DNA of 64,000 nucleotides from Aridibaculum aurantiacum (GTDB lineage Bacteria > Bacteroidota > Bacteroidia > Chitinophagales > Chitinophagaceae): NCBI RefSeq assembly GCF_017355875.1, contig NZ_JAFEWC010000002.1, forward strand, positions 372,001-436,000. The letters are read 5' to 3'. Of this stretch, positions 1-64,000 are shown piece after piece. Position 1 is the stretch's first letter. Each line of letters begins with the position of its first letter. The translations under genes and the position numbers were made by a program. The notes beneath the pieces were generated by a model that had not been told where the DNA came from, ran no database searches, and was given only the letters and a program-made list of their open reading frames with translations.

Positions 1-1
1 C

Positions 2-574
2 CAGTACAATCCAACTACAGGTTACAATCCTTCAAATCCAACTATGGATATTCCTACCATCAACCAATCTATGGTGTTAGACATTGGTGCAGGTGTGTTG
101 TACTACGATGCACAGCCGGGTAAGAAGGCAAACTTTTATGGTGGATTTTCTGTGGCACATCTTAACCAGCCTGAAGATGCATTTGTACAGTCAGCAAAAG
201 AAAAGCTGCCAATGCGTTTTACAGGTCACGCAGGTGTTCGCCTATTGGTATCGGATGTGCTAAGCATTACACCCAATGTAATGTACGCACGCCAGGGAAC
301 TGCAGAAGAAAAAATGGTAGGTGCGTATGCACAACTTCGTGCTACTGAAAATACAGAGCTTTTGTTAGGAGCCAATATGCGTTTGAATGATGCCATCTCT
401 CCTTATGTTGGTTTTTACCACAAGAACATGGTTTTAGGTGTTAGCTACGACATCACTACTTCAGACCTGGGAAAGATAGCAAGGTCTGCCAGCAGCTTCG
501 AGATCTCTTTATCATTTATTGGCAGAAGATCAGTTAGTACACCAGAACAAAACTTCATCTGTCCAAGGCTGTAA
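2..574 (+). CDS. PorP/SprF-like outer membrane protein (5' end outside window)
   Basis: The reading frame is open from the first bases of the window to the TAA at 572-574, so the start lies upstream; 190 residues are visible. The sequence has the alternating pattern of an outer membrane beta-barrel and phrases typical of the PorP/SprF family (YYDA, FYGGFSVAHLNQP, the GHAG...RLLVSD segment and GFYHKNMVLGVSYDITTSDL). PorP/SprF proteins are outer membrane partners in type IX secretion and gliding, usually about 300 residues, so roughly a third is missing. The next gene, 50 bases downstream, encodes a PorE-like protein, a common pairing. The last 30 residues look ordinary for the family. Confidence is high for the family; which paralogue it is cannot be told. 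Confidence 0.85.
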   Translation, partial: QYNPTTGYNPSNPTMDIPTINQSMVLDIGAGVLYYDAQPGKKANFYGGFSVAHLNQPEDAFVQSAKEKLPMRFTGHAGVRLLVSDVLSITPNVMYARQGTAEEKMVGAYAQLRATENTELLLGANMRLNDAISPYVGFYHKNMVLGVSYDITTSDLGKIARSASSFEISLSFIGRRSVSTPEQNFICPRL

Positions 575-624
575 TTGTTCCAGTTTTAACCAACACGTCG
601 TGGAGACACATTCTAGTATTATCG

Positions 625-2646
625 ATGAAAAAATATATTAACCCTCGTATGAAGAAAGCCTTGTTGTTTGCCGGATGCTTTATGCTGGTACAGGCATTGG
701 ATGCACAGTTTGCTTATAATTATTTAAAAGCAGCAGACGACTACTATAAAAAAGGTGACTATTTTTCTGCAGCACAGTATTATGAAAGAGCGCTTGGCCA
801 AAAACCAAGCAAGCTGGATAAAGTAGATCCTTATAAAATTGAGTCTCTAAAAAAAGAGGCGCAGACCAATACTGCTAGCAACCGCGAACAGGTATTGTAT
901 AAGACAGCTGAAAGCTATAGGATGGTAAATAACTACCTGAAAGCTGAGCCTTATTATAAAGAAGCTGCTGACCTGGCGCCTGCTGCTTTTCCATTAGCCC
1001 GCTACTGGTATGGTAAAAGCCTTCGCTACAATTCCAGGTTTGCTGAAGCGGAAGCTGCACTTACACAGTTTTTACAAGAATTTACATCCACTGATGAACA
1101 GGCAGCTGATGCCCGAAAAGAGATAGCTAACCTGCAGTTTATACAGAAAGAACTGAGAAAAGATACAAGTGTATACACGGTGCAGAAAATATCTGCAGAT
1201 GCATATACCAATGGTGCCGATTATGCTCCATCATTGATGAACAATTCGACGCTTGTTTTCACTTCTACAAGAGCAGACGAGAAAGCAACTAAGAACACTC
1301 CTCACCTTAACCGCCTTTACAAAGGAACAGCAGGAACAGGTGTAACCTTTGCGGCTACTAAAGTAGAAGTACCACAGGCATTAGATGTGCACCAGGGTGT
1401 AGCTACTTTTACGCCTGATGGCAACACCATGTACCTTACTCGCTGGACTGGTTTGAATGGCCGTAACACTGCTTCAATATTTACCAGTACTAAAACTGGA
1501 GACACATGGAGTGAACCAACACCATTGAAAGGTGATGTGAACGTAGAAGGTTATAGCTCGCAACAACCTTTTGTTTCTGCTGATGGTAAATACCTTTTCT
1601 ATGCAAGCAACAAGCCTGGTGGTAAAGGCAAGTTCGATCTTTATGTTACTCCTGTAGAAGGTAGTGGTGTATCAACTAATTTAGGTGATGCCATCAACAC
1701 TGAAGATGATGAGCAAGCTCCTTATTATCATCCTGGCTCTGGCTCTTTGATCTTTTCGAGCAAAGGAAGAGTAGGTATGGGTGGATTTGATTTCTACCAG
1801 GCAAAAGGAACAGTAGGTTCTTTTGCTACACCAGTTAATCTTGGCTATCCTGTTAACTCTGTAAAAGATGACATTTATGTAGTTAGTACCGGGGATAAAT
1901 ATGTGCTTGATAATATCTACTTCAGCTCAGATCGTTCTTCTGTTTGTTGTTTAGAAATGTTCACCCTGAACAAAAAGCGCTTTAAGAAAACGATTTTTGG
2001 TTTGGTGGTTGATTGTAAAACCGGCGAACCTGTAGCAGGTGCTTCAGTGAGAATTCTTGACAGTATCAATAACCAGCAAGTTGTAACGCTTACAACTGGT
2101 ACTACTGGTAAATATGAACTAACATTGGATGAATACCAGCCTTTGCAACTAACTGCATCTGCCGAAGGTTTCACTGCTCCTAAAAGCATTCACTTCAATG
2201 CGCCTGCAAATGATGAGGTGAATACGTTAGTTAACCCGACTGTTTGCCTGGTAAAACCAGAACCTGTGGTTCCTTACGAAGTAGAGAAGCCGGTACTGAT
2301 GAACAATATCTTCTTTGAGTTTGACAGGTACAAATTGCTGCCAACTTCATATCCTAAGCTAAACGAGCTGGTAGCCCTTCTGAAAGAATATCCTAAGGCT
2401 GAAGTTGAGATTGGTGCACACACGGATGGTCTAGGTGATGATAGTTACAACATGCAATTGTCTGAGCTAAGAGCGAAATCTGTGGTTGAATACCTGGTGA
2501 CTCAAGGTATAGAAGAAGGCAGACTGCGTGCTAAAGGTTATGGTGAAACAATGCCGGTAGCGCCAAATAAAACGGCTAGTGGAAAAGACAATCCTGAAGG
2601 CAGGGCGAAGAACAGGAGAGTCGAATTCAAAGTTCTTCATTATTAA
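625..2646 (+). CDS. PorE-like TPR/PD40/CRD/OmpA protein
   Basis: A 673-residue exported protein. A second ATG at 649 gives a neater signal peptide (MKKALLFAGCFMLVQALDAQ), so the true start may be 649. Domain order is TPR-like helices (about 30-165, rich in YYKKGDYFSAAQYYERAL-type repeats), a WD40-like PD40 beta-propeller (about 190-450), a carboxypeptidase regulatory-like beta-sandwich (about 455-540, starting IFGLVVDCKTGEPVAGASV), and a C-terminal OmpA peptidoglycan-binding domain (about 560-673, with FFEFDRYKL, AHTDGLGDDSYN, LSELRA and KNRRVEF). This is the architecture of PorE, which ties the type IX secretion ring to peptidoglycan. It follows a PorP/SprF-like gene. Bacteroidota carry several paralogues with this layout, so it may serve a substrate-specific rather than the core machine. 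Confidence 0.85.
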   Translation: MKKYINPRMKKALLFAGCFMLVQALDAQFAYNYLKAADDYYKKGDYFSAAQYYERALGQKPSKLDKVDPYKIESLKKEAQTNTASNREQVLYKTAESYRMVNNYLKAEPYYKEAADLAPAAFPLARYWYGKSLRYNSRFAEAEAALTQFLQEFTSTDEQAADARKEIANLQFIQKELRKDTSVYTVQKISADAYTNGADYAPSLMNNSTLVFTSTRADEKATKNTPHLNRLYKGTAGTGVTFAATKVEVPQALDVHQGVATFTPDGNTMYLTRWTGLNGRNTASIFTSTKTGDTWSEPTPLKGDVNVEGYSSQQPFVSADGKYLFYASNKPGGKGKFDLYVTPVEGSGVSTNLGDAINTEDDEQAPYYHPGSGSLIFSSKGRVGMGGFDFYQAKGTVGSFATPVNLGYPVNSVKDDIYVVSTGDKYVLDNIYFSSDRSSVCCLEMFTLNKKRFKKTIFGLVVDCKTGEPVAGASVRILDSINNQQVVTLTTGTTGKYELTLDEYQPLQLTASAEGFTAPKSIHFNAPANDEVNTLVNPTVCLVKPEPVVPYEVEKPVLMNNIFFEFDRYKLLPTSYPKLNELVALLKEYPKAEVEIGAHTDGLGDDSYNMQLSELRAKSVVEYLVTQGIEEGRLRAKGYGETMPVAPNKTASGKDNPEGRAKNRRVEFKVLHY

Positions 2647-2667
2647 GTTGACATTCTCCCATTATAG

Positions 2668-2697
2668 AAAAGAGCTTCCGTTTGTGAAGCTCTTTTT
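2668..2697 (+). terminator. Rho-independent terminator after the PorE-like gene
   Basis: AAAGAGCTTC (2668-2677 region) pairs with GAAGCTCTTT across a short loop and runs into a T tract. It lies about 20 bases past the stop codon at 2646. Confidence 0.8.
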
Positions 2698-2771
2698 GAT
2701 TCTATGCATTTTTGGTGGAGCAGAGGCGGGGTGTGATGCAATTGAAAGTTTTCCATGCGCAAGAAGATTTG

Positions 2772-3146
2772 CATCCAGATGCGCATAGCGCATCCCCGTT
2801 TGTAGAAAAATTAAAATGATGCGGTTGTTGAGCATCGCTCAACCCTCAGATGCATCTAAACATTGTGAAACAGGATTGGGCTACGCCCAGTAATTCTCTA
2901 CCACATTTCCTTATACAAACAGTGTTGGGCGATGCCCAACGAGCAGCTACATTTTGAAATGTTTTTGTTGGTGTATTACATCCAGATGCGCATAGCATCC
3001 CTGTTTGTAGAATGGATGTTGAGGTTGATTGTTGAGCATAGCTCAACCCATTGACGCTTATAAACTTTGCGAAACAGGATTGGGCTACGCCAAATAATTT
3101 TCAATCACATATTCCTTCTACAAACAGCGTTGGGCGGAGCCCAACG
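2772..3146. repeat. Two copies of a ~170-bp unit built of triplet-loop palindromes
   Basis: Copy 1 (2772-2941) and copy 2 (2979-3146) share the same ordered set of short hairpins. These are GATGCGC-ATA-GCGCATC (2778-2794; degenerate at 2985-2999), GTTGAGC-ATC-GCTCAAC (2827-2843) with GTTGAGC-ATA-GCTCAAC (3031-3047), TGGGC-TAC-GCCCA (2877-2889; imperfect at 3081-3093), and GTTGGGC-GAT-GCCCAAC (2924-2940) with GTTGGGC-GGA-GCCCAAC (3129-3145). Each has a 5-7 bp stem and mostly a 3-base loop that is free to vary. The flanks GTTTGTAGAA and TACAAACAG also recur. The arrangement resembles REP/BIME-type intergenic elements; no associated transposase is present. The rest of this gap (3147-3481) shows nothing recognisable. 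Confidence 0.75.
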
Positions 3147-3481
3147 AAATGCTGCATATACTACAAATTTGATACGTGTTACTGATATAAACTTTTAATT
3201 CATCCCGCCATACCAACCTTACCCTGCGCTATTCCTTCTGCGGGGCAACGCCATCCTCTGAAACGGCATCTTTTACTGGCGCAATTCAACCGATTTACCG
3301 GCTCGCCACCTCATTTACATATGTGGTGCGGCTACAAATGCATTAAGACGTATTTTTAAAGCCTGCTTTTTTACCTGGTATTAACTGGACGAAGCAGGGC
3401 CGGATCATATATAATGATTAGCCACACCGATATTCTGGACAACCACCTAATTGCTTGTGTGCTTTAATATCTTCCAATTGT

Positions 3482-6400
3482 ATGGGGTGTAAATCTTTTC
3501 TTTTAATGATTTTGTTGGTAGCCGGATCTTTAGGGCTGCAGGCGCAGAACCTGAGCAATCGCGGCCGTGAGTTCTGGTTGGCCTATGGTCATAACAATTT
3601 ATTCCATCATGGCAATGGGCAGCAACTGGTGCTGTACCTAAGCACGGAGCAGGCAGCCACCGTTACAGTTTCGGTAAATGGAACAGGCTTTTCTCAAACC
3701 TATAATATACCCGCTAATACGGTAAGACAAAGCATAGAGATACCTAAGAATGGACCTAACGATGCCCGTATTCAAACAGAAGGAGAAAGTAACAGGGGAA
3801 TTCATATTTCCAGTAATGTACCCATAGTAGCGTATGCACACCAGTATGGTGCTAACTCATCGGGAGCCACTATGCTCATGCCGGTAGAAACTTTTGGATA
3901 TACCTACTACTCACTCAACTATCACCAGGAGAGTAATTCCAATCCTTCCTATTCTTGGTTTTTTGTAGTTGCCAGCGAAAACAATACACGTGTTGAGATC
4001 ACTCCATCGGTGGTTACACAAGGTGGAAGGGCAGCTAATGTCCCTTTTGTAGTAAACCTGCAACGTGGCCAGGTGTATAATGTATTTGGCCAATCTAACA
4101 GCCTTGTGGGGCAGGACCTGACAGGAAGTAAAATAAGATCTATTGCGGGTTCCGATGGTAAGTGTCATCCCATCGGCGTTTTCTCAGGTGCCAGCCGGAT
4201 GATCATTTGCGGTAGCAGCGGCGAGTTTATGCAACAGCAAATATTTCCTGCAAGTGCGTGGGGAACTAGATATCTCACCTACAACACCATTAGCACAGCT
4301 AATATCAATTCACCTAATACCAACTGGTACCGTGTGGCTGTTCGCGATCCCAATACGGTTGTTTACAGGAACGGGACAAGGTTGACGAACCTGCAGCGCA
4401 ATTTCTATTACGAGTTCTCTGGAACATCAGGTGATTATATAGAAGCAGATAGACCTGTCCTGGTTGGCCAGTATGTTCCATCCATGCAGAGTTGTGCGTC
4501 GTATACAGGTAATGGTGATCCTGAAATGTTCTTCTTGAGCCCGTTGGAACAAGCCATTAACAGGGCGCGATTTTATGCAACCAGTAACCAAAGTATCACC
4601 AATGTATATGTAAGCGTGATCATTCACCAGCTGGGTTTTAATTCACTTACAGTTAATGGCAGCAATGCATTTGATGTTGTAAAGAACCATCCGCAAAACC
4701 CGGATTACCGTGTTGCTATAAAATTACTTCCTACCAATAGTCCGCATACTATACAAAGTGACTCTGCTTTTACTGCTATTACTTATGGTTTTGGAAACGT
4801 AGAAAGTTATGGTTACAACGCGGGTACCCTGGTTAATAATTTGGATGCTCTGCCATCAGTTACCAATACGCTTAGTACTATTGGAAGTAGTACTAGTGCC
4901 TGTACCAATACTCCTTTTAATTTCACCATTAAGCTTTCGTACAAACCAATCCAGATGGTGTGGAGGCTTAGCCAGGTTGGTGCCATGCAGCCCAACCAGG
5001 ATGTAACAGTAAATAATCCTGTTCCTTTTGATTCATCATTGGTTGGATCAAGAAAATTCTATGAATACCGCCTGCCGGGAGAATACCTGATTAACCAAAC
5101 CGGCACATTCAACATTCCTATTTCCATTACTTCTCCTGAAGTAGATAACTGCGACAACACCACAGAGATCACCTATAGCCTTACTGTCAATCCACCTCCT
5201 CGTGCTGATTTTACAACCTCCTATACCGGCTGCAGATTGGACTCCGCTTACTTATCTGGGAGTTTCATTGGAACAGGATTCTCTGTTAACCGCTACCGTT
5301 GGACATTCCCTGATGGCAGTGTAGACAGTGTGAAGAATGTTGCTTTTCTATTTCCCAATATTGGCAGCAGCAATGTGCGGCTGCGGGTGATAGCAGATAA
5401 TGGCTGTATTGGCGATACAATTAAGGCAGTAGTTACTAGTCCGCCGCCTACGGCTACTTTTGGTTTCAGTCCTGCAAATGCCTGCGAAGGAGGAACCGTC
5501 AACTTCACCGATACCTCGTCGTATAGTGGAAACGCTATCCATAGCTGGTACTGGGATTTTGGTAATGGGGTACAGGTAAATGCACCTACCAATGCACCAC
5601 AGAGCCAGCAGTACAATGCGCCCGGTACGTATATAGTAAAACATGCTGCCCGTGCAGGAAGCTGTACAGGCGATACAACACAAAAGGCAGTAACAATTTT
5701 TGCAAAGCCCACTCCTTCATTTACCGTACCTACAGGCTGTCTTCCCGATAGCATGGCCCAGTTCATAAATACCAGTACGGTTCCAGATGGCCAGGCACTT
5801 ACTTACCTGTGGAATTTTGGAGATCAGAACGCTACGCCTGCTAACCCTACTACTGATACTGCACGCAACCCGCTGCATAAGTATACTGCCTACGGAACGT
5901 ATAATGTTTCGCTTACAGTAACTACTGCCAATGGATGTACCAATACTTTGGCAATGCCTTTTACTACCGGCGGTTTTTCACCTGCCATCAATTATGCCAT
6001 TGTAAATGAAAATGCATTGTGTGTGCGTAACCAGGTACAACTGCGAAACCAGATGAATGTAACTGCAGATTCTATCTACAGGATGGACATTTACTGGGAT
6101 GCGGTAAACCAGCCTGCTGTATTTACACAAATTGATAACCCGGCAGCCAATGCCCTTTACCCGCATTTATATCCTTCATTTACTGCCCCGGCTACGGTTG
6201 GTGTTACCATTAAGGTTGTGGTGTATTCAAGGGGAGGATGTATAAGTGAAAAGGCCAAAGACATTACGCTTCATGCTGTACCGGTAGTGACACCTGCGCC
6301 GGCACAAACCGTATGTTTTAGTGAGCCGGCTTTCACGCTGCAATCATCCGTTTCTAATGTACAAGGCGGTGGTGTTTATTCAGGTAATGGAACAACGGCA

Positions 6401-7783
6401 GCGGGTGTGTTCACCGCGGCACAGGCAGGTGTAGGCCAGCACGAGATCAAATATGTTTTTACAAGCGTTGGCGGATGTAAAGATTCAGCAATAACAACTA
6501 TTACTGTTTTACCACAGCCTGTTGCTGATTTTACTTTCTCCAGTATTTGCGTTGGCGACTCCACCAGTTTTACCGACAATTCTTCCATACCTACAGGCTC
6601 TATCGCATCGTATGCATGGACGTTTGGTGATGGTACAACGGGTACTGATCGTCCACCGTTCAGGAAGTTGTATGACAATTACGGCAACTATAATGTGCAG
6701 CTGGTAGTAACCAGTGATGCAGGATGTAGTAGTGCACCGGCAACAAAGGTTGTGCGTGTACATGCTTTACCTGCTGTTGATTTTGCTATGCCTCAATCGG
6801 TTTGTCTGCCGGGTGGTTCATTACAATTTAATAACCTCACTACACTACCTAACGGCACCCTTTCCGAACTCAGCTTTACATGGAATTATGGAGATGGTAA
6901 CAGCGCCACTACATTCAATGGATCGCATGTTTATGAAGATAGCGCCAGCTACAATATCATGCTTATTGCTACCTCTGCAGCCGGATGTACCAACGACACC
7001 GTAAAAACTTTCAATTCGTTTTACAGACGACCGGTAGCTGATTTTGAAGTATCTACTTCATCCGTTTGCCAGGGCGAAGCAACCACTTTTACGGATCTAA
7101 GCTCTGCGCCTAATAGCACTATCAGCAGCTATGTATGGCGGTTTGGGGATGGTACAATGAGCACTGCGGCCAATCCTGAAAAGGCATATGCTCTGCCGGG
7201 TAATTACACTGTTCGTCTTATGGTTAGCACACCTGAAGGTTGTATGGCCGATACCACTCAAGCTATTTTGGTAAATGTGCAGCCACGTGTAGATGCAGGC
7301 GTTAACGTATTTATCCCGCAAGGCTCCACTTACCAGCTTCATCCATTTGTAAATGATACCTCTTTATCCTTTAGGTGGACACCTGCTACTTACCTAAACA
7401 ATGCAAACGTGTTGCGTCCGGTTTTCACTGCCGTAGAAAGCCAGACCTACAGGTTGATGGCTACAGGTGCAGTTAATTGTACAGGAGAGGATACAGTACG
7501 TATCACTGTGCTAAAACCACTAAATGTGCCGAATGCTTTTTCGCCCAATGGTGATGGCATAAATGATACATGGCTTATACCTAATCTTGCTGATTACCCG
7601 GGTAGCGTACTGGAAGTGTACGACAGATATGGTCGTGTGGTGTACAGGACGATTGGCTACACCAGCGGATGGAATGGAAGCTTTAATGGCCAGCCTTTAG
7701 CCGTGGGTACCTACTATTACATCATTGATCTGAAACAGCCAGGTTACCAACCAATCACAGGTTCTGTTACCATTCTTAGATAG
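3482..7783 (+). CDS. IgGFc-binding/PKD-repeat adhesin with T9SS type B sorting domain
   Basis: I start the gene at ATG 3482 because it gives a clean signal peptide (MGCKSFLLMILLVAGSLGLQAQ); an upstream TTG at 3455 would add nine residues before it. The protein has 1433 residues. The N-terminal part (about 25-450) resembles IgGFc-binding domains (GREFWLAYGHN, STEQAATVTVSV, SNVPIVAYAHQYG, MLMPVETFG). The middle holds about six PKD-like beta-sandwiches marked by WxFGDG-type motifs (WDFGNG, WNFGDQ, WTFGDG, WNYGDG, WRFGDG, WTFPDG). The last ~85 residues (from NVPNAFSPNGDGINDTW) are the gliding-motility-associated type B C-terminal domain used for T9SS export and retention at the cell surface. Likely a surface adhesin; ligand unknown. 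Confidence 0.88.
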   Translation: MGCKSFLLMILLVAGSLGLQAQNLSNRGREFWLAYGHNNLFHHGNGQQLVLYLSTEQAATVTVSVNGTGFSQTYNIPANTVRQSIEIPKNGPNDARIQTEGESNRGIHISSNVPIVAYAHQYGANSSGATMLMPVETFGYTYYSLNYHQESNSNPSYSWFFVVASENNTRVEITPSVVTQGGRAANVPFVVNLQRGQVYNVFGQSNSLVGQDLTGSKIRSIAGSDGKCHPIGVFSGASRMIICGSSGEFMQQQIFPASAWGTRYLTYNTISTANINSPNTNWYRVAVRDPNTVVYRNGTRLTNLQRNFYYEFSGTSGDYIEADRPVLVGQYVPSMQSCASYTGNGDPEMFFLSPLEQAINRARFYATSNQSITNVYVSVIIHQLGFNSLTVNGSNAFDVVKNHPQNPDYRVAIKLLPTNSPHTIQSDSAFTAITYGFGNVESYGYNAGTLVNNLDALPSVTNTLSTIGSSTSACTNTPFNFTIKLSYKPIQMVWRLSQVGAMQPNQDVTVNNPVPFDSSLVGSRKFYEYRLPGEYLINQTGTFNIPISITSPEVDNCDNTTEITYSLTVNPPPRADFTTSYTGCRLDSAYLSGSFIGTGFSVNRYRWTFPDGSVDSVKNVAFLFPNIGSSNVRLRVIADNGCIGDTIKAVVTSPPPTATFGFSPANACEGGTVNFTDTSSYSGNAIHSWYWDFGNGVQVNAPTNAPQSQQYNAPGTYIVKHAARAGSCTGDTTQKAVTIFAKPTPSFTVPTGCLPDSMAQFINTSTVPDGQALTYLWNFGDQNATPANPTTDTARNPLHKYTAYGTYNVSLTVTTANGCTNTLAMPFTTGGFSPAINYAIVNENALCVRNQVQLRNQMNVTADSIYRMDIYWDAVNQPAVFTQIDNPAANALYPHLYPSFTAPATVGVTIKVVVYSRGGCISEKAKDITLHAVPVVTPAPAQTVCFSEPAFTLQSSVSNVQGGGVYSGNGTTAAGVFTAAQAGVGQHEIKYVFTSVGGCKDSAITTITVLPQPVADFTFSSICVGDSTSFTDNSSIPTGSIASYAWTFGDGTTGTDRPPFRKLYDNYGNYNVQLVVTSDAGCSSAPATKVVRVHALPAVDFAMPQSVCLPGGSLQFNNLTTLPNGTLSELSFTWNYGDGNSATTFNGSHVYEDSASYNIMLIATSAAGCTNDTVKTFNSFYRRPVADFEVSTSSVCQGEATTFTDLSSAPNSTISSYVWRFGDGTMSTAANPEKAYALPGNYTVRLMVSTPEGCMADTTQAILVNVQPRVDAGVNVFIPQGSTYQLHPFVNDTSLSFRWTPATYLNNANVLRPVFTAVESQTYRLMATGAVNCTGEDTVRITVLKPLNVPNAFSPNGDGINDTWLIPNLADYPGSVLEVYDRYGRVVYRTIGYTSGWNGSFNGQPLAVGTYYYIIDLKQPGYQPITGSVTILR

Positions 7784-7852
7784 AAGTACAGGGTAACCTT
7801 ATAGATGTGACCCGCTTTTTAAATCACACTAACTCCTTAAAAACTTGCAGCC

Positions 7853-8653
7853 ATGAGCCAGCACGCAGCCACTTATTTTGAAGCAAATAAAGATGCCTGG
7901 AATAAAAGAGCAGCGGTTCATAAAGACACTGCTTTTTATGATGTGGATGGATTTAAAGCAGGTAAATCTGCATTAAATGCTATTGAGCTGGAAGAGCTGG
8001 GAAATGTACAGGGAAAGTCGCTGCTTCATTTGCAATGCCATTTTGGAATGGATACACTCAGCTGGGCCAGGGAAGGAGCAACCGTTACAGGAATTGATTT
8101 TTCGGAGGAGGCTATTAAGCTTGCCAAGGAACTGGCGGCAGAAGTGCAGGTGCCTGCGGAATTTATCTGTTGTAATGTATACGATGTGCCTGCGCATGTC
8201 AACCAGCAGTTTGACATAGTGTTCACTTCATACGGTGTGGTAGGCTGGCTGCCCGACCTGGATAAATGGGCAGAAGTGATTGCTGCCTGCCTGAAGCCCG
8301 GCGGCACATTTTACATGGTGGAGTTTCACCCTGTGTTGTGGATGATGGATGACAACTTTACTTCGCTTATGTACCCTTACCACAATGCGCAGGTAATAGT
8401 GGAAACCAAGACCGGTACTTATGCTGATAAAGATGCTCCTATACATTACGAAGAATATTCCTGGAACCATTCCCTCTCGGAAGTTATTACCGCGTTACTA
8501 AAACATGGGCTGAAGATCACGCTGTTTCACGAGTTCCCTTATTCCTGCTACAATTGTTTTGAACACCTGCAGCAAGGTGCCGATGGCTACTGGCGTATAC
8601 ATGGTAAAGAAGTGCTGCCCATGATGTATTCTATCAAAGCCATAAAAGAATAA
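7853..8653 (+). CDS. Class I SAM-dependent methyltransferase
   Basis: A 266-residue soluble protein with a Rossmann-type methyltransferase fold. Motif I is LLHLQCHFGMDTLSWAREGA (about 56-75), followed by the acidic ribose-binding end of beta-2 (VTGIDFSEEAI), motif IV (FDIVFTSYGVVGWLPDL) and a LKPGGTFYMVEFHP segment. The LQCHFG version of motif I is common in a Methyltransf_11/25-type subgroup of Bacteroidota, and length is normal. The substrate cannot be inferred: neighbours are an adhesin and a DUF2490 barrel, 48 bases before the next start, with no operon logic that names a pathway. Confidence 0.82.
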   Translation: MSQHAATYFEANKDAWNKRAAVHKDTAFYDVDGFKAGKSALNAIELEELGNVQGKSLLHLQCHFGMDTLSWAREGATVTGIDFSEEAIKLAKELAAEVQVPAEFICCNVYDVPAHVNQQFDIVFTSYGVVGWLPDLDKWAEVIAACLKPGGTFYMVEFHPVLWMMDDNFTSLMYPYHNAQVIVETKTGTYADKDAPIHYEEYSWNHSLSEVITALLKHGLKITLFHEFPYSCYNCFEHLQQGADGYWRIHGKEVLPMMYSIKAIKE

Positions 8654-8685
8654 ATAAGTAGTGGCATCATTTTATCTGCCAGTGG

Positions 8686-8693
8686 TATTTTTG
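8686..8693 (+). promoter_or_regulatory. Candidate Bacteroidota -7 box (TATTTTTG)
   Basis: TATTTTTG fits the TAnnTTTG consensus and ends nine bases before the ATG of the DUF2490 gene. No good TTTG -33 box sits 19-21 bases upstream, so the call rests on one box only. Confidence 0.35.
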
Positions 8694-8701
8694 CGCCCAC
8701 T

Positions 8702-9433
8702 ATGAGAAAATTACTTTTACTACTGGCATTCTTTTCTGTAAGCATTATACATGCACAAAACAGGATCAGCGATCACAACCAAATAGGCTGGTTTTCCACC
8801 ACTATCACACCTGCCATCAGCAATAAAGTAAGCGGCCATATAGAATATCAATGGCGCCGCGACAACTTCATTAAAGATTGGCAGCAAAGCCTGTTGCGTG
8901 TAGGAGTCAATTACAAGTTCCACCCGCAGGTGACGGCACATATTGGTTATGCATGGATTGAAACCTATCCGTATGGAGAATATGCCTTGTCTGGTGTGCC
9001 CAAACAATTTCCTGAACACAGGATCTACGAGCAACTGGTGGTGAACTCGCCGGTTGGTAAGGTTAACCTGATGCACAGGCTTCGCCTGGAACAACGCTGG
9101 TTGGGCAGGCTGCATTCTATGGCTAGCGAAGGCGCTGATGAATACATTTACCTGAACCGTGCCCGTTATATGCCGCGTGTAGATATTCCTATTGGCAACA
9201 AATGGTTTGCTGCAGCATATGATGAGATCTTCATTGGTTTTGGAAAGAATGTTGGCGAGAATGTTTTTGACCAGAACAGGATAGGCTTGATGATAGGCTA
9301 TAAAGCCAACAACAACTTCAGGGTAGAAGGTGGTTTCCTTAATCAAACTGTACAATTAGGCAGGGAGATCAATAACCGCAACGTATACCAGTATAACAAT
9401 GGGTTTATTATAAACACCTACTTTAATTTTTAA
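8702..9433 (+). CDS. DUF2490 outer membrane beta-barrel protein
   Basis: A 243-residue protein with a signal peptide (MRKLLLLLAFFSVSIIHAQ) followed by amphipathic beta strands and a C-terminal aromatic residue (NTYFNF), as expected for an outer membrane barrel. The phrases QIGWFSTTITPAISNKVSGH, WQQSLLRVGVNYKF, HIGYAWIETYPYGEY, EHRIYEQL and HRLRLEQRW match the DUF2490 family. No biochemical function is established for that family. It is monocistronic here, between a methyltransferase and pyrH. Confidence 0.85.
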   Translation: MRKLLLLLAFFSVSIIHAQNRISDHNQIGWFSTTITPAISNKVSGHIEYQWRRDNFIKDWQQSLLRVGVNYKFHPQVTAHIGYAWIETYPYGEYALSGVPKQFPEHRIYEQLVVNSPVGKVNLMHRLRLEQRWLGRLHSMASEGADEYIYLNRARYMPRVDIPIGNKWFAAAYDEIFIGFGKNVGENVFDQNRIGLMIGYKANNNFRVEGGFLNQTVQLGREINNRNVYQYNNGFIINTYFNF

Positions 9434-9587
9434 GTAAAATCATAAGTCACAAGTTTGGTATGTAGGAGCCAAATATCTTGTATCCTCTATCCAGCATTAA
9501 GCATCATGCATCCAGCATCCGGTATCCTGCAATCCTTTTTTTAAAACCCTTTGCTTTTCCTTTCTTTGCACACGAAATAAAACAAAC

Positions 9588-10301
9588 ATGCTTCCTAACT
9601 ACAAACGTATCCTTTTAAAGCTTAGCGGTGAATCATTGATGGGTGATAAGAATTATGGTCTGGATTCAGATGTTATCTCTCAGTACGCACAAGACATTAA
9701 ATCAGTAATAGAATTAGGTGTACAGGTAGCCATAGTAATTGGTGGTGGCAACATCTACCGTGGAATGAACGAAGCAGAAACCGGTATAGAACGTGCCCAG
9801 GGCGATTATATGGGAATGCTTGCTACTGTTATCAATGGAATGGCACTACAGGCTGGCCTGGAGAAAATAGGCGTATATACAAGATTGCAGAGCGCCATCA
9901 AAATGGAGCAGATAGCAGAGCCTTATATCCGTCGCCGCGCCATTCGCCACCTGGAGAAAGGACGTGTAGTGATTTTTGGTGCCGGTACAGGTAATCCTTA
10001 TTTCACCACCGATACTGCAGGTTCGCTAAGGGCAATCGAAATAAAAGCGGATGTGATCTTAAAAGGTACACGTGTAGATGGTATATATACAGCAGATCCT
10101 GAAAAGGATCCTACTGCACAGCGTTTCGATAAGATCAGCTTTGGTGAAGTGATCAACAAGAATTTGAAAGTGATGGATATGACAGCTTTCACGCTTTGCC
10201 AGGAAAACAACCTGCCGATCATTGTATTTGATATGAATACACCGGGTACACTACTACAGGTAGTGCAAGGCATGGACGTAGGAACACTGGTGACCAACTA
10301 A
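9588..10301 (+). CDS. pyrH: UMP kinase
   Basis: UMP kinase of 237 residues, normal bacterial length; it phosphorylates UMP to UDP in pyrimidine nucleotide synthesis. It belongs to the amino-acid kinase fold, with the N-terminal [14 protein letters not shown], the glycine-rich [10 protein letters not shown] loop, [20 protein letters not shown], and the C-terminal [11 protein letters not shown] and [10 protein letters not shown] segments all present. It stands alone rather than with frr or tsf and is followed at once by a terminator. Confidence 0.97.
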
Positions 10302-10306
10302 TATTT

Positions 10307-10333
10307 AAAAGCGGCTCTTATGCCGCTTTTTTT
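10307..10333 (+). terminator. Rho-independent terminator of pyrH
   Basis: AAAAGCGGC and GCCGCTTTTTTT form a hairpin with a six-base loop, ending in a run of seven T. It begins six bases after the pyrH stop. Confidence 0.9.
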
Positions 10334-10373
10334 ATGATGACACGGATCAGTAGCACGAACACGCTGCAGGTTC

Positions 10374-10381
10374 TACATTTG
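10374..10381 (+). promoter_or_regulatory. Candidate -7 box for pdxH (TACATTTG)
   Basis: TACATTTG matches the Bacteroidota TAnnTTTG box exactly and ends 15 bases before the ATG of pdxH, just past the pyrH terminator, where a promoter is expected. A -33 box is not evident. Confidence 0.5.
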
Positions 10382-10395
10382 CATAAAACCCGCCG

Positions 10396-11034
10396 ATGAA
10401 GTCAATAGCAGACATACGTAAAGATTACAAGCTCAGGTCGCTGATGGAGCAGGATGTACAAAAGGATCCTATTCAACAATTTTCTACCTGGTGGGATGAG
10501 GCGGTGGAAAGCAAGCTGGATGAAGTAAATGCTATGACACTTGCTACGTCCACCACCGATGGTCATCCTTCTACGCGTATTGTTTTGCTAAAAGGTTTTA
10601 CCAACGAAGGCTTCATCTTTTTTACCAACTACCAAAGCCGCAAAGGCACCGAGATAGGATTGAACCCAAACGTATCGTTGCTGTTCTTTTGGCGTGAGCT
10701 GGAGCGGCAGGTAATCATAGAAGGCAAAGCTGAAAAAATAAGTGAGGCAGACAGCGATGCTTATTTTCATTCGCGGCCCGAGGGCAGCAGGATAGGTGCC
10801 TGGTCGTCGCCACAGAGCACAATCATAGCTGGACGTCATGTAATAGAAGAGAACGTTCAGAAATATACAGAACAGTTTGCTGATGGTAATATTCCCCGTC
10901 CGCCGCATTGGGGTGGTTTTATAGTGCGACCTGTGCGAATGGAGTTCTGGCAGGGGAGAAGTAGCCGCCTGCATGACAGGCTGGTATTTACCTTAACAGG
11001 AAATGAGTGGCTGGTACAAAGGCTGGCGCCGTAG
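10396..11034 (+). CDS. pdxH: Pyridoxamine 5'-phosphate oxidase
   Basis: A 212-residue FMN enzyme that oxidises pyridoxine or pyridoxamine 5'-phosphate to pyridoxal 5'-phosphate. The family landmarks are present: the N-terminal RKDYKLRSL, PSTRIVLLKGF (FMN/PLP contacts), FFTNYQSRKG, LLFFWRELERQVIIEG, YFHSRPEGSRIGAWSSPQS, PPHWGGFIVRP and the C-terminal RLHDRLVF with WLVQRLAP. Length is typical. It has its own candidate promoter and no obvious operon partner. PLP is the cofactor of the RfbH-type enzyme encoded further on, but any link is coincidental as far as the sequence shows. Confidence 0.96.
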   Translation: MKSIADIRKDYKLRSLMEQDVQKDPIQQFSTWWDEAVESKLDEVNAMTLATSTTDGHPSTRIVLLKGFTNEGFIFFTNYQSRKGTEIGLNPNVSLLFFWRELERQVIIEGKAEKISEADSDAYFHSRPEGSRIGAWSSPQSTIIAGRHVIEENVQKYTEQFADGNIPRPPHWGGFIVRPVRMEFWQGRSSRLHDRLVFTLTGNEWLVQRLAP

Positions 11035-11161
11035 AGGTGGCACTTGCCGTTGGTTGTAGAAAAGGTAGAAATGGATATTGCTGATCAGTTGACTCGATTG
11101 ATAAGTTAATTAGGTACGGCTGGCGCCGGTCACGGATCAACCTATCAACTGATCAACTGGA

Positions 11162-11284
11162 TTATCCTTCTTTTTGCTCTGTAGTAGCAGGCTTAGCTGC
11201 TTTAGTAGCGCGTGCAGGGCGTGCTTTACCATAAGATCCTTTGAAGATCTTGCCCTTCTTTGTTTTCTTGTCTCCTCTTCCCAT
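11162..11284 (-). CDS. 30S ribosomal protein THX
   Basis: A 40-residue, strongly basic protein starting MGRGDKKTKKGKIFKGSYGK, the signature of ribosomal protein THX, which sits in the head of the 30S subunit. The frame stays open upstream, but ATG 11284 is the family start and is preceded at a sensible distance by a canonical promoter. The C-terminal tail (ARATKAAKPATTEQKEG) is low-complexity and less conserved, as usual. It runs leftwards with HU, each gene with its own promoter. Confidence 0.93.
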   Translation of the reverse strand: MGRGDKKTKKGKIFKGSYGKARPARATKAAKPATTEQKEG

Positions 11285-11311
11285 GATAAAAATTTTAAAG
11301 TTTGACGGCTG

Positions 11312-11343
11312 CAAACGTACATGATATTGCTGAATGGAACAAA
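11312..11343 (-). promoter_or_regulatory. Bacteroidota-type promoter of the THX gene
   Basis: Read on the minus strand, TTTG (11340-11343) is followed by a 20-base spacer and TACGTTTG (11312-11319). This matches the TTTG-N19-21-TAnnTTTG consensus of the Bacteroidota primary sigma factor. It lies 27 bases before the start codon. Confidence 0.8.
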
Positions 11344-11427
11344 GTAAAGCTTGAGCCGGCAGTACAGTAACGAGTTCGGGCACCTTTTAGCAGCGTTTCA
11401 AAAGAAAGATCAGTGGATGCCGCCAAC

Positions 11428-11453
11428 AAAAAAAGCGGCCATGAGGACCGCTT
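11428..11453 (-). terminator. Rho-independent terminator of the HU gene
   Basis: On the minus strand AAGCGG and CCGCTT pair across a 10-base loop and run into a T7 tract. It lies just downstream of the HU stop codon at 11476-11478. Confidence 0.8.
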
Positions 11454-11475
11454 CATTCCTATATATACATGCAAG

Positions 11476-11745
11476 TTAGATTCTTGCAGATAGTTCTTTA
11501 CCAGCTTTGAATTTTGCTACTTTCTTTGCTTTGATCTTGATCACCTGGCCGGTTTGAGGGTTGCGGCCATTACGTGCAGCTCTTTTAGATACAGAGAAAG
11601 TACCGAAACCAACCAGGGTTACTTTTCCGCCACCTTTTAGAGTCTTGGTTACAGCTTCTACAAAAGAGTCAACAGCAGCATTTGCTTGTGTCTTTGTGAT
11701 CTCTGCATCGTCAGCGATTTTGGCAATCAGTTCAGCTTTGTTCAT
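11476..11745 (-). CDS. HU family DNA-binding protein
   Basis: An 89-residue histone-like protein that bends and compacts DNA as a dimer. The start at 11745 (MNKAELIAKIADDAEITKTQ) is the family start; an in-frame extension to 11781 would cross the promoter region. The helical dimerisation part (1-45) is followed by GGGKVTLVGFGTFSVSKRAARNGRNPQTG, the beta-arm with the conserved RNPxTG tip that inserts into the minor groove, and the IKIKAKKVAKFKAGKELSARI end. Length and sequence are typical. It has its own strong-looking promoter and terminator. Confidence 0.97.
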   Translation of the reverse strand: MNKAELIAKIADDAEITKTQANAAVDSFVEAVTKTLKGGGKVTLVGFGTFSVSKRAARNGRNPQTGQVIKIKAKKVAKFKAGKELSARI

Positions 11746-11778
11746 AGTAAATGTTTTTTTGTTTGTGATTAACAGAAA

Positions 11779-11810
11779 CAAATTTATTTGCTTTTAGTTA
11801 CGAACAAAAA
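11779..11810 (-). promoter_or_regulatory. Promoter of the HU gene
   Basis: On the minus strand TTTTTG (11805-11810) precedes TAAATTTG (11779-11786) with an 18-base spacer, close to the Bacteroidota consensus. It lies 33 bases upstream of the HU ATG. Confidence 0.7.
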
Positions 11811-12033
11811 CTTTAGTTGAAAATAAAGCTATCAGTATTTGGCCGAAAGCCGCACCACGTAAGGGTTTCAGCGTATTAGTAATACAATACACTGATTGAT
11901 GAAAGGCTGAAACTCGCTGCCAGCAAGCGTTTCAGCACTGTTTGCCTTGCATAATCCAGTAAAAACGGTCGTTTTAGTTAGAATGCTTACTGCGTTGGTA
12001 GTAACTATTTGTTATTACTAAAAGTTTCCACAA

Positions 12034-12345
12034 CTACTGTACTACCTGCATAATGGTGCGGTATGCAATAAACTGGTCGCCCCATTTATCGTAGCCTTGC
12101 TGGCGCAGGGTGGGGGAGTATTGCTCCAGGTAATCATCTATTTGTTGTTTGGAATGGGCGGTAAACTGTGCTGCATAAGTAGGGCCTTCTGCTTCGTCAA
12201 TATCCAGCAGGCGCACCAGCTGGTGCGACACAAAACATCCCGAAGCCATCATGCCGGGCATATGTGTTTGTTGCATCCATTGCAACCACTCATCTGCTAT
12301 CTGCCAGGCCACTTTGATTGTTACATTATAGATCACCATCTGCAT
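12034..12345 (-). CDS. DUF4286 family protein
   Basis: A 103-residue soluble protein. The opening VIYNVTIKVAWQIADEWLQWMQQTHMPG, the MMASGCFVSHQLVRLL segment and the YAAQFTAHSKQQIDDYL segment fit DUF4286, small ferredoxin-like-fold proteins of Bacteroidota with no known function. A methionine at residue 3 is an alternative start. It is transcribed leftwards, and nothing in the 288 bases between it and HU looks like another gene. Confidence 0.8.
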   Translation of the reverse strand: MQMVIYNVTIKVAWQIADEWLQWMQQTHMPGMMASGCFVSHQLVRLLDIDEAEGPTYAAQFTAHSKQQIDDYLEQYSPTLRQQGYDKWGDQFIAYRTIMQVVQ

Positions 12346-12430
12346 GCTGTATTAGGGATGCAAGGTAAAAACAAATTGCCGCAGCAGCGTGTTGCAAAAA
12401 GCAGCATTTTTGTTATTAACCCCTATTGAT

Positions 12431-12775
12431 ATGAGCTACCAGATACCCTATGATTTTGTACTCCAATACCTCTATCCTGTACGGCCGCATGTACAAAAAA
12501 TGCTTGGCTGCTATGGCTTGTTTGTAAATGGTAAAAATATATTGCTGCTTCGCGAAACGGATGTCAACCCTGAATTCAATGGAGTATTTGTAGCCACACA
12601 GCCTGAATTTTTTGAAGCGCTTTCCAACGAGCTCCACCACTCACACATGGAATTCGATATCGACGGCAGCCACCACAGCTGGATATTCATCAGCGAAGAT
12701 CTTGACGATTTTCAAGGAAAAGTTCAAAAAGCCTGCGAAATGATAAAGCAAGGAGATGAGCGGATTGGGAAGTGA
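12431..12775 (+). CDS. Conserved hypothetical protein
   Basis: A 114-residue protein starting MSYQIPYDFVLQYLYPVRPHV. I chose ATG 12431 over an upstream GTG at 12389 because the family-like start is here and the extension is hydrophobic and unlike the rest. No signal peptide or membrane segment is seen. It has a compact alpha/beta look, with LLLRETDVNPEFNGVFVATQPEFFEAL and a striking acidic/His stretch FDIDGSHHSWIFISEDLDDF. I recall similar short proteins in related genomes but cannot give a domain name. It is divergent from the DUF4286 gene with an 85-base shared upstream region. Confidence 0.7.
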   Translation: MSYQIPYDFVLQYLYPVRPHVQKMLGCYGLFVNGKNILLLRETDVNPEFNGVFVATQPEFFEALSNELHHSHMEFDIDGSHHSWIFISEDLDDFQGKVQKACEMIKQGDERIGK

Positions 12776-13296
12776 TTTTTGAGAGAAGGTGAATTTCCAA
12801 AAATGAAATTGTATGGTAAAAAGAAGGATTAGTTGGCAGTAGCACATTCATACCTTTTTAGCATTTATAAAAGCTCATGAACCTGAAATTAAGTTGTTTA
12901 CATCTTCCATGGTTTCTTCTTTCGTGAAGTAAATATCAGCTTCAACTTCTGTAGTATATGCCGCTTATTCCTGTACAACTGGAACCATCTTGATCAAGGG
13001 AAGCGAAATAAAAGGGGGCATTTTTCGTTTTTGATTCATGGAGATATAGCAGAAATGTCTATTCTTACCCCGTTTGAAGGTCTATATTTGCTGCCCCTGG
13101 ACACCCTGAGCTGTACACTGATTAACTCATATCGCAGCAGTTTAAGGTACAATGTTTACACCCTCGTGCAGCTTCTGCTTGAAATAAACCTTCTACAGGT
13201 GATACAATCACCAACGGTGGGTAAGAACGGCGGAATGTGAGGAAAAAGGAGTAAGAAGGTTGGAGGTTGTATCAAATTATAATTTGCGCATTTATC
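12776..13296. other. Intergenic region without a recognisable gene
   Basis: About 520 bases between the hypothetical gene and the dideoxyhexose operon. A 69-codon open frame at 13031-13240 has no similarity I recognise, no signal peptide and follows directly on an in-frame stop, so I do not call it. No terminator, tRNA or clear promoter stands out; AT-rich sequence just before 13297 is the likely promoter area of the operon. Confidence 0.5.
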
Positions 13297-14313
13297 ATGA
13301 ATTTTACTCTTACTGTTGCTGATATTAAACGAGAAACAAGTACTGCAATATCTCTTCATTTCAAACAGCCAGCTTTAAAGAAGATAAAGTATAAATCAGG
13401 GCAATATATTACGTTAGTTGTCAAGATCAATGGGCGAACATACAGGCGACCATATTCAATTTCTTCTGTATATGGGTTGGACAAGACACTTAACATTACC
13501 GTCAAAGCTATATGTGATGGTGTAGTTTCTAGCTATTTGCTTAATAATGCAAAACCTGGTGATGCCTATGAAGTAATGGAACCAATGGGACGTTTCGTAT
13601 GTCCAGATGATAAAGAAGTGGACCATATTACCTGCTGGAGTGCGGGTAGTGGTATAACTCCTGCATGGTCCATCATCCGAGATGTATTACATAATAAGGC
13701 AACTACCTCTGTTAGTTTAATTTACTGTAACAGGAACAAAGAATCCATAATATTTGGTGATGAGATACAATCATTAGAGAAAGCTTTCCCTGATCGTTTG
13801 AAGGTATACCACATCTTCAGCAAACCTGTACCTGGTGATGACTGCTTTTTTGAGGGCCGTATTACAAGGGAATGCGTCAGCCAGGTCATGAACTATATCC
13901 ACGCTAACAGTTATCACTACCTTTGTGGACCTGTGGACATGATGGACATGATACATCATGAGATACTAGCTCATGCGCCTATGTCAACCGTTCATTTTGA
14001 AAACTTTCATAATACTGTTGATCCATCTGCACTGCAGGGTGTTATGGATGCCGATGTTGCTGTAGATTTCGAGGGAAGAGTTCATAACGTTAAAGTTCCT
14101 TTTGGCAAATCCATATTAGATGCTTGCTTAGATGCCAATATTGATATCCCTTATAGTTGCCAGACAGGCTCCTGTACCTTTTGCGCTGCCACATTGTTGC
14201 ATGGCTCACTCAAGACAGTAACTCATCAACAACCAGAAAAAGAAATACAGCAGGACGAATATCTATTGTGCTGCAGTTTTCCTACACAACCACATATAAC
14301 AATCAAAGCCTAA
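13297..14313 (+). CDS. FAD/NAD(P)H-dependent 2Fe-2S reductase, proposed E3 partner of RfbH
   Basis: A 338-residue reductase; ATG 13297 is preferred to a TTG at 13267. Residues 1-100 form an FAD-binding barrel (RPYSISS at the flavin site), about 105-235 the NAD(P) domain (GSGITPAWSIIRDV, YLCGPVDMMDMI), and about 255-338 a plant-type ferredoxin domain with CQTGSCTFC and a final Cys (LLCC). It would pass electrons from NAD(P)H to the RfbH-type E1 in C-3 deoxygenation of a CDP-hexulose. That role is inferred from position as first gene of the operon: described E3 enzymes (AscD/RfbI) carry the ferredoxin domain at the N-terminus, whereas here it is C-terminal, as in PaaE/Hcr-type reductases. The 19-base gap to rfbF supports co-transcription. 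Confidence 0.8.
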   Translation: MNFTLTVADIKRETSTAISLHFKQPALKKIKYKSGQYITLVVKINGRTYRRPYSISSVYGLDKTLNITVKAICDGVVSSYLLNNAKPGDAYEVMEPMGRFVCPDDKEVDHITCWSAGSGITPAWSIIRDVLHNKATTSVSLIYCNRNKESIIFGDEIQSLEKAFPDRLKVYHIFSKPVPGDDCFFEGRITRECVSQVMNYIHANSYHYLCGPVDMMDMIHHEILAHAPMSTVHFENFHNTVDPSALQGVMDADVAVDFEGRVHNVKVPFGKSILDACLDANIDIPYSCQTGSCTFCAATLLHGSLKTVTHQQPEKEIQQDEYLLCCSFPTQPHITIKA

Positions 14314-14332
14314 CCAAAAACTAGCCAATAAA

Positions 14333-15103
14333 ATGAAGGTCGTTCTTTTAGCCGGTGGACTGGGAACAAGATTATCAGAAGAGACAACTCTGAAGCCAAA
14401 GCCTATGGTAGAAATAGGAGGTATGCCAATACTATGGCATATCATGAAGATCTACTCTTCACATGGCTTCAATGATTTTATCGTTTGCCTTGGATACAAA
14501 GGGTACGTAATCAAAGAATATTTTGCAAACTACTTTCTGCACAAATCCGATGTGACGATTGACCTTGCAGACAATTCAGTGAAAGTACACGATAGCCAGG
14601 CAGAACCATGGAAGATTACCCTTGTCGATACCGGGAATGGGTCTATGACAGGAGGAAGGATCAAGCGGGTGCAGCCACACATCGGGAACGAGCCATTCAT
14701 GCTTACCTATGGCGATGGAGTGGGCGACATTGACATTTCTGCATTGGTGAATGTTCATAAGCGAGAAAAAAAATTCTGTACAGTCACTGCTGTTCAACCC
14801 TCAGGTCGTTTTGGAGCATTGAACCTGAATGCTGAAAGTTGCGTGGATGGTTTTGTTGAAAAGCCTAAAGGAGACGGATCCTGGATCAATGGAGGTTTTT
14901 TTGTTTGTGAGCCGCAGGTATTTAATTACATAAAGGATGATGCTACCATATGGGAAAAAGAGCCAATGGAGAAATTGGCACTCGATTGCCAGATGGCTGC
15001 CTACAAGCACGAGGGTTTCTGGAAACCTATGGATACCTTGCGCGACAAGCACGAGCTGGAAAATGATTGGATGATGAATAAAGCAAAATGGAAAACCTGG
15101 TAA
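14333..15103 (+). CDS. rfbF: Glucose-1-phosphate cytidylyltransferase
   Basis: A 256-residue nucleotidyltransferase that makes CDP-glucose from CTP and glucose 1-phosphate (also called ddhA or ascA). The N-terminal VVLLAGGLGTRLSEETTLKP is the nucleotide-binding signature, with SEET and KPKPMVEIGGMPILWHIMKIYS diagnostic for the cytidylyl rather than thymidylyl enzyme. Other landmarks are LTYGDGVGD (metal-binding Asp), QPSGRFGAL, NGGFFVCEP and the C-terminal EGFWKPMDTLRDK. Length is normal. It commits hexose to the CDP-deoxyhexose branch and is followed by rfbG after 8 bases. Confidence 0.96.
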   Translation: MKVVLLAGGLGTRLSEETTLKPKPMVEIGGMPILWHIMKIYSSHGFNDFIVCLGYKGYVIKEYFANYFLHKSDVTIDLADNSVKVHDSQAEPWKITLVDTGNGSMTGGRIKRVQPHIGNEPFMLTYGDGVGDIDISALVNVHKREKKFCTVTAVQPSGRFGALNLNAESCVDGFVEKPKGDGSWINGGFFVCEPQVFNYIKDDATIWEKEPMEKLALDCQMAAYKHEGFWKPMDTLRDKHELENDWMMNKAKWKTW

Positions 15104-15111
15104 ATTTTAAT

Positions 15112-16200
15112 ATGGCTTTTTCAAATATATATGAAGGAAAAAAAGTGTTGGTAACCGGCCACACTGGTTTCAAAGGTTCATGGCTAGCTTTATGGCTCAT
15201 ACACCTGGGTGCTGAAGTTTATGGATATGCTTTAGATCCTTATGGCGATAAAGATAATTTTGTTCGATGTAACCTTTCTTCCCGTATCAATCACTACGTA
15301 GGTGATGTAAAGGACAGGCAGAAACTGGAAGATTATTTCACATCTGTTCAACCAGAAATTGTTTTTCATCTTGCTGCACAACCGCTTGTTCTACGTTCTT
15401 ATAAAGACCCTGTAGAGACTTTTGAAACCAACTTGATGGGGGTGGTTAATTTTTTTGAAGCAGTTAGAAAAACACCCTCTGTTAAGGTTGCTATCAACAT
15501 TACCAGTGATAAGTGTTATGATAATAAGGAATGGGTGTGGGGATATCGTGAAAATGATGCAATGGGTGGCAAGGATCCATACAGTGCTAGTAAAGGTTGT
15601 GCTGAACTGATCACATCTTCTTATTTGCATTCCTATTTCAATCAACCCAATAGTTGCCGTATTGCTTCTGCACGTGCAGGTAATGTGATAGGTGGAGGTG
15701 ATTGGGCAGAAGACAGAATTGTCCCGGATTTTTTTAGGGCACAGGAAACTGGTACTTCTTTATACCTGCGCAATCCTTGTGCTACCCGGCCATGGCAACA
15801 TGTATTAGAACCTTTAAGTGGTTATCTACATCTAGCTAGTGCTTTATATACCGATGAAAGATTTGCTGGTGGATGGAACTTTGGTCCATCTTACAATGGT
15901 AATTTTTCTGTGAAGGAATTGATTGATGAAATGATTGCGTATTTAAAAAGCGGGAATTTTTCGTTTCCTTCTGAGGCAGTAGAAAAACCACACGAAGCAA
16001 ATTTGTTGAAACTTGATATTTCAAAAGCTGTTTCTATATTAAAGTGGCAACCTGTATTAGACTTCAATGAAACCATAGCCTTTACAGCTGATGGATATAT
16101 GCATGAAGCAGATCTTTCTTCACTTATAGATCAAAGGTTGTTACAAATTGACCAGTATACTCAAAAGGCATTTAATAAAAATATTGTTTGGGCAAAGTAG
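15112..16200 (+). CDS. rfbG: CDP-glucose 4,6-dehydratase
   Basis: An extended SDR enzyme of 362 residues that converts CDP-glucose to CDP-4-keto-6-deoxyglucose (ddhB/ascB). ATG 15112 is chosen; an in-frame ATG at 15088 would overlap rfbF by 16 bases and add an atypical extension. The NAD-binding VTGHTGFKGSW lies near the N-terminus, followed by HLAAQPLV, ITSDKCY (Thr/Ser of the catalytic set), DPYSASKGCAEL (YxxxK) and ARAGNVIGGGDWAEDRIVPD, a block characteristic of RfbG. Length agrees with the family (~360). Confidence 0.96.
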   Translation: MAFSNIYEGKKVLVTGHTGFKGSWLALWLIHLGAEVYGYALDPYGDKDNFVRCNLSSRINHYVGDVKDRQKLEDYFTSVQPEIVFHLAAQPLVLRSYKDPVETFETNLMGVVNFFEAVRKTPSVKVAINITSDKCYDNKEWVWGYRENDAMGGKDPYSASKGCAELITSSYLHSYFNQPNSCRIASARAGNVIGGGDWAEDRIVPDFFRAQETGTSLYLRNPCATRPWQHVLEPLSGYLHLASALYTDERFAGGWNFGPSYNGNFSVKELIDEMIAYLKSGNFSFPSEAVEKPHEANLLKLDISKAVSILKWQPVLDFNETIAFTADGYMHEADLSSLIDQRLLQIDQYTQKAFNKNIVWAK

Positions 16201-16227
16201 GATTTAGAAATACTGTTACAGAAATAA

Positions 16228-16764
16228 ATGAAATTACTTAAAACTGAAATGGATGGTTTGTTCATCATCCAGCCGTTTGTACATCATGATGAAAGAGGCA
16301 GTTTCGTAAAAACGATTCATGACGGTTTTTATGCAGAGAACGGACTTGATCCTTCTTTTACTGAAAGCTTTTATTCTATTTCAAATAAGGATGTGATCAG
16401 GGGAATGCATTTTCAATATCCTCCCCATGCACATGATAAGCTTGTATATGTCTTACAAGGATCTATACTGGATGTGGTGCTTGACCTCAGGAAATCTTCT
16501 GCTACTTATGGACAGACTTTTAGCCGGCTACTAACTGCTGAAAACCGGGAGATGCTATTCATTGGAAAAGGTTTAGCACATGGTTTTCTCAGTCTAGAAA
16601 GCAACAGTATAGTTGAATATCATACCACCACCTCCCAAGCAAAAGAAGCAGAAGGAGGGATATTATGGAATTCGTTTGGTTTTGATTGGCCGGTGAAAGA
16701 CCCTGTTCTATCTGGTCGCGATAAAGATTTTATTTCCTTCACTCAATACACAAGCCAATTTTAA
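16228..16764 (+). CDS. RmlC-like cupin epimerase, proposed CDP-hexulose 5-epimerase (AscE-like)
   Basis: A 178-residue cupin of the dTDP-4-dehydrorhamnose 3,5-epimerase family. It has DERGSFVKT, VIRGMHFQYPPHAHDKLVYV (catalytic His region), DVVLDLRKSSATYG, GLAHGFLSL and EYHTT in place of the usual YKTT. No RmlA or RmlB accompanies it, and every neighbour acts on CDP sugars, so epimerisation of a CDP-4-keto-3,6-dideoxyhexose at C-5 is the best reading, as for AscE in CDP-ascarylose synthesis. Its stop codon overlaps the next ATG by one base (TAATG), so the two are probably translated together. The substrate is inferred, the fold is clear. Confidence 0.85.
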   Translation: MKLLKTEMDGLFIIQPFVHHDERGSFVKTIHDGFYAENGLDPSFTESFYSISNKDVIRGMHFQYPPHAHDKLVYVLQGSILDVVLDLRKSSATYGQTFSRLLTAENREMLFIGKGLAHGFLSLESNSIVEYHTTTSQAKEAEGGILWNSFGFDWPVKDPVLSGRDKDFISFTQYTSQF

Positions 16765-17633
16765 TGAGAGTACTGATCATTGGAGGTTCGGGATTGGTAG
16801 GAGGCAATATTCATCAGCTTTTCCAGGAAGAGCAACCTTTCTGGAACATATGTTCTACACATAGAAACTATGCAACCGCTCATACTGTAGCTTTTGATCC
16901 CTGCACTTCTATGGAAGAATGGCCGACTTATATAACATCTATTGATTGGAATGTCATTATACATACAGGTGCATTAACGCATGTAGATAGGTGTGAAACA
17001 GAACCGGAACTTAGTTATTTACAGACTGTTGTTTCTACACAAAACTTGGTTGCGTTTGCCAATCAAAAAAATAGCCGTTTCATTTATATCTCTACTGACT
17101 ATGTATTTGATGGCACCTGTGGCCCGTACGACGAAGCTGCTCCGGTAAAGCCTTTAAATATTTATGGCCAGCATAAACTGCTAGCTGAGAAATTGGTAGC
17201 AGAAGGATGTGATGAACAAGGCTACCTGATCATACGAATCACAAATGTGTATGGTAACGAGGAGCGAGGTAAAAACTATGTACTACGTACAATTGGGCAG
17301 ATAAAAGAAGGGGTTAGCAATTTTAGTGCGCCTTTCGATCAATATGCTACTCCTATAAATGCGACGGATATTGCGCGTGCAATATTGTTATTGATTAATG
17401 GTATGAAGAAGGGTGTGTACCATCTTGCTAGTACCGATTATCTAAGCAGGGTTCAACTACTGCAAAGGATTTCAATCGCATTGAATATCCCTATCAAAGT
17501 ATCGGCAGTAGCGACAAACGAATTGAACCAGCCTGCTGCTCGTCCTTTAAAAGGAGGGTTATTTGCACAAAGATTCCTGATGGAATTTCCTGATTTTAAA
17601 TTTTCAAACCTTGATGATTTTTTAAGAAAATAA
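16764..17633 (+). CDS. SDR-family nucleotide-sugar reductase, proposed final ketoreductase (AscF-like)
   Basis: A 289-residue extended SDR of the RmlD/RfbD-like branch. It has the dinucleotide loop [46 protein letters not shown] and YGQHKLLAE (YxxxK catalytic pair). Members of this branch reduce the 4-keto group of activated deoxysugars. In this operon it would reduce the 4-keto-3,6-dideoxy intermediate to the final CDP-3,6-dideoxyhexose; with an epimerase just upstream the product would be ascarylose-like. Without the epimerase step a paratose- or abequose-type product would result, so stereochemistry is not settled by sequence. Confidence 0.85.
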
Positions 17634-17641
17634 CTTTAAAC

Positions 17642-18916
17642 ATGATTATTTCGGCGCCTGATTTTAAAATGAATGTTTCTAAGCCTGTTAAAGCGGGCGA
17701 ACAATACATACCTGTAACAGGAAAAATCATAGAAGAAGATGACCTTCTGCTGGGTATGGAGGCTGTAGCAGATGGCTGGCTGACTGCGGGTCGTTTTGCC
17801 AACCAGTTTGAAAAAGAATTCTCTGCATATTTCGGAAGTGTGAAGACCTTACTGGTGAACTCCGGTTCATCTGCCAACCTGGTTGCCTTCTACGCCCTTA
17901 CTTCTCCTAAGCTGGGAGAACGAGCCATTAAGCCAGGCGATGAAGTGATAACAGTAGCAGCAGGTTTTCCAACTACTGTCAATCCAATGGTGCAGTTTGG
18001 TGCTGTACCTGTATTCATTGACGTAGATATAGCCACACATAATGTATTGCCTGAAATGATTGAGGCAGCTGTTTCTCCAAAAACTAAGGCTATAATGATC
18101 GCTCACTCACTGGGCAATCCCTTTGACCTGGACGAAGTGATGCGTGTTGCTAAAAAATATAACCTATGGGTAGTGGAAGATGATTGCGATTCTCTAGGCG
18201 CAACATACAAAGGAAAGAAGACCGGCACCTTCGGCGATATCTCTACTTTTTCATTTTATCCTGCGCACCATATTACAATGGGAGAAGGTGGCGCTGTACT
18301 GATCAATAATCCTGTATTGTCAAAGATCGCTGAAAGCTTCCGCGACTGGGGAAGAGACTGCTATTGTGAGCCTGGTAAAGACAATACCTGTGGTTGCAGG
18401 TTTGGCCAACAGCTAGGCAGCCTGCCATATGGCTATGACCATAAATACACTTACTCGCATATTGGATTCAATTTGAAAGTAACCGATATGCAAGCTGCCA
18501 TTGGTTTGTCGCAGTTACGGAAAGTGGATCGTTTTGTAGAGAAACGTAGGGCAAATTATACTGCGCTTTACGAGCGAATGAAAGAGTTTGAAGAGATCTT
18601 TATCCTTCCTGAGCCTACACCAAAAAGTGATCCTTCATGGTTTGGATTTTTGATGACCTTAAGAGAAGGAGACGCTTCTGACAGGCATATGCTGGTACAG
18701 CACCTGGAGGAAAAAAAGATAGGCACGCGTTTATTGTTTGCAGGCAACCTGCTTCGTCAACCAGCTTATGCAGGGGTAAATCATAGGGTGGTGGGTGACC
18801 TTAAAAATACGGACATCATCATGAACCAGTCTTTCTGGTTGGGTGTGTGGCCGGGCCTGGACGAAGCGCATTATGATTATATTGCAGATGTGATAAGGAA
18901 GTATATCAGCGCCTAA
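17642..18916 (+). CDS. rfbH: CDP-4-dehydro-6-deoxyglucose 3-dehydrase (E1, RfbH/AscC type)
   Basis: A 424-residue PMP-dependent, iron-sulfur dehydrase that removes the C-3 hydroxyl of CDP-4-keto-6-deoxyglucose together with a reductase. It has the DegT/aspartate aminotransferase fold, but the usual PLP lysine is replaced by His ([12 protein letters not shown], about residue 209), the hallmark of E1. The cysteine pattern C182-X57-C240-X1-C242-X7-C250 matches the unusual 2Fe-2S motif of this family exactly. [22 protein letters not shown] and [10 protein letters not shown] also fit RfbH. An in-frame ATG at 17669 is an alternative start. It ends the operon, and a strong terminator follows 60 bases later. 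Confidence 0.97.
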
Positions 18917-18978
18917 AAGCGTCTTCTTTATTGAAATTATCACAAGCCGTTAAAGTACTTCGGCAGTAATAAGCAGAG

Positions 18979-19008
18979 CCCGGGATTAATGATCCCGGGT
19001 TTTTTTTA
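18979..19008 (+). terminator. Rho-independent terminator of the dideoxyhexose operon
   Basis: CCCGGGAT (18979-18986) and ATCCCGGG (18992-18999) form an 8-bp perfect stem with a five-base loop followed by eight or more T. Confidence 0.95.
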
Positions 19009-20099
19009 GAAAGCCTAGCATGTGATTTTAGAGTAGGGAGTGGTGAGGGAGTAGTAAGTAATTAGTTTTAAGTAGTAAGACAAAGGCCAAAGCTAGAGGG
19101 ACTTTCTACTTAGTAGCTTCCACTTTTATTAACACCTAACGCCTAACACCAAACACCTAACATCTACCATCTAGCATCTTCCATCTAACTTCTAAAACCT
19201 AAAGTCTAATCCCTACCGCCCATACTTCCTTCTCCTCTTCATTTGTTCATCTCCAGATCCCCGGGCAGATGGATGAGTGGAAAACAACGCTTGTTTCAAG
19301 CGTTTTCAAAGCATGACCAAATCAAGACCAAACCAAGAGTAAACCAAGACCAAAGCAAAACCACTTCCAGGTAGGTTATAGGTACATTCTTGGTGCGTTA
19401 TGTGCATTTAGATGACAATTCGTGGTTTTAGCGTGTATTGGTGGGTATGGGGTATGGGGGGAGTTGTGAGGTGGGAGTTTTCAGTTGTGAGTTGTGAGGT
19501 TATAAGTTGGAAGTGGAAGTAGAATTTTAGATGTCTGATGCCTTCAACCTAACGCCTGATCAAGTAACCACTGTCATCCCGACAACAGGAGGGATCCAAG
19601 GAAAATATTTTGAGATTTCTGATTTAGGGATTTCAGATTTAGCACGCGGATCACGCAAACGAGACGGATGGTTGAAAGGGCATTAAAAGTTGATCAATAA
19701 GCCTACCTGTTGCTCATTGCTCCATTTTATTTTCAAATCTTCAAATTCTCAAATTGTCACATTCTCCAGCTTCTTTTCTTTTCAAATTCTCAAATTGTCA
19801 AATTGAGCATCATTCATAATTCAGCATTTCCTTCCATCTGCGTAATCAGCGTTCAAGCTTTCCCGCGTTCCCTATTCCTTTTAATCAAAATTTAATATTA
19901 TCTAATGCATACTAGTACAGCCTGCTACAGCGTTTAGACTACCTCCAAAGGAGTAAAAATCCTGAAAAAGGGAAAGGAAATTAGGATTTTAGGATGGCTT
20001 TGCTACTTTTGCTGTACTTCTGTTGTCCCCCCACCGGCAGAAGCACGATTATTTGCCTGTAGCAAAGACCCCTGAAAAACGATAAACAACCTTAAACAA
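19009..20099. other. Long intergenic spacer with degenerate short repeats
   Basis: No gene is supported in this 1.1-kb gap. It contains low-complexity tracts made of loose variants of short words: CACCTAACgCCTAACACC-like steps at about 19131-19215, a run of AAACCAAGAC-like steps at 19318-19362, and two copies of a TTCAAATTCTCAAATTGTCA block (19740-19759 and 19781-19800). A 61-codon frame at 19710-19895 lies inside these repeats and is not a gene. A candidate -7 box for the next gene is at 20004. Confidence 0.6.
20004..20011 (+). promoter_or_regulatory. Candidate -7 box for the NusG-like gene (TACTTTTG)
   Basis: Exact match to TAnnTTTG, 88 bases upstream of the ATG at 20100. A convincing -33 element is lacking. 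It would leave a leader of about 80 bases. Confidence 0.35.
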
Positions 20100-20594
20100 A
20101 TGTGTGCTATGGCTGATAGAGAATGGTATGTTATATCCACCAGTGAGGGGAGCGAGATCAGACTTTCCTCTACTTTACAAAAAAAAGGATTTGCAACGTA
20201 TGTGCCGGTTTCCTTTCCAGCGGATGCATTTACACATCGTGCAGTAAAGCCCGCAGTTATTTTTCCTACTTATGTATTTGTGCACTGTCATGCTTCAGAG
20301 CTGGCGGTTTTGCGGTCGTTCAACCAGGTGGAACATATTATCTACTGGCTGAACAAGCCTGTAGTAGTACCACAACAGGAAATGACTGACCTGGTGCATT
20401 TTGTAGAGCGATGCAACGATGTACAGGTGCGGAAACCTGCAGATGTTGTTGCTCATTTTGGCGCTACGCCCATCAAGCACCAAGATGACCGGGAAGTTAT
20501 AGAGATATCTTCTTTGTTCATCACCCTTACAGGTACCAGCAGGTTGCGTGTAATATTTGAAATGCCTGCAAAAGTTCCTGCAGTAGTTGCCTAA
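20100..20594 (+). CDS. NusG-like (UpxY-type) transcription antiterminator
   Basis: A 164-residue paralogue of NusG. The N-terminal NGN domain (about 5-105) is shown by EWYVISTSEGSEIRLSSTLQKKGFATYVP, VFPTYVFVHCH-like strand IFPTYVFVHCHASEL and the VEHIIYWLNKPVVVPQQEM segment; the C-terminal ~50 residues would be a KOW-like barrel. A second ATG at 20109 is possible. UpxY/LoaP-type paralogues sit first in surface-polysaccharide operons and let RNA polymerase read through terminators in long leaders. This one stands at the head of the locus running to 42 kb, in front of an exosortase and a terminator-bearing leader RNA, which suits that role. Confidence 0.85.
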   Translation: MCAMADREWYVISTSEGSEIRLSSTLQKKGFATYVPVSFPADAFTHRAVKPAVIFPTYVFVHCHASELAVLRSFNQVEHIIYWLNKPVVVPQQEMTDLVHFVERCNDVQVRKPADVVAHFGATPIKHQDDREVIEISSLFITLTGTSRLRVIFEMPAKVPAVVA

Positions 20595-20608
20595 TTATCT
20601 TGAACTGT

Positions 20609-21184
20609 ATGTGGCGGAGCATTTGGTTAAATAGCGGCTATCGGTTTATCATCAAACTGCTTGGGATATTCTGCGTGCTGTACTTTGGACATATTTTCTA
20701 TTGGTCAGCATCAGATCCAAAGGGTTTGATCTTTATACCTATTATAGAAAGTGAAGGACAGCCATTCTACATGGAATTTTTACGTTCCACCATTTTACAT
20801 TCAGCAAATAATGTGCTGCATCTACTTGATCATAATGCTTCTATCTATGGGCATGTATTAGTATTAGGAGAAAAAGGTGTGCGGCTAAATTCATCATGTA
20901 TCGGCATTGGCTTATTTAGCTTCTGGATTGCTTTTGTTGTTGCCCATGAAAAAAATTTTAAAACAACAATTACCTGGATACTGCTGGGAGTACTAATATT
21001 TTGGATAGTAAACGTTATTCGAATTGCTACGCTGTTGATGAGCCTGATAAAGGGATGGAAGCCCGTATTCAATATAGAACATCACGACTTGTACAATTTC
21101 TTTGTGTACCTGGTTGTGCTGTTGCTTGCAATCTTTTTTAATAAACGAGCAGGCCAACTGCAAAGACCTGGTGCCCATAGCTGA
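20609..21184 (+). CDS. Exosortase/archaeosortase family transpeptidase
   Basis: A 191-residue multi-spanning membrane protein; ATG 20609 is preferred to a TTG at 20600. The exosortase triad is visible: Cys97 in NSSCIGIG, Arg138 in NVIRIA and His158/159 in EHHDLYNFFVY, each at or near a membrane helix. Exosortases cut short C-terminal sorting tails and attach or release proteins in the envelope, and in many bacteria sit in exopolysaccharide loci, as here (15 bases after the NusG-like gene, 470 bases before wza). I recall an EPS-linked Bacteroidota subfamily of this kind but cannot assign its name with certainty. No substrate with a matching tail is encoded next to it. Confidence 0.85.
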   Translation: MWRSIWLNSGYRFIIKLLGIFCVLYFGHIFYWSASDPKGLIFIPIIESEGQPFYMEFLRSTILHSANNVLHLLDHNASIYGHVLVLGEKGVRLNSSCIGIGLFSFWIAFVVAHEKNFKTTITWILLGVLIFWIVNVIRIATLLMSLIKGWKPVFNIEHHDLYNFFVYLVVLLLAIFFNKRAGQLQRPGAHS

Positions 21185-21257
21185 GAGTGGTGTTTTTGTG
21201 GATTTAAAGATTAAAATATTTTATACTTTAAATCTGGTGTGTGATGATTGGCAATGA

Positions 21258-21265
21258 TATATTTG
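21258..21265 (+). promoter_or_regulatory. Candidate -7 box driving the leader RNA (TATATTTG)
   Basis: Exact TAnnTTTG match ending about six bases before the structured segment at 21271. Position relative to the RNA is what a promoter would need; the -33 box is weak. Confidence 0.45.
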
Positions 21266-21270
21266 CGCCC

Positions 21271-21342
21271 AATCTGGCAAGGGTGAGACGCCAGGAACCT
21301 AAACCAAATACTAAGTGCCGGGCTGTGCCAGGTGCTTTTTTT
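21271..21342 (+). ncRNA. Candidate structured leader RNA/attenuator upstream of wza
   Basis: A ~72-base segment bounded by a promoter-like box and a terminator. CTGGC (21274-21278) can pair with GCCAG at 21290-21294 to give a local hairpin, or with a second GCCAG at 21327-21331 that forms the descending arm of the terminator. The two pairings are exclusive, the arrangement of an attenuator or riboswitch expression platform. Between them lie single-stranded, purine-rich stretches (AAGGGTGAGA and GAACCTAAACC). I do not recognise a known riboswitch class. It could equally be a free-standing small RNA, or simply the 3' end of the exosortase transcript. Confidence 0.45.
21313..21342 (+). terminator. 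Terminator hairpin of the leader RNA
   Basis: AGTGCC-G-GGC pairs with GCC-A-GGTGCT around a TGT loop, including two G-T pairs and one G/A mismatch, followed by seven T (21336-21342). Confidence 0.75.
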
Positions 21343-21656
21343 ATTGCCTGAAGTGAAGGATAGACCTGTTTGAAGTTTGAGGTTTAGGGTTGGAGGTTTG
21401 AGGTGGAAGTTGGTGGTTTAAATAGTAAAACTGCCATAACCGATCCAGGTGTACAATAAGCTGTTGCCTTTCCACGTTTGAGAATGCGCTCCCATATTGG
21501 GGCGGTAGATAAGATCGTTTCACGCTTCTAAATTGCCACCTCTGTAAGTGAGGGTGGCGAAGCCGTGGTAACAATTGATTATATATCTATTAAAATAACA
21601 GCGTTTAACAACAACCGCGGGTAATGCTGCTGCTTTGTTTCTATTTTTGAGACTAT
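21343..21656. other. Spacer between leader RNA and wza-like gene
   Basis: Nothing coding is seen. It has GGTTTGAGG-type degenerate repeats at about 21370-21420. A TATTTTTG box at 21642-21649 matches the -7 consensus but lies only eight bases from the ATG, so if used the mRNA would be nearly leaderless. Confidence 0.4.
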
Positions 21657-22451
21657 ATGAAGATTTCCCTACTCCCTTTGAAAACTTTGGTATTTATTGT
21701 TTTTCTCCTGTTACTAATGGCAGCCTGCACCAATACCAGGAAAGCAGTTTATTTTAATACCCTGCAGGATACCACAATTCAGAAACTCAATGTTAACCTG
21801 GAGCCGGTAATACAGCCAAATGATATCCTCAGCATTACGGTTAGCAGTCCCAATCCAGAGGCTACCCTTGTTTTTAATACGCCTAATCTGCCTACCGTGT
21901 CGGTGGCTACCTCAAATAGTTCCGCAACGCAAACAGTTGGTTACTTGGTAAATCCCGATGGCACTTTCCAGTTTCCTGTTTTGGGTGCCATTGTAGCTGC
22001 CGGTAAAACAAAAAAGCAATTGTCGGAAGAACTAGTAAAGAAATTGGTAGAAGGAAAACAACTGGTAGACCCAATTGTTCATATCCGATTTCTCAACTTC
22101 AAAGTGACCGTACTGGGTGAGGTGGCGCGACCAAACGTGATCACCGTGGCCAATGAAAAGATCACCATATTAGAAGCTTTAGGACTGGCGGGAGACCTAA
22201 CCATCTATGGCAGGCGCGACAATCTGCTATTGATACGCGAAGAAGCAGGTGTGAAGACTACCCACCGGGTTAATTTGAACAGCAGTGATATCCTGTCATC
22301 ACCTTATTATTACCTGAAGACCAACGATATCATTTATGCAGAACCCACACCTGCGCGTATCTCTTCTGCAAGTAGCACACGCCAGTTATTGCCTATCGTT
22401 TTAAGTGGATTATCCTTTTTTGCCATTGTTGTTGACCGGGTACTCCGGTAA
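21657..22451 (+). CDS. Wza-like polysaccharide export lipoprotein
   Basis: A 264-residue lipoprotein: the signal peptide ends in the lipobox LMAAC with Cys24 as the acylation site. The polysaccharide-export domain begins at VIQPNDILSITVSSPNPEA, followed by VNPDGTFQFPVLGAIVAAGKTKKQL and an SLBB-type domain (VTVLGEVARPNVITV, ITILEALGLAGDL). It ends in a hydrophobic segment (LLPIVLSGLSFFAIVV), common in Bacteroidota members. It forms the outer-membrane exit channel with the Wzc-like protein encoded 11 bases downstream. Confidence 0.92.
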   Translation: MKISLLPLKTLVFIVFLLLLMAACTNTRKAVYFNTLQDTTIQKLNVNLEPVIQPNDILSITVSSPNPEATLVFNTPNLPTVSVATSNSSATQTVGYLVNPDGTFQFPVLGAIVAAGKTKKQLSEELVKKLVEGKQLVDPIVHIRFLNFKVTVLGEVARPNVITVANEKITILEALGLAGDLTIYGRRDNLLLIREEAGVKTTHRVNLNSSDILSSPYYYLKTNDIIYAEPTPARISSASSTRQLLPIVLSGLSFFAIVVDRVLR

Positions 22452-22462
22452 AATCTTTCCAT

Positions 22463-24832
22463 ATGCAAACAAATCAATTGTCTCCGTTTTCGCAAGAGTA
22501 TAAGCCAAAGGAGGAAGAAGGGCTGAGTGAACTTGTGGAAAAGTACCTGCCGTGGTGGCCGCTTTTTGTGGCATTGATGCTGCTGGGAGGTATCTGCGCG
22601 TATATCTACTTGCGATATACCATCCCTGTGTATGAAGTGACAGCCAACCTGTTGGTTAAAGATGAAAAGAAAGGGATCAACAGTGCCGATATCATGGAGT
22701 CGCTTGACCTGTTTGGGTCAAAGAAGATCGTAGAGAACGAGATTGAGGTACTGAAGTCGAGAACACTGATGAAAGAAGTGGTACAGAACCTGCACCTGTA
22801 TGCCCCTGTTATGGAAGAGGGAAGGGTGAAGGATGTATCTGGCTACCTGGCATCCCCGGTGCTGGTACAGGTGAAAGATCCTGCACATATCAATGGCATT
22901 ATCAAGGAATACTTTTATGTAAAAAACGGTAAGGTGGTACTTGATTCAAAAGAGTACAACCTGGATACATGGATAGTTGTTGACAGTGACACCATCCGAT
23001 TTGTAAAAAATCCTAATTACAGGCAAAGCAAGGAGGATAAACCCTTCTACTTCTCATTGGTGGATGTAAAAAGAGTGGTAAATAGTTATGCATCCGCTCT
23101 TATCGTGTCACCTACGAGCAAACAGGCTACAGTAATAAATCTAAAATTAAAAGATCCTATACCGAAGCGTGGGGAGGATGTACTGAATGAGCTCATCCAG
23201 GTGTACAACCGTGCTGCTATTGAGGATAAAAATAAACTGGCTGCCAATACCCTTGCCTTTGTTGAGGAACGATTGCATTTTGTAGTAAATGAGCTTGACT
23301 CTGTGGAAGGTGCGATACAACGTTACAAAACGCAAAAAGGCATTGTGAACATCAGTGAACAGGGGCGACTGTTCCTTGAAAGCGTAGAGAGCAATGACCA
23401 GAAGGTGGCAGAGATGAATATGCAGCTGGCGGTGCTCGACCAGGTAGAGCAGTATGTACGCAGTAAAGCGGGAGCAGCAGGTGTAGTGCCGTCCACTTTA
23501 GGCGTCAATGATCCGGTATTAAGTCAATTATTACAGCGCTTATACGAACTGGAGGTGCAATATGAAAAACTTAAGAAGACAACCGCAGAAGGTAACTATG
23601 TTTTGGTAAGTGTACAGGACCAGATTGAGAAGGTAAAGCCTAGTATATTAGAGAACATCCAGAACCAGCGTAGAAGCCTCAATGCAGGAAGAAACAATTT
23701 AACAGGAGTTAGCAACCAATATGCTTCAGTATTAAAAACCCTTCCGCAAAAGGAAAGGGAACTGCTGGAGATCAGCCGTCAGCAGTCTATCAAGAATAAT
23801 ATCTATACATTTTTGCTACAGAAACGAGAAGAGACTGCCCTGTCTTTTGCGAGTACGGTAGCAGATAGCCGAATAGTAGATGTGGCAGAAGCTTCTCTTG
23901 CGCCTATTAGTCCAAAAAGGTCGGTTGTTTATTTGGGTGCCATTGCTGCAGGACTTGTAATAGGAATTGGTTTTATAAGTTTTAAAGAAATAATTAATCG
24001 AAATGTCTTGTTTAGAAACGATATTGTCAAATATTTAAGCTGGCCTATTATTGGTGAAGTAGCACATGACCTTAAAGGCCAAGAAATAGTCATTGGAAAC
24101 GGGGAACGTCATGTCATTGCTGAGCAATTTCGGCAAATACGTTCATCTTTAGCTTATTTGGGCATCAACCAACATCGAAAAACAATTTTGATAACCTCTA
24201 CCATCTCAGGTGAAGGAAAAACATTTATAGCGGCTAATTTAGCAACAAGTTTAGCTCTTACTGATAAAAAAGTTGTGCTTCTTGAGTTAGACTTACGCAA
24301 GCCCAAATTAAGTCCGCTTTTCAAAGCTGATTCAACTATTGGTATAAGTAGCTACTTAGTGGGAGCAGTTGGTATGGGTGAAATTATTCAACGGACTGAC
24401 GTTAATGAAAATCTTTTCTTTATTTCATCTGGTCCAATTCCTCCAAATCCCTCGGAACTAATTTTAAATGGCAGAATGTCAGAGTTGTTAACTTTTCTAG
24501 AACAAGAATTTGATTATATACTTATTGATACAGCTCCTATTGCCCCTGTTACTGATGCAAGTATACTAACAAAACTTTGCCATACTACTTTGTATGTTGT
24601 GCGTCATGGATATACCCCCAAATCAATTCTGAAAAAGCTAGATGAGAACAAGAATGTTACTGGTTTAAAGAACCCTGCCGTCATCTTCAATGGTTTAAAA
24701 AGTCGTGGATTTCAAAAGTATGGTTATGGCTATGGTTATGGTTATAGTTATGGCTATGGTTACGGTAATGATATACAAGGCTCAAAAAATAAAACTTTGC
24801 TTCAGAAGATATTAAGCTTTTTCACCCTTTAA
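22463..24832 (+). CDS. Wzc-like polysaccharide co-polymerase and tyrosine autokinase
   Basis: A 789-residue inner membrane protein. An N-terminal Wzz domain with membrane helix (about 30-55) is followed by a long periplasmic coiled-coil/GNVR region, a second membrane helix (about 490-510) and a cytoplasmic BY-kinase domain. Walker A is GEGKT (about 583-587), Walker A' VVLLELDLRKPKL and Walker B DYILIDTAP. The C-terminus has a tyrosine cluster of alternating Gly-Tyr (about 752-773), the autophosphorylation tail that controls chain length and export. Base composition drops sharply at about 23,950, right at the second membrane helix: 28 of 60 bases are G/C at 23881-23940 but 17 of 60 at 23941-24000. 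The gene therefore looks mosaic. Confidence 0.95.
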   Translation: MQTNQLSPFSQEYKPKEEEGLSELVEKYLPWWPLFVALMLLGGICAYIYLRYTIPVYEVTANLLVKDEKKGINSADIMESLDLFGSKKIVENEIEVLKSRTLMKEVVQNLHLYAPVMEEGRVKDVSGYLASPVLVQVKDPAHINGIIKEYFYVKNGKVVLDSKEYNLDTWIVVDSDTIRFVKNPNYRQSKEDKPFYFSLVDVKRVVNSYASALIVSPTSKQATVINLKLKDPIPKRGEDVLNELIQVYNRAAIEDKNKLAANTLAFVEERLHFVVNELDSVEGAIQRYKTQKGIVNISEQGRLFLESVESNDQKVAEMNMQLAVLDQVEQYVRSKAGAAGVVPSTLGVNDPVLSQLLQRLYELEVQYEKLKKTTAEGNYVLVSVQDQIEKVKPSILENIQNQRRSLNAGRNNLTGVSNQYASVLKTLPQKERELLEISRQQSIKNNIYTFLLQKREETALSFASTVADSRIVDVAEASLAPISPKRSVVYLGAIAAGLVIGIGFISFKEIINRNVLFRNDIVKYLSWPIIGEVAHDLKGQEIVIGNGERHVIAEQFRQIRSSLAYLGINQHRKTILITSTISGEGKTFIAANLATSLALTDKKVVLLELDLRKPKLSPLFKADSTIGISSYLVGAVGMGEIIQRTDVNENLFFISSGPIPPNPSELILNGRMSELLTFLEQEFDYILIDTAPIAPVTDASILTKLCHTTLYVVRHGYTPKSILKKLDENKNVTGLKNPAVIFNGLKSRGFQKYGYGYGYGYSYGYGYGNDIQGSKNKTLLQKILSFFTL

Positions 24833-24841
24833 AAAATTATT

Positions 24842-26137
24842 TTGCGTTCGGAAAAAAAAGTTTTGGGAAAGAACCTTCTTTCCCTAGGGGTAATCCAAGT
24901 TGGTAATTATCTTTTTCCTTTGATAACTCTTCCAATAGTTACACGTATTATAGGAGCGGAAAAATTTGGTATATTAAATTTTACTGCCTCCTTTGTCGCT
25001 TACTTTACACTATTAATAAGTTTTGGATTCGAACTTACTGGAACAAGAAGAGTTGCCGCAGATCCAGAAAATGAAGAGAATAGAAACAGAGTCTTCAGCG
25101 AAATTTTCTTTACGCAGTGCTGGCTGCTTTTAGCTTCAGTTGTAATATTTATTGTGGTCTTATTCAATATCTCTGAATTGAACGCAAATAAACAAATTTC
25201 AATATTTACTTTTTTGACATGTCTTGGAACAGTTGTGACACAAAACTGGCTTTTTCAAGCAATGCAGGAGCTATCAAAAGTAGCAATTCTTAATTTTTTC
25301 GCCAAGCTAGTATCTACTATATTGATTTTATTTTTTATCCGAAAAGAAGCTGATTTCATATGGCAGCCACTGATTTTAAGCTTAAGTACTTTAACTGTTG
25401 GTTTAGCATCATTTATTTGGGCGATTAAACGGTATAAACTAAGACTTATTCCAGTGACACTGCAACAGTCTTTAAAGGTTATGTGGAAAGAAAAGATGTT
25501 TTTCTTTTCTTTATGTGTAATCAGTCTTTATTCAAATACGAGTGTCATTATTTTAGGTATACTCCGTGATCTTGAGCAAGTAGGATTTTATACAGCTGGT
25601 GAAAAGCTTATCAATATAATTAAAGCATTAGTTTTGATCCCATTCACTCAAGCTTTGTTTCCCTACATTGGAAAAGCATTTGGGGAAACTTTTGATAAAG
25701 GACTAAGCGTTGTACAAAGGTTATTTCCTATTGTTATTTTTGGTGGTCTAATTTCAGCTGGATTTATTGTTATATTAAGTCCATTAGTAGTTAATTTATT
25801 ATACGGTGCGGATTTTGAAAAGTCAATTAATATTTGTTATGTGCTTTCCCTGGTGCCTCTTTTAGTAGGATTAAATTCTCTGCTAGGGCTCCAAGTGATG
25901 ATTAATTTGAGAATGGATAGAACCTTCTTCTTTGCAACACTTCTGTCAGCGACTGTAGGATTAATTTTCAGTCCGATCCTTTCAATTAGACTAGGTTATT
26001 TGGGACCTGCATTTACATGGCTATTTGTGGAACTGCTAAATTTTTCTGCTTTTTACATAATTCTTTCAAAAAAGAATATACAAGTTCTACAATGGCAAAA
26101 TTTTTCTTTAAAAAACATGGCTAAAAGCTTTAATTAA
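24842..26137 (+). CDS. Wzx-like oligosaccharide flippase
   Basis: A 431-residue polytopic membrane protein of the MOP/polysaccharide-synthase family with about 12 predicted membrane segments. The N-terminus ([40 protein letters not shown]) is typical for Wzx. No ATG lies near the start; TTG 24842, nine bases after the wzc stop, is the likely initiator. It would flip lipid-linked repeat units across the inner membrane for the polymerase encoded two genes on. AT-rich like its neighbours. Confidence 0.9.
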
Positions 26138-26141
26138 GAGG

Positions 26142-26750
26142 ATGAAACTAGCTTTGAAGTTTGTTTATCAACTGATAAAGTTGGTATTTGGTAATTTTCA
26201 AAATCTGCACATTAGGCTCTTGTTTTATGTTAAGGATGTTAAATTTTCGACTTTCCCAGTAGTCATTGGTTCTTTAAAAGTAAAAAATGAAGGGTTGTTC
26301 ATCATTGGTAAAAATGTTCTGTTTAATGGTTCATCTAGCTCTAATCTTGTTGGTTTGTATAAAGGATGTACTGTGGCTGTTTCTAAAGGAGCAAAGTTAA
26401 TCATTGGTGATAACTCCGGATTTTCCGGTGTTTCAATTTATTGCAGTACAGAAATAACTATTGGGCAGTATGTTAATTGTGGTGGAAATGTTTGCATTTG
26501 GGATACAGATTTTCACCCTCTTCAAAAAGATTCTAGGAGGTTGCATGTGTTATCTGAAATACAGACTTCTCCAGTCAAGATTTGTGATGATGTATTTATC
26601 GGTGCTAATAGTATAATCCTTAAGGGAGTTCAAGTTGGGGAGGGTGCTATTATAGGTGCAGGTAGTGTAGTGACAAGAGATGTTCCTGCAAATGAAATTT
26701 GGGCTGGCAATCCTGCAAAGTTTATAAAGAAAGTTAATTTAGAAGACTAA
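26142..26750 (+). CDS. Left-handed beta-helix (hexapeptide) acyltransferase
   Basis: A 202-residue protein with hexapeptide repeats from about residue 45 on ([87 protein letters not shown]). The DTDFHPL segment supplies the catalytic His of WbbJ/maltose-acetyltransferase-like enzymes. It probably adds acetyl groups to a sugar of the polysaccharide. The N-terminal ~45 residues are hydrophobic/basic and may bind the membrane. It starts four bases after the flippase stop. Confidence 0.88.
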
Positions 26751-26752
26751 TT

Positions 26753-28081
26753 GTGTTAGGATTAATAGTATTTCTTCTTTATTGGTTTTGTGTTTTAAAT
26801 AATGACAATAAGGGAAGCCTTTTCTTTTTGTTCCTTCAATGTACTTCTATTTTTCAACTTGTTCCAGTTGAATACATAAATTTACCGCCAGTAATTACCA
26901 AGCCATATGATTGGCTATGTATCTCCCTAATTATAAATATTTTAATTAGTTCTAGAAATTTACGACTCTTCAAGGTCTGGAATAAGGCAACTGTATGTTT
27001 TATTCTGTTTATTTGCTTGCTGTTATTGTATTCTTTGCTGATTTTGAACCATGAAACTAAAGTGTCTTTATCAGTGTTCAGGCTTTACTTGTTTTTTCTT
27101 CTTCCCATTTTATTCATAAGGTATACAATTAACGAACTTCAGGATGCGCTAACAGTATTATCAAATTTTACTGTTTTTGCATGTCTCATTTACATAATTC
27201 AGGCGTTTGCTGGTGTGCCTCTTTTGTCTTCTTTTCAAAGTGATTCTGTTGCTTCAAACATTGGCGTAAGTGGTATCCGAAGGTTTTACAATATGCCCTT
27301 TTACACTGTTTTTGTCGTACTAGTTTATTTTAAATTTCTAGTTGATAAAATGAAACTAAAACATCTAGCTGCATTTGTAGTTACTTTTAGTGCTGTTCTT
27401 TTATCATTCAATCGCAACACATTAATAGTTGCTTTGATGTCATGCCTTTTTATCTTTTTCTACAAGAGGCGTTTCTCTATTTCCCATTTTGTTATTGGCT
27501 GTGTTATTGCCATTGCAGTTTTCGGCTCAATAAGTTTTTTCTCTAATGAAAGAATGGAACAAGGCTTTGATGATATAACCAGTATTGTAGGGTCTTCATC
27601 CTTTTCTAATATTCGAGATGTAAGTGTTAACGAAGTGTCTACCACAGAGTTCAGGCTCTTGCACTTTTATGAACGATTTATTTTTTTATTGAACAGTGGG
27701 GTAACAGAGACACTTTTGGGAATTGGACTTGTGAGTAATCAATCTGCTATAGTTAACAACCTTAGCTTCAATATAGGATTGCAAAATGATTTCAAAGAAG
27801 TAAGCCAGATTGACACAGGCGATATTATTTGGTCAGTTTTAATTCTTCAAGTAGGAATAATAGGTGTACTTCTATTCGTGAGTTTAGTGTTTCAGTACAT
27901 TTACTTTTTCTTATTAAATAAAGAAATTTCAATAGCTTTTATATCTGGGATGTTCTTACTGTCTTTGTTTATCTCTTCGTTTTTTAGCATAGAAATACTT
28001 TTTGTTCCAAATATTGCCCTTTATTCAATGCTTTACGTTTATGTTAAAAAGCTGAAACTCTCAAATCGTAAATTAAATTAA
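26753..28081 (+). CDS. Wzy-like O-antigen/EPS polymerase candidate
   Basis: A 442-residue protein of about 10-12 membrane helices with a large loop (about 255-345). GTG 26753 is taken as start, two bases past the preceding gene. Wzy proteins have almost no sequence signature; the call rests on topology, the position between flippase and glycosyltransferases, and the absence of another candidate. The N-terminal ~60 residues and the loop containing TEFRLLHFYERF followed by LLGIGLVSN are the kind of features seen in Wzy polymerases. Confidence 0.75.
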   Translation: MLGLIVFLLYWFCVLNNDNKGSLFFLFLQCTSIFQLVPVEYINLPPVITKPYDWLCISLIINILISSRNLRLFKVWNKATVCFILFICLLLLYSLLILNHETKVSLSVFRLYLFFLLPILFIRYTINELQDALTVLSNFTVFACLIYIIQAFAGVPLLSSFQSDSVASNIGVSGIRRFYNMPFYTVFVVLVYFKFLVDKMKLKHLAAFVVTFSAVLLSFNRNTLIVALMSCLFIFFYKRRFSISHFVIGCVIAIAVFGSISFFSNERMEQGFDDITSIVGSSSFSNIRDVSVNEVSTTEFRLLHFYERFIFLLNSGVTETLLGIGLVSNQSAIVNNLSFNIGLQNDFKEVSQIDTGDIIWSVLILQVGIIGVLLFVSLVFQYIYFFLLNKEISIAFISGMFLLSLFISSFFSIEILFVPNIALYSMLYVYVKKLKLSNRKLN

Positions 28082-28098
28082 ATCTTTTCTATAAATCC

Positions 28099-29058
28099 AT
28101 GTGTATAACAGCAGAATGTGGTACAATTAAAATATCAATTATAACTTCTATATACAAAGGAGAAAAATTTTTAGCACATTTTCTTGATCATCTTAAGAGG
28201 ATTGAGAATTGTTCAGAAAGCGAAATCATCTTTGTACATAATGATCCTTCTGAGGAAGAATTAAGTCTTATTCAACAATTTATTGAGCAACAATGGATGA
28301 AAGTAAAGCACCTAATTGTTCCTCGTGAAGGATTGTATTGTTCCTGGAATAGAGGTATAAGTGCTGCGGACGGTAAATATATCACAATCTGGAATATTGA
28401 TGATGTTAGACTGCCAGACTCATTGAAGTTACAATCAATTGCCCTTGATCAAAATCCTTCAAGTTTTTTAACGTATGGTAATTTCAAGATTGTAAATAAT
28501 TACGGGCAACTGGAAGGTTTTGACGTCATTGTTCCTGAATACAATAAGTCCAACAGTAGTTTTAGGAGGAGGCACCATGGCGGGAGTTTTATTATGTGGA
28601 GGAAGGATTTGCATGAGAAAATTGGATATTTTGATGAACAGTTCAAATTAATTGCTGATTTTGACTTTCAAATTAGAGTTTGTCATGCTTATCCTATTGT
28701 AAAAACAAATCATTTTTTAGGATATTTCTTAGCAGGGACTTCTACTAATCTTAGCAGTAATTATTTACTTCAAGACATAGAACATACGGCACTTCACCTA
28801 AGATATGGAAATCTAGATCTTGTAAAACTACCGACTATTTTATCTACTATAAAACAAGTTAAAATCTCTCAGTACAGATGGTTTGGTAACTTTTGTTCAA
28901 CTGACAATTATAGTATTCACCCTCTGAAAAACCTGTTGTTTAATTTTCCTTTAATAGTTATACCTGTTATTTACCTACCTAGGCATCTTGCTAGGCAATA
29001 CCTAAAAAAGCGGTTCCCTAGTTTAAGCAAAATCAAAAAATGGATCTCATTAAAATGA
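28099..29058 (+). CDS. Family 2 glycosyltransferase
   Basis: A 319-residue GT-A fold enzyme. It begins with ISIITSIYKGEKFLAHFLDHL, has ENCSESEIIFVHNDPS and GLYCSWNRGISAADGKYITIWNIDDVRLPDSL, in which NIDD is the metal/nucleotide-binding DxD equivalent, and HGGSFIMWRKDLHEKIGYFDE as the acceptor-side block. It transfers a sugar to the lipid-linked repeat unit. Its TGA overlaps the next ATG (ATGA), so translation is likely coupled. Confidence 0.88.
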   Translation: MCITAECGTIKISIITSIYKGEKFLAHFLDHLKRIENCSESEIIFVHNDPSEEELSLIQQFIEQQWMKVKHLIVPREGLYCSWNRGISAADGKYITIWNIDDVRLPDSLKLQSIALDQNPSSFLTYGNFKIVNNYGQLEGFDVIVPEYNKSNSSFRRRHHGGSFIMWRKDLHEKIGYFDEQFKLIADFDFQIRVCHAYPIVKTNHFLGYFLAGTSTNLSSNYLLQDIEHTALHLRYGNLDLVKLPTILSTIKQVKISQYRWFGNFCSTDNYSIHPLKNLLFNFPLIVIPVIYLPRHLARQYLKKRFPSLSKIKKWISLK

Positions 29059-30005
29059 AGCAAGATAACCCGCTTGTAAGTGTTGTTACGCCTGTGTACA
29101 ACCGTAGTGATTCGATTGGAAAATGCATCCATAGTGTCATTAGTCAATCATTTAAAGATATTGAAGTTATTGTGATTGATGATGGATCGACTGATAACAC
29201 TCGTTCAGTTATTGAAAGTATTCTTGAGAAGCATCCTTGTGTTATTTTGGTTAAAAATGAAAACAATAAGGGAGTAAACTTTGCTAGAAACAGAGGCATA
29301 GAAAAAGCTCGTGGAAAGTTTATCTTGTTTTTAGATAGTGACGATGAAATTGCACCTTTCGGTTTGGAAACAATAGTTAAATCTATAACACAGGATAATA
29401 TCTTCCAACATTATTTGTTTAATGTAAGTGATAGGATAGATGATCCAACTTTGCCTATAACAAAATCCATCTTCAAATATGAAGATTGGTTGTCTGGTAG
29501 GCTCAGGGGGGACTTTTGCCACGTTGTGGAGCGCTCACTTCTAATAAGATTTCCTTTTCAAGAACAATTTCGAATATATGAAAGCCTAAATTGGTTAAGA
29601 ATTCTAAAGGAAAATAAGGAGCAAAAATATTCTCCTGATATACTTCTGATAAGGGAAAGAAATAGAGATGATTCTGTCACTCTTGAAACAGTTTTAAGAA
29701 CACGGAAAGCGGTTTACAACAAATACCTTTTTTTAACGGAATATATAAAGCAGTTTTCAGCGGACCTAATATATTTAAAACATGAAGATTTACTTATTTC
29801 TTATCTGAAAACCTGTATTCTGCTTGGAATTGGTTTAGGCGAAACAAAGGCAAATAAGGAAATGATTAACCGGTTTGAGTTGGTTTTGTCTAATTCGTAT
29901 ATTTTTCGCTTGATCAACAAAAAAATGTTCTCTTTAGTTGTACTCCAATTGATTTTTTTAAAATCAAGTATTAATAGAAATCTTAAAAAGATTAGTTTAA
30001 AATGA
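29055..30005 (+). CDS. Family 2 glycosyltransferase
   Basis: A 316-residue GT2 enzyme from ATG 29055, chosen because it overlaps the upstream TGA as ATGA; an in-frame ATG at 29040 is the alternative. The N-terminus PLVSVVTPVYNRSDSIGKCI, EVIVIDDGSTDNT and ILFLDSDDE carry the classic GT2 nucleotide-sugar and DxD motifs. The C-terminal ~120 residues are variable and helical. Sugar specificity is unknown. Confidence 0.88.
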   Translation: MKQDNPLVSVVTPVYNRSDSIGKCIHSVISQSFKDIEVIVIDDGSTDNTRSVIESILEKHPCVILVKNENNKGVNFARNRGIEKARGKFILFLDSDDEIAPFGLETIVKSITQDNIFQHYLFNVSDRIDDPTLPITKSIFKYEDWLSGRLRGDFCHVVERSLLIRFPFQEQFRIYESLNWLRILKENKEQKYSPDILLIRERNRDDSVTLETVLRTRKAVYNKYLFLTEYIKQFSADLIYLKHEDLLISYLKTCILLGIGLGETKANKEMINRFELVLSNSYIFRLINKKMFSLVVLQLIFLKSSINRNLKKISLK

Positions 30006-31063
30006 AGGTGATGCACTGTTTTTTTACAATGCAAACTGGAGGAGCACAGGTGTTAGCTGTAGATGTTTTGAACAAAATGAGTGAACAGCATCAGACCTAT
30101 CTTGTTGTTGTAAACGATTTGTGGAGTCAGGATATATTGGCTGCATTAGACAAAAAAGTTGAGGTCATATTGGTTAAGAGGGAGGAAGGAAGTAGAAATC
30201 CCTTCCCCATTTTACGGTTGAACTACATAATTAAAAAGATAAGACCAGATATAATACATTGTCATGAGAATAAGCTTGCAAAAATACTTTTTACCAAGCG
30301 GAGAGGAATGATTTTCACTGTTCATGATGTTGGTTTAGATCTTTCATGCTTGTTACAATATACTGGAGTTACATCTATTTCTAATTCTGTTCATGACGAT
30401 GTCCTAAGCAGATATAACATCAATACTGAGATTGTTTATAATGGTATCCCTTTTGAAAAAGTAACTCGTAGGATCAAGTATTCTTTATGTGACGGAGAGC
30501 AAATTAAATTTGTGCAAATTAGCCGACTGGTGCATGAAAAGAAAGGACAAATGGTTCTTATTGAAGCATTTAAGCAGTTGATTAATGAATGCTCTTATAA
30601 TATATGCCTTGACTTTGTTGGTGACGGCCCCTCCTATACATTTCTTCTTGAGCAAATTCGGGATTATGGTTTAGAAAATAGGATTTCATTGGTAGGAGCT
30701 AAAAGCCGTGACTGGATCTTCAGCAATCTTCACCAATATCATGCGCTTGTTCAGCCTTCTTTTTATGAAGGTTTCGGATTGACTGTTGTTGAAGGAGTTG
30801 CCGCAGGCTTACCAGTAGTTGCTTCTAAGATTGAAGGTCCATTAGAGATATTAGAACAGACCAATAAACCGTTACTTTTTGAACCAGGAAACGTTGAGGA
30901 ATGTGCTGCTATGTTGAAGGTGGTAATTCACTCATATCAAAATAATGTTCTACAAAGTGTGATGAATGAAAACTATATGACAATTCAACATAAATTTTCG
31001 ATAGACAATACAGTGAATGGTTTTTTAGAAATTTACAAAAGTAACTTGATAAATAGACGATGA
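30002..31063 (+). CDS. Family 4 glycosyltransferase
   Basis: A 353-residue GT-B enzyme. The N-terminal domain opens MKVMHCFFTMQTGGAQVLAVDVL (GGA loop), and the C-terminal nucleotide-sugar domain has FVQISRLVHEKKG, LDFVGDGPS and YEGFGLTVVEGVAAGLPVVAS, with the EX7E-like pair of retaining GT4 enzymes. It overlaps its neighbours on both sides by the ATGA arrangement (starts at 30002, ends at 31063). Confidence 0.9.
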   Translation: MKVMHCFFTMQTGGAQVLAVDVLNKMSEQHQTYLVVVNDLWSQDILAALDKKVEVILVKREEGSRNPFPILRLNYIIKKIRPDIIHCHENKLAKILFTKRRGMIFTVHDVGLDLSCLLQYTGVTSISNSVHDDVLSRYNINTEIVYNGIPFEKVTRRIKYSLCDGEQIKFVQISRLVHEKKGQMVLIEAFKQLINECSYNICLDFVGDGPSYTFLLEQIRDYGLENRISLVGAKSRDWIFSNLHQYHALVQPSFYEGFGLTVVEGVAAGLPVVASKIEGPLEILEQTNKPLLFEPGNVEECAAMLKVVIHSYQNNVLQSVMNENYMTIQHKFSIDNTVNGFLEIYKSNLINRR

Positions 31064-31572
31064 GACGTTTTAACTTCCTAGTGCAAGATTGGAATCGAAA
31101 CACTGGCAATACCAAAGGGAGATTTGTTACTTTTTTCTTCAGGATTGGAAATGCCTGTTGTACTAGTAGAATACTAAAAATCATTATGTTACCTTACCTT
31201 TTATTTTATAGGATTTTTTTTGAGTGGATTCTAGGGATTGAATTGCCATTTAATACAAAAGTAGGTAGAGGGCTTATCATCTACCATGGTCAGAGTCTAG
31301 TTGTACACAAAAATGTTGTCATCGGTGATAACTGCATTTTGCGGCACTCAACAACAATTGGCAACGCTCGAAGTGGAGGACAATGTCCTAGGATTGGTAA
31401 TAATGTCAATATAGGTTCTAACACATGTATTTTAGGAGCAATCAAAATTGGTGATAATGTGGTTATTGGTGCTGGTAGCGTGGTGGTTAAAGATATTCCT
31501 TGCAATAGTGTTGTTGCAGGAAATCCTGCACGTATAATTAAATCAAGAATATTTTTAAATACTGAATTGTAG
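31060..31572 (+). CDS. Serine-acetyltransferase-like hexapeptide acyltransferase
   Basis: A 170-residue protein resembling the C-terminal half of CysE and the WcaB-type colanic acid acetyltransferases. It has GIELPFNTKVGRGLIIYHGQSLVVHKNVVIGDNCILRHSTTIGN followed by hexapeptide repeats to GAGSVVVKDIPCNSVVAGNPARII. The His in IYHG and the IGN loop match the active-site region. In this setting it is more likely an O-acetyltransferase acting on the polysaccharide than a cysteine-synthesis enzyme. It overlaps the preceding gene (ATGA). Confidence 0.87.
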   Translation: MRRFNFLVQDWNRNTGNTKGRFVTFFFRIGNACCTSRILKIIMLPYLLFYRIFFEWILGIELPFNTKVGRGLIIYHGQSLVVHKNVVIGDNCILRHSTTIGNARSGGQCPRIGNNVNIGSNTCILGAIKIGDNVVIGAGSVVVKDIPCNSVVAGNPARIIKSRIFLNTEL

Positions 31573-31578
31573 GATGAT

Positions 31579-32709
31579 ATGAAAATACCTAAAGAAGTGT
31601 CAGAACAAATTTTGACAATTGGAGAATCTTACATCAATCATCGCGGAGGAATTGCCGGTGTTATAAATTCATATTCTACTAGATTTGAAACTTTCAAATT
31701 TATAGCATCTTATAAACCTTTCACCAATAAGCTAGTGGGTATCCCTTATTTCTTAAAAGCTGTTTATAAACTTTTAATTATTCTATTTTTTGATAAAAAG
31801 ATTAAAGTAGTGCACCTGCATAGTGCAGCTAAGGGTAGCTTTTTTAGAAAGTTAATCATATTTGTGATATGTAAGTATTTTTTCAAAAAAAGCATTGTCT
31901 TTCACTGCCATGGGTCTGAGTTCAAGGATTTTTTCACTAAAAACAAAGTATTCAGCTTCCTTGTAAGGTTTCTTGTTAATCGAGTGGATCTTGTTATCTG
32001 TCTTTCTAATTCATGGAAAAAGTTCTTCAGTGAAAAATTTTCACCTCGGCAAGTTATTGTTTTAGAAAATATAATTGAACGACCTGTAACATTACTCAAG
32101 AATTCAAGTAAATCAGTTAATGGTACTCTAAAACTCTTATTTCTGGGTTCTATTGGTGATAGAAAGGGAATTTTCGATGTCCTAGAGGTTTTTAAAATAA
32201 ATAAAGATGTTTTCCATGGGAAACTTGAACTAATAATTGGAGGAAATGGCGACATTGGCCGGCTGCAGAATTATATCATAAATAATGACTTACAAGAGCT
32301 TGTGAAATATCATGGATGGGTCTCGGGTACAAAAAAGGCAGAATTGTTAGCAGAAAGTAATTTATACATTCTGCCTTCGTACAATGAAGGGTTACCACTT
32401 TCTATTCTAGAGGCAATGAGTTATAACCTTCCTATAATAAGTACGCCTGTTGGAGGTATTCCTGAAATTGTTTTTGAAGGTGTTAATGGTTTTTTAATAC
32501 CTCCGGGAGATCTCAGTCTTTTGACCAAAACTTTGAATTTATTTCTAGACAATCGAAATTGTATAACTGATATGGGAGACCAGTCTTCAAAAGTTGTCAT
32601 TCCATATTACGAAGAGGGGGTGATTCCTAAATTAACTACATTATATACTTTTCTTCTAATGAAGATTGCAGAAAGATATCCAGAAAAAGTATCCACAATC
32701 TCATTGTAA
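31579..32709 (+). CDS. Family 4 glycosyltransferase
   Basis: A 376-residue GT-B glycosyltransferase. Its N-terminal part includes INHRGGIAGVINSY and VVHLHSAAKGSFFRK; the C-terminal domain has LLFLGSIGDRKGIFDVLEVF, LIIGGNGDIGRL, YHGWVSG and YNEGLPLSILEAMSYNLPIISTPVGGIPEIV, the donor-binding block. It is the last gene of the AT-rich cassette; the composition returns to the genome average within about 30 bases of its stop. Confidence 0.9.
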   Translation: MKIPKEVSEQILTIGESYINHRGGIAGVINSYSTRFETFKFIASYKPFTNKLVGIPYFLKAVYKLLIILFFDKKIKVVHLHSAAKGSFFRKLIIFVICKYFFKKSIVFHCHGSEFKDFFTKNKVFSFLVRFLVNRVDLVICLSNSWKKFFSEKFSPRQVIVLENIIERPVTLLKNSSKSVNGTLKLLFLGSIGDRKGIFDVLEVFKINKDVFHGKLELIIGGNGDIGRLQNYIINNDLQELVKYHGWVSGTKKAELLAESNLYILPSYNEGLPLSILEAMSYNLPIISTPVGGIPEIVFEGVNGFLIPPGDLSLLTKTLNLFLDNRNCITDMGDQSSKVVIPYYEEGVIPKLTTLYTFLLMKIAERYPEKVSTISL

Positions 32710-32728
32710 ATCATTTTAATAAATTACT

Positions 32729-34039
32729 ATGAATATAAGTATTTTCGGCCTTGGCTATGTAGGCTGTGTAAGTCTTGGTTGCCTTGCCAGGAATGGTCAC
32801 ACTGTCATAGGTGTGGATGTAAGCGAGACGAAGGTCAGGCAGATCAACAGCGGCCTTGCAACGATCATCGAGAAAGATATCGATATCATTATCCAGGAAG
32901 AACACCTGAAGGGGCGGATCTCTGCTACAACTGACTTCATAGAAGCAATCAACTCAACAGACGTTTCTATTGTTGCGGTTGGTACGCCCTCCAGCTCTAA
33001 AGGGCATCTGAACCTGGAGTATATCTTCAATGTTGCGGAACATTTGGGTGTGGCTTTGAAAGACAAAAACAGCTTCCATGTAGTAGCTATCCGCTCAACA
33101 GTGTTCCCCGGGACTATCCAGAAGTTTCAAAAGGTAATAGAAGAAACATCTGGTAAGGTTGCCAATGTTGATTTTGCAGTTGTCTCCAATCCAGAGTTCT
33201 TGCGTGAGGGTACGGCAGTACATGATTACAATCATCCACCGCTTACACTTATTGGTAGTCAAAATAAGAAGGCGGCAGATATCATGGCGTCGCTTTACAA
33301 TCACTTGCCTGCCGAGGTGGTGATTACTGATGTTCAGGTAGCGGAAGTAATGAAGTATGTAAACAACACCTTCCATGCTCTTAAAATCGGTTTCGCTAAC
33401 GAAATAGGCAATATCTGTTCAGCCTTGAATATCGACTCTCACAAGGTGATGGAAATATTCTGTATGGACAAAGAGTTGAATATCTCCTCTTATTACTTTA
33501 AACCTGGGTTTGCATATGGCGGATCTTGCCTGCCTAAAGACCTGAAAGGCTTACAGACATTAGCGCACGATCTTTATGTGAAAGCCCCCATCCTGGAGAG
33601 CATCGATAAGACGAATGAGATACAAATATCCCGTGCGGTAAACCTGGTGCAACAACTTGGAAAAAAGAAGATCGCTATTCTTGGTCTCAGCTTCAAGGCA
33701 GGAACAGATGACCTGCGTAATTCACCTGCAGTAACTGTTGTGGAAACGTTGCTCGGAAAAGGATTCGAGGTACAGATCTATGATAAGAATGTACAACTCT
33801 CTAAGCTAACGGGAACGAATAAAGAATATATAGACCAACACATCCCACACCTCAGCAAACTGATGGTAAACCACCTGGATGAACTGGTGGATTATGCTGA
33901 AGTAATTCTAGTAAACAACCGTGAAAAGGAATATGTAGATATGCTGTTAGAAACTGAATCGGCAGCTACAATAGTGGATATGGTACGTATGCCTGAGCCA
34001 ATAAGGGCGAGGGCCAATTATATAGGCATAAACTGGTAA
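32729..34039 (+). CDS. Nucleotide-sugar dehydrogenase, GDP-mannose 6-dehydrogenase (AlgD)-like
   Basis: A 436-residue NAD-dependent enzyme oxidising the C-6 hydroxyl of a nucleotide sugar to a carboxylate. It has the NAD loop ISIFGLGYVGCVSLGCLARNGH, VAVGTPSS, SNPEFLREGTAVHDYNHPP, and the active-site Cys267 in FKPGFAYGGSCLPKDLKGL. The latter, together with IGVDVSETKV and the C-terminal NPxVTVVETLL-type block, is closest to AlgD-type GDP-mannose dehydrogenases, giving GDP-mannuronate; UDP-linked substrates cannot be excluded. It is the first normal-composition gene after the AT-rich cassette and is followed by a glycosyltransferase after two bases. Confidence 0.88.
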   Translation: MNISIFGLGYVGCVSLGCLARNGHTVIGVDVSETKVRQINSGLATIIEKDIDIIIQEEHLKGRISATTDFIEAINSTDVSIVAVGTPSSSKGHLNLEYIFNVAEHLGVALKDKNSFHVVAIRSTVFPGTIQKFQKVIEETSGKVANVDFAVVSNPEFLREGTAVHDYNHPPLTLIGSQNKKAADIMASLYNHLPAEVVITDVQVAEVMKYVNNTFHALKIGFANEIGNICSALNIDSHKVMEIFCMDKELNISSYYFKPGFAYGGSCLPKDLKGLQTLAHDLYVKAPILESIDKTNEIQISRAVNLVQQLGKKKIAILGLSFKAGTDDLRNSPAVTVVETLLGKGFEVQIYDKNVQLSKLTGTNKEYIDQHIPHLSKLMVNHLDELVDYAEVILVNNREKEYVDMLLETESAATIVDMVRMPEPIRARANYIGINW

Positions 34040-34041
34040 TC

Positions 34042-35307
34042 ATGTTTGCAAAAAAACACATTTTAATTGTTGTTGAGAACCTGCCGGTTCCCTTCGACCG
34101 CCGCGTTTGGCAAGAAGCCAACACATTGAAGGAGAACGGCGCCCATGTTTCTATCATCTGTCCAAAGATGAAAGGTTACACGGCGGCTTTTGAAACAATT
34201 AACGGCATTGATATTTACAGGCATCCGCTACCGCTGGAAGCTAAGGGGGCAATGGGGTATTTATTAGAGTACACCATTGCCATTTTTTGGGAATTTGTTC
34301 TCTGTTGGAAGATTTATTTCAAGAAACGGTTTCATGTTATCCAGGGCTGTAATCCGCCTGACCTCATTTTTTTCACTGCATTATTTTTTAAACCGTTTGG
34401 TGTAAAATATGTTTTTGATCACCATGATATCAATCCGGAGTTATACATAGCCAAGTATGACAAAAAAGGATTTTTTTACAAGTTTCTTTTGCTTGTTGAA
34501 AGGCTCACTTTCGCTACTGCTAATTATAGTATTGCAACGAATGAGTCTTACAAGGCCATAGCAATTGGTAGAGGTAAAATGCCTGCGGATAAAGTACAGG
34601 TAGTGAGAAGCGGCCCTAAGCTCGACAGGTTGAAGTTGACAGCAGGTAACCAGAAGTATAAGAAAGGAAGAAAGTACCTGGTTGGGTATGTTGGTGTAAT
34701 AGGTGAGCAGGAAGGCCTCGACCTTTTGCTTGAATCAGTGAAGCATATTGTAAAGCATCGCCAGGATGTACAATTTGCAATTGTGGGTGGCGGAACTGAC
34801 CTGGAAAAGATCAAAGCGCTTGCGAGTGAGATGGGACTTCAGGATTATGTAGACTTTTATGGCAGGGTAGATGATGAAACGATGGTAGATGTACTGAATA
34901 CTGCAGATGTATGTGTTAATCCTGATAAACCAACTGAGATGAACAACCTTTCCACAATGAATAAGATCATGGAATATATGGCTCTGCAAAAGCCAATTGT
35001 TCAATATGATCTTAAAGAAGGACGTTTCTCTGCACACCAAGCATCTCTTTATGCAGAAAACAGTACAATAGATTTCGGTAATAAAATTTGCCAACTATTG
35101 GATAACGAAGAACTACGACTTAATATGGGAATGTATGGGTACAATAGGGTAATTACTGAACTTTCATGGGATCACGAAAGCAAAAAACTTGTATCCTTTT
35201 ACAAAAGGGTTTTGAACGTTGCAGAACCATTTGGGCTAAACGTACCAATTGAAACTAGTAAGCGAAAAGCCACAGAAACAGAAGTGGTACAACATACAAT
35301 TAGCTAA
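34042..35307 (+). CDS. Family 4 glycosyltransferase (WcaI/WbuB-like)
   Basis: A 421-residue GT-B enzyme with HILIVVENLPVPFDRRVWQEANTLKENG (the PFDRRVW motif is typical of this subgroup), FDHHDINPELY, YVGVIGEQEGLDLLLESV, FAIVGGGTDLEKIKALA and NNLSTMNKIMEYMALQKPIV. It belongs with the preceding dehydrogenase (two-base gap), so the acid sugar may be its donor. The C-terminal tail beyond about 400 is polar and variable. A long repeat-rich gap follows. Confidence 0.9.
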   Translation: MFAKKHILIVVENLPVPFDRRVWQEANTLKENGAHVSIICPKMKGYTAAFETINGIDIYRHPLPLEAKGAMGYLLEYTIAIFWEFVLCWKIYFKKRFHVIQGCNPPDLIFFTALFFKPFGVKYVFDHHDINPELYIAKYDKKGFFYKFLLLVERLTFATANYSIATNESYKAIAIGRGKMPADKVQVVRSGPKLDRLKLTAGNQKYKKGRKYLVGYVGVIGEQEGLDLLLESVKHIVKHRQDVQFAIVGGGTDLEKIKALASEMGLQDYVDFYGRVDDETMVDVLNTADVCVNPDKPTEMNNLSTMNKIMEYMALQKPIVQYDLKEGRFSAHQASLYAENSTIDFGNKICQLLDNEELRLNMGMYGYNRVITELSWDHESKKLVSFYKRVLNVAEPFGLNVPIETSKRKATETEVVQHTIS

Positions 35308-35340
35308 AGGGATCCCTGATAACTGAAGTTGGAGTAACGG

Positions 35341-35890
35341 TCTGTTGAGGCTAAGAATTGGTTTAAGGTTTAAAGTGTGCGTTCCTAACACTAATCTCTG
35401 GTCTCTAACAAAAGGGAACGCGGATGGCGCAGGTTTGTGATGATGAGAGATGCTGGATACTAGATGCTAGATCGATGATGAGAGACGGTTTAAGGTTTAA
35501 TGTTCAATGTTTAAAGTTGTGCGTTCTGACCACTGATCTCTGACAAGAGGGAACGCAGATAGCGCGGGTGGTTATGATGAGTTATATGGTTTTAGGATGC
35601 TGGATCGATGATGAGAGACGGTTTAAGGTTTAATGTTCAATGTTTAAAGTTGTGCGTTCTGACCACTAATCTCTGACAAGAGGGACGCAGATTGCGCGGG
35701 TTGTGATAATGGGAAGGAAATGATGAGTGATAAATGATGAATGATGCTAGATACAGGATGGTGGATCGATGATGAGAGACGGTTTAAGGTTTAATGTTTG
35801 AAGTATAATGTTGTGTGTTCTGACATCTGATTTCTGATCACTGATTTCTGATCTCTGATCTCCGATCGCTGATCACTGATCTCCCTTTCG
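35341..35890. repeat. Degenerate direct-repeat array upstream of ugd
   Basis: At least three copies of a unit start with GATCGATGATGAGAGACGG at 35470, 35603 and 35764 (periods 133 and 161), preceded by a more degenerate copy from about 35360. Each continues with variants of GGTTTAAGGTTTAATG, GTTGTGCGTTCTGACC, AAGAGGGAACGCAGAT and GCGCGGGTTGTGATGATGAG. The array ends in a run of TCTGATnnCTGAT-type steps (about 35820-35885). No coding frame is seen. The same unit recurs beyond the ugd gene. Confidence 0.75.
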
Positions 35891-35932
35891 ACTTGTTTTT
35901 AATTTATAATTTTTCATTTTTAATTTATAACT

Positions 35933-37285
35933 GTGAAAATTGCAGTAGTAGGAACGGGCTATGTAGGCCTGGTTACCGGGACTTGTTTTGCAGAAACGGG
36001 CAACTATGTTTGCTGCGTAGACATTGACCAGCGTAAGATAGAAAAGCTGAGCAATGGCCAGATCACCATCTTTGAACCAGGACTGGAGAAACTTTTCCAG
36101 CGTAACCTGAAAGAAGAGCGCCTGAAGTTTACAACCAATCTTGCTGAAGGTATAGAAGATGCAGAAGTGATCTTCCTTGCGCTGCCTACACCCCCGGGTG
36201 AAGATGGTAGTGCCGACCTGAAGTATATCCTGAAAGTGGCTGACGATCTTGGTCACCTGATGAAGGATTATAAGGTGATTGTAGACAAGAGCACCGTTCC
36301 TGTTGGTACTTCTGAAAAAGTAACCAAGGCTATTGCTGCCAATGCTACTGTGGAATTTGATGTGGTAAGTAATCCTGAGTTCCTGCGTGAAGGCGTGGCG
36401 GTAGATGATTTCATGAAGCCTGACCGTGTAGTGATTGGTACTACTTCTGAGCGTGCTAAGAAGATCATGAACGAACTATATGCACCGTTTGTTCGCCAAG
36501 GCAATCCTATCATCTTCATGGATGAAGCATCTGCCGAGCTTACTAAATATGCAGCTAACTCATTCCTTGCAACCAAGATCACTTTCATGAACGAGATCGC
36601 TCGTCTGTGTGAGCTTGTAGGTGCTGATGTAGACCTAGTACGCAAGGGTATCGGTAGCGATGAAAGGATTGGAAAGCGCTTCCTGTTTTCTGGTATTGGT
36701 TATGGTGGTAGCTGTTTCCCTAAAGATGTAAAAGCACTGGTGAAATCATCAGAAGATGTGAACTACGACTTTAGAATATTGAAGGCAGTTGAAGATGTGA
36801 ACGAAGACCAGAAGCTGTACCTGTTACCATACATCAAAGAATTCTTTGGTGGTGAATTAGCTGGTAAAACAATCGCCATCTGGGGACTAGCTTTCAAACC
36901 AAATACAGATGATATCCGTGAAGCACCAGCCTTAGTAATGATAGATGAATTGCTGGCTGCTGGTTGCACTATCAAAGCTTTCGACCCGGAGGCTATGAAG
37001 AACGTCCAGGAGATCTATGGTGAGAAGGTTCAATTTTCACAAGGTCAATATGAAGCGCTGGAAGGTGCAGATGCACTGATCGTTGCAACTGAGTGGGCTG
37101 AGTTCCGTACACCGGATTTTGAAAAGATGGAAACAAGACTGAAGTCGAAAGTTGTTTTCGACGGACGTAATGTATTTGATCTTGAGAAGATGGAAGAACT
37201 GGGATACTACTACAAGAGCATTGGACGCAGAACTGTGGTACCGGTAAACCTGGAAGAGGAATTGGGCGTGAAGAGGGGAAGCTAG
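35933..37285 (+). CDS. ugd: UDP-glucose 6-dehydrogenase
   Basis: A 450-residue NAD-dependent dehydrogenase converting UDP-glucose to UDP-glucuronate. No ATG is near the start; GTG 35933 begins the NAD loop at once (KIAVVGTGYVGLVTGTCFAETGN), as expected for the family. ALPTPPGEDGSADL, KSTVPVGTSEKV, SNPEFLREGVAVDDFMKPDRVVIG and the active-site Cys261 in GYGGSCFPKDVKAL support Ugd, as does the C-terminal DGRNVFDLEKMEELGYYYKSIGR. It stands alone between two arrays of the same intergenic repeat. Confidence 0.96.
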   Translation: MKIAVVGTGYVGLVTGTCFAETGNYVCCVDIDQRKIEKLSNGQITIFEPGLEKLFQRNLKEERLKFTTNLAEGIEDAEVIFLALPTPPGEDGSADLKYILKVADDLGHLMKDYKVIVDKSTVPVGTSEKVTKAIAANATVEFDVVSNPEFLREGVAVDDFMKPDRVVIGTTSERAKKIMNELYAPFVRQGNPIIFMDEASAELTKYAANSFLATKITFMNEIARLCELVGADVDLVRKGIGSDERIGKRFLFSGIGYGGSCFPKDVKALVKSSEDVNYDFRILKAVEDVNEDQKLYLLPYIKEFFGGELAGKTIAIWGLAFKPNTDDIREAPALVMIDELLAAGCTIKAFDPEAMKNVQEIYGEKVQFSQGQYEALEGADALIVATEWAEFRTPDFEKMETRLKSKVVFDGRNVFDLEKMEELGYYYKSIGRRTVVPVNLEEELGVKRGS

Positions 37286-37289
37286 GTGT

Positions 37290-38035
37290 TAGGCTTTAGG
37301 TGAAAGGCGTTAGGAGGATGTTGGATGCAAGATTTTGGATGCTGGATGGATGATGGGGACGGTTTAAGGTTTGATGTTTAAGGTTTGATGTTTGAAGTTT
37401 AAAGTTATGCGATCTGATTCACTAATCTCTACTCACCGAACTCTGATCTCTGACTTCTGATTTCTGACTACTCACAGCTCATGGCTCACAGCTGATCTCT
37501 GGAAAATGGAACGCAGATTACGCGGGTTGTGATGATGAGTTATGTGGTTTTAGGATGCTTGATGTGGGATACTAGATGCTGGATGGATGATGAGGGACGG
37601 TTTAAGGTTTGATGTTTAAGGTTTAAAGTTGTTTGTTGGACACTCGAATACCAACTTTACTGACCGCTGACCACTGACCTCTTACAATAGGAACGCAGAT
37701 TGCGCGGGTTGTGATGATGATTTATGTTATTTTAGGATACTTGATGGGGTACTAGATGCTGGATGGATGTTGAACCACGAAGGCAAAGCGGCACAACGAT
37801 AAACGACGGCCTGAAAGCTCAAAGCTGATAGCTGATACCTGACGGCTCACACCTGACCTCTGGCAAAAGGGAACACAGATTGCGCGGGTTGTTATGATGA
37901 GTTATGTGGTTGTAGGATACTTGATGCTGGATCGATGCTGAGAGACGGTTTGAAGTTTGATGTTTGAAGTTTAAGGTTTTTCGTTCTGACCACTGCCGTA
38001 TGACCACTAACCACCAATCACTGATCTCCCTTGTT
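37290..38035. repeat. Degenerate direct-repeat array downstream of ugd
   Basis: The unit described at 35341-35890 recurs here at least four times, with the GGATGGATGATG(G/A)GGGACGG-like core near 37344, 37581 and 37761 and GATCGATGCTGAGAGACGG at 37930. Each is followed by variants of GGTTTAAGGTTTGATG and GGAACGCAGATTGCGCGGG. Between them lie ACTGATCTCTGAC-type steps. The remaining bases to 38232 are AT-rich with no gene. Confidence 0.75.
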
Positions 38036-38232
38036 TATTTTTGACAGTAGCTCCTTTCATTCTCAAATTGCCGAATTTTCATATTATAAAATTGCCCTCA
38101 ACCCTTCTCCCCGCTTATCATTTGATAAATTTCAATAATCTATACTCCAAAAGGGGTATAATTCGAAACAATTCAAATCTTTGCTAGGAAAATATAATTA
38201 ACAAGCTCTATCTTGAGCCCAAATTGTGTGGA

Positions 38233-39537
38233 ATGAAATTGGTGACCCTAAACCTAATTGCACTGGTAATGGTGTGTTGTGCCCATGCGCAACTCAACTT
38301 TACCTTCACCGCCTATCAAGGTACCTATACCCCTATTTCAGGGGGTATTAACGCTACACTTGTGCAGGCTCAACCTCCATATGCGGCGCATGATGAAGGT
38401 ATAGCAAATGGTATACCAATTGGCTTCAATTTTGCCTACAACGACACAAATTATACAACAATTAGCGCCTGCAGCAACGGGTTTGCTTCTTTTTCTACTC
38501 TTTTACCTATAGCTAATCCCTCTACAGAAGATTATTATTCTGCTGATCTGGGTTATGGACCACTGCGCCCGGGTGCCCGTCCATTATTGGCCCCACTTTG
38601 GGATGATCTTGACCTTTTTTCTGCTACTGATATCAAGTACATTACTACAGGGACAGCACCTAACCGTGTCTTTACCATGCAGTGGAGTAGAGCTTATTTT
38701 GATATAACGGCTACAGAGCTGAATGTTGAGTTCCAGTTGAAACTTTACGAGACCACTAACAGGATCCAGTTTGTTTACCAGCGACTACCTGGTGAAGTGG
38801 GCATCAATCCCGGAGGTGCTATTGGTATTACAGCTAAGGCTACCGGTCCGGGTAATTATATAGCGCTTAGCGATGCATCTGCATCACCAATTGCATCGTC
38901 AACTACCAACTACTTCAATATTAAGAACCGCCCTGCGACAGGGCAGATGTACGAGTTCACACCTTTCAGCCCGCTGTATATTAACCTACTTAAGTTTCAT
39001 GGCGAAAGGGTGAATAATATTCACCAGCTTACCTGGACCACGCAGGTCGAGATCAACAATACTGGCTTTGAAGTGCAGCGTTCTGTTGATGGGGTGATCT
39101 TTGAGAAGATCGGGTATGTAGCTTCCAAAGCCAGCGGTGGAAGTAGCACCTCACCCATAGATTACAATTTTGAAGACATTAAACCGTTAGTAGGTACAAA
39201 CTACTACCGGTTGAAGCAGATAGATAGGAACAATCATTTCTCTTATTCAAGGACCATACTGGTGAAAGGTGGTTCCAAGGGCAGTTTTGCCATCAATATC
39301 CTGTATCCAAATCCTGCCACAGATCTTATCAAGATCGTACTTGCCAATGATGTTGCCGGGCCTATTGATATCATCGTTGCTGATGTTGCCGGTAAGGTGT
39401 ACATCCAGCAACGTTCTGCTGCAATTGCCGGTGAGAACCATTATTCGATTGATGTTGCCAAACTAGCGAAAGGAATGTATTATTTAAAGGCAATAGGAGG
39501 TGATGGAGACATTACAGTTTCCAAGTTTATCAAGTAA
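38233..39537 (+). CDS. T9SS type A sorted surface protein
   Basis: A 434-residue exported protein; ATG 38233 gives the signal peptide (MKLVTLNLIALVMVCCAHAQ), and a TTG at 38224 is the alternative. Residues about 22-240 form a beta-rich module (YQGTYTPISGG, HDEGIANGIPIGFNFAYNDT, NGFASF, APLWDDLDLFS, GTAPNRVFTMQWSRAYFD, IALSDASASP) that is also the N-terminal module of the 1433-residue protein encoded at 42109. Then comes a fibronectin/Ig-like linker (TWTTQVEINNTGFEVQRSVDG) and a type A sorting domain from about 355 (LYPNPATDLIKI to VSKFIK). Location at the cell surface or secreted is expected; no catalytic motif is seen. Confidence 0.85.
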   Translation: MKLVTLNLIALVMVCCAHAQLNFTFTAYQGTYTPISGGINATLVQAQPPYAAHDEGIANGIPIGFNFAYNDTNYTTISACSNGFASFSTLLPIANPSTEDYYSADLGYGPLRPGARPLLAPLWDDLDLFSATDIKYITTGTAPNRVFTMQWSRAYFDITATELNVEFQLKLYETTNRIQFVYQRLPGEVGINPGGAIGITAKATGPGNYIALSDASASPIASSTTNYFNIKNRPATGQMYEFTPFSPLYINLLKFHGERVNNIHQLTWTTQVEINNTGFEVQRSVDGVIFEKIGYVASKASGGSSTSPIDYNFEDIKPLVGTNYYRLKQIDRNNHFSYSRTILVKGGSKGSFAINILYPNPATDLIKIVLANDVAGPIDIIVADVAGKVYIQQRSAAIAGENHYSIDVAKLAKGMYYLKAIGGDGDITVSKFIK

Positions 39538-39601
39538 CCTGTGAAGACGCAAGTAAAAAATTTTGTAAATCAACTTTAAACATATATCTAAAACAACTGC
39601 A

Positions 39602-40489
39602 ATGAAGAGATATCTACTAGTACTGGTTGTACTGGCTACTGCAAGTATGTCTATCGCCCAAAGTGATGGAGGGCCTCGTGGTAAAAAGCCGAAGAAGGCA
39701 AAAGGCAACCACTCAAACGGCCGTACTCAATTAGGCTTTGCCGGATCAAGTTCTGTATTGTACAGCGTGGACCTGGCAAATCCTGTATCTGCTGATGTGC
39801 CTGGGATAGCTACTGCTGAAAATTCGAGCAGCAGGGTAACCAGCACAACATTGATGACACCTACGGGATGGGGAAGCCGTGAAACCTTTGCTTTTGCTAC
39901 TGTGGGTGGAACACCTACCCAAGTATACAACGATAAGCCAGATCTACTAGGCCAATTTGGAGCCGGTTTTGGTGATTATACTAAATGGGCCAGCGTTGTG
40001 GGTATCCTGAACGTGAACGACCTGAGCAAATTCAACAATCTTTCAGCCAGCATCATTGCCAGCCGTAAGGTTGGAACCAATGGTAGTGTAAGCGTAGGTG
40101 CGCTTCACCTTTTTGCTGATGCCTGGCTTACTGATGCGGGTGAAAGCTTTTACGCTGCCTATAGCCATGCGATCCGCAATTCTAAATTTAGCTATACAGT
40201 GGGTATCGGTTCGGGCCGTTTCTACGACAATAGTGAAAAAGATATTGAAACTGGTAAAAAAGCACATGGTACTGCTGTTTTTGGTAGCCTTGCCTACAGC
40301 ATCACCAATAATGTGAACGTAAGTGCAGAGTGGACAGGCTTGAACCTGGCAATGTCCAGCTCAGTACGTATCAAGCCTAAATGGCCTGTTCTCACTTTTG
40401 GCGTGTCTGATATTACGCGTTTGTCTGGTGATAAACCCACCTTCTACGCGGGACTTGGACAGGCGCTTGTGTTCAACAGGAAGAAGTAG
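39602..40489 (+). CDS. Predicted outer membrane beta-barrel protein, function unknown
   Basis: A 295-residue protein with signal peptide (MKRYLLVLVVLATASMSIAQ), a short basic low-complexity stretch (GGPRGKKPKKAKGNHSNG) and then alternating hydrophobic/polar strands (GQFGAGFGDYTKWASVVGIL, FNNLSASIIASRKVG, FSYTVGIGSGRFYDN, AVFGSLAYSITNNVNVSAEWTGLNLAMSSSVR, PTFYAGLGQALVF). This reads as a barrel or curved sheet in the outer membrane. I recognise no named family. It lies inside the polysaccharide locus, 64 bases after a T9SS-sorted protein and 100 bases before the initiating glycosyltransferase. Confidence 0.75.
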   Translation: MKRYLLVLVVLATASMSIAQSDGGPRGKKPKKAKGNHSNGRTQLGFAGSSSVLYSVDLANPVSADVPGIATAENSSSRVTSTTLMTPTGWGSRETFAFATVGGTPTQVYNDKPDLLGQFGAGFGDYTKWASVVGILNVNDLSKFNNLSASIIASRKVGTNGSVSVGALHLFADAWLTDAGESFYAAYSHAIRNSKFSYTVGIGSGRFYDNSEKDIETGKKAHGTAVFGSLAYSITNNVNVSAEWTGLNLAMSSSVRIKPKWPVLTFGVSDITRLSGDKPTFYAGLGQALVFNRKK

Positions 40490-40591
40490 TCTTATTAATA
40501 TAAGCTGAAATTACAGGGTATTACCTCTTATTAGAAATGGGGGTAATATCTTCGCCGCCCTTAAAACAAGCTGTTTAGCCAATAACCTTCT

Positions 40592-41974
40592 ATGAATAGT
40601 CGCGCTTCTAATTTGTATCGTTTTTCATTTGCCTTGTTTGATATCATCAGCCTGAACGTGATATGTTTCCTGCTGCTGATGGTGTTGGAATCTGTGCCGG
40701 TGTCGAAACCTTATATCCTGTTTTTGCTGGTGGCAAATATTGCCTGGATATCCTGCGCTTATGTGAGTGCAGTATATATTGGTAAGTCAAGGCGACAGGA
40801 TGGTTTCTTTAAGCGGTCCATCATGGCTTTGCTGGCTTTCTCTACTTTGTTGTTGTTGTTCATCGTTGCTTATAATTATTCGTATTCCCGCCTTTATGTA
40901 TTTAGTTGTATGGGCAGCTTTGGTATTGTGCTGGTGGTAAGTCGCACCATAGCAATGGGCACTTCTCATTACCTGCAAAAGCAAAAGCCCTTCAGCAAAA
41001 AGATAGTTGTGGTTGGGTATAACGAATTGAGCAAGCGACTGGTGGACATCTATGGGGAGGGACAGAGCCGCCGCAAGTTTGAAGTAGAAGGTTACTTCGA
41101 AAGCGCGGAGAACGTAAAGGAGCTGTCTAAGTACCCGATACTGGGCGACCTGGATGAGGTGATCTCTTATTCACTTGAGAACAAGGTGCAGGAGATCTAC
41201 TCAACCATTTCACCGGAAAAGAATGAGCATATCTACCAGATGGCACAGGAGGCTGAAAGGAATTTCATCCGCTTCAAGCTGGTTCCTGACTTTAGTTCTT
41301 TTGTGAACAGGAAGGTGTACATCGATTTTGAACGTGATATTCCTATTCTTTCTATGCGCCCCGAGCCTTTAGAAGAATATGATGGCAGGTTTAAGAAGCG
41401 TGTGTTCGATGTTCTTTTTAGTGCATTTGTTATCGTAGCTATATTATCGTGGCTGGTGCCCATCATTGCAGTATTTATCAAGCTTTCATCTAAAGGACCG
41501 GTATTCTTCAAACAGCTACGCTCAGGAAAGAACAACCAGCCATTCTGGTGTATCAAGTTCAGGACACTGCGGATGAATGATGAAGCAAACAGTAAGCAGG
41601 TAACAAGGAACGATAACCGGATAACGCGTGTAGGTAAGTTCCTGCGCAAGTCGAACCTGGATGAGATGCCACAGTTCCTGAATGTGTTCATGGGTGATAT
41701 GTCGATTGTAGGTCCACGTCCGCACATGCTAAAGCATACAGAAGAGTACTCGCAGATATTGAACGAGTACATGATCCGTCACTTTGTGAAGCCTGGTGTT
41801 ACGGGTTGGGCACAGATCAATGGATACCGTGGAGAGATCACCGAAAAGCGCCAGTTGCGCGGAAGAATAGAACACGATATATGGTATATGGAAAACTGGA
41901 GCATGTGGATGGATCTGAAGATCATCCTGCTTACGGTTTACAAAACAGTGAAGGGAGATGAGAAGGCGTTTTAG
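40592..41974 (+). CDS. WcaJ-like undecaprenyl-phosphate sugar phosphotransferase
   Basis: A 460-residue initiating enzyme that transfers a sugar 1-phosphate to undecaprenyl phosphate. Four or so N-terminal membrane helices (to about 120) are followed by a CoA-binding-like cytosolic domain (KIVVVGYNELSKRLVDIYG, about 135-260). The C-terminal bacterial sugar transferase domain (about 268-460) has KKRVFDVLFSAFVIV, SKGPVFFKQLRSGKNNQPFWCIKFRTL, LRKSNLDEMPQFLNVFMGDMSIVGPRPHM and KPGVTGWAQINGYRGE. It supplies the first step for the locus, with glucose 1-phosphate the usual substrate of this branch. Confidence 0.94.
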   Translation: MNSRASNLYRFSFALFDIISLNVICFLLLMVLESVPVSKPYILFLLVANIAWISCAYVSAVYIGKSRRQDGFFKRSIMALLAFSTLLLLFIVAYNYSYSRLYVFSCMGSFGIVLVVSRTIAMGTSHYLQKQKPFSKKIVVVGYNELSKRLVDIYGEGQSRRKFEVEGYFESAENVKELSKYPILGDLDEVISYSLENKVQEIYSTISPEKNEHIYQMAQEAERNFIRFKLVPDFSSFVNRKVYIDFERDIPILSMRPEPLEEYDGRFKKRVFDVLFSAFVIVAILSWLVPIIAVFIKLSSKGPVFFKQLRSGKNNQPFWCIKFRTLRMNDEANSKQVTRNDNRITRVGKFLRKSNLDEMPQFLNVFMGDMSIVGPRPHMLKHTEEYSQILNEYMIRHFVKPGVTGWAQINGYRGEITEKRQLRGRIEHDIWYMENWSMWMDLKIILLTVYKTVKGDEKAF

Positions 41975-42108
41975 GATGTCTGATGTAGGATTTAGGGATT
42001 TCAGATTTGAGATTTCTTTTTTCAACTATCAACCATCAACTAACTCACTACTCACCATTCACTACTCACTTTTAATAAATATTTTTTTTGAATAATCAAT
42101 CAGCCAAA

Positions 42109-45100
42109 ATGAAACAGTTGTACCTAGCCCTTGTGGCGCTGGCACTCACATTTACGAGTGTACACGCCCAGATGAACTATCACTTTTCTGCGGTACAGGG
42201 AACATATTCTCCTCTTGTAGGAGGCATTGTTCCTACAGTTGAAAATGCGCAATCGATCTATGACACGCACGACGAAGGTTTTGCGAACAATATACCGATC
42301 GGCTTCAACTTTACCTATGAAGGGAATAGTTACACGCAGATCCATGCGAATACCAATGGATTTGCTGCTTTCCGACCATTTACGCAGATAACAGATCATG
42401 CAAACCATGACTATTATACTGCTGATCTTGGTTACGGACCTTATGGTAGAGCCACACAAGTAAGGCCTATATTGGCACCTTTGTGGGATGACCATGATCT
42501 ATTTTCTACAAGTGATATCAAGTATCTGACTACAGGGACAGCACCTAACAGGGTGTTTACGCTGCAGTGGAGCAGGGTATACTGGGATGCTTCGGCTTCT
42601 CAATTGAACATAGAATTCCAATTGAAGTTGTATGAGACAACGAACGTAGTAGAGTTTCATTACAACCGTCTGCCAGGGGCACTGGGATCAAACCCTACTG
42701 CAGCTATTGGTATAACAAGTACAGGTACTGGTCCCGGAGCTTACATCGCTTTAAGTGATGCATCAGCTAATCCTACGGCTAGCCAGTTTACTAACTACTA
42801 TAATATCAGCACTAAGCCTGCAACCGGCCAGGTGTATCGTTTTACAAGTCTTTGTGCAAATGATAATACCCCTCCGGTTATTTCAATGAATGATGTACAG
42901 GAGGTATTCAGTAATAGTAGTAATCCTACTTATTATCTAAGTCCATTCAACCTCGCTCAAATAACAGATAACTGCGATGTTAACCACTCCAATACGACTG
43001 TTACACCTACCAGTATTAACTGTAGCAGCCCTGGCGATGCAACCCGGCGAGTAGCCAATGTGGCGCCCTATGCACAAGGTAACCAGGCATTTTATGGCTC
43101 TTTAGGTACCCCATTTGAGGTAAAAAATCTTGGGGGTATTTACCTGACCAGTTTAGGTGCTTTTGATCACAATGGTGATGGTATTCGCGGAACACAGGAT
43201 GGAGGTATACGCGTAGGAATCTTCGACGAGTGGGGCTTCGAGGTTGCGCAGACAATCATTAAAGGTAATGCAGAAGGTATAAGAGGTAATTATAGGTTCA
43301 AAGCAATTCATCCAGTGTTGTTACGTCGTGGTCGTTATGTAGTGGTAGCCAAAGGATATAATGATACTGAGTTGGCAGGTAATGCTGGTATCCATGGTGT
43401 TGGCAGTTACCCTGCAGGCGATTTGGGTGGTGGAGCTATTGCTTACTCAGGAACCAGCACCTACGGTAACAATGATAGTACTGGTGGCTTTACAGTGCCA
43501 ACCAACGGTGATGCTACTGCTAACCGTTACCAGGCAGGTACTTTTGAATACTATATTGGTGGTGGAGGAGAAACTACCCTATTCACGATTAGGGCTGAAG
43601 ACATAAATGGTAACCCGGCTCAAAAGCAAGGCTATGTTACATTATATTGTAATCCACTAGACTGTACTAACGACACTATCGCTCCGGTAGTTACAACGTT
43701 AAATACAAGTATTCATACAAATTCTAATGGAGTTGCTACAATCAATAAGTTCGATGTAATCGACAATGTGACCGATAATTGTAGTATTCATTATGATAGC
43801 GTATTCGTTAGTCAAACACAGTTCACTTGCAACAATCCTGTGGGAGCTGATGCGACACTTCGCCAGGCTGCAAGTAGCAATACTTCTACAGGTAATCAGG
43901 ACTTTGGCGGTGAACTAGGTATTCCTTTCACAGTGAATGCTGCCAATGGTATCGTGATCAACAGGCTGGCAGCTTTTGATCATAACGGTGACGGTATCAA
44001 CGGAACCATCAATGGTGGTGTACGGGTAGCAATATTCTCCCTCAATGTGATACCATTTAGCAAGTATGCTAACCTGGATGTTACAATTGTAGGAAATGCA
44101 GATGGTATATCGGGCGGGTACCGTTATAAAAATGTATCGCCAGTACATCTTCCTCCTGGAAATTATATAATAGTTGCTAAAGGTTACAACGCTAACGAGT
44201 TGAATGGAAACCTGAAGATCACAGGAACCAACACCAACAGCAATGTTGACCTAGGTAACGGTGCAATCAGCTTTACTGGAAACAGCCGCTATGGTGAAGC
44301 AAACCCTGCAACCTTTACTTATCCTTCTAATCCTGACAGTTATCCTAATCAATACCTTGCTGGTTCCTTCTTCTATAGCAAGCCAGGAAGCCAGGATTAT
44401 ACTGTGACTGTAACTGCAAAAGATAATGCTGGAAATATCGGCCAGGCAACAGCAACCGTTACCGTAATATGCAGTGGTCAACTTGATCCTTGTGCAAATG
44501 ATGTAACACCGCCTACAATTGTTAGCAAAGACATCACTGTAACAGCCGGTTCTAATGGTTCAGCTACTATTCAGCCTTCTGATGTAATTGAATCTGTTAC
44601 TGACAACTGTGCTGTGAACACAAATTCATATAGTGTAACACCTTCAGTATTTACTTGTACAGGTGGTGGCGATGCTACGCCTCGTCGTCCAATCGTTTCC
44701 CCTTCTAACCAGGGTAACCAAGCGTTCACTGGTGAATTGGGAACTCCGTTCAGAGTTAATGGCGCAGGTATTATGATCAATCAACTTGGTGCATTTGATC
44801 ACCTGGGCGATGGTATCAATGGTACACAGAATGGTGGTGTTCGTGTTGCTATATTCAATGCTAACACACGTTCTATTGTTCAAGGTCTTGATGTGATCGT
44901 ATCTGGAAACGGTGAGAATTTCATCAATAACTTCAGGTTTGTTAGGGTTAACCCTGTTATGCTACCAATGGGTGACTACGTAGTAGTTGCTAAAGGGTAT
45001 AGCAGCAACGAGATGAATGGTAACGCTGCCATTGCAGGTATTGGTAGTTATCCTGCCGGCGACCTGGGTAATGGTGCAGTTTCGTACAATGGTAACAGTA

Positions 45101-46410
45101 TGTATGGTGCTATGAATAGCAACAGCAGCTTTACCTACCCTGGTAATCCTGATGGTACACCTAACAGGTATCTTGCCGGTAACTTTATCTATAGCATTCC
45201 TGCAGCGGATACGGTAACGGTAACTATTACTGCACAAGACATAAATGGAAACACAGGTCAACAGACAGCAAGAGTGGCTGTGATCTGTCCTCCTGCTAAT
45301 CCTTGTACAAATGATACTCAAGGTCCAACTATTGTTCCTAAAGATGTAACTGTAAGGGCAGATGCAAATGGAAATGCAACCATCCAGGCTTCTGATGTGG
45401 TAGAGTCTGTAACAGACAACTGTACAGTAAGCTCAATCCAACTTAGCCAAAGCCAATTTACTTGTTCAGGCGGTGGTGGTAGTAGTTCACCTACACGCCA
45501 GGCTATTGTTGCTCCAACATCTACAGGTAACCAGGACTTCTACGGTGCTATGGGTACACCATTTAGCGTGAACGCTTCAAGTGGTATCGTTGTTAACCAA
45601 CTGGGTGCATTCGACCATAATGGTGATGGTATCCAGGGAAGCATCAGGGTAGCTATCTTCAACACTTCTACAGGTTTGATCGTACAAGGTTTGGATGCAA
45701 CTATCTCTGGTTTGGCTGATGGAGTTGTGGGTGGATTCCGCGTGAAGAATGTAACTGGAGTGTTCTTACCACAAGGCAATTATATAGTAGTGGCTAAAGG
45801 TTTTGATGGAGTAGACATGAACGGCAATGCGGCTATCGGTGGTTCTGGTAGTTATCCTGCTGGTGACCTTGGTGGCGGAGCAATCAGCTACAATGGTCCA
45901 AGTGCGCACGAGTTAAGTAATGACTTCAAAATTCCTTCTAACCCTGACGCTACTTCGAACAGGTACCTGGCTGGTTCATTCAGCTACAGGATACCTACTC
46001 CTGATACTTACCAGGTAACGATCACAGCTACTGATCCTTCTGGTAATCAATCTACAGCTACAGCAACAGTAAATGTGGTTTGTCAGCAAGGTGGAGCCAG
46101 AACAACTTCAGAGAAGCAAGCAATTGTTTCCCTGCAGGAAGTGGGTAAGTCGAACGCTGTTAGGGTTGTTCCTAATCCTTCTAACGGAAGATTTACACTA
46201 CAGCTTGCTAACCTTTCTGTACAGAAAGTAACAGTACAAGTGTTGACACAAAGTGGAATGCTGGTAGAACAAAAAGCAGTTAACCTTACAGGTAACACAG
46301 CTCTGCTAAGCGTACCATTTGATCTTACAAGACAACCAGCAGGAATGTACTTTGTAAAAGTTATCTCTGCTGATGGTGTACAAACACAGAAAGTGGTTAT
46401 TCAACGATAA
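42109..46410 (+). CDS. T9SS type A sorted protein with four HYR-plus-insert repeats
   Basis: A 1433-residue protein; ATG 42109 starts the signal peptide (MKQLYLALVALALTFTSVHAQ), preferred to a TTG at 42088. The N-terminal ~230 residues are paralogous to those of the protein at 38233. Four units of about 260-276 residues follow (first Cys codons at 42853, 43663, 44491 and 45304). Each starts like an HYR/Ig-like domain (CxNDxxxPxIxxKD, SVTDNC), is interrupted by a module with GNQxF, GAFDHxGDGI, GxYxVVAKGY, SYPAGDLGxGAI and NRYLAGxF, and resumes as HYR (VTITAxDxxGN, ATVxVxC). It ends in a type A sorting domain (VPNPSNGRFTLQL to VVIQR) close to that of the 4914-residue neighbour. Likely a surface or secreted adhesin. 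Confidence 0.88.
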   Translation: MKQLYLALVALALTFTSVHAQMNYHFSAVQGTYSPLVGGIVPTVENAQSIYDTHDEGFANNIPIGFNFTYEGNSYTQIHANTNGFAAFRPFTQITDHANHDYYTADLGYGPYGRATQVRPILAPLWDDHDLFSTSDIKYLTTGTAPNRVFTLQWSRVYWDASASQLNIEFQLKLYETTNVVEFHYNRLPGALGSNPTAAIGITSTGTGPGAYIALSDASANPTASQFTNYYNISTKPATGQVYRFTSLCANDNTPPVISMNDVQEVFSNSSNPTYYLSPFNLAQITDNCDVNHSNTTVTPTSINCSSPGDATRRVANVAPYAQGNQAFYGSLGTPFEVKNLGGIYLTSLGAFDHNGDGIRGTQDGGIRVGIFDEWGFEVAQTIIKGNAEGIRGNYRFKAIHPVLLRRGRYVVVAKGYNDTELAGNAGIHGVGSYPAGDLGGGAIAYSGTSTYGNNDSTGGFTVPTNGDATANRYQAGTFEYYIGGGGETTLFTIRAEDINGNPAQKQGYVTLYCNPLDCTNDTIAPVVTTLNTSIHTNSNGVATINKFDVIDNVTDNCSIHYDSVFVSQTQFTCNNPVGADATLRQAASSNTSTGNQDFGGELGIPFTVNAANGIVINRLAAFDHNGDGINGTINGGVRVAIFSLNVIPFSKYANLDVTIVGNADGISGGYRYKNVSPVHLPPGNYIIVAKGYNANELNGNLKITGTNTNSNVDLGNGAISFTGNSRYGEANPATFTYPSNPDSYPNQYLAGSFFYSKPGSQDYTVTVTAKDNAGNIGQATATVTVICSGQLDPCANDVTPPTIVSKDITVTAGSNGSATIQPSDVIESVTDNCAVNTNSYSVTPSVFTCTGGGDATPRRPIVSPSNQGNQAFTGELGTPFRVNGAGIMINQLGAFDHLGDGINGTQNGGVRVAIFNANTRSIVQGLDVIVSGNGENFINNFRFVRVNPVMLPMGDYVVVAKGYSSNEMNGNAAIAGIGSYPAGDLGNGAVSYNGNSMYGAMNSNSSFTYPGNPDGTPNRYLAGNFIYSIPAADTVTVTITAQDINGNTGQQTARVAVICPPANPCTNDTQGPTIVPKDVTVRADANGNATIQASDVVESVTDNCTVSSIQLSQSQFTCSGGGGSSSPTRQAIVAPTSTGNQDFYGAMGTPFSVNASSGIVVNQLGAFDHNGDGIQGSIRVAIFNTSTGLIVQGLDATISGLADGVVGGFRVKNVTGVFLPQGNYIVVAKGFDGVDMNGNAAIGGSGSYPAGDLGGGAISYNGPSAHELSNDFKIPSNPDATSNRYLAGSFSYRIPTPDTYQVTITATDPSGNQSTATATVNVVCQQGGARTTSEKQAIVSLQEVGKSNAVRVVPNPSNGRFTLQLANLSVQKVTVQVLTQSGMLVEQKAVNLTGNTALLSVPFDLTRQPAGMYFVKVISADGVQTQKVVIQR
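42853..46090 (+). repeat. Four in-frame protein repeats (~810-828 bp)
   Basis: Unit starts are 42853, 43663, 44491 and 45304, periods 810, 828 and 813, with the last unit ending near 46090. The same unit appears five times in the next gene. In copies 1, 2 and 4 the loop FDHNGDGI has the DxNxDG spacing of a calcium-binding loop; copy 3 has FDHLGDGI. Confidence 0.85.
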
Positions 46411-46435
46411 GATCTCAAAGGTCTTTCAATCATAC

Positions 46436-46467
46436 AAAAGAGGCTGCCCGCAAGGCAGCCTCTTTTT
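46436..46467 (+). terminator. Rho-independent terminator
   Basis: AAAGAGGCTGCC and GGCAGCCTCTTT form a 12-bp stem with loop CGCAA, followed by a T run. It is 26 bases past the stop at 46410. Confidence 0.95.
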
Positions 46468-47213
46468 GTTTATATGCATTCCCGGATGATATAGGATGAG
46501 TATTTACCAATGTTCATTGATCTAATCAAATCCTTTATCCTTTTCATTGGACATAGCTTGTGCTTGATGCATCGTCGAGGGGAGAAGCTATTATTTGCAT
46601 CTATCCATCATGTTAACATTCAGCCTGACTGTTGAGTACCGCCTTCTTAACTGCTGCTATTTTGATTGATTTATCTGCTGTCAATCTATTTGTGGCTTAG
46701 CTTCTTCCTTTAAAAAGCCTATTATGTACTTCCTTTATTTCCATATATTAAGCTGCATTACGACCAGTTGAAAGACAGTGTTATTTTGTGTATTTCGCTT
46801 GATTCTTTCCCTCCATGGGAATATGTACTGATGTGCCATACCTATAAGTAGGTATATTCTCTTTTAATTCCATATTAATTTGCCTGTCTATTAACATTTC
46901 ATTTATTTGCTCCCCTGTTTCCTTATAATCATCCGGCCTCACCCCTATAGATGCATCTTATTGAGCCTGTGAACAATCAATTGATTGTGTGCTAGTAATG
47001 GCTTTAGCATGTATCTATTTTAGAGGCTTTGCTAACAGCTATATGAGAAAAAACATTATCCTATTGGCTTCTTTCATTAGAAGCCTGTATCCTCCTCCGC
47101 AACCTACACTACTGAAAACGATCCGTGCAACCTATACTTGGTTGGCATCATTAATAGCCCGGAATTATGTTCCGGTAAAACTTGTATTGGCCTAAACTCT
47201 TAATAAAAGGTAT
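46468..47213. other. Long AT-rich upstream region of the giant gene
   Basis: A 746-base gap. It contains a perfect inverted repeat ATACCTA-TAAG-TAGGTAT (46838-46855) and a weaker one, GATTGA/TCAATC (46664-46686), either of which could be operator-like or fold in RNA. TTAATTTG near 46871 is one mismatch from the -7 consensus. A 68-codon frame at 46989-47195 shows no family resemblance and is not called. Confidence 0.4.
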
Positions 47214-50200
47214 ATGAAGAAGTACTTTTACTTTTCTCTCATTTTGTTTTGTCTATTGCTTTCCAGCACCTACGGTTATACCCAGAATATAGAATGGGAA
47301 AAACGTATGGGCGGCTCTGCACAATGGACAAAAACAACTGGTATAGACCACGGTAAAAGCGTAATAGCACTGGCGGATGGCTCTACTGTTGTACTTATTA
47401 ATTCTACTTCTACCGAAGGTGATTTTGTAGGTAACAACGGGCACCGCGATGCTTATCTTTTTAAATACAATAGTAGTGGTACGCTGCTATGGAAGCAACG
47501 CTTTGGCGGCTCAGGCGACGATGTAGGCAATCAACTGATAGCAACACAGGATGGTAGTTTCATCATTGCTGGTACCAGTAGTTCTTACCCTGGCCCTGAT
47601 GTAAATGCATGGGTGGTAAAGACGGATGGCGCAGGCAACCTGGTCTGGAGCAAGTCGTTTGGTGGCAGCCAGGCAGATGCAGCCAATGGTATCTGCCAGG
47701 TGCATGATGGATATATTTTCACAGGTTATACTAAGTCTAACAATGGACACCTGACAGGTCTTAGAACCAGCACATCGGAAGAAGATGTTTGGAATGTAAA
47801 GCTTGATTTTTCAGGTAATATTGTATGGAACAGGATATTTGGTGGAGGCTGGATAGACGTAGGTAATGCTATTGTACCTGCTGCCGATGGTAGCGGGTTT
47901 ATTATTGCGGGTAATGTTCAATCGAATGATAGAGATGTAGCAGGTTTGCTTACCAACAAAGGCTGGCGTGCTGCGCTACTTTTTAAGATAGACTTCAATG
48001 GAACTGTTATCTGGAAGAAGAGTTTTGGCGGCACCGATGACGACCGCGCCGTAAGCGTGGTGAATATAGCAGGCGGTTATGCTTTCCTGGGTTCTACCCA
48101 ATCGAACAATGGTGATATAACAGGTGCAAAAGGTGGCTTGGATTATTGGCTGGTAAAGGTGGATCTTAATGGAAACCTGTTGTCTTCTAAAAACTATGGT
48201 GGTCCTTCAAGCGACTTAGCATCGCAGCTTGCTACTACACCCGATGGTGGCCTTGTACTAATAGGAAGAAGCGATTCACCAAGTGGTGGTACTTCAGATC
48301 TATCTACCAACTCCCACACATGGGATAGCTGGACCATAAAAGTGAATGCTTCGGGAGCTAAGGTGTGGGACAAGCATCATCGCATTGGTAACGACTGGGG
48401 ATTTGATGATGGTGCAGGTGTAGCCGTAAATGCAGTGGGTGAAGTATTCACTACCGGTGCCATAGCACCAGGTTTAGCACATTGGGATTGGCAGGGTGCA
48501 AAAGATGAGAATGCCTTTTTGATAAAGTACAACGATATAGGTGCACAACAATGGATTAAGGAGTTTGGCACCGAAAGGAAATTCACTGGCTTCGACAAAG
48601 GAGTTGCACTTAAGCAGGCGCAGGATGGCAGCTATTTCTTCCTGGTTGCTACTGAATCAAATGATGGTTTTGTAGCAGGCATGGGAGCAAAGGGATTGCG
48701 TGATATTGTCTTGCAAAAGTGGGATGCCAACAGGAACCTTGTTTGGCAAAAGCTAATAGGCGGTTCTAAAATGGATGATCCGCAGGATATGAAAATAACA
48801 CCTGATGGTGGCGTTGTAGTGGTAGCTACATCTAATTCAACCGATGGCGATCTGCCTGGTTTAATCGGTGCTCCATTTGCTGACCTATGGGTGATAAAAA
48901 TGGATTCAACAGGTGCAGTGCAGTGGAAGAAAAACTATGGCGGCTATGGCGACGATTATGCACATTCTGTTGAGCTGGCTGCTGATGGTGGTTATATCAT
49001 CGCTACCCATACATGGTCTGGACAAGGAGGCGATGTGACGGCTACAAACGGGCAAAGTGAAGCATGGGTATTGAAAGTAAATGCAAGTGGAGTAAAGCAG
49101 TGGGATCGTTCATTTGGAGGTAGTGGTCGCGATGAAGGTTATAAAGTGATCGCTACTACAGATGGTGGCTTTGCCTTAGCTGGTTGGACTGAATCTACCA
49201 ATGGCGAAGGCACAGGCAACAAAGGCGGCATGGATGCTATGGTGGTAAAATTTGACGCTAACGGTACTAAACAATGGTCGAAGACCTACGGTGGTTATGG
49301 CGAAGAATTTTGCAGAACGATTACACAAACAACCGATGGAAATTTTGCCATCAGTGGTTATACTAATACAAATAACCATGGCGATATAGGACCTACGGAA
49401 GCGGGTTCAAGAGATGTATTTGTTATCAAGTTATCTGGTGCCAATGGTGATTTGATCTGGAGCAAGAACTACGGTGGGCATTGGAATGATGAGCCAAGAG
49501 ACCTGCAGGCAACTGCTGATGGAAACATCATGCTGCTGGCGCTGTCCGATGGCGGTACTGGTCTTTTCTCAGACAATGCAGGATTTGCAGATGTATGGGT
49601 GCTGAAGCTGAATGGAAATGATGGAACGATCAAATGGAAGAAGAATTATGCTTCGCCAATGTTTGATATTCCTTCTACAATATCTAAAGCAAACGGTGGC
49701 GGTTACCTGGTAACAGGTATTCGTAATCTTGATAATCGCTGGGATGTGGTAGACTACGAAACCAACGGTGAAGCATTCGCTTTTAAAATTTCTGATAACG
49801 AAGTACAAAGTGCTACAATCTCTTCATCAGGTCCTACTACTTTCTGCGCCGGAAGCTCTGTAACGCTTACAGCTGTTTCTGCCGGTGCTGTTTCTTACCA
49901 GTGGGTAAAAGATGGCGCTACCATGGCGGGTGCAACGCAGCAATCTATTACAATTAGCACAGCAGGTACATACGAAGTAATAGCAACCACTGCAGGTGGT
50001 GGAATAGCTACTGCCAGTGTAACAGTTGTTGTTAATCCTGTTCCTTCTTTCTCTGGAAGTTATGGACCTGGTGAACTAAAGCAAAACATAACTTTTGGTG
50101 GTAATGGTGCAGACCAGCCTACTTCATTCCGCCAGGGATTGGTAGCAACTGCAGACGGTGGTTATGTCTTCACCGGATTTAGCAATACAAACAGGAACGG

Positions 50201-53200
50201 CGACCTTGCCGAAATGCCTTACTACGGTCAAAACGATATGATCGTGGTGAAGCTGGATTGTGGTTTTAATATACAATGGAAGAAGTCGTTTGGCGGAACG
50301 GGCGACGACAGGGGATATGCAATCATACAAACCACTGATGGTGGTTATATGGTAGTTGGTACTACCTCATCACCTGTATCAGGCGATATTACATTGGCAC
50401 ACGGAAACATAGATGCATGGCTTGTAAAGCTGGACGCAAATGGTAACAAGCAATGGCAGAAGAGCTATGGCGGTACTGGTGTTGACGTGGTGAACTCCAT
50501 TGTGCAAACAAACAGTGGTTATATCTTCTCTGGTAATACATCATCTGCTGATGGTGAACTGGCTGGTACCACAGCTAAAGGTGCTGGTGATATATGGATA
50601 GTAAAAATAGACGCAGCCGGAGCTATTGTAAAGCAGAAACGACTGGGTGGCACACTTTCCGAGGATGCTTATTACATCACCAAAACAAATGATGGCAACA
50701 TTATCTATTGTGGTTTTACCCAATCTAACGATGGTGATATAGTAGGCGCTAAGGGAGGACAAGATGGATTTGTAGAGAAGCTGGACCAGGATCTAAACAA
50801 GATATGGGCTTATAACTATGGTGGAAGCAATACTGACCAGGTGGTAATGATAAAGCCTACCACAGATGGCGGCTTTATGTTCACCGGCCTATCAGTTACC
50901 GGCAACGACAGTGCTTCTGGCAATGGCGGAATTGACTACTGGCTCGTGAAACTGAACGCCAATGGAAATATTGTATGGGAGAAGCTATATGGTGGTAGCA
51001 GTACCGATCAGCCGCAGTCGCTCGATCTAACTACTGATGGCGGCGCGGTTTTAACCGGCGTTACGCTTTCTAACAATGGACAGGTAACCAACTTCAAGGG
51101 TGTACAGGATGTTTGGGTGGTTCGTACAAATGCAACCGGTGATCTTGTATGGCAAAAGACATATGGTGGTACAGGTGCTGACTATGGTATGACCATCACC
51201 CGCAACACCAATGGCGAGTATGTAACTATGAGCCGTTCTGTTTCTGTTGATGGTGACCTTGCTGGACTTAACAAAGGAGGTTTCGATATTTGGATAACGC
51301 GTATTGCTGATTGCGGATCTGTAATCACAGCTACTGTTACACCAGCTAATCCACCAGTTGTTTATGGCAGTCAACTAACGCTTACTGCTAATGCTGGTCC
51401 AGGATATACTTACCAGTGGTTCAGAAATAATACTATAATAGCCGGAGCTAACGGACAATCTTACACTGCCACACAACATGGCTTGTATAAAGTGCAGATC
51501 TCATCTTCGGGTTCATGTGCATCATTCTCTAACGAGGTACAGGTAATATTCAACAGCAAGTTTTATGTAAATGACAACACTACCAGTGGTGATGTATTTA
51601 CTACAGCTATAGGTAGCAATAGCAACCCCGGTACGGCAAGTGCTCCGTTTGCTACTATACAGCATGCAATTTCGCAGGTAAAAGAAGGAGATACCATATA
51701 TGTGGATGCAGGAACTTATGTAGGTCAAATAACTATTGATAAAGGTGTATACATTCAAGGTGCAGGCAGAACAAAAACAACTATTGCACGCGATACAACA
51801 GCGACCCTGGCAATGACACCAGGTCTTAATGAAGCTGCTATTGTACAAACTACACAGAACATAGGCAATGTGTATATCAATGATCTGGCAGTAGACGGGC
51901 GTAATGGTATGTCTTCTTTCACCGGTTCTACAACAGCTATTTTGTTGCAAACAGGAGGAGCAGTGCGCAACATCGACATCAGGAATATGAAGCTGAAGAC
52001 ATCAGGCTCTGATGAAGGTAATGGCTTGTATGTTTATTATAATCATGGTGTACTGCCTCGCAGAACATTAGAAATCACAGGTAACACCATTAGTGGTTTT
52101 ACATGGGTGGGTATGAATATACAAGGTGATAGCCTTGTTGCTACAGTATCACAGAATGAAGTGGATGCAGCAGGCGCCAATTATGGTATGGCTGTGTCTG
52201 CGGGTGTATGGGGTTCTACTTTGCGTGACTTTACATTTATATACAACAGCTTAAAGAACTTCAACGGCTTCGGCTTAAATATCGGAGCCATCAATCCTGT
52301 TGTGAATTTAAACAGCTTTGTTCCTGCTAGTGGTGCTAAAAACATCATCAACAATGGTGGTAGTTTCAGTGCACCTTGTAACTGGTATGGCACTACAGAT
52401 TTCTCTGCTATCAAAAACACCATCCAGGGCGATGTATACTTTACTCCATGGCTAATGAGTGGTGTAGATACAAGCAGTGCTGTAGGCTTCCAGCCGGGCG
52501 GCGAATGTAATGGTGTGCCTACTACTTATTATGTAAATGATGGTAGCCAGTCAGGCGACAGGTACACTACAGCAATAGGTAATGATGCTAACGATGGATC
52601 TTCATCTGCTCCTTTTGCTACCATTCAAAAAGCATTTGAATACCTTCCAGCTGGTGGTACTATTTACATAGATGCAGGTACTTATGATTTTGCAAATACG
52701 ACTTTCACGCTAAACAAAGCAGTGACTTTAGTTGGTCCAAATGATACCATTACGCCAAACAATGTTGCTGATAAGTTATTGCCAAACACGGGCAGGTTTG
52801 CTGAAGCTACACTTACCAATCTTACGCTTGGTATAGCCACCAGTGGCATCAGTTTCAGGGGTCTGAACTTTGTTCCGGGTACACGTACATTGGCAGTATT
52901 GTCCAATGCTTCAGCAGGTAACTTCCAGTTCAGGCACAATAAAGTAACCATAGCTTCTACCATTGCTTTTTCATTTAATGGTGTAGCTACTACCCATGCT
53001 GATTCTATTGTTTCAGCAGGTTATGTTTTTGAAGACAACAGGTTTGAAAAAACCACAGATGCATCTGCGCAGGCCATCAATATCAACTACGTGAAGAATG
53101 TTGATGTGATCAACAACTCGTTTGTACGCGTAGGCACAACAGCGCGTAGTTTCATCATCAATGTGGTTGGCCAGACGGGTATTGTTGATCAATACAGGCT

Positions 53201-56200
53201 GATCGGTAACACCATGAAAGGCGTTAACTACGGCTTGTTCTCATTAAGGGTTGCAAAGGTTACGATCTCCAACAACAACATTAGTGAGTACAACCACGGA
53301 CTGATGCTACAGGCATCAATACCTGGTTCTACAGATATCACTGTCACCAAAAATATTTTTGAGAATGCTTTCCCTACTTCTAACCATATTACTTGCCGCC
53401 TGTTTGAAGGCGCAAACCCTGGTAGTAGTGGAAAGGCATTGATAGAAGACAATACTGTTATTGCAAATGGAACAGGATTGACCAATATGCCACCTGCTAT
53501 TTCTACGCAGGTTACAGGTACTGTACTCAATCCTCAAATGACGATCAGGAGAAACAGGATCGTTCACACTGGTGACTACAGTAGCTATACTTCATCGCTA
53601 CTGGGCGTTAGCTTAAATGGTAACACCACCAACACCACAGTAGAGAGTAATGAAGTAACATATACAGGTACAGGTTTACAACCTTCTGCTACTCCTGGTA
53701 TGTTCATGGCGGGTATGTTCCTGGCTACCGATGGCGGTGCAAATGCAATTGCGCCTGGTTCTACCCTCAATTTCAACAACAACAAGTTGAGAGGTTACAA
53801 GCACTCGATCGCTTTGTACGACGGTATCACAAGCGGCGTCAATACCAATCCTTACACTGGCTTTGGTAATGTGCCTGCTGGTGTTACTATCAATTTCAAC
53901 AACAACAGTTTTACCAACGACTCTATTTCTATCAATGCTGGCGATACAGGTAACGTAGTGCATGCAGATTGCAACTGGTATGGTAGCAATGCTGCAACAC
54001 AGGTTGCAACGAAAGTCACATCGAAAGTGAGTCAAACAAAGTGGCTGGTAAATGGAACAGATGCAAGCACTGAAACAGGTTTTCAACCGATGCCAAACGT
54101 TTGCTTCGGCAACCAGGTATTGTTCTATGTAAACGATAGCACGCAAACCGGCGACAGGTTTACCACTGCTATTGGAAATGATAATAATAATGGTTCAGCT
54201 GCCAGCCCGTTTGCTACCATACAAAAAGCCTATTCAGTAGCACCGGCAGGAAGTACTATTTATGTAGATGCAGGTAACTATGATCTGGGTGGTACAACTT
54301 TGACCCTTGATAAACAAGTAGTGTTTGTAGGGGCTAACCAATCTGTTTCTCCTAATAATGCTACTGATAAGCTGCAGGCAAATACCAGCAGGTATACAGA
54401 GTCAATTGTTAGAAATGGAAGATTTGATCTGCATACTAGTGGCGTTACCATGCGTGGATTCTCTTTCGTGCCAGGTAGCAGGTCACTTGTAACACTTGCC
54501 AATGTTGCAGTTGACAGCTTTAGCTTCATAAAGAATCGCGTTACTGTTTCCTCGGGTACAGCTATAAGTTTGGCAGGTCCGGCATATATATATGTTGACT
54601 CGCTTTTATCAGCTGGTCATCAATTTGATGATAATCGTTTTGAGAAAGTATCGGATACTGCGGCAACCGCCATCACGCTCGGATACATGAAGAACGTGAG
54701 CGTAACCAATAACACCTTCGTTGGAACCACGCCTGGTGTACGAAATATGCGTTCAATAAGTTTTGGAAGCTTTGGACTGGTTCACCAGTTTCTGATGGAT
54801 GGTAACACCATGGCTAACGTACAGCAAGGTGTGCATACGCTGTATGTAAGCAAAGGAGTGATCAGTAACAACCTTGTGAAGGACTATAACCAAGGCATCT
54901 TTGTGCAAACAGTGTTTGGAGCATCCACTGATGTTGCTGTAAGTAAAAATGTGCTTGAATCTGCTGTTGCAAGTACCAACCACATCGTGTTCCGCCAGTT
55001 TGAGGGAGGTTTTGCAGGTAGTACAGCAAAAGCAGTCATCAAAGACAACACCATTAGTATAAACGCGACAGGTTTAACAACTGTGCCGCCGGCAATTACT
55101 AACCAGGTATTGGCCAGTGTAGTAAATCCACAGTGGACGATCAGCGGTAACCGCATCATCCATTCGGGCAACTTCAGCCAGGTTACATCTGCTATCCAGG
55201 GTATAACCTTAAATGGTAAAAACGCTGGATTGACTGCAACCAACAATGAAATAACGTTTTCCGGAACAGGTTTGCCGGTAACATCTATACCGTCAGTGTT
55301 TCGAGCGGCAATGGTGGTATCAACAGATCTTGGCGCACATAAGCTAACACCGGGATCAAATCTTGCTTTTGCAAACAATAAGATAACTGGCTATCAGCAT
55401 TCCATTGCATTCTACGACTACAACGATAGCACCGCAGGAGGCGATAACTATGTAGGTTTTGGAAATATTCCAACAGGTGTCAACGTGAGCATCGTTGAGA
55501 ATAGCTTCATCAATGATTCTGTTTCAATTAATGCGGGAGATACAGGCCAGGTGGTAATGGCTGGATGTAACTGGTACGGTGGCGCAAGCGCTACTTATGT
55601 AGCAGGTAAAGTAACATCTAGAGTTAGCCAGTCAACCTGGTTGAATAATGGTACAGACGCAAGTAGTGATGTTGGTTTCCAACCTGTCGCTAATGCATGT
55701 ATCTCTGGCCAGACCAGGTACTACGTAAATGATAACAGCAACACCGGAGACGTATTTACATCTGCAGTGGGTAACGATGCCAATGCTGGTACAGCATCTG
55801 CTCCGTTTGCTACCATAGCACATGCATATAATGTAGCACAGGCAGGCGATACCATATTTGTGGATGCAGGTACTTATGCTGCAACCGATATATTTGTTGG
55901 CAAGCCTCTGACTTTTGTAGGTCCTAATAGTACAATATCACCTAATGATACAGCCAATGCAAAAGCTGCTAACACAGCACGCCGCGCAGAGGCAGTTATA
56001 ACAGGTGCAACGTTCAATATTGGCACCAGCTTCCTGGGCTTCAATGGGTTCACGTTCGATGCAGGTAACAAGCCAGCGTTTGCAATGAATGATACGCTAG
56101 GTTTCAAATCAATTGACATCAGCGCCAACATCTTCAAGATCACCAATACTGAGGGCAGGAATGTGATCAACCTTAACGGTAGGTTTGCTGCTGCCTCTGA

Positions 56201-59200
56201 GCAGATCACATCATCTGGTGTGGAGATAACAAATAACAGGTTCGAAAAATCAGGTAGTGCCGGTGGTACATCTATCAATGTAAACTACCTGAAGAATATA
56301 CTTGTACAGGAGAACTCGTTTGTGGTAACAGGTTCTACTTATAGAACACAGACCGCGATGAACTTCGGTGGAACAGGTATAGTAGACTCTGTTGTGGTGA
56401 CTGGTAATACAATAGATCAGCCAGCAACGGCTATCAACGGTCCGCGTATGCTTAGGGCAACTATCACCCACAACGTGATCGACAACAGTGCAACAGCCTT
56501 TGCATATTCCAATGCCTTGGCAGAAGCAACCACATTAGTGATTGCCAATAACAAGATGGCAAACACAACTGGTGGTGCTCCTTTCATGAACTTCAATCGT
56601 ACTGGTGCAACAACTGGTACAGCAATCAATAGCATCAGCATTCAGAACAACACCATCAACGCTCAACCTGTGGTAGGTTTGGCTAACCAGCTAATGGCTT
56701 CTATGATAGTGACGTTTGCAAATGCTACGAAGAATACAGTTGCTTCTATCAGTAACAATCGCATTACGTACACAGGTGACTTTAGCACCATTGAAAGCCA
56801 GTACAACAGGCCTGTTACAGTAAGAGGTAACATAGAGCAGGCTGTGCTGGAAAACAATGAGATCGTACTGAACCGTACAGCGAACATGTTGCCGGTACCT
56901 GCTGGTTTCCCATTACCAGACAATCCTGGTATAACGATCATCACCGACAACACAACCAATAGCTGGATGCCTGCAACTGCAGTTGTAAGTGTACAGAACA
57001 ACCTGGTACATGGTTTCAAGCAGTCTGTAGTGCTGTACGATCAGTCATCTACTGGTAAAGACAGCTATGTTGGTTACGGTAATGTACCAGCAGGAGCAAC
57101 AATCCAGATCAATAACAACAGCTTTACCAACGACTCATTGTCTGTCAACAGTGGCGACATGGGTGCTACCGTAAACGGCGATTGCAACTGGTATGGAGAT
57201 GCTTCAGCTTCTTACGTTGCAGGTAAAGTCACGCCTGCTGTTATCTACCATTCATGGTTAAGGAGTGGCATCGACTCAACCAGTGCAGTTGGTTTCCAAC
57301 CTGCGGGTGAGTGTGCTGGTTTAGATTGCACAGGTCTTACAGCCACCATCGCATCAAGTGGTACCAAAATTATTTGTGGTCAACCGGTTGTTCTTACTGC
57401 CAACACAGGTGCAGATTATAGCTACCAATGGATAGTAGGAGGTAATGACATAGCCGGTGCAACTGACAGTACCTATACTGCAGGTGCAGCTGGTGCTTAC
57501 CAGGTGAAAATAAGCCAGCCGAATGGTTGTTCTGTACTATCAGATTCAGTTGTGATAAGAATAGAGGCTGATACTGTGGCGCCAGTTATTGTAGTGAAGA
57601 ACGTAACTATAAAAACAGACTCTACCGGAACAGCATCAATTGTTCCTTCGGATGTCATTATAAGCATTACAGATAATTGTGGAGTAAATGCAGACAGCAC
57701 TTTCATTAGCCAGACAGTGTTTGACTGTGCAAACTCAAGCGGTGCAGATGCTACATTGCGCCAAGCCATCAAAGCAAATACCTCTATAGGTAACCAGGTT
57801 TTTAGCGGTGAATTGGGTACACCTTTCAGTGTTAACAATCCTGCTGGTATCATGGTCAGCAAGCTGTCAGCTTTTGACCATAATGGTGATGGTATTAACG
57901 GTGCTAATAATGGTGGTGTACGTGTGGCTATTTTCAGTGAAGCAACACGAACCATTGTTCCGGGTTTGGATACAATCATTGCTGGTAATGCGGATGGTCT
58001 TGTTAATGGGTTTCGTTACAAGAACATACCTGCAGTACACCTGGCTCCAGGAAACTATGTAGTAGTAGCAAAAGGATTTGGTGCAAGCGAGATGAATGGA
58101 AATGCAGCTATTGCTGGTGCTACCAGCTATCCAGCTGGTGATTTGGCAAATGGTGCAATTAGCTACAATGGTAATAGTATGTATGGTGAAGACAATCCTT
58201 CTACATTCAGCTATCCAAGCAATCCAGACCATTCACCTAATCGTTACTTGGCAGGTTCGTTCACTTATACACTTCCTGGCACCAGTACGTATGCGGTAAC
58301 GGTAACAGCTTGGGATGCTAGCGGTAATGCTGCAACAGATACAGCAACAGTAACAGTAGTATGTACAGGTGATGCAGATCCATGTATGAATGATACAACA
58401 GGACCGGTGATCATTGCAAAAGCTTTTGCAATTACAGCGGGTGCCAGTGGTTCTGTTACTATACAGCAGTCAGATGTTATTCAATCTATTACTGATGAAT
58501 GTGCAGTTAATGCAAATAGTATTCAGATAAGTCCTGCAGTGTTAAGTTGCGGTAATACGGCTGATGCAACGCCACGTAGTCCTTTTGTTTCTCCTTCAAA
58601 AGAAGGTAACCAGGTATTCCATGGAGAGTTAGGAAATGCATTCTCTGTAACCAAACCAGTTGTGATTAACCAGCTGGGTGCTTTCGACGATGAAGGAAAT
58701 GGTATTACTGGTACACAACAAGGAGGTATCAGGGTGGCCATATTTGATGCCGCAACTAAAACAGTTGTTCCTGGTTTGGATGCGATTGTAGCAGGGAATG
58801 CAGACAACTTTAAAAATAACTACAGGTACAAACTAATCAACCCTGTTCTACTTCCTGTAGGTAACTATATGGTGGTGACGAAAGGTTACAACAGCAGTGA
58901 AAGAAGCGGTAATGCAGCTATTGCAGGAACAACTTATCCTGCTGGTGATCTTGGATCAGGAGCAATAGCCTTTAACGAGGTAAGCGCTTATGGTGAGGAT
59001 AATACATCTTCTTCATTCATCTATCCAGGCAATCCTGACGCTACAGCAAATCGTTACTTGAATGGAAACTTCATTTATACGATAGCAAGTGTTACTGAGC
59101 ATACAGTTACAATAACTGCTGCTGACGTTAAGGGTAATGTTACCCAAACAAATACCATTGTAACCTTAACATGTCTGCCAGCAGATCCATGTGCAAACGA

Positions 59201-61958
59201 TACAACAGCACCGGTGATTACCGCCAAAGATGCAGTGGTAACAGCCAATGCCAGTGGTAGTGCTACATTAAATGCTGCTGACTTTGTACAATTCATCAGT
59301 GACAATTGTGCGGTAGATTTTAATACTGTACAGGTATCACCTGCACAGCTAAACTGCACAGGCGGCGATGCTACCACACGTAGTGCAATGGCTGCTTCAA
59401 CAAACATGGGTAACCAATCATTTGTTGGAGAATTAGGTAATCCATTTACAGTACATGCACAAGGCGGAATTGTTATCAACCAACTGGGGGCATTCGACCA
59501 CCAAAGCAATGGTATCAATGGAACACAAAATGGAGGTATTCGTGTAGCCATTTTCAATGCAGCTACACAAGCAATTGTTCCAGGTTTAGATGTGGTAGTA
59601 ACGGGCAATGGTGATAATTTCGTCAACAACTATAGGTTCAAGAGGTTGAGCAGCGGCGTTACATTGGCTCCTGGTAATTACATGGTAGTTACCAAAGGTT
59701 ACAACAACAACGAGTTGAATGGTAATGCAGCTATAGATGGAATGAGCAGCTATCCTGCAGGTGATAATGGCAATGGTGCCATCAGCTTTACTGGTAGCAG
59801 TGCTTATGGAGAAGGTAATGCAAGTACTTCCGTATTTAATTTCCCAGGCAATCCTGATGGTAGTGCCAATAAATACCTTGCAGGAAACTTCCTGTACAGC
59901 ATTGTAGGCAGCAATACGCAAACAGTGACCGTGTCAGCAAAAGATGTAAATGGAAATACAGGTTATGCAACCGCTACGGTAACATTGATCTGTCCTCCGC
60001 CAGCTGATCCATGTGCTAATGATACAACAGCACCGGTGATCACAACCAAAGATGCAGTGGTAACAGCCAATGCAAGTGGTAGTGCTACATTGAATGCTGC
60101 TGACTTTGTACAGTTCATCAGTGACAATTGTGCGGTTGACTTTAATTCTGTCCAGGTATCGCCTGCACAGCTAAACTGCACAGGTGGCGATGCTACCACA
60201 CGTAGTGCAATGGCAGCTCCATCCAACATCGGTAATCAATCATTTGTTGGTGAATTGGGCAATCCATTTACAGTACATGCACAAGGTGGTATTGTTATCA
60301 ACCAGCTTGGTGCATTCGATCACCAGGGCAATGGTATCAATGGAACACAAAATGGCGGTATTCGTGTAGCCATTTTTAATGCAGCTACACAAGCAATTGT
60401 TCCTGGTTTAGATGTGGTAGTAACCGGCAATGGCGACAACTTCATCAACAACTATAGGTTCAAGAAGTTGAGCAGCGGCGTGACATTGGCTCCTGGTAAT
60501 TACATGGTGGTTACCAAAGGCTACAACAACAATGAGTTGAATGGTAACGCAGCTATAGATGGAATGAGCAGCTATCCTGCCGGTGACAATGGCAACGGTG
60601 CCATCAGCTTTAGTGGTAGCAGTGCGTATGGAGAAGGTAATGCAAGTACTGCAGTGTTCAACTACCCAGGCAATCCTGATGGTAGCGCCAACAAATACCT
60701 TGCAGGTAACTTCTTGTACAGCATTGTAGGTAGCAATACACAAACAGTAACAGTATCAGCAAAAGACGTAAACGGAAACATAGGCTATGCTACTGCAACA
60801 GTAACATTGATCTGTCCTCCGCCAGCTGATCCATGTGCTAATGATACAACAGCACCTGTAATTGTTTCAAAGGAAGCAACCATCAAAGCAGGTGCAAATG
60901 GTATAGCTACCATACAACCTGCTGATGTAATACAATCGATCAGTGACAATTGTGCTGTTAACTTCAACAGTATCCAGTTAAGCCAAACGCAGTTCACATG
61001 TTCAGGTGGTGGAAACAGTTCACCTACTAGACAAGCAATTGTAGCACCATCTAGCACGGGGAACCAGGGTTACGGTGGTGAATTCGGTACACCATTCACT
61101 GTGCATAATGGCAGTGGAATCTTCATCAATCAACTAGGTGCTTTCGACCACCAGGCGAACGGTATAACAGGATCAATAAATGGTGGAGTACGTGTGGCTA
61201 TATTCAATGCAACTACAAAAGCTATTGTACCTGGGCTGGATGTAACCATCTCCGGCAGTAGCGATCCATTGGTGAGTGGCTTCCGTATAAGAAGTATTTC
61301 TCCTGTCTTTCTTCCACAAGGTAATTACATGGTGGTTGCAAAGGGATACAATGCTACAGAGCTAAATGGTAATGCTGCTATTGATGGAATGAGCAGCTAT
61401 CCATCAGGCGATTTGGGTAATGGTGCCATCAGCTACAACGGCAACAGTGCTTATGGTGAACCAGGAGCTAGTTTCAATTATCCTGGTAATCCAGATGCAA
61501 CACCAAACAGGTACCTGGCTGGAACATTCGGATATCAAATACCTGCGCCAAGTGTATATACTGTTACCATCACAGCAAGTGATGTAAATGGAAATACAAC
61601 ATCGGCTACAGCTACTGTGAATGTAGTTTGTGAACAAGCAGGATCTGGCGAGGTTTCAGAACGTAATGTTTATGTTAGTACGCAGCCGGTCAACCAGCAG
61701 GTGGATGCAAAAGTATTCCCTAATCCATCATCAGGCAGGTTCACTGTACAACTTTCTAATCTTTCTGTACAGCAGGTAACATTGCAGGTGATGACCCAAA
61801 GCGGTGTAATGGTAGAGCAGAAAAAGATAGATCTAACAGGTAAGACAGCATTGCTCTCAGTTCCATTCGATCTAACTCGTCATGCTTCAGGAATGTACTA
61901 CGTACAGGTGATTTCTGGTGACGGAGTTCAAATGCTGAAAGTAATGATCCAACGATAG
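47214..61958 (+). CDS. Giant (4914-residue) T9SS type A sorted multidomain surface protein
   Basis: One uninterrupted frame of 14.7 kb. Signal peptide (about 1-24); 14 blade-like repeats of ~55-60 residues (to about 862; pattern WxKxxGGxxxD...DGGxxxxG...DxWVxKxDxxGN); an Ig-like domain (about 864-942, SYQWVKDG); seven more blades (about 955-1366); a second Ig-like domain (about 1370-1446); four beta-helix segments each opened by YVNDxxxxGDxxTxAxGxDxNxGxxxxPFATI (about 1449, 1769, 2301, 2833); a third Ig-like domain (about 3371-3453); five HYR-plus-insert units (about 3453-4810); and a type A sorting domain (VFPNPSSGRFTVQL to VMIQR). The layout is that of a secreted adhesin or polysaccharide-binding protein; no catalytic residues can be named. 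The two ends share their domain types with the protein at 42109. Confidence 0.9.
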   Translation: MKKYFYFSLILFCLLLSSTYGYTQNIEWEKRMGGSAQWTKTTGIDHGKSVIALADGSTVVLINSTSTEGDFVGNNGHRDAYLFKYNSSGTLLWKQRFGGSGDDVGNQLIATQDGSFIIAGTSSSYPGPDVNAWVVKTDGAGNLVWSKSFGGSQADAANGICQVHDGYIFTGYTKSNNGHLTGLRTSTSEEDVWNVKLDFSGNIVWNRIFGGGWIDVGNAIVPAADGSGFIIAGNVQSNDRDVAGLLTNKGWRAALLFKIDFNGTVIWKKSFGGTDDDRAVSVVNIAGGYAFLGSTQSNNGDITGAKGGLDYWLVKVDLNGNLLSSKNYGGPSSDLASQLATTPDGGLVLIGRSDSPSGGTSDLSTNSHTWDSWTIKVNASGAKVWDKHHRIGNDWGFDDGAGVAVNAVGEVFTTGAIAPGLAHWDWQGAKDENAFLIKYNDIGAQQWIKEFGTERKFTGFDKGVALKQAQDGSYFFLVATESNDGFVAGMGAKGLRDIVLQKWDANRNLVWQKLIGGSKMDDPQDMKITPDGGVVVVATSNSTDGDLPGLIGAPFADLWVIKMDSTGAVQWKKNYGGYGDDYAHSVELAADGGYIIATHTWSGQGGDVTATNGQSEAWVLKVNASGVKQWDRSFGGSGRDEGYKVIATTDGGFALAGWTESTNGEGTGNKGGMDAMVVKFDANGTKQWSKTYGGYGEEFCRTITQTTDGNFAISGYTNTNNHGDIGPTEAGSRDVFVIKLSGANGDLIWSKNYGGHWNDEPRDLQATADGNIMLLALSDGGTGLFSDNAGFADVWVLKLNGNDGTIKWKKNYASPMFDIPSTISKANGGGYLVTGIRNLDNRWDVVDYETNGEAFAFKISDNEVQSATISSSGPTTFCAGSSVTLTAVSAGAVSYQWVKDGATMAGATQQSITISTAGTYEVIATTAGGGIATASVTVVVNPVPSFSGSYGPGELKQNITFGGNGADQPTSFRQGLVATADGGYVFTGFSNTNRNGDLAEMPYYGQNDMIVVKLDCGFNIQWKKSFGGTGDDRGYAIIQTTDGGYMVVGTTSSPVSGDITLAHGNIDAWLVKLDANGNKQWQKSYGGTGVDVVNSIVQTNSGYIFSGNTSSADGELAGTTAKGAGDIWIVKIDAAGAIVKQKRLGGTLSEDAYYITKTNDGNIIYCGFTQSNDGDIVGAKGGQDGFVEKLDQDLNKIWAYNYGGSNTDQVVMIKPTTDGGFMFTGLSVTGNDSASGNGGIDYWLVKLNANGNIVWEKLYGGSSTDQPQSLDLTTDGGAVLTGVTLSNNGQVTNFKGVQDVWVVRTNATGDLVWQKTYGGTGADYGMTITRNTNGEYVTMSRSVSVDGDLAGLNKGGFDIWITRIADCGSVITATVTPANPPVVYGSQLTLTANAGPGYTYQWFRNNTIIAGANGQSYTATQHGLYKVQISSSGSCASFSNEVQVIFNSKFYVNDNTTSGDVFTTAIGSNSNPGTASAPFATIQHAISQVKEGDTIYVDAGTYVGQITIDKGVYIQGAGRTKTTIARDTTATLAMTPGLNEAAIVQTTQNIGNVYINDLAVDGRNGMSSFTGSTTAILLQTGGAVRNIDIRNMKLKTSGSDEGNGLYVYYNHGVLPRRTLEITGNTISGFTWVGMNIQGDSLVATVSQNEVDAAGANYGMAVSAGVWGSTLRDFTFIYNSLKNFNGFGLNIGAINPVVNLNSFVPASGAKNIINNGGSFSAPCNWYGTTDFSAIKNTIQGDVYFTPWLMSGVDTSSAVGFQPGGECNGVPTTYYVNDGSQSGDRYTTAIGNDANDGSSSAPFATIQKAFEYLPAGGTIYIDAGTYDFANTTFTLNKAVTLVGPNDTITPNNVADKLLPNTGRFAEATLTNLTLGIATSGISFRGLNFVPGTRTLAVLSNASAGNFQFRHNKVTIASTIAFSFNGVATTHADSIVSAGYVFEDNRFEKTTDASAQAININYVKNVDVINNSFVRVGTTARSFIINVVGQTGIVDQYRLIGNTMKGVNYGLFSLRVAKVTISNNNISEYNHGLMLQASIPGSTDITVTKNIFENAFPTSNHITCRLFEGANPGSSGKALIEDNTVIANGTGLTNMPPAISTQVTGTVLNPQMTIRRNRIVHTGDYSSYTSSLLGVSLNGNTTNTTVESNEVTYTGTGLQPSATPGMFMAGMFLATDGGANAIAPGSTLNFNNNKLRGYKHSIALYDGITSGVNTNPYTGFGNVPAGVTINFNNNSFTNDSISINAGDTGNVVHADCNWYGSNAATQVATKVTSKVSQTKWLVNGTDASTETGFQPMPNVCFGNQVLFYVNDSTQTGDRFTTAIGNDNNNGSAASPFATIQKAYSVAPAGSTIYVDAGNYDLGGTTLTLDKQVVFVGANQSVSPNNATDKLQANTSRYTESIVRNGRFDLHTSGVTMRGFSFVPGSRSLVTLANVAVDSFSFIKNRVTVSSGTAISLAGPAYIYVDSLLSAGHQFDDNRFEKVSDTAATAITLGYMKNVSVTNNTFVGTTPGVRNMRSISFGSFGLVHQFLMDGNTMANVQQGVHTLYVSKGVISNNLVKDYNQGIFVQTVFGASTDVAVSKNVLESAVASTNHIVFRQFEGGFAGSTAKAVIKDNTISINATGLTTVPPAITNQVLASVVNPQWTISGNRIIHSGNFSQVTSAIQGITLNGKNAGLTATNNEITFSGTGLPVTSIPSVFRAAMVVSTDLGAHKLTPGSNLAFANNKITGYQHSIAFYDYNDSTAGGDNYVGFGNIPTGVNVSIVENSFINDSVSINAGDTGQVVMAGCNWYGGASATYVAGKVTSRVSQSTWLNNGTDASSDVGFQPVANACISGQTRYYVNDNSNTGDVFTSAVGNDANAGTASAPFATIAHAYNVAQAGDTIFVDAGTYAATDIFVGKPLTFVGPNSTISPNDTANAKAANTARRAEAVITGATFNIGTSFLGFNGFTFDAGNKPAFAMNDTLGFKSIDISANIFKITNTEGRNVINLNGRFAAASEQITSSGVEITNNRFEKSGSAGGTSINVNYLKNILVQENSFVVTGSTYRTQTAMNFGGTGIVDSVVVTGNTIDQPATAINGPRMLRATITHNVIDNSATAFAYSNALAEATTLVIANNKMANTTGGAPFMNFNRTGATTGTAINSISIQNNTINAQPVVGLANQLMASMIVTFANATKNTVASISNNRITYTGDFSTIESQYNRPVTVRGNIEQAVLENNEIVLNRTANMLPVPAGFPLPDNPGITIITDNTTNSWMPATAVVSVQNNLVHGFKQSVVLYDQSSTGKDSYVGYGNVPAGATIQINNNSFTNDSLSVNSGDMGATVNGDCNWYGDASASYVAGKVTPAVIYHSWLRSGIDSTSAVGFQPAGECAGLDCTGLTATIASSGTKIICGQPVVLTANTGADYSYQWIVGGNDIAGATDSTYTAGAAGAYQVKISQPNGCSVLSDSVVIRIEADTVAPVIVVKNVTIKTDSTGTASIVPSDVIISITDNCGVNADSTFISQTVFDCANSSGADATLRQAIKANTSIGNQVFSGELGTPFSVNNPAGIMVSKLSAFDHNGDGINGANNGGVRVAIFSEATRTIVPGLDTIIAGNADGLVNGFRYKNIPAVHLAPGNYVVVAKGFGASEMNGNAAIAGATSYPAGDLANGAISYNGNSMYGEDNPSTFSYPSNPDHSPNRYLAGSFTYTLPGTSTYAVTVTAWDASGNAATDTATVTVVCTGDADPCMNDTTGPVIIAKAFAITAGASGSVTIQQSDVIQSITDECAVNANSIQISPAVLSCGNTADATPRSPFVSPSKEGNQVFHGELGNAFSVTKPVVINQLGAFDDEGNGITGTQQGGIRVAIFDAATKTVVPGLDAIVAGNADNFKNNYRYKLINPVLLPVGNYMVVTKGYNSSERSGNAAIAGTTYPAGDLGSGAIAFNEVSAYGEDNTSSSFIYPGNPDATANRYLNGNFIYTIASVTEHTVTITAADVKGNVTQTNTIVTLTCLPADPCANDTTAPVITAKDAVVTANASGSATLNAADFVQFISDNCAVDFNTVQVSPAQLNCTGGDATTRSAMAASTNMGNQSFVGELGNPFTVHAQGGIVINQLGAFDHQSNGINGTQNGGIRVAIFNAATQAIVPGLDVVVTGNGDNFVNNYRFKRLSSGVTLAPGNYMVVTKGYNNNELNGNAAIDGMSSYPAGDNGNGAISFTGSSAYGEGNASTSVFNFPGNPDGSANKYLAGNFLYSIVGSNTQTVTVSAKDVNGNTGYATATVTLICPPPADPCANDTTAPVITTKDAVVTANASGSATLNAADFVQFISDNCAVDFNSVQVSPAQLNCTGGDATTRSAMAAPSNIGNQSFVGELGNPFTVHAQGGIVINQLGAFDHQGNGINGTQNGGIRVAIFNAATQAIVPGLDVVVTGNGDNFINNYRFKKLSSGVTLAPGNYMVVTKGYNNNELNGNAAIDGMSSYPAGDNGNGAISFSGSSAYGEGNASTAVFNYPGNPDGSANKYLAGNFLYSIVGSNTQTVTVSAKDVNGNIGYATATVTLICPPPADPCANDTTAPVIVSKEATIKAGANGIATIQPADVIQSISDNCAVNFNSIQLSQTQFTCSGGGNSSPTRQAIVAPSSTGNQGYGGEFGTPFTVHNGSGIFINQLGAFDHQANGITGSINGGVRVAIFNATTKAIVPGLDVTISGSSDPLVSGFRIRSISPVFLPQGNYMVVAKGYNATELNGNAAIDGMSSYPSGDLGNGAISYNGNSAYGEPGASFNYPGNPDATPNRYLAGTFGYQIPAPSVYTVTITASDVNGNTTSATATVNVVCEQAGSGEVSERNVYVSTQPVNQQVDAKVFPNPSSGRFTVQLSNLSVQQVTLQVMTQSGVMVEQKKIDLTGKTALLSVPFDLTRHASGMYYVQVISGDGVQMLKVMIQR
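47290..51310 (+). repeat. 21 propeller-blade repeats in blocks of 14 and 7
   Basis: Counting the WxKxFGGxxxD openings gives exactly 14 repeats before the first Ig-like domain and 7 after it (the second block begins at about 50077). Blades are 52-64 residues. Blade 7 of the first block (WDKHHRIGND) and blade 14 (WKKNYASPMFD) deviate from the GG pattern. The counts fit three seven-bladed propellers. Confidence 0.75.
51558..57321 (+). repeat. Four parallel beta-helix (DUF1565/pectate-lyase-like) segments
   Basis: Segments begin near 51558, 52518, 54115 and 55711. Each has the YVND...PFATIxxA...GDTIYVDAGTY opening and then runs of asparagine-ladder text (NNxFxN, NNKI, ITGNTI). Each closes with CNWYG...WLxxGxDxSxxVGFQP. 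The first is about 320 residues, the other three about 532-538, so the first looks internally shortened. Confidence 0.8.
57570..61640 (+). repeat. Five HYR-plus-insert repeats, two nearly identical
   Basis: Units start at 57570, 58377, 59184, 60006 and 60828 (periods 807, 807, 822, 822). Units 3 (59184-60005) and 4 (60006-60827) are very similar in DNA and differ by about a dozen residues in 274 by eye, indicating a recent duplication or gene conversion. The calcium-loop-like FDHNGDGI is intact only in unit 1; later units read FDDEGNGI, FDHQSNGI, FDHQGNGI and FDHQANGI. Confidence 0.9.
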
Positions 61959-61982
61959 GTAATACAAGAACAATCAAACTTA

Positions 61983-62013
61983 CAAAGCCCCTCTTCCAGG
62001 GGCTTTGTTGTTT
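61983..62013 (+). terminator. Rho-independent terminator of the giant gene
   Basis: CAAAGCCCCT and AGGGGCTTTG form a 10-bp stem with a five-base loop, followed by TTGTTT. It begins 25 bases past the stop. Confidence 0.85.
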
Positions 62014-62153
62014 CAATGATGTTATCAAAAAATTTTCTTCTATAAATCTAGGCTGATAAGAGTGGTGTTATCATTATTCAAGTTCAATGTTACATTTAAT
62101 TTATTTTTAATCACATTGCGCGTTCACCTATTCATTAATCCATATTGCCCGAC

Positions 62154-62161
62154 TATATTTG
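62154..62161 (+). promoter_or_regulatory. Candidate -7 box for the PID-CTERM gene (TATATTTG)
   Basis: Exact TAnnTTTG match 93 bases before the ATG at 62254, in the otherwise empty 240 bases after the terminator. No clear -33 element. Confidence 0.4.
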
Positions 62162-62253
62162 GCAGATAGTTATTGTCTATTAAAGAACTTGTACCATAAC
62201 TATTTGCCATTGAATATCCCAGAACATATACATGTAAGCTTAAACAAACTGTT

Positions 62254-62466
62254 ATGAGATCTAAACTTCTTTCAGCCTTCTTTATCCTGGTGGCCTTTAT
62301 GATGCCGGTACTTCTGAATGCACAGACCGATATTGATCCGGGCGGTGATCCTGATGCCCCTATTGATGGTGGTTTGAGTTTACTATTGGCTGCAGGCGTT
62401 GGTTATGTAGCCAAGAAAGGTTACGATGCAAGAAAGAACAGAAATAGCAAAGAAGTTACTGAGTAG
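62254..62466 (+). CDS. Short PID-CTERM-type exosortase substrate
   Basis: A 70-residue protein made of a signal peptide (MRSKLLSAFFILVAFMMPVLLNAQ), a ~10-residue Asp/Pro/Gly linker (TDIDPGGDPDA) and a tripartite C-terminal tail. The tail has the recognition motif PIDGG (36-40), a hydrophobic helix (LSLLLAAGVGYVA) and a basic end (KKGYDARKNR). This matches the PID-CTERM sorting signal described for Bacteroidota exosortases. After cleavage almost nothing but a dozen residues would remain, so it may be a tiny anchored peptide, a decoy, or a carrier. The exosortase encoded at 63030-63593 on the other strand is the likely processing enzyme. Confidence 0.85.
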   Translation: MRSKLLSAFFILVAFMMPVLLNAQTDIDPGGDPDAPIDGGLSLLLAAGVGYVAKKGYDARKNRNSKEVTE

Positions 62467-62487
62467 ATTAAAAGATTGATTGTGATA

Positions 62488-62517
62488 AAGCGGCTTGGTT
62501 ACCAGCCGCTATTTTGC
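62488..62517 (+). terminator. Rho-independent terminator after the PID-CTERM gene
   Basis: AGCGGCT (62489-62495) pairs with AGCCGCT (62504-62510) around an eight-base loop, followed by a T-rich stretch (ATTTTGCTTT). Confidence 0.75.
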
Positions 62518-62635
62518 TTTATAGCTGTTTGTAGTCAGCATGTCTTTTTTGAAAAAATGGTTATGTAGCCAATGTGGTACGTGTAACTGGGAGAGGATCT
62601 TTGATGAATACAGTTACTGTTCTGTAAAGCGAAAT

Positions 62636-63037
62636 TTACTGTTGCTTATTGCCAACAGCAACTGGCTTTTCCATCCGTGACAGTAGTACAAGTATTCCAA
62701 AAGGTAGGGGACTTGTGAAAAACATTCTCAGGCTAAATAGGAAGTTTCGCAAGTTTGTATTACCTACGCCAAAAAGTAGATCCAGCGTACCAAAGAACAG
62801 TACGCCCAAGATTACGAAGCCATACACCCAAAACCAGGTGCCTTGCATCCAGTCTTTTTTTTCTTTCTTCAACCCATACCATCCAACAAGATAAACCAAC
62901 AGTAATAAAAAGAAGTTGATTGAATATTTATAGATCGGCTTGATGTAAGTAAAGAGTTTGTAGCCTTCTATGCCCTGGTAAGTGCCCCAGTAGATGATGG
63001 TAATGCCAGCAGCCACCCACCAGATCCTTTTAGACAT
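62636..63037 (-). CDS. Exosortase-associated membrane protein (candidate)
   Basis: A 133-residue protein with four predicted membrane helices (RIWWVAAGITIIYWGTYQG, YSINFFLLLLVYLVGWYGL, FWVYGFVILGVLFFGTLDLLFG, FFTSPLPFGILVLLS). ATG 63037 is chosen because it overlaps the exosortase stop codon by eight bases; a longer frame from 63088 would overlap it by 59. Small polytopic proteins are regularly encoded next to Bacteroidota exosortases and named only by that association (I recall an XrtX-associated family). No function is known. Confidence 0.7.
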   Translation of the reverse strand: MSKRIWWVAAGITIIYWGTYQGIEGYKLFTYIKPIYKYSINFFLLLLVYLVGWYGLKKEKKDWMQGTWFWVYGFVILGVLFFGTLDLLFGVGNTNLRNFLFSLRMFFTSPLPFGILVLLSRMEKPVAVGNKQQ

Positions 63038-63593
63038 TCCTGAAGAAGTTTTTTGCGAACCTTGTCCATGTGAAGAATATGATTCCATAGATGATCATCT
63101 TGAACAAATAATGGTGAGCAAAATTGGCTATTGAATAATTGTGCAGGTACAGCCAGGCAAGACCAAAGCATCTGAATAAATTAAGTATATAGATACCGGC
63201 AATACCGAGGATTATATAAGCCAACTTCTTATTCCGGGAAGCTGGAATGCACAGCAGGAAGCCAACATAAAGGACATGTATCTCAAGTGCGTTGCAACCA
63301 TCTGCTATCCCAACCGCTGTTTTATTGTTCACCAACAAACTGGTTTTGGTAAAGTCCGGTAACTCTTCATGTTTTAAGGTGGCATTTGATCCCGGTAATA
63401 AAATATTGTAAAGCCAGGATGTGTGTGCTGCGGTTAATTGTGTGAGATCACGATCAGGAAACCTAAATGGATAAAGAACCAGGTGATACAACAACTTCCA
63501 TATTATGAAGAGTGTAAGGGCCTTGAGCAAGATTGACTTAACTGCTTCCGGCATCTGTTTAAAATATGAAGCTGAGGCTAGATTCTTAATCAT
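63030..63593 (-). CDS. Exosortase family protein (possibly XrtX type)
   Basis: A 187-residue multi-spanning membrane protein. ATG 63593 is used; TTG 63599 and ATG 63554 are alternatives. The active-site triad is visible: Cys100 in IADGCNALEIH, Arg141 in NLFRCFGLAW and His160/161 in NFAHHYLFKMIIYG. The periplasmic loop before the Cys (about 55-95) is long. It differs from the exosortase at 20609 in sequence and motif context, so they are not recent paralogues. It is probably paired with the PID-CTERM protein facing it and with the membrane protein overlapping its 3' end. Confidence 0.85.
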   Translation of the reverse strand: MIKNLASASYFKQMPEAVKSILLKALTLFIIWKLLYHLVLYPFRFPDRDLTQLTAAHTSWLYNILLPGSNATLKHEELPDFTKTSLLVNNKTAVGIADGCNALEIHVLYVGFLLCIPASRNKKLAYIILGIAGIYILNLFRCFGLAWLYLHNYSIANFAHHYLFKMIIYGIIFFTWTRFAKNFFRNV

Positions 63594-63872
63594 GCACAAG
63601 AATTTCGGATGGAAGATAATTGCTCTTCCTAAGAAATTTCAAATGGAAGATCTTTTCTAAGTATTCTTTAATGATGGTGCATTTGTATTTGTCTATATAT
63701 TTATGCGATTTTCAATCGTGACCCTGAAATGGAAAGAGGTGTTTCTTCTTGTGATATTTCCAGTATTTGTTAACTGATAGGCTCTAGTAACTGAGGTGAC
63801 ATGGTATGTTGCCTTTTTTTGTATTATCAATCAGCTAATGTGACTGAGGTGGCGAAGCTATAACTAGTATAT

Positions 63873-64000
63873 ATGAGTGGGTACTTACGTTTATTTATTC
63901 TATTCCTGTTTTTTTCAGCTTCTGTAGAGGCGCAGTTCAACCTGAATTCGAGTGATCTGAGTAATGTAAAAATTAGCAGCTTAACGGATGAGGAACTGCG
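63873..64000 (+). CDS. Exported protein, N-terminus only; possibly SLBB/polysaccharide export type
   Basis: An ATG at 63873 opens a signal peptide (MSGYLRLFILFLFFSASVEAQ) and then FNLNSSDLSNVKISSLTDEEL before the window ends; 42 residues are visible. The mature start LSNVKISSLTDEEL is like that of Bacteroidota SLBB-domain polysaccharide export proteins, whose N-termini often read as vIDeLTDeQi. With only 21 mature residues this is a guess. It is divergent from the exosortase, with 279 bases between. Confidence 0.5.
   Translation, partial: MSGYLRLFILFLFFSASVEAQFNLNSSDLSNVKISSLTDEEL

Follow-up and report, generated by a model that had tools for sequence, protein, structure and literature searches.

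Among the closest described systems are the RTX adhesins, whose Ig-like split domains are described as holding ligand-binding domains, one of them a fucose-binding CBM, off the axis of the protein; the split domains in turn serve to find such ligand-binding domains (PMC12077191, PMC10865825). In FrhA, MpIBP and AhLap, according to the same reports, a head is set into an Ig-like stalk domain, the adhesins described are T1SS proteins from Gram-negative genera such as Vibrio and Aeromonas, and a few different heads lie in one region (PMC12077191, PMC10865825). The same interruption of an Ig-like stalk domain by a head is seen in two neighbouring giant surface proteins, A and B, which the soil bacterium Aridibaculum aurantiacum encodes on the + strand of the 64,000-nucleotide stretch of DNA analysed here (the window). 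With a head that re-enters at the same loop, and with lectin-type domains among the inserts of such repeats, this anatomy is the same in kind as that of the RTX split domains; A and B differ in being T9SS proteins with an HYR-like host domain and a single, presumably ligand-binding type of head repeated four or five times in tandem. The nested architecture is well supported as real and recurrent: by computation there are nine units broken at a fixed point, confident models both of one unit and of its insert by itself, and one clade of nested copies, along with insert-free hosts, host-free inserts elsewhere and other domains at the same point. We consider it rather probable that A and B are split-domain scaffolds which show binding heads sideways, like RTX adhesins, but are exported by T9SS and built as tandem arrays. 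In open-licence PMC, queries for HYR domain with T9SS, and for HYR domain, insertion, adhesin and bacterial together, returned no paper, and none of the matches listed there combined split domain, adhesin and T9SS.

The nine units, four in A and five in B (Table 1), are about 270 residues long and all follow one order, in which an N-terminal half with DNC (DEC in B2) and a subsequent [F/I/L]xC leads into the insert, after which the host resumes with A.D..GN...V.[V/L].C. Compared with unit A3, the others are 49-61% identical over the whole unit and 55-66% identical over the insert. The units occupy 42853-46083 in A and 57552-61631 in B, the two blocks being separated by the end of gene A, the intergenic stretch and 3446 residues at the start of B. 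Elsewhere in the organism's own genome, which spans 4.86 Mb in 5 contigs, no further copy of the inserted module was found. A sequence-only reading of the window had described nine copies in two adjacent T9SS proteins with one fixed insertion point, an observation that we confirm; it had given the insert about 165 residues, and the module is real but 171-179 residues long as cut.

Table 1 Features of genes A and B and their nested units (positions in the window)
Feature	Position	Strand	Remark
Gene A	42088..46410	+	1440-aa T9SS protein, 4 nested units
N-terminal domain of A, ~230 residues	42160..42852	+	Pfam: 0 families at E<=0.01
Unit A1 (HYR-like host + insert)	42853..43662	+	host halves missed by profile
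Insert A1	43033..43560	+	
Unit A2	43663..44490	+	also found by host profile
Insert A2	43843..44376	+	
Unit A3, modelled one	44491..45303	+	also found by host profile; AlphaFold2 pLDDT 94.9, pTM 0.86
Insert A3, modelled by itself	44665..45195	+	AlphaFold2 pLDDT 94.8, pTM 0.91; Foldseek
Unit A4	45304..46083	+	also found by host profile
Insert A4	45478..45990	+	
T9SS C-terminal sorting domain of A	46171..46401	+	PF18962, residues 1362-1438
Gene B	47214..61958	+	4914-aa T9SS protein, 5 nested units at C-terminal end
SBBP-type beta-propeller repeats of B, best stretch	48624..49373	+	NF047494 3.2e-35, residues 471-720
Right-handed beta-helix repeat region of B	51570..57400	+	PF22842 (Pel9A-like) 6.2e-16, DUF1565 2.8e-08
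PKD domain of B, directly before units	57345..57554	+	PF00801 2.3e-09, best stretch residues 3378-3447
Unit B1, without N-terminal Cys	57552..58382	+	also found by host profile
Insert B1	57741..58268	+	
Unit B2	58383..59189	+	own-genome host-profile search: C-part only
Insert B2	58563..59081	+	
Unit B3	59190..60011	+	also found by host profile
Insert B3	59367..59900	+	
Unit B4, recent copy of B3	60012..60833	+	own-genome host-profile search: C-part only
Insert B4	60189..60722	+	
Unit B5	60834..61631	+	also found by host profile
Insert B5	61011..61538	+	
T9SS C-terminal sorting domain of B	61713..61949	+	PF18962, residues 4834-4912

Gene A is listed with TTG as its start and has an ATG at codon 8, and the N-termini of both proteins are hydrophobic as judged by eye. 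Both proteins end in a type A T9SS sorting domain, with PF18962 and TIGR04183 above cut-off in each (8.3e-09 and 7.1e-11 for the tail of A). The propeller-like stretch of B scores 121.7 bits against NF047494, below the cut-off of 400, while in the beta-helix region PF22842 and DUF1565 are above cut-off and the NosD model is below its own; Pfam also gives weaker Ig matches ahead of the five units of B, and no RTX family is among the Pfam or NCBIfam matches of A and B. Exopolysaccharide genes lie upstream on the same strand (window:22463-41974, +) and include an EPS tyrosine kinase, a nucleotide sugar dehydrogenase and WcaJ, all above their cut-offs in a scan of 10 window proteins; a possible flippase upstream is far below its cut-off, and a further T9SS protein (38224-39537, +) is found among these genes. 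Directly downstream of gene B is an exosortase-family protein (window:62636-63599, -) whose best match is to XrtX (110 bits, below the XrtX cut-off) and which exceeds the cut-off of the exo_archaeo signature; a small ORF overlapping it has no NCBIfam match.

In order to locate the break in the host, a profile of 80 positions was made from 12 uninterrupted repeats of 79-80 residues, three from Flavobacteriales DT_38 (L015) and nine from Aureisphaera galaxeae (L016), and run against the own genome at E<=10. It matched another protein of this genome from end to end and the window units in two pieces. The N-terminal part was recovered for six of the nine units, ending at position 55-58 of 80 in five and reaching 72 in A2, and the C-terminal part, weakly (E 0.0025-0.11), for eight, beginning at 57-58 in five and at 45-49 in three; unit A1 gave no match in this search. 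An uninterrupted repeat of L015 reads FDCSNVG-DNTVTLTVTD, and the interrupted one SNVG, the insert, then DNTVTLTVTD; when interrupted and uninterrupted repeats of one protein are compared, no host residues are lost at the insert in either L015 or L016. Two modules stand back to back within a single host repeat in L012 (6972-8018) and in L017 (7980-8993), and the L017 pair is nearly identical, a recent duplication. The naming of the repeats as HYR is borne out through their uninterrupted relatives, two of five of which exceed the cut-off of HYR (PF02494), and through a HYR domain that is broken in another protein of the genome, but not through the window units, which fall below the curated cut-off and have no Pfam HYR match at E<=1. 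That broken HYR domain (L067:3961-5040, -; G000:C1, ~2.70 Mb) is split by a 277-residue glycine-rich stretch of no Pfam family, in a protein that has four complete or nearly complete HYR-like repeats; Pfam matches only the part after the insert (residues 321-358, 43.6 bits), and the first part was recognised by eye.

One of the nine units, A3, was modelled with AlphaFold2, and its insert by itself (Table 1) has the same strands as within the whole unit, with an offset of 58. The sequence-only reading had looked for a compact sandwich distinct from the HYR part, and this is what the prediction gives; the two are separable in that the insert models alone, duplicates alone (L012, L017) and occurs host-free in other phyla. 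Taken computationally, from the profile break point and the models, an Ig-like domain is interrupted at one loop by a separately folding domain. A Foldseek search of the insert against the PDB gave a single match below 1e-3, the cyanophage capsid chain 9jwb_Z (3.6e-4), followed by PHR domains, carbohydrate esterases and their CBM, CBM6, a collagenase collagen-binding domain and Tk-SP, as well as many generic jelly rolls, which include viral haemagglutinins and an enterotoxin domain. The TM-scores are moderate (best 0.47-0.56) and the rmsd is often 5-8 Å. Foldseek probabilities are 0.90-1.00 for the PHR domains (3hwj, 3no8), up to 0.90 for CBM6 and 0.57 for CBM35, at TM 0.3-0.56 and with no sequence relation found. 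The whole unit had no PDB match below 1e-3, and BFVD gave six such matches for the insert (TMq 0.41-0.55), some of them named phage minor tail or collagen-repeat proteins. The earlier guess of a jelly roll fits these matches; on the model, a jelly-roll-like sandwich is well supported and a closer structural family is not. Several of the jelly-roll proteins resembling the insert are sugar-binding (CBM6, CBM35, CBMs of carbohydrate esterases). With a cyanophage capsid and phage minor tail or collagen-repeat proteins among the closest structures, the fold may also be used for head domains in phages.

Searched against Pfam, the nine inserts gave weak matches only (best E 0.017, to DUF4397, 2 members), no NCBIfam match fell within them, and none of 35 family members was matched in PHROGs. 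None of the nine window inserts matches DUF4082 (PF13313), and so none reaches its curated cut-off; six of the 35 family members match it at E<=0.01 (best 4.4e-6), while a further Planctomycetota member, at a place also found by the module profile, scores 35.9 bits against a cut-off of 28.4; on these matches we take the module to be distantly related to DUF4082. Compared by hhalign with a DUF4082 profile of 10 sequences picked from 33 rows, the module aligns at 96.8% (pairwise E 2.8e-10) over 82 of 172 columns, but the alignment reaches no further than profile position 105 of 172, leaving the C-terminal blocks of the module uncovered, and DUF4082 has gaps where the module has its D-x-x-x-[DN]-G loop. 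We know of no function for DUF4082. A DUF4082 search of the own genome had no match, and the same search detected 0 of 14 controls. The earlier view that the insert belongs to no named family holds for the window inserts, none of which is above a Pfam or NCBIfam cut-off, but not for the family as a whole, of which distant members reach DUF4082 and whose profile aligns with it. Sequence searches of the PDB gave a best E of 0.17 with the insert profile, a 47-position capsid match taken as chance, a best E of 0.18 with the whole unit and nothing at E<=5 with the family profile; the module search found 14 stretches in viral contigs, of which none was confirmed.

A loop of the module had been taken for a DxNxDG calcium site, intact in some copies and lost in others. 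The full motif is present in four of the nine window copies, but the first D and the G at position 6 are kept in all nine, with D (five copies) or N (four) alternating at position 5 and position 3 free, a pattern that does not bear out the loss. Across 35 family rows, many of which were found by a pattern containing the motif, D1 and G6 are present in 35 of 35, position 5 is D (24) or N (11) and position 3 is again free; in 36 rows found by the profile, partly at the same places, D1 is present in 31 of the 33 that have a residue there (3 gaps). The loop is a putative calcium site. Five columns of the 35-row alignment are invariant (G26, L41, D45, G50, F174), and conservation of the insert is spread across many glycines and core strands.

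Relatives of the module were found at 26 loci among genome contigs, eight in Bacteroidota and 18 outside (Verrucomicrobiota, Planctomycetota, Roseisalinus and Neptunomonas), and the module amounts to a domain family found in four phyla without a Pfam entry of its own. Seven of the eight Bacteroidota loci are nested, and the eighth (L013) has the N-half and the module, after which the frame ends. None of the 18 module-bearing ORFs outside Bacteroidota has an HYR-like match at E<0.1 over its whole open frame (best E 0.18); their contexts had first been viewed by eye, in full for ORFs below 700 residues and otherwise for 200 residues on each side. The module is rare, being present in 2 of 395 genomes of the phylum and in 4 of 195 genomes of the family, the own genome included in both (one of the four matches is partial, over 48 positions), and in 6 of 194 genomes of the phylum of L020, including that of L020 itself (three of the six are partial). 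A PEP-CTERM motif ends two of ten proteins scanned (L031, L034). In giant verrucomicrobial proteins with open frames of ~4500-5100 aa (L021, L024, L029, L030; G582, G745, G585, G586), three to five module copies follow one another ~1.4 kb apart in one frame, which is a second, different repeated use. In Segetibacter sp. 3557_3, two modules (L013, L043) lie 79 bases apart on one contig in different frames (667 and 369 aa), which means that the gene has a frameshift or is misassembled at this place.

Of 395 genomes of the phylum, 44 contain HYR-like repeats, and interrupted repeats were surveyed in 383 ORFs of at least 250 residues from 52 loci chosen for HYR-like matches or the module, a selection that is no census and in which 56 proteins matched. 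The filter required an N-part ending at 28-70 and a C-part starting after 25, so that earlier breaks (before 28) could not show. It returned 32 split repeats, 17 of them holding the module, eight of these being the window's own (A1 is missing), against 227 full repeats counted loosely (domain E<10) or 205 at E<1e-3. One split (L099) was dropped on reading its sequence, where the gap holds further HYR-like repeats, and the 31 left break at 26-38 (8), 44-50 (3), 50-62 (19) and 62-70 (1), the three at 44-50 being window units B2-B4 and an effect of where the profile stops. Sequence comparison sorts the 32 inserts into 11 groups. Laminin_G_3 lies at the window's break point in L015 and L017, perhaps through a single event, given that the modules of these two loci are sisters in the tree, and also within an HYR-type repeat of L069; an SUEL lectin lies within one of L073 (8.5e-14), and L080 has a 223-residue domain without Pfam match at the window's break point. 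At least three kinds of insert therefore use this break point, while the SUEL lectin, the glycine-rich stretch of the own genome and unnamed domains lie in its neighbourhood. Nesting in HYR-type repeats of Bacteroidota is thus shared by the module with several other domains. In Aureisphaera, HYR-like repeats (L016:10308-10907, 11154-11720) are broken ahead of the NC motif by a ~190-residue domain of no Pfam family. We tentatively suggest, with the chances slightly against us, that HYR-type repeats of Bacteroidota are a general plug-in scaffold, in which two or three loops accept exchangeable beta-rich, often lectin-like domains (the DUF4082-like module, Laminin_G_3, SUEL lectin, the glycine-rich domain and several unnamed ones are candidates), with the host apparently losing no residues in the cases that allowed a check, and so mark as yet undiscovered binding heads of T9SS-exported proteins, the arrays of A and B being multivalent. 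If interrupted HYR repeats do mark binding heads, the ligand-binding parts of giant unannotated Bacteroidota surface proteins could be read from sequence, as is already practised for RTX adhesins.

On the reading that we favour, the chain would build the first strands of the HYR-like Ig domain, exit at the loop after the FxC strand, fold the complete jelly-roll module and re-enter at the xVTxTAxDxxGN strand to complete the Ig domain; the module would stand sideways off the row of Ig domains because exit and re-entry lie at one loop. A and B would be exported stalks with four and five side heads, whose most likely role is to bind a ligand, presumably a glycan, be it the organism's own exopolysaccharide or another surface, and the upstream exopolysaccharide genes make the own polysaccharide a candidate ligand. 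The heads, of ~170 residues, are excisable for glycan arrays. The inserts might instead have a structural or mechanical role, as spacers that make the stalk thicker or stiffer without binding anything. The scattering of conserved positions over glycines and core strands agrees with this, as do the propeller-like and beta-helix stretches of B, where bulk could be the point; yet HYR-type repeats elsewhere are interrupted by lectin-type families (Laminin_G_3, SUEL lectin) and a spacer needs no nesting, and we regard such a role as unlikely, though with a real share of the probability. An enzyme or processing domain in place of a binding head, as the whole esterases among the Foldseek matches (7toh, 9kr0) might suggest, is highly improbable, as FjoAcXE was matched through a separate CBM chain (7tok) and the five invariant columns contain no Ser, His or Cys.

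Other explanations would do away with the nesting of a head in an Ig domain altogether. The modules could stand in a row, joined by linker domains that each consist of a C-half and the next N-half in circular permutation, and these halves are indeed contiguous in the arrays. But an N-half opens the arrays and a C-half closes them, the single modules of L014, L015 and L016 are flanked by both halves, uninterrupted repeats share their start and end with nested ones, and the unit as cut models with high confidence; on the array ends, single modules, uninterrupted repeats and unit model we rejected this explanation, to which we give very little probability. Alternatively, the whole 270-residue unit could be a single co-evolved domain family with a superficial HYR likeness, to which the missing Pfam HYR match of the window units and the correlated distances of host and insert (see below) would be suited. 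The module occurs host-free in other phyla and was duplicated alone within one host, uninterrupted hosts are present in the same proteins, and the insert alone models with the same strands; host-free inserts and insert-free hosts largely refute the idea, in which we place scarcely any belief.

As for the history of the copies, the nested ones (n = 19) form one side of a branch with support 96/94 in a tree of 44 rows (at most 43 places, as L020 and L117 are the same place); the tree has several open or long branches, and its midpoint root serves only for drawing. This topology is compatible with a single origin of nesting. Within the window, A2 pairs with B1 (95/93), A4 with B5 (86/86), and A3 falls together with B2-B4 (93/94), from which both arrays seem to derive from a shared three-unit array to which B3 and B4 were added. 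B3 and B4 share 95-96% identity in each of their three parts, the two host halves and the insert. Mantel tests show correlated distances between these parts (r 0.82, 0.66 and 0.75; 0.72, 0.55 (p 0.052) and 0.66 without B4), suggesting that host halves and insert share their history within the window.
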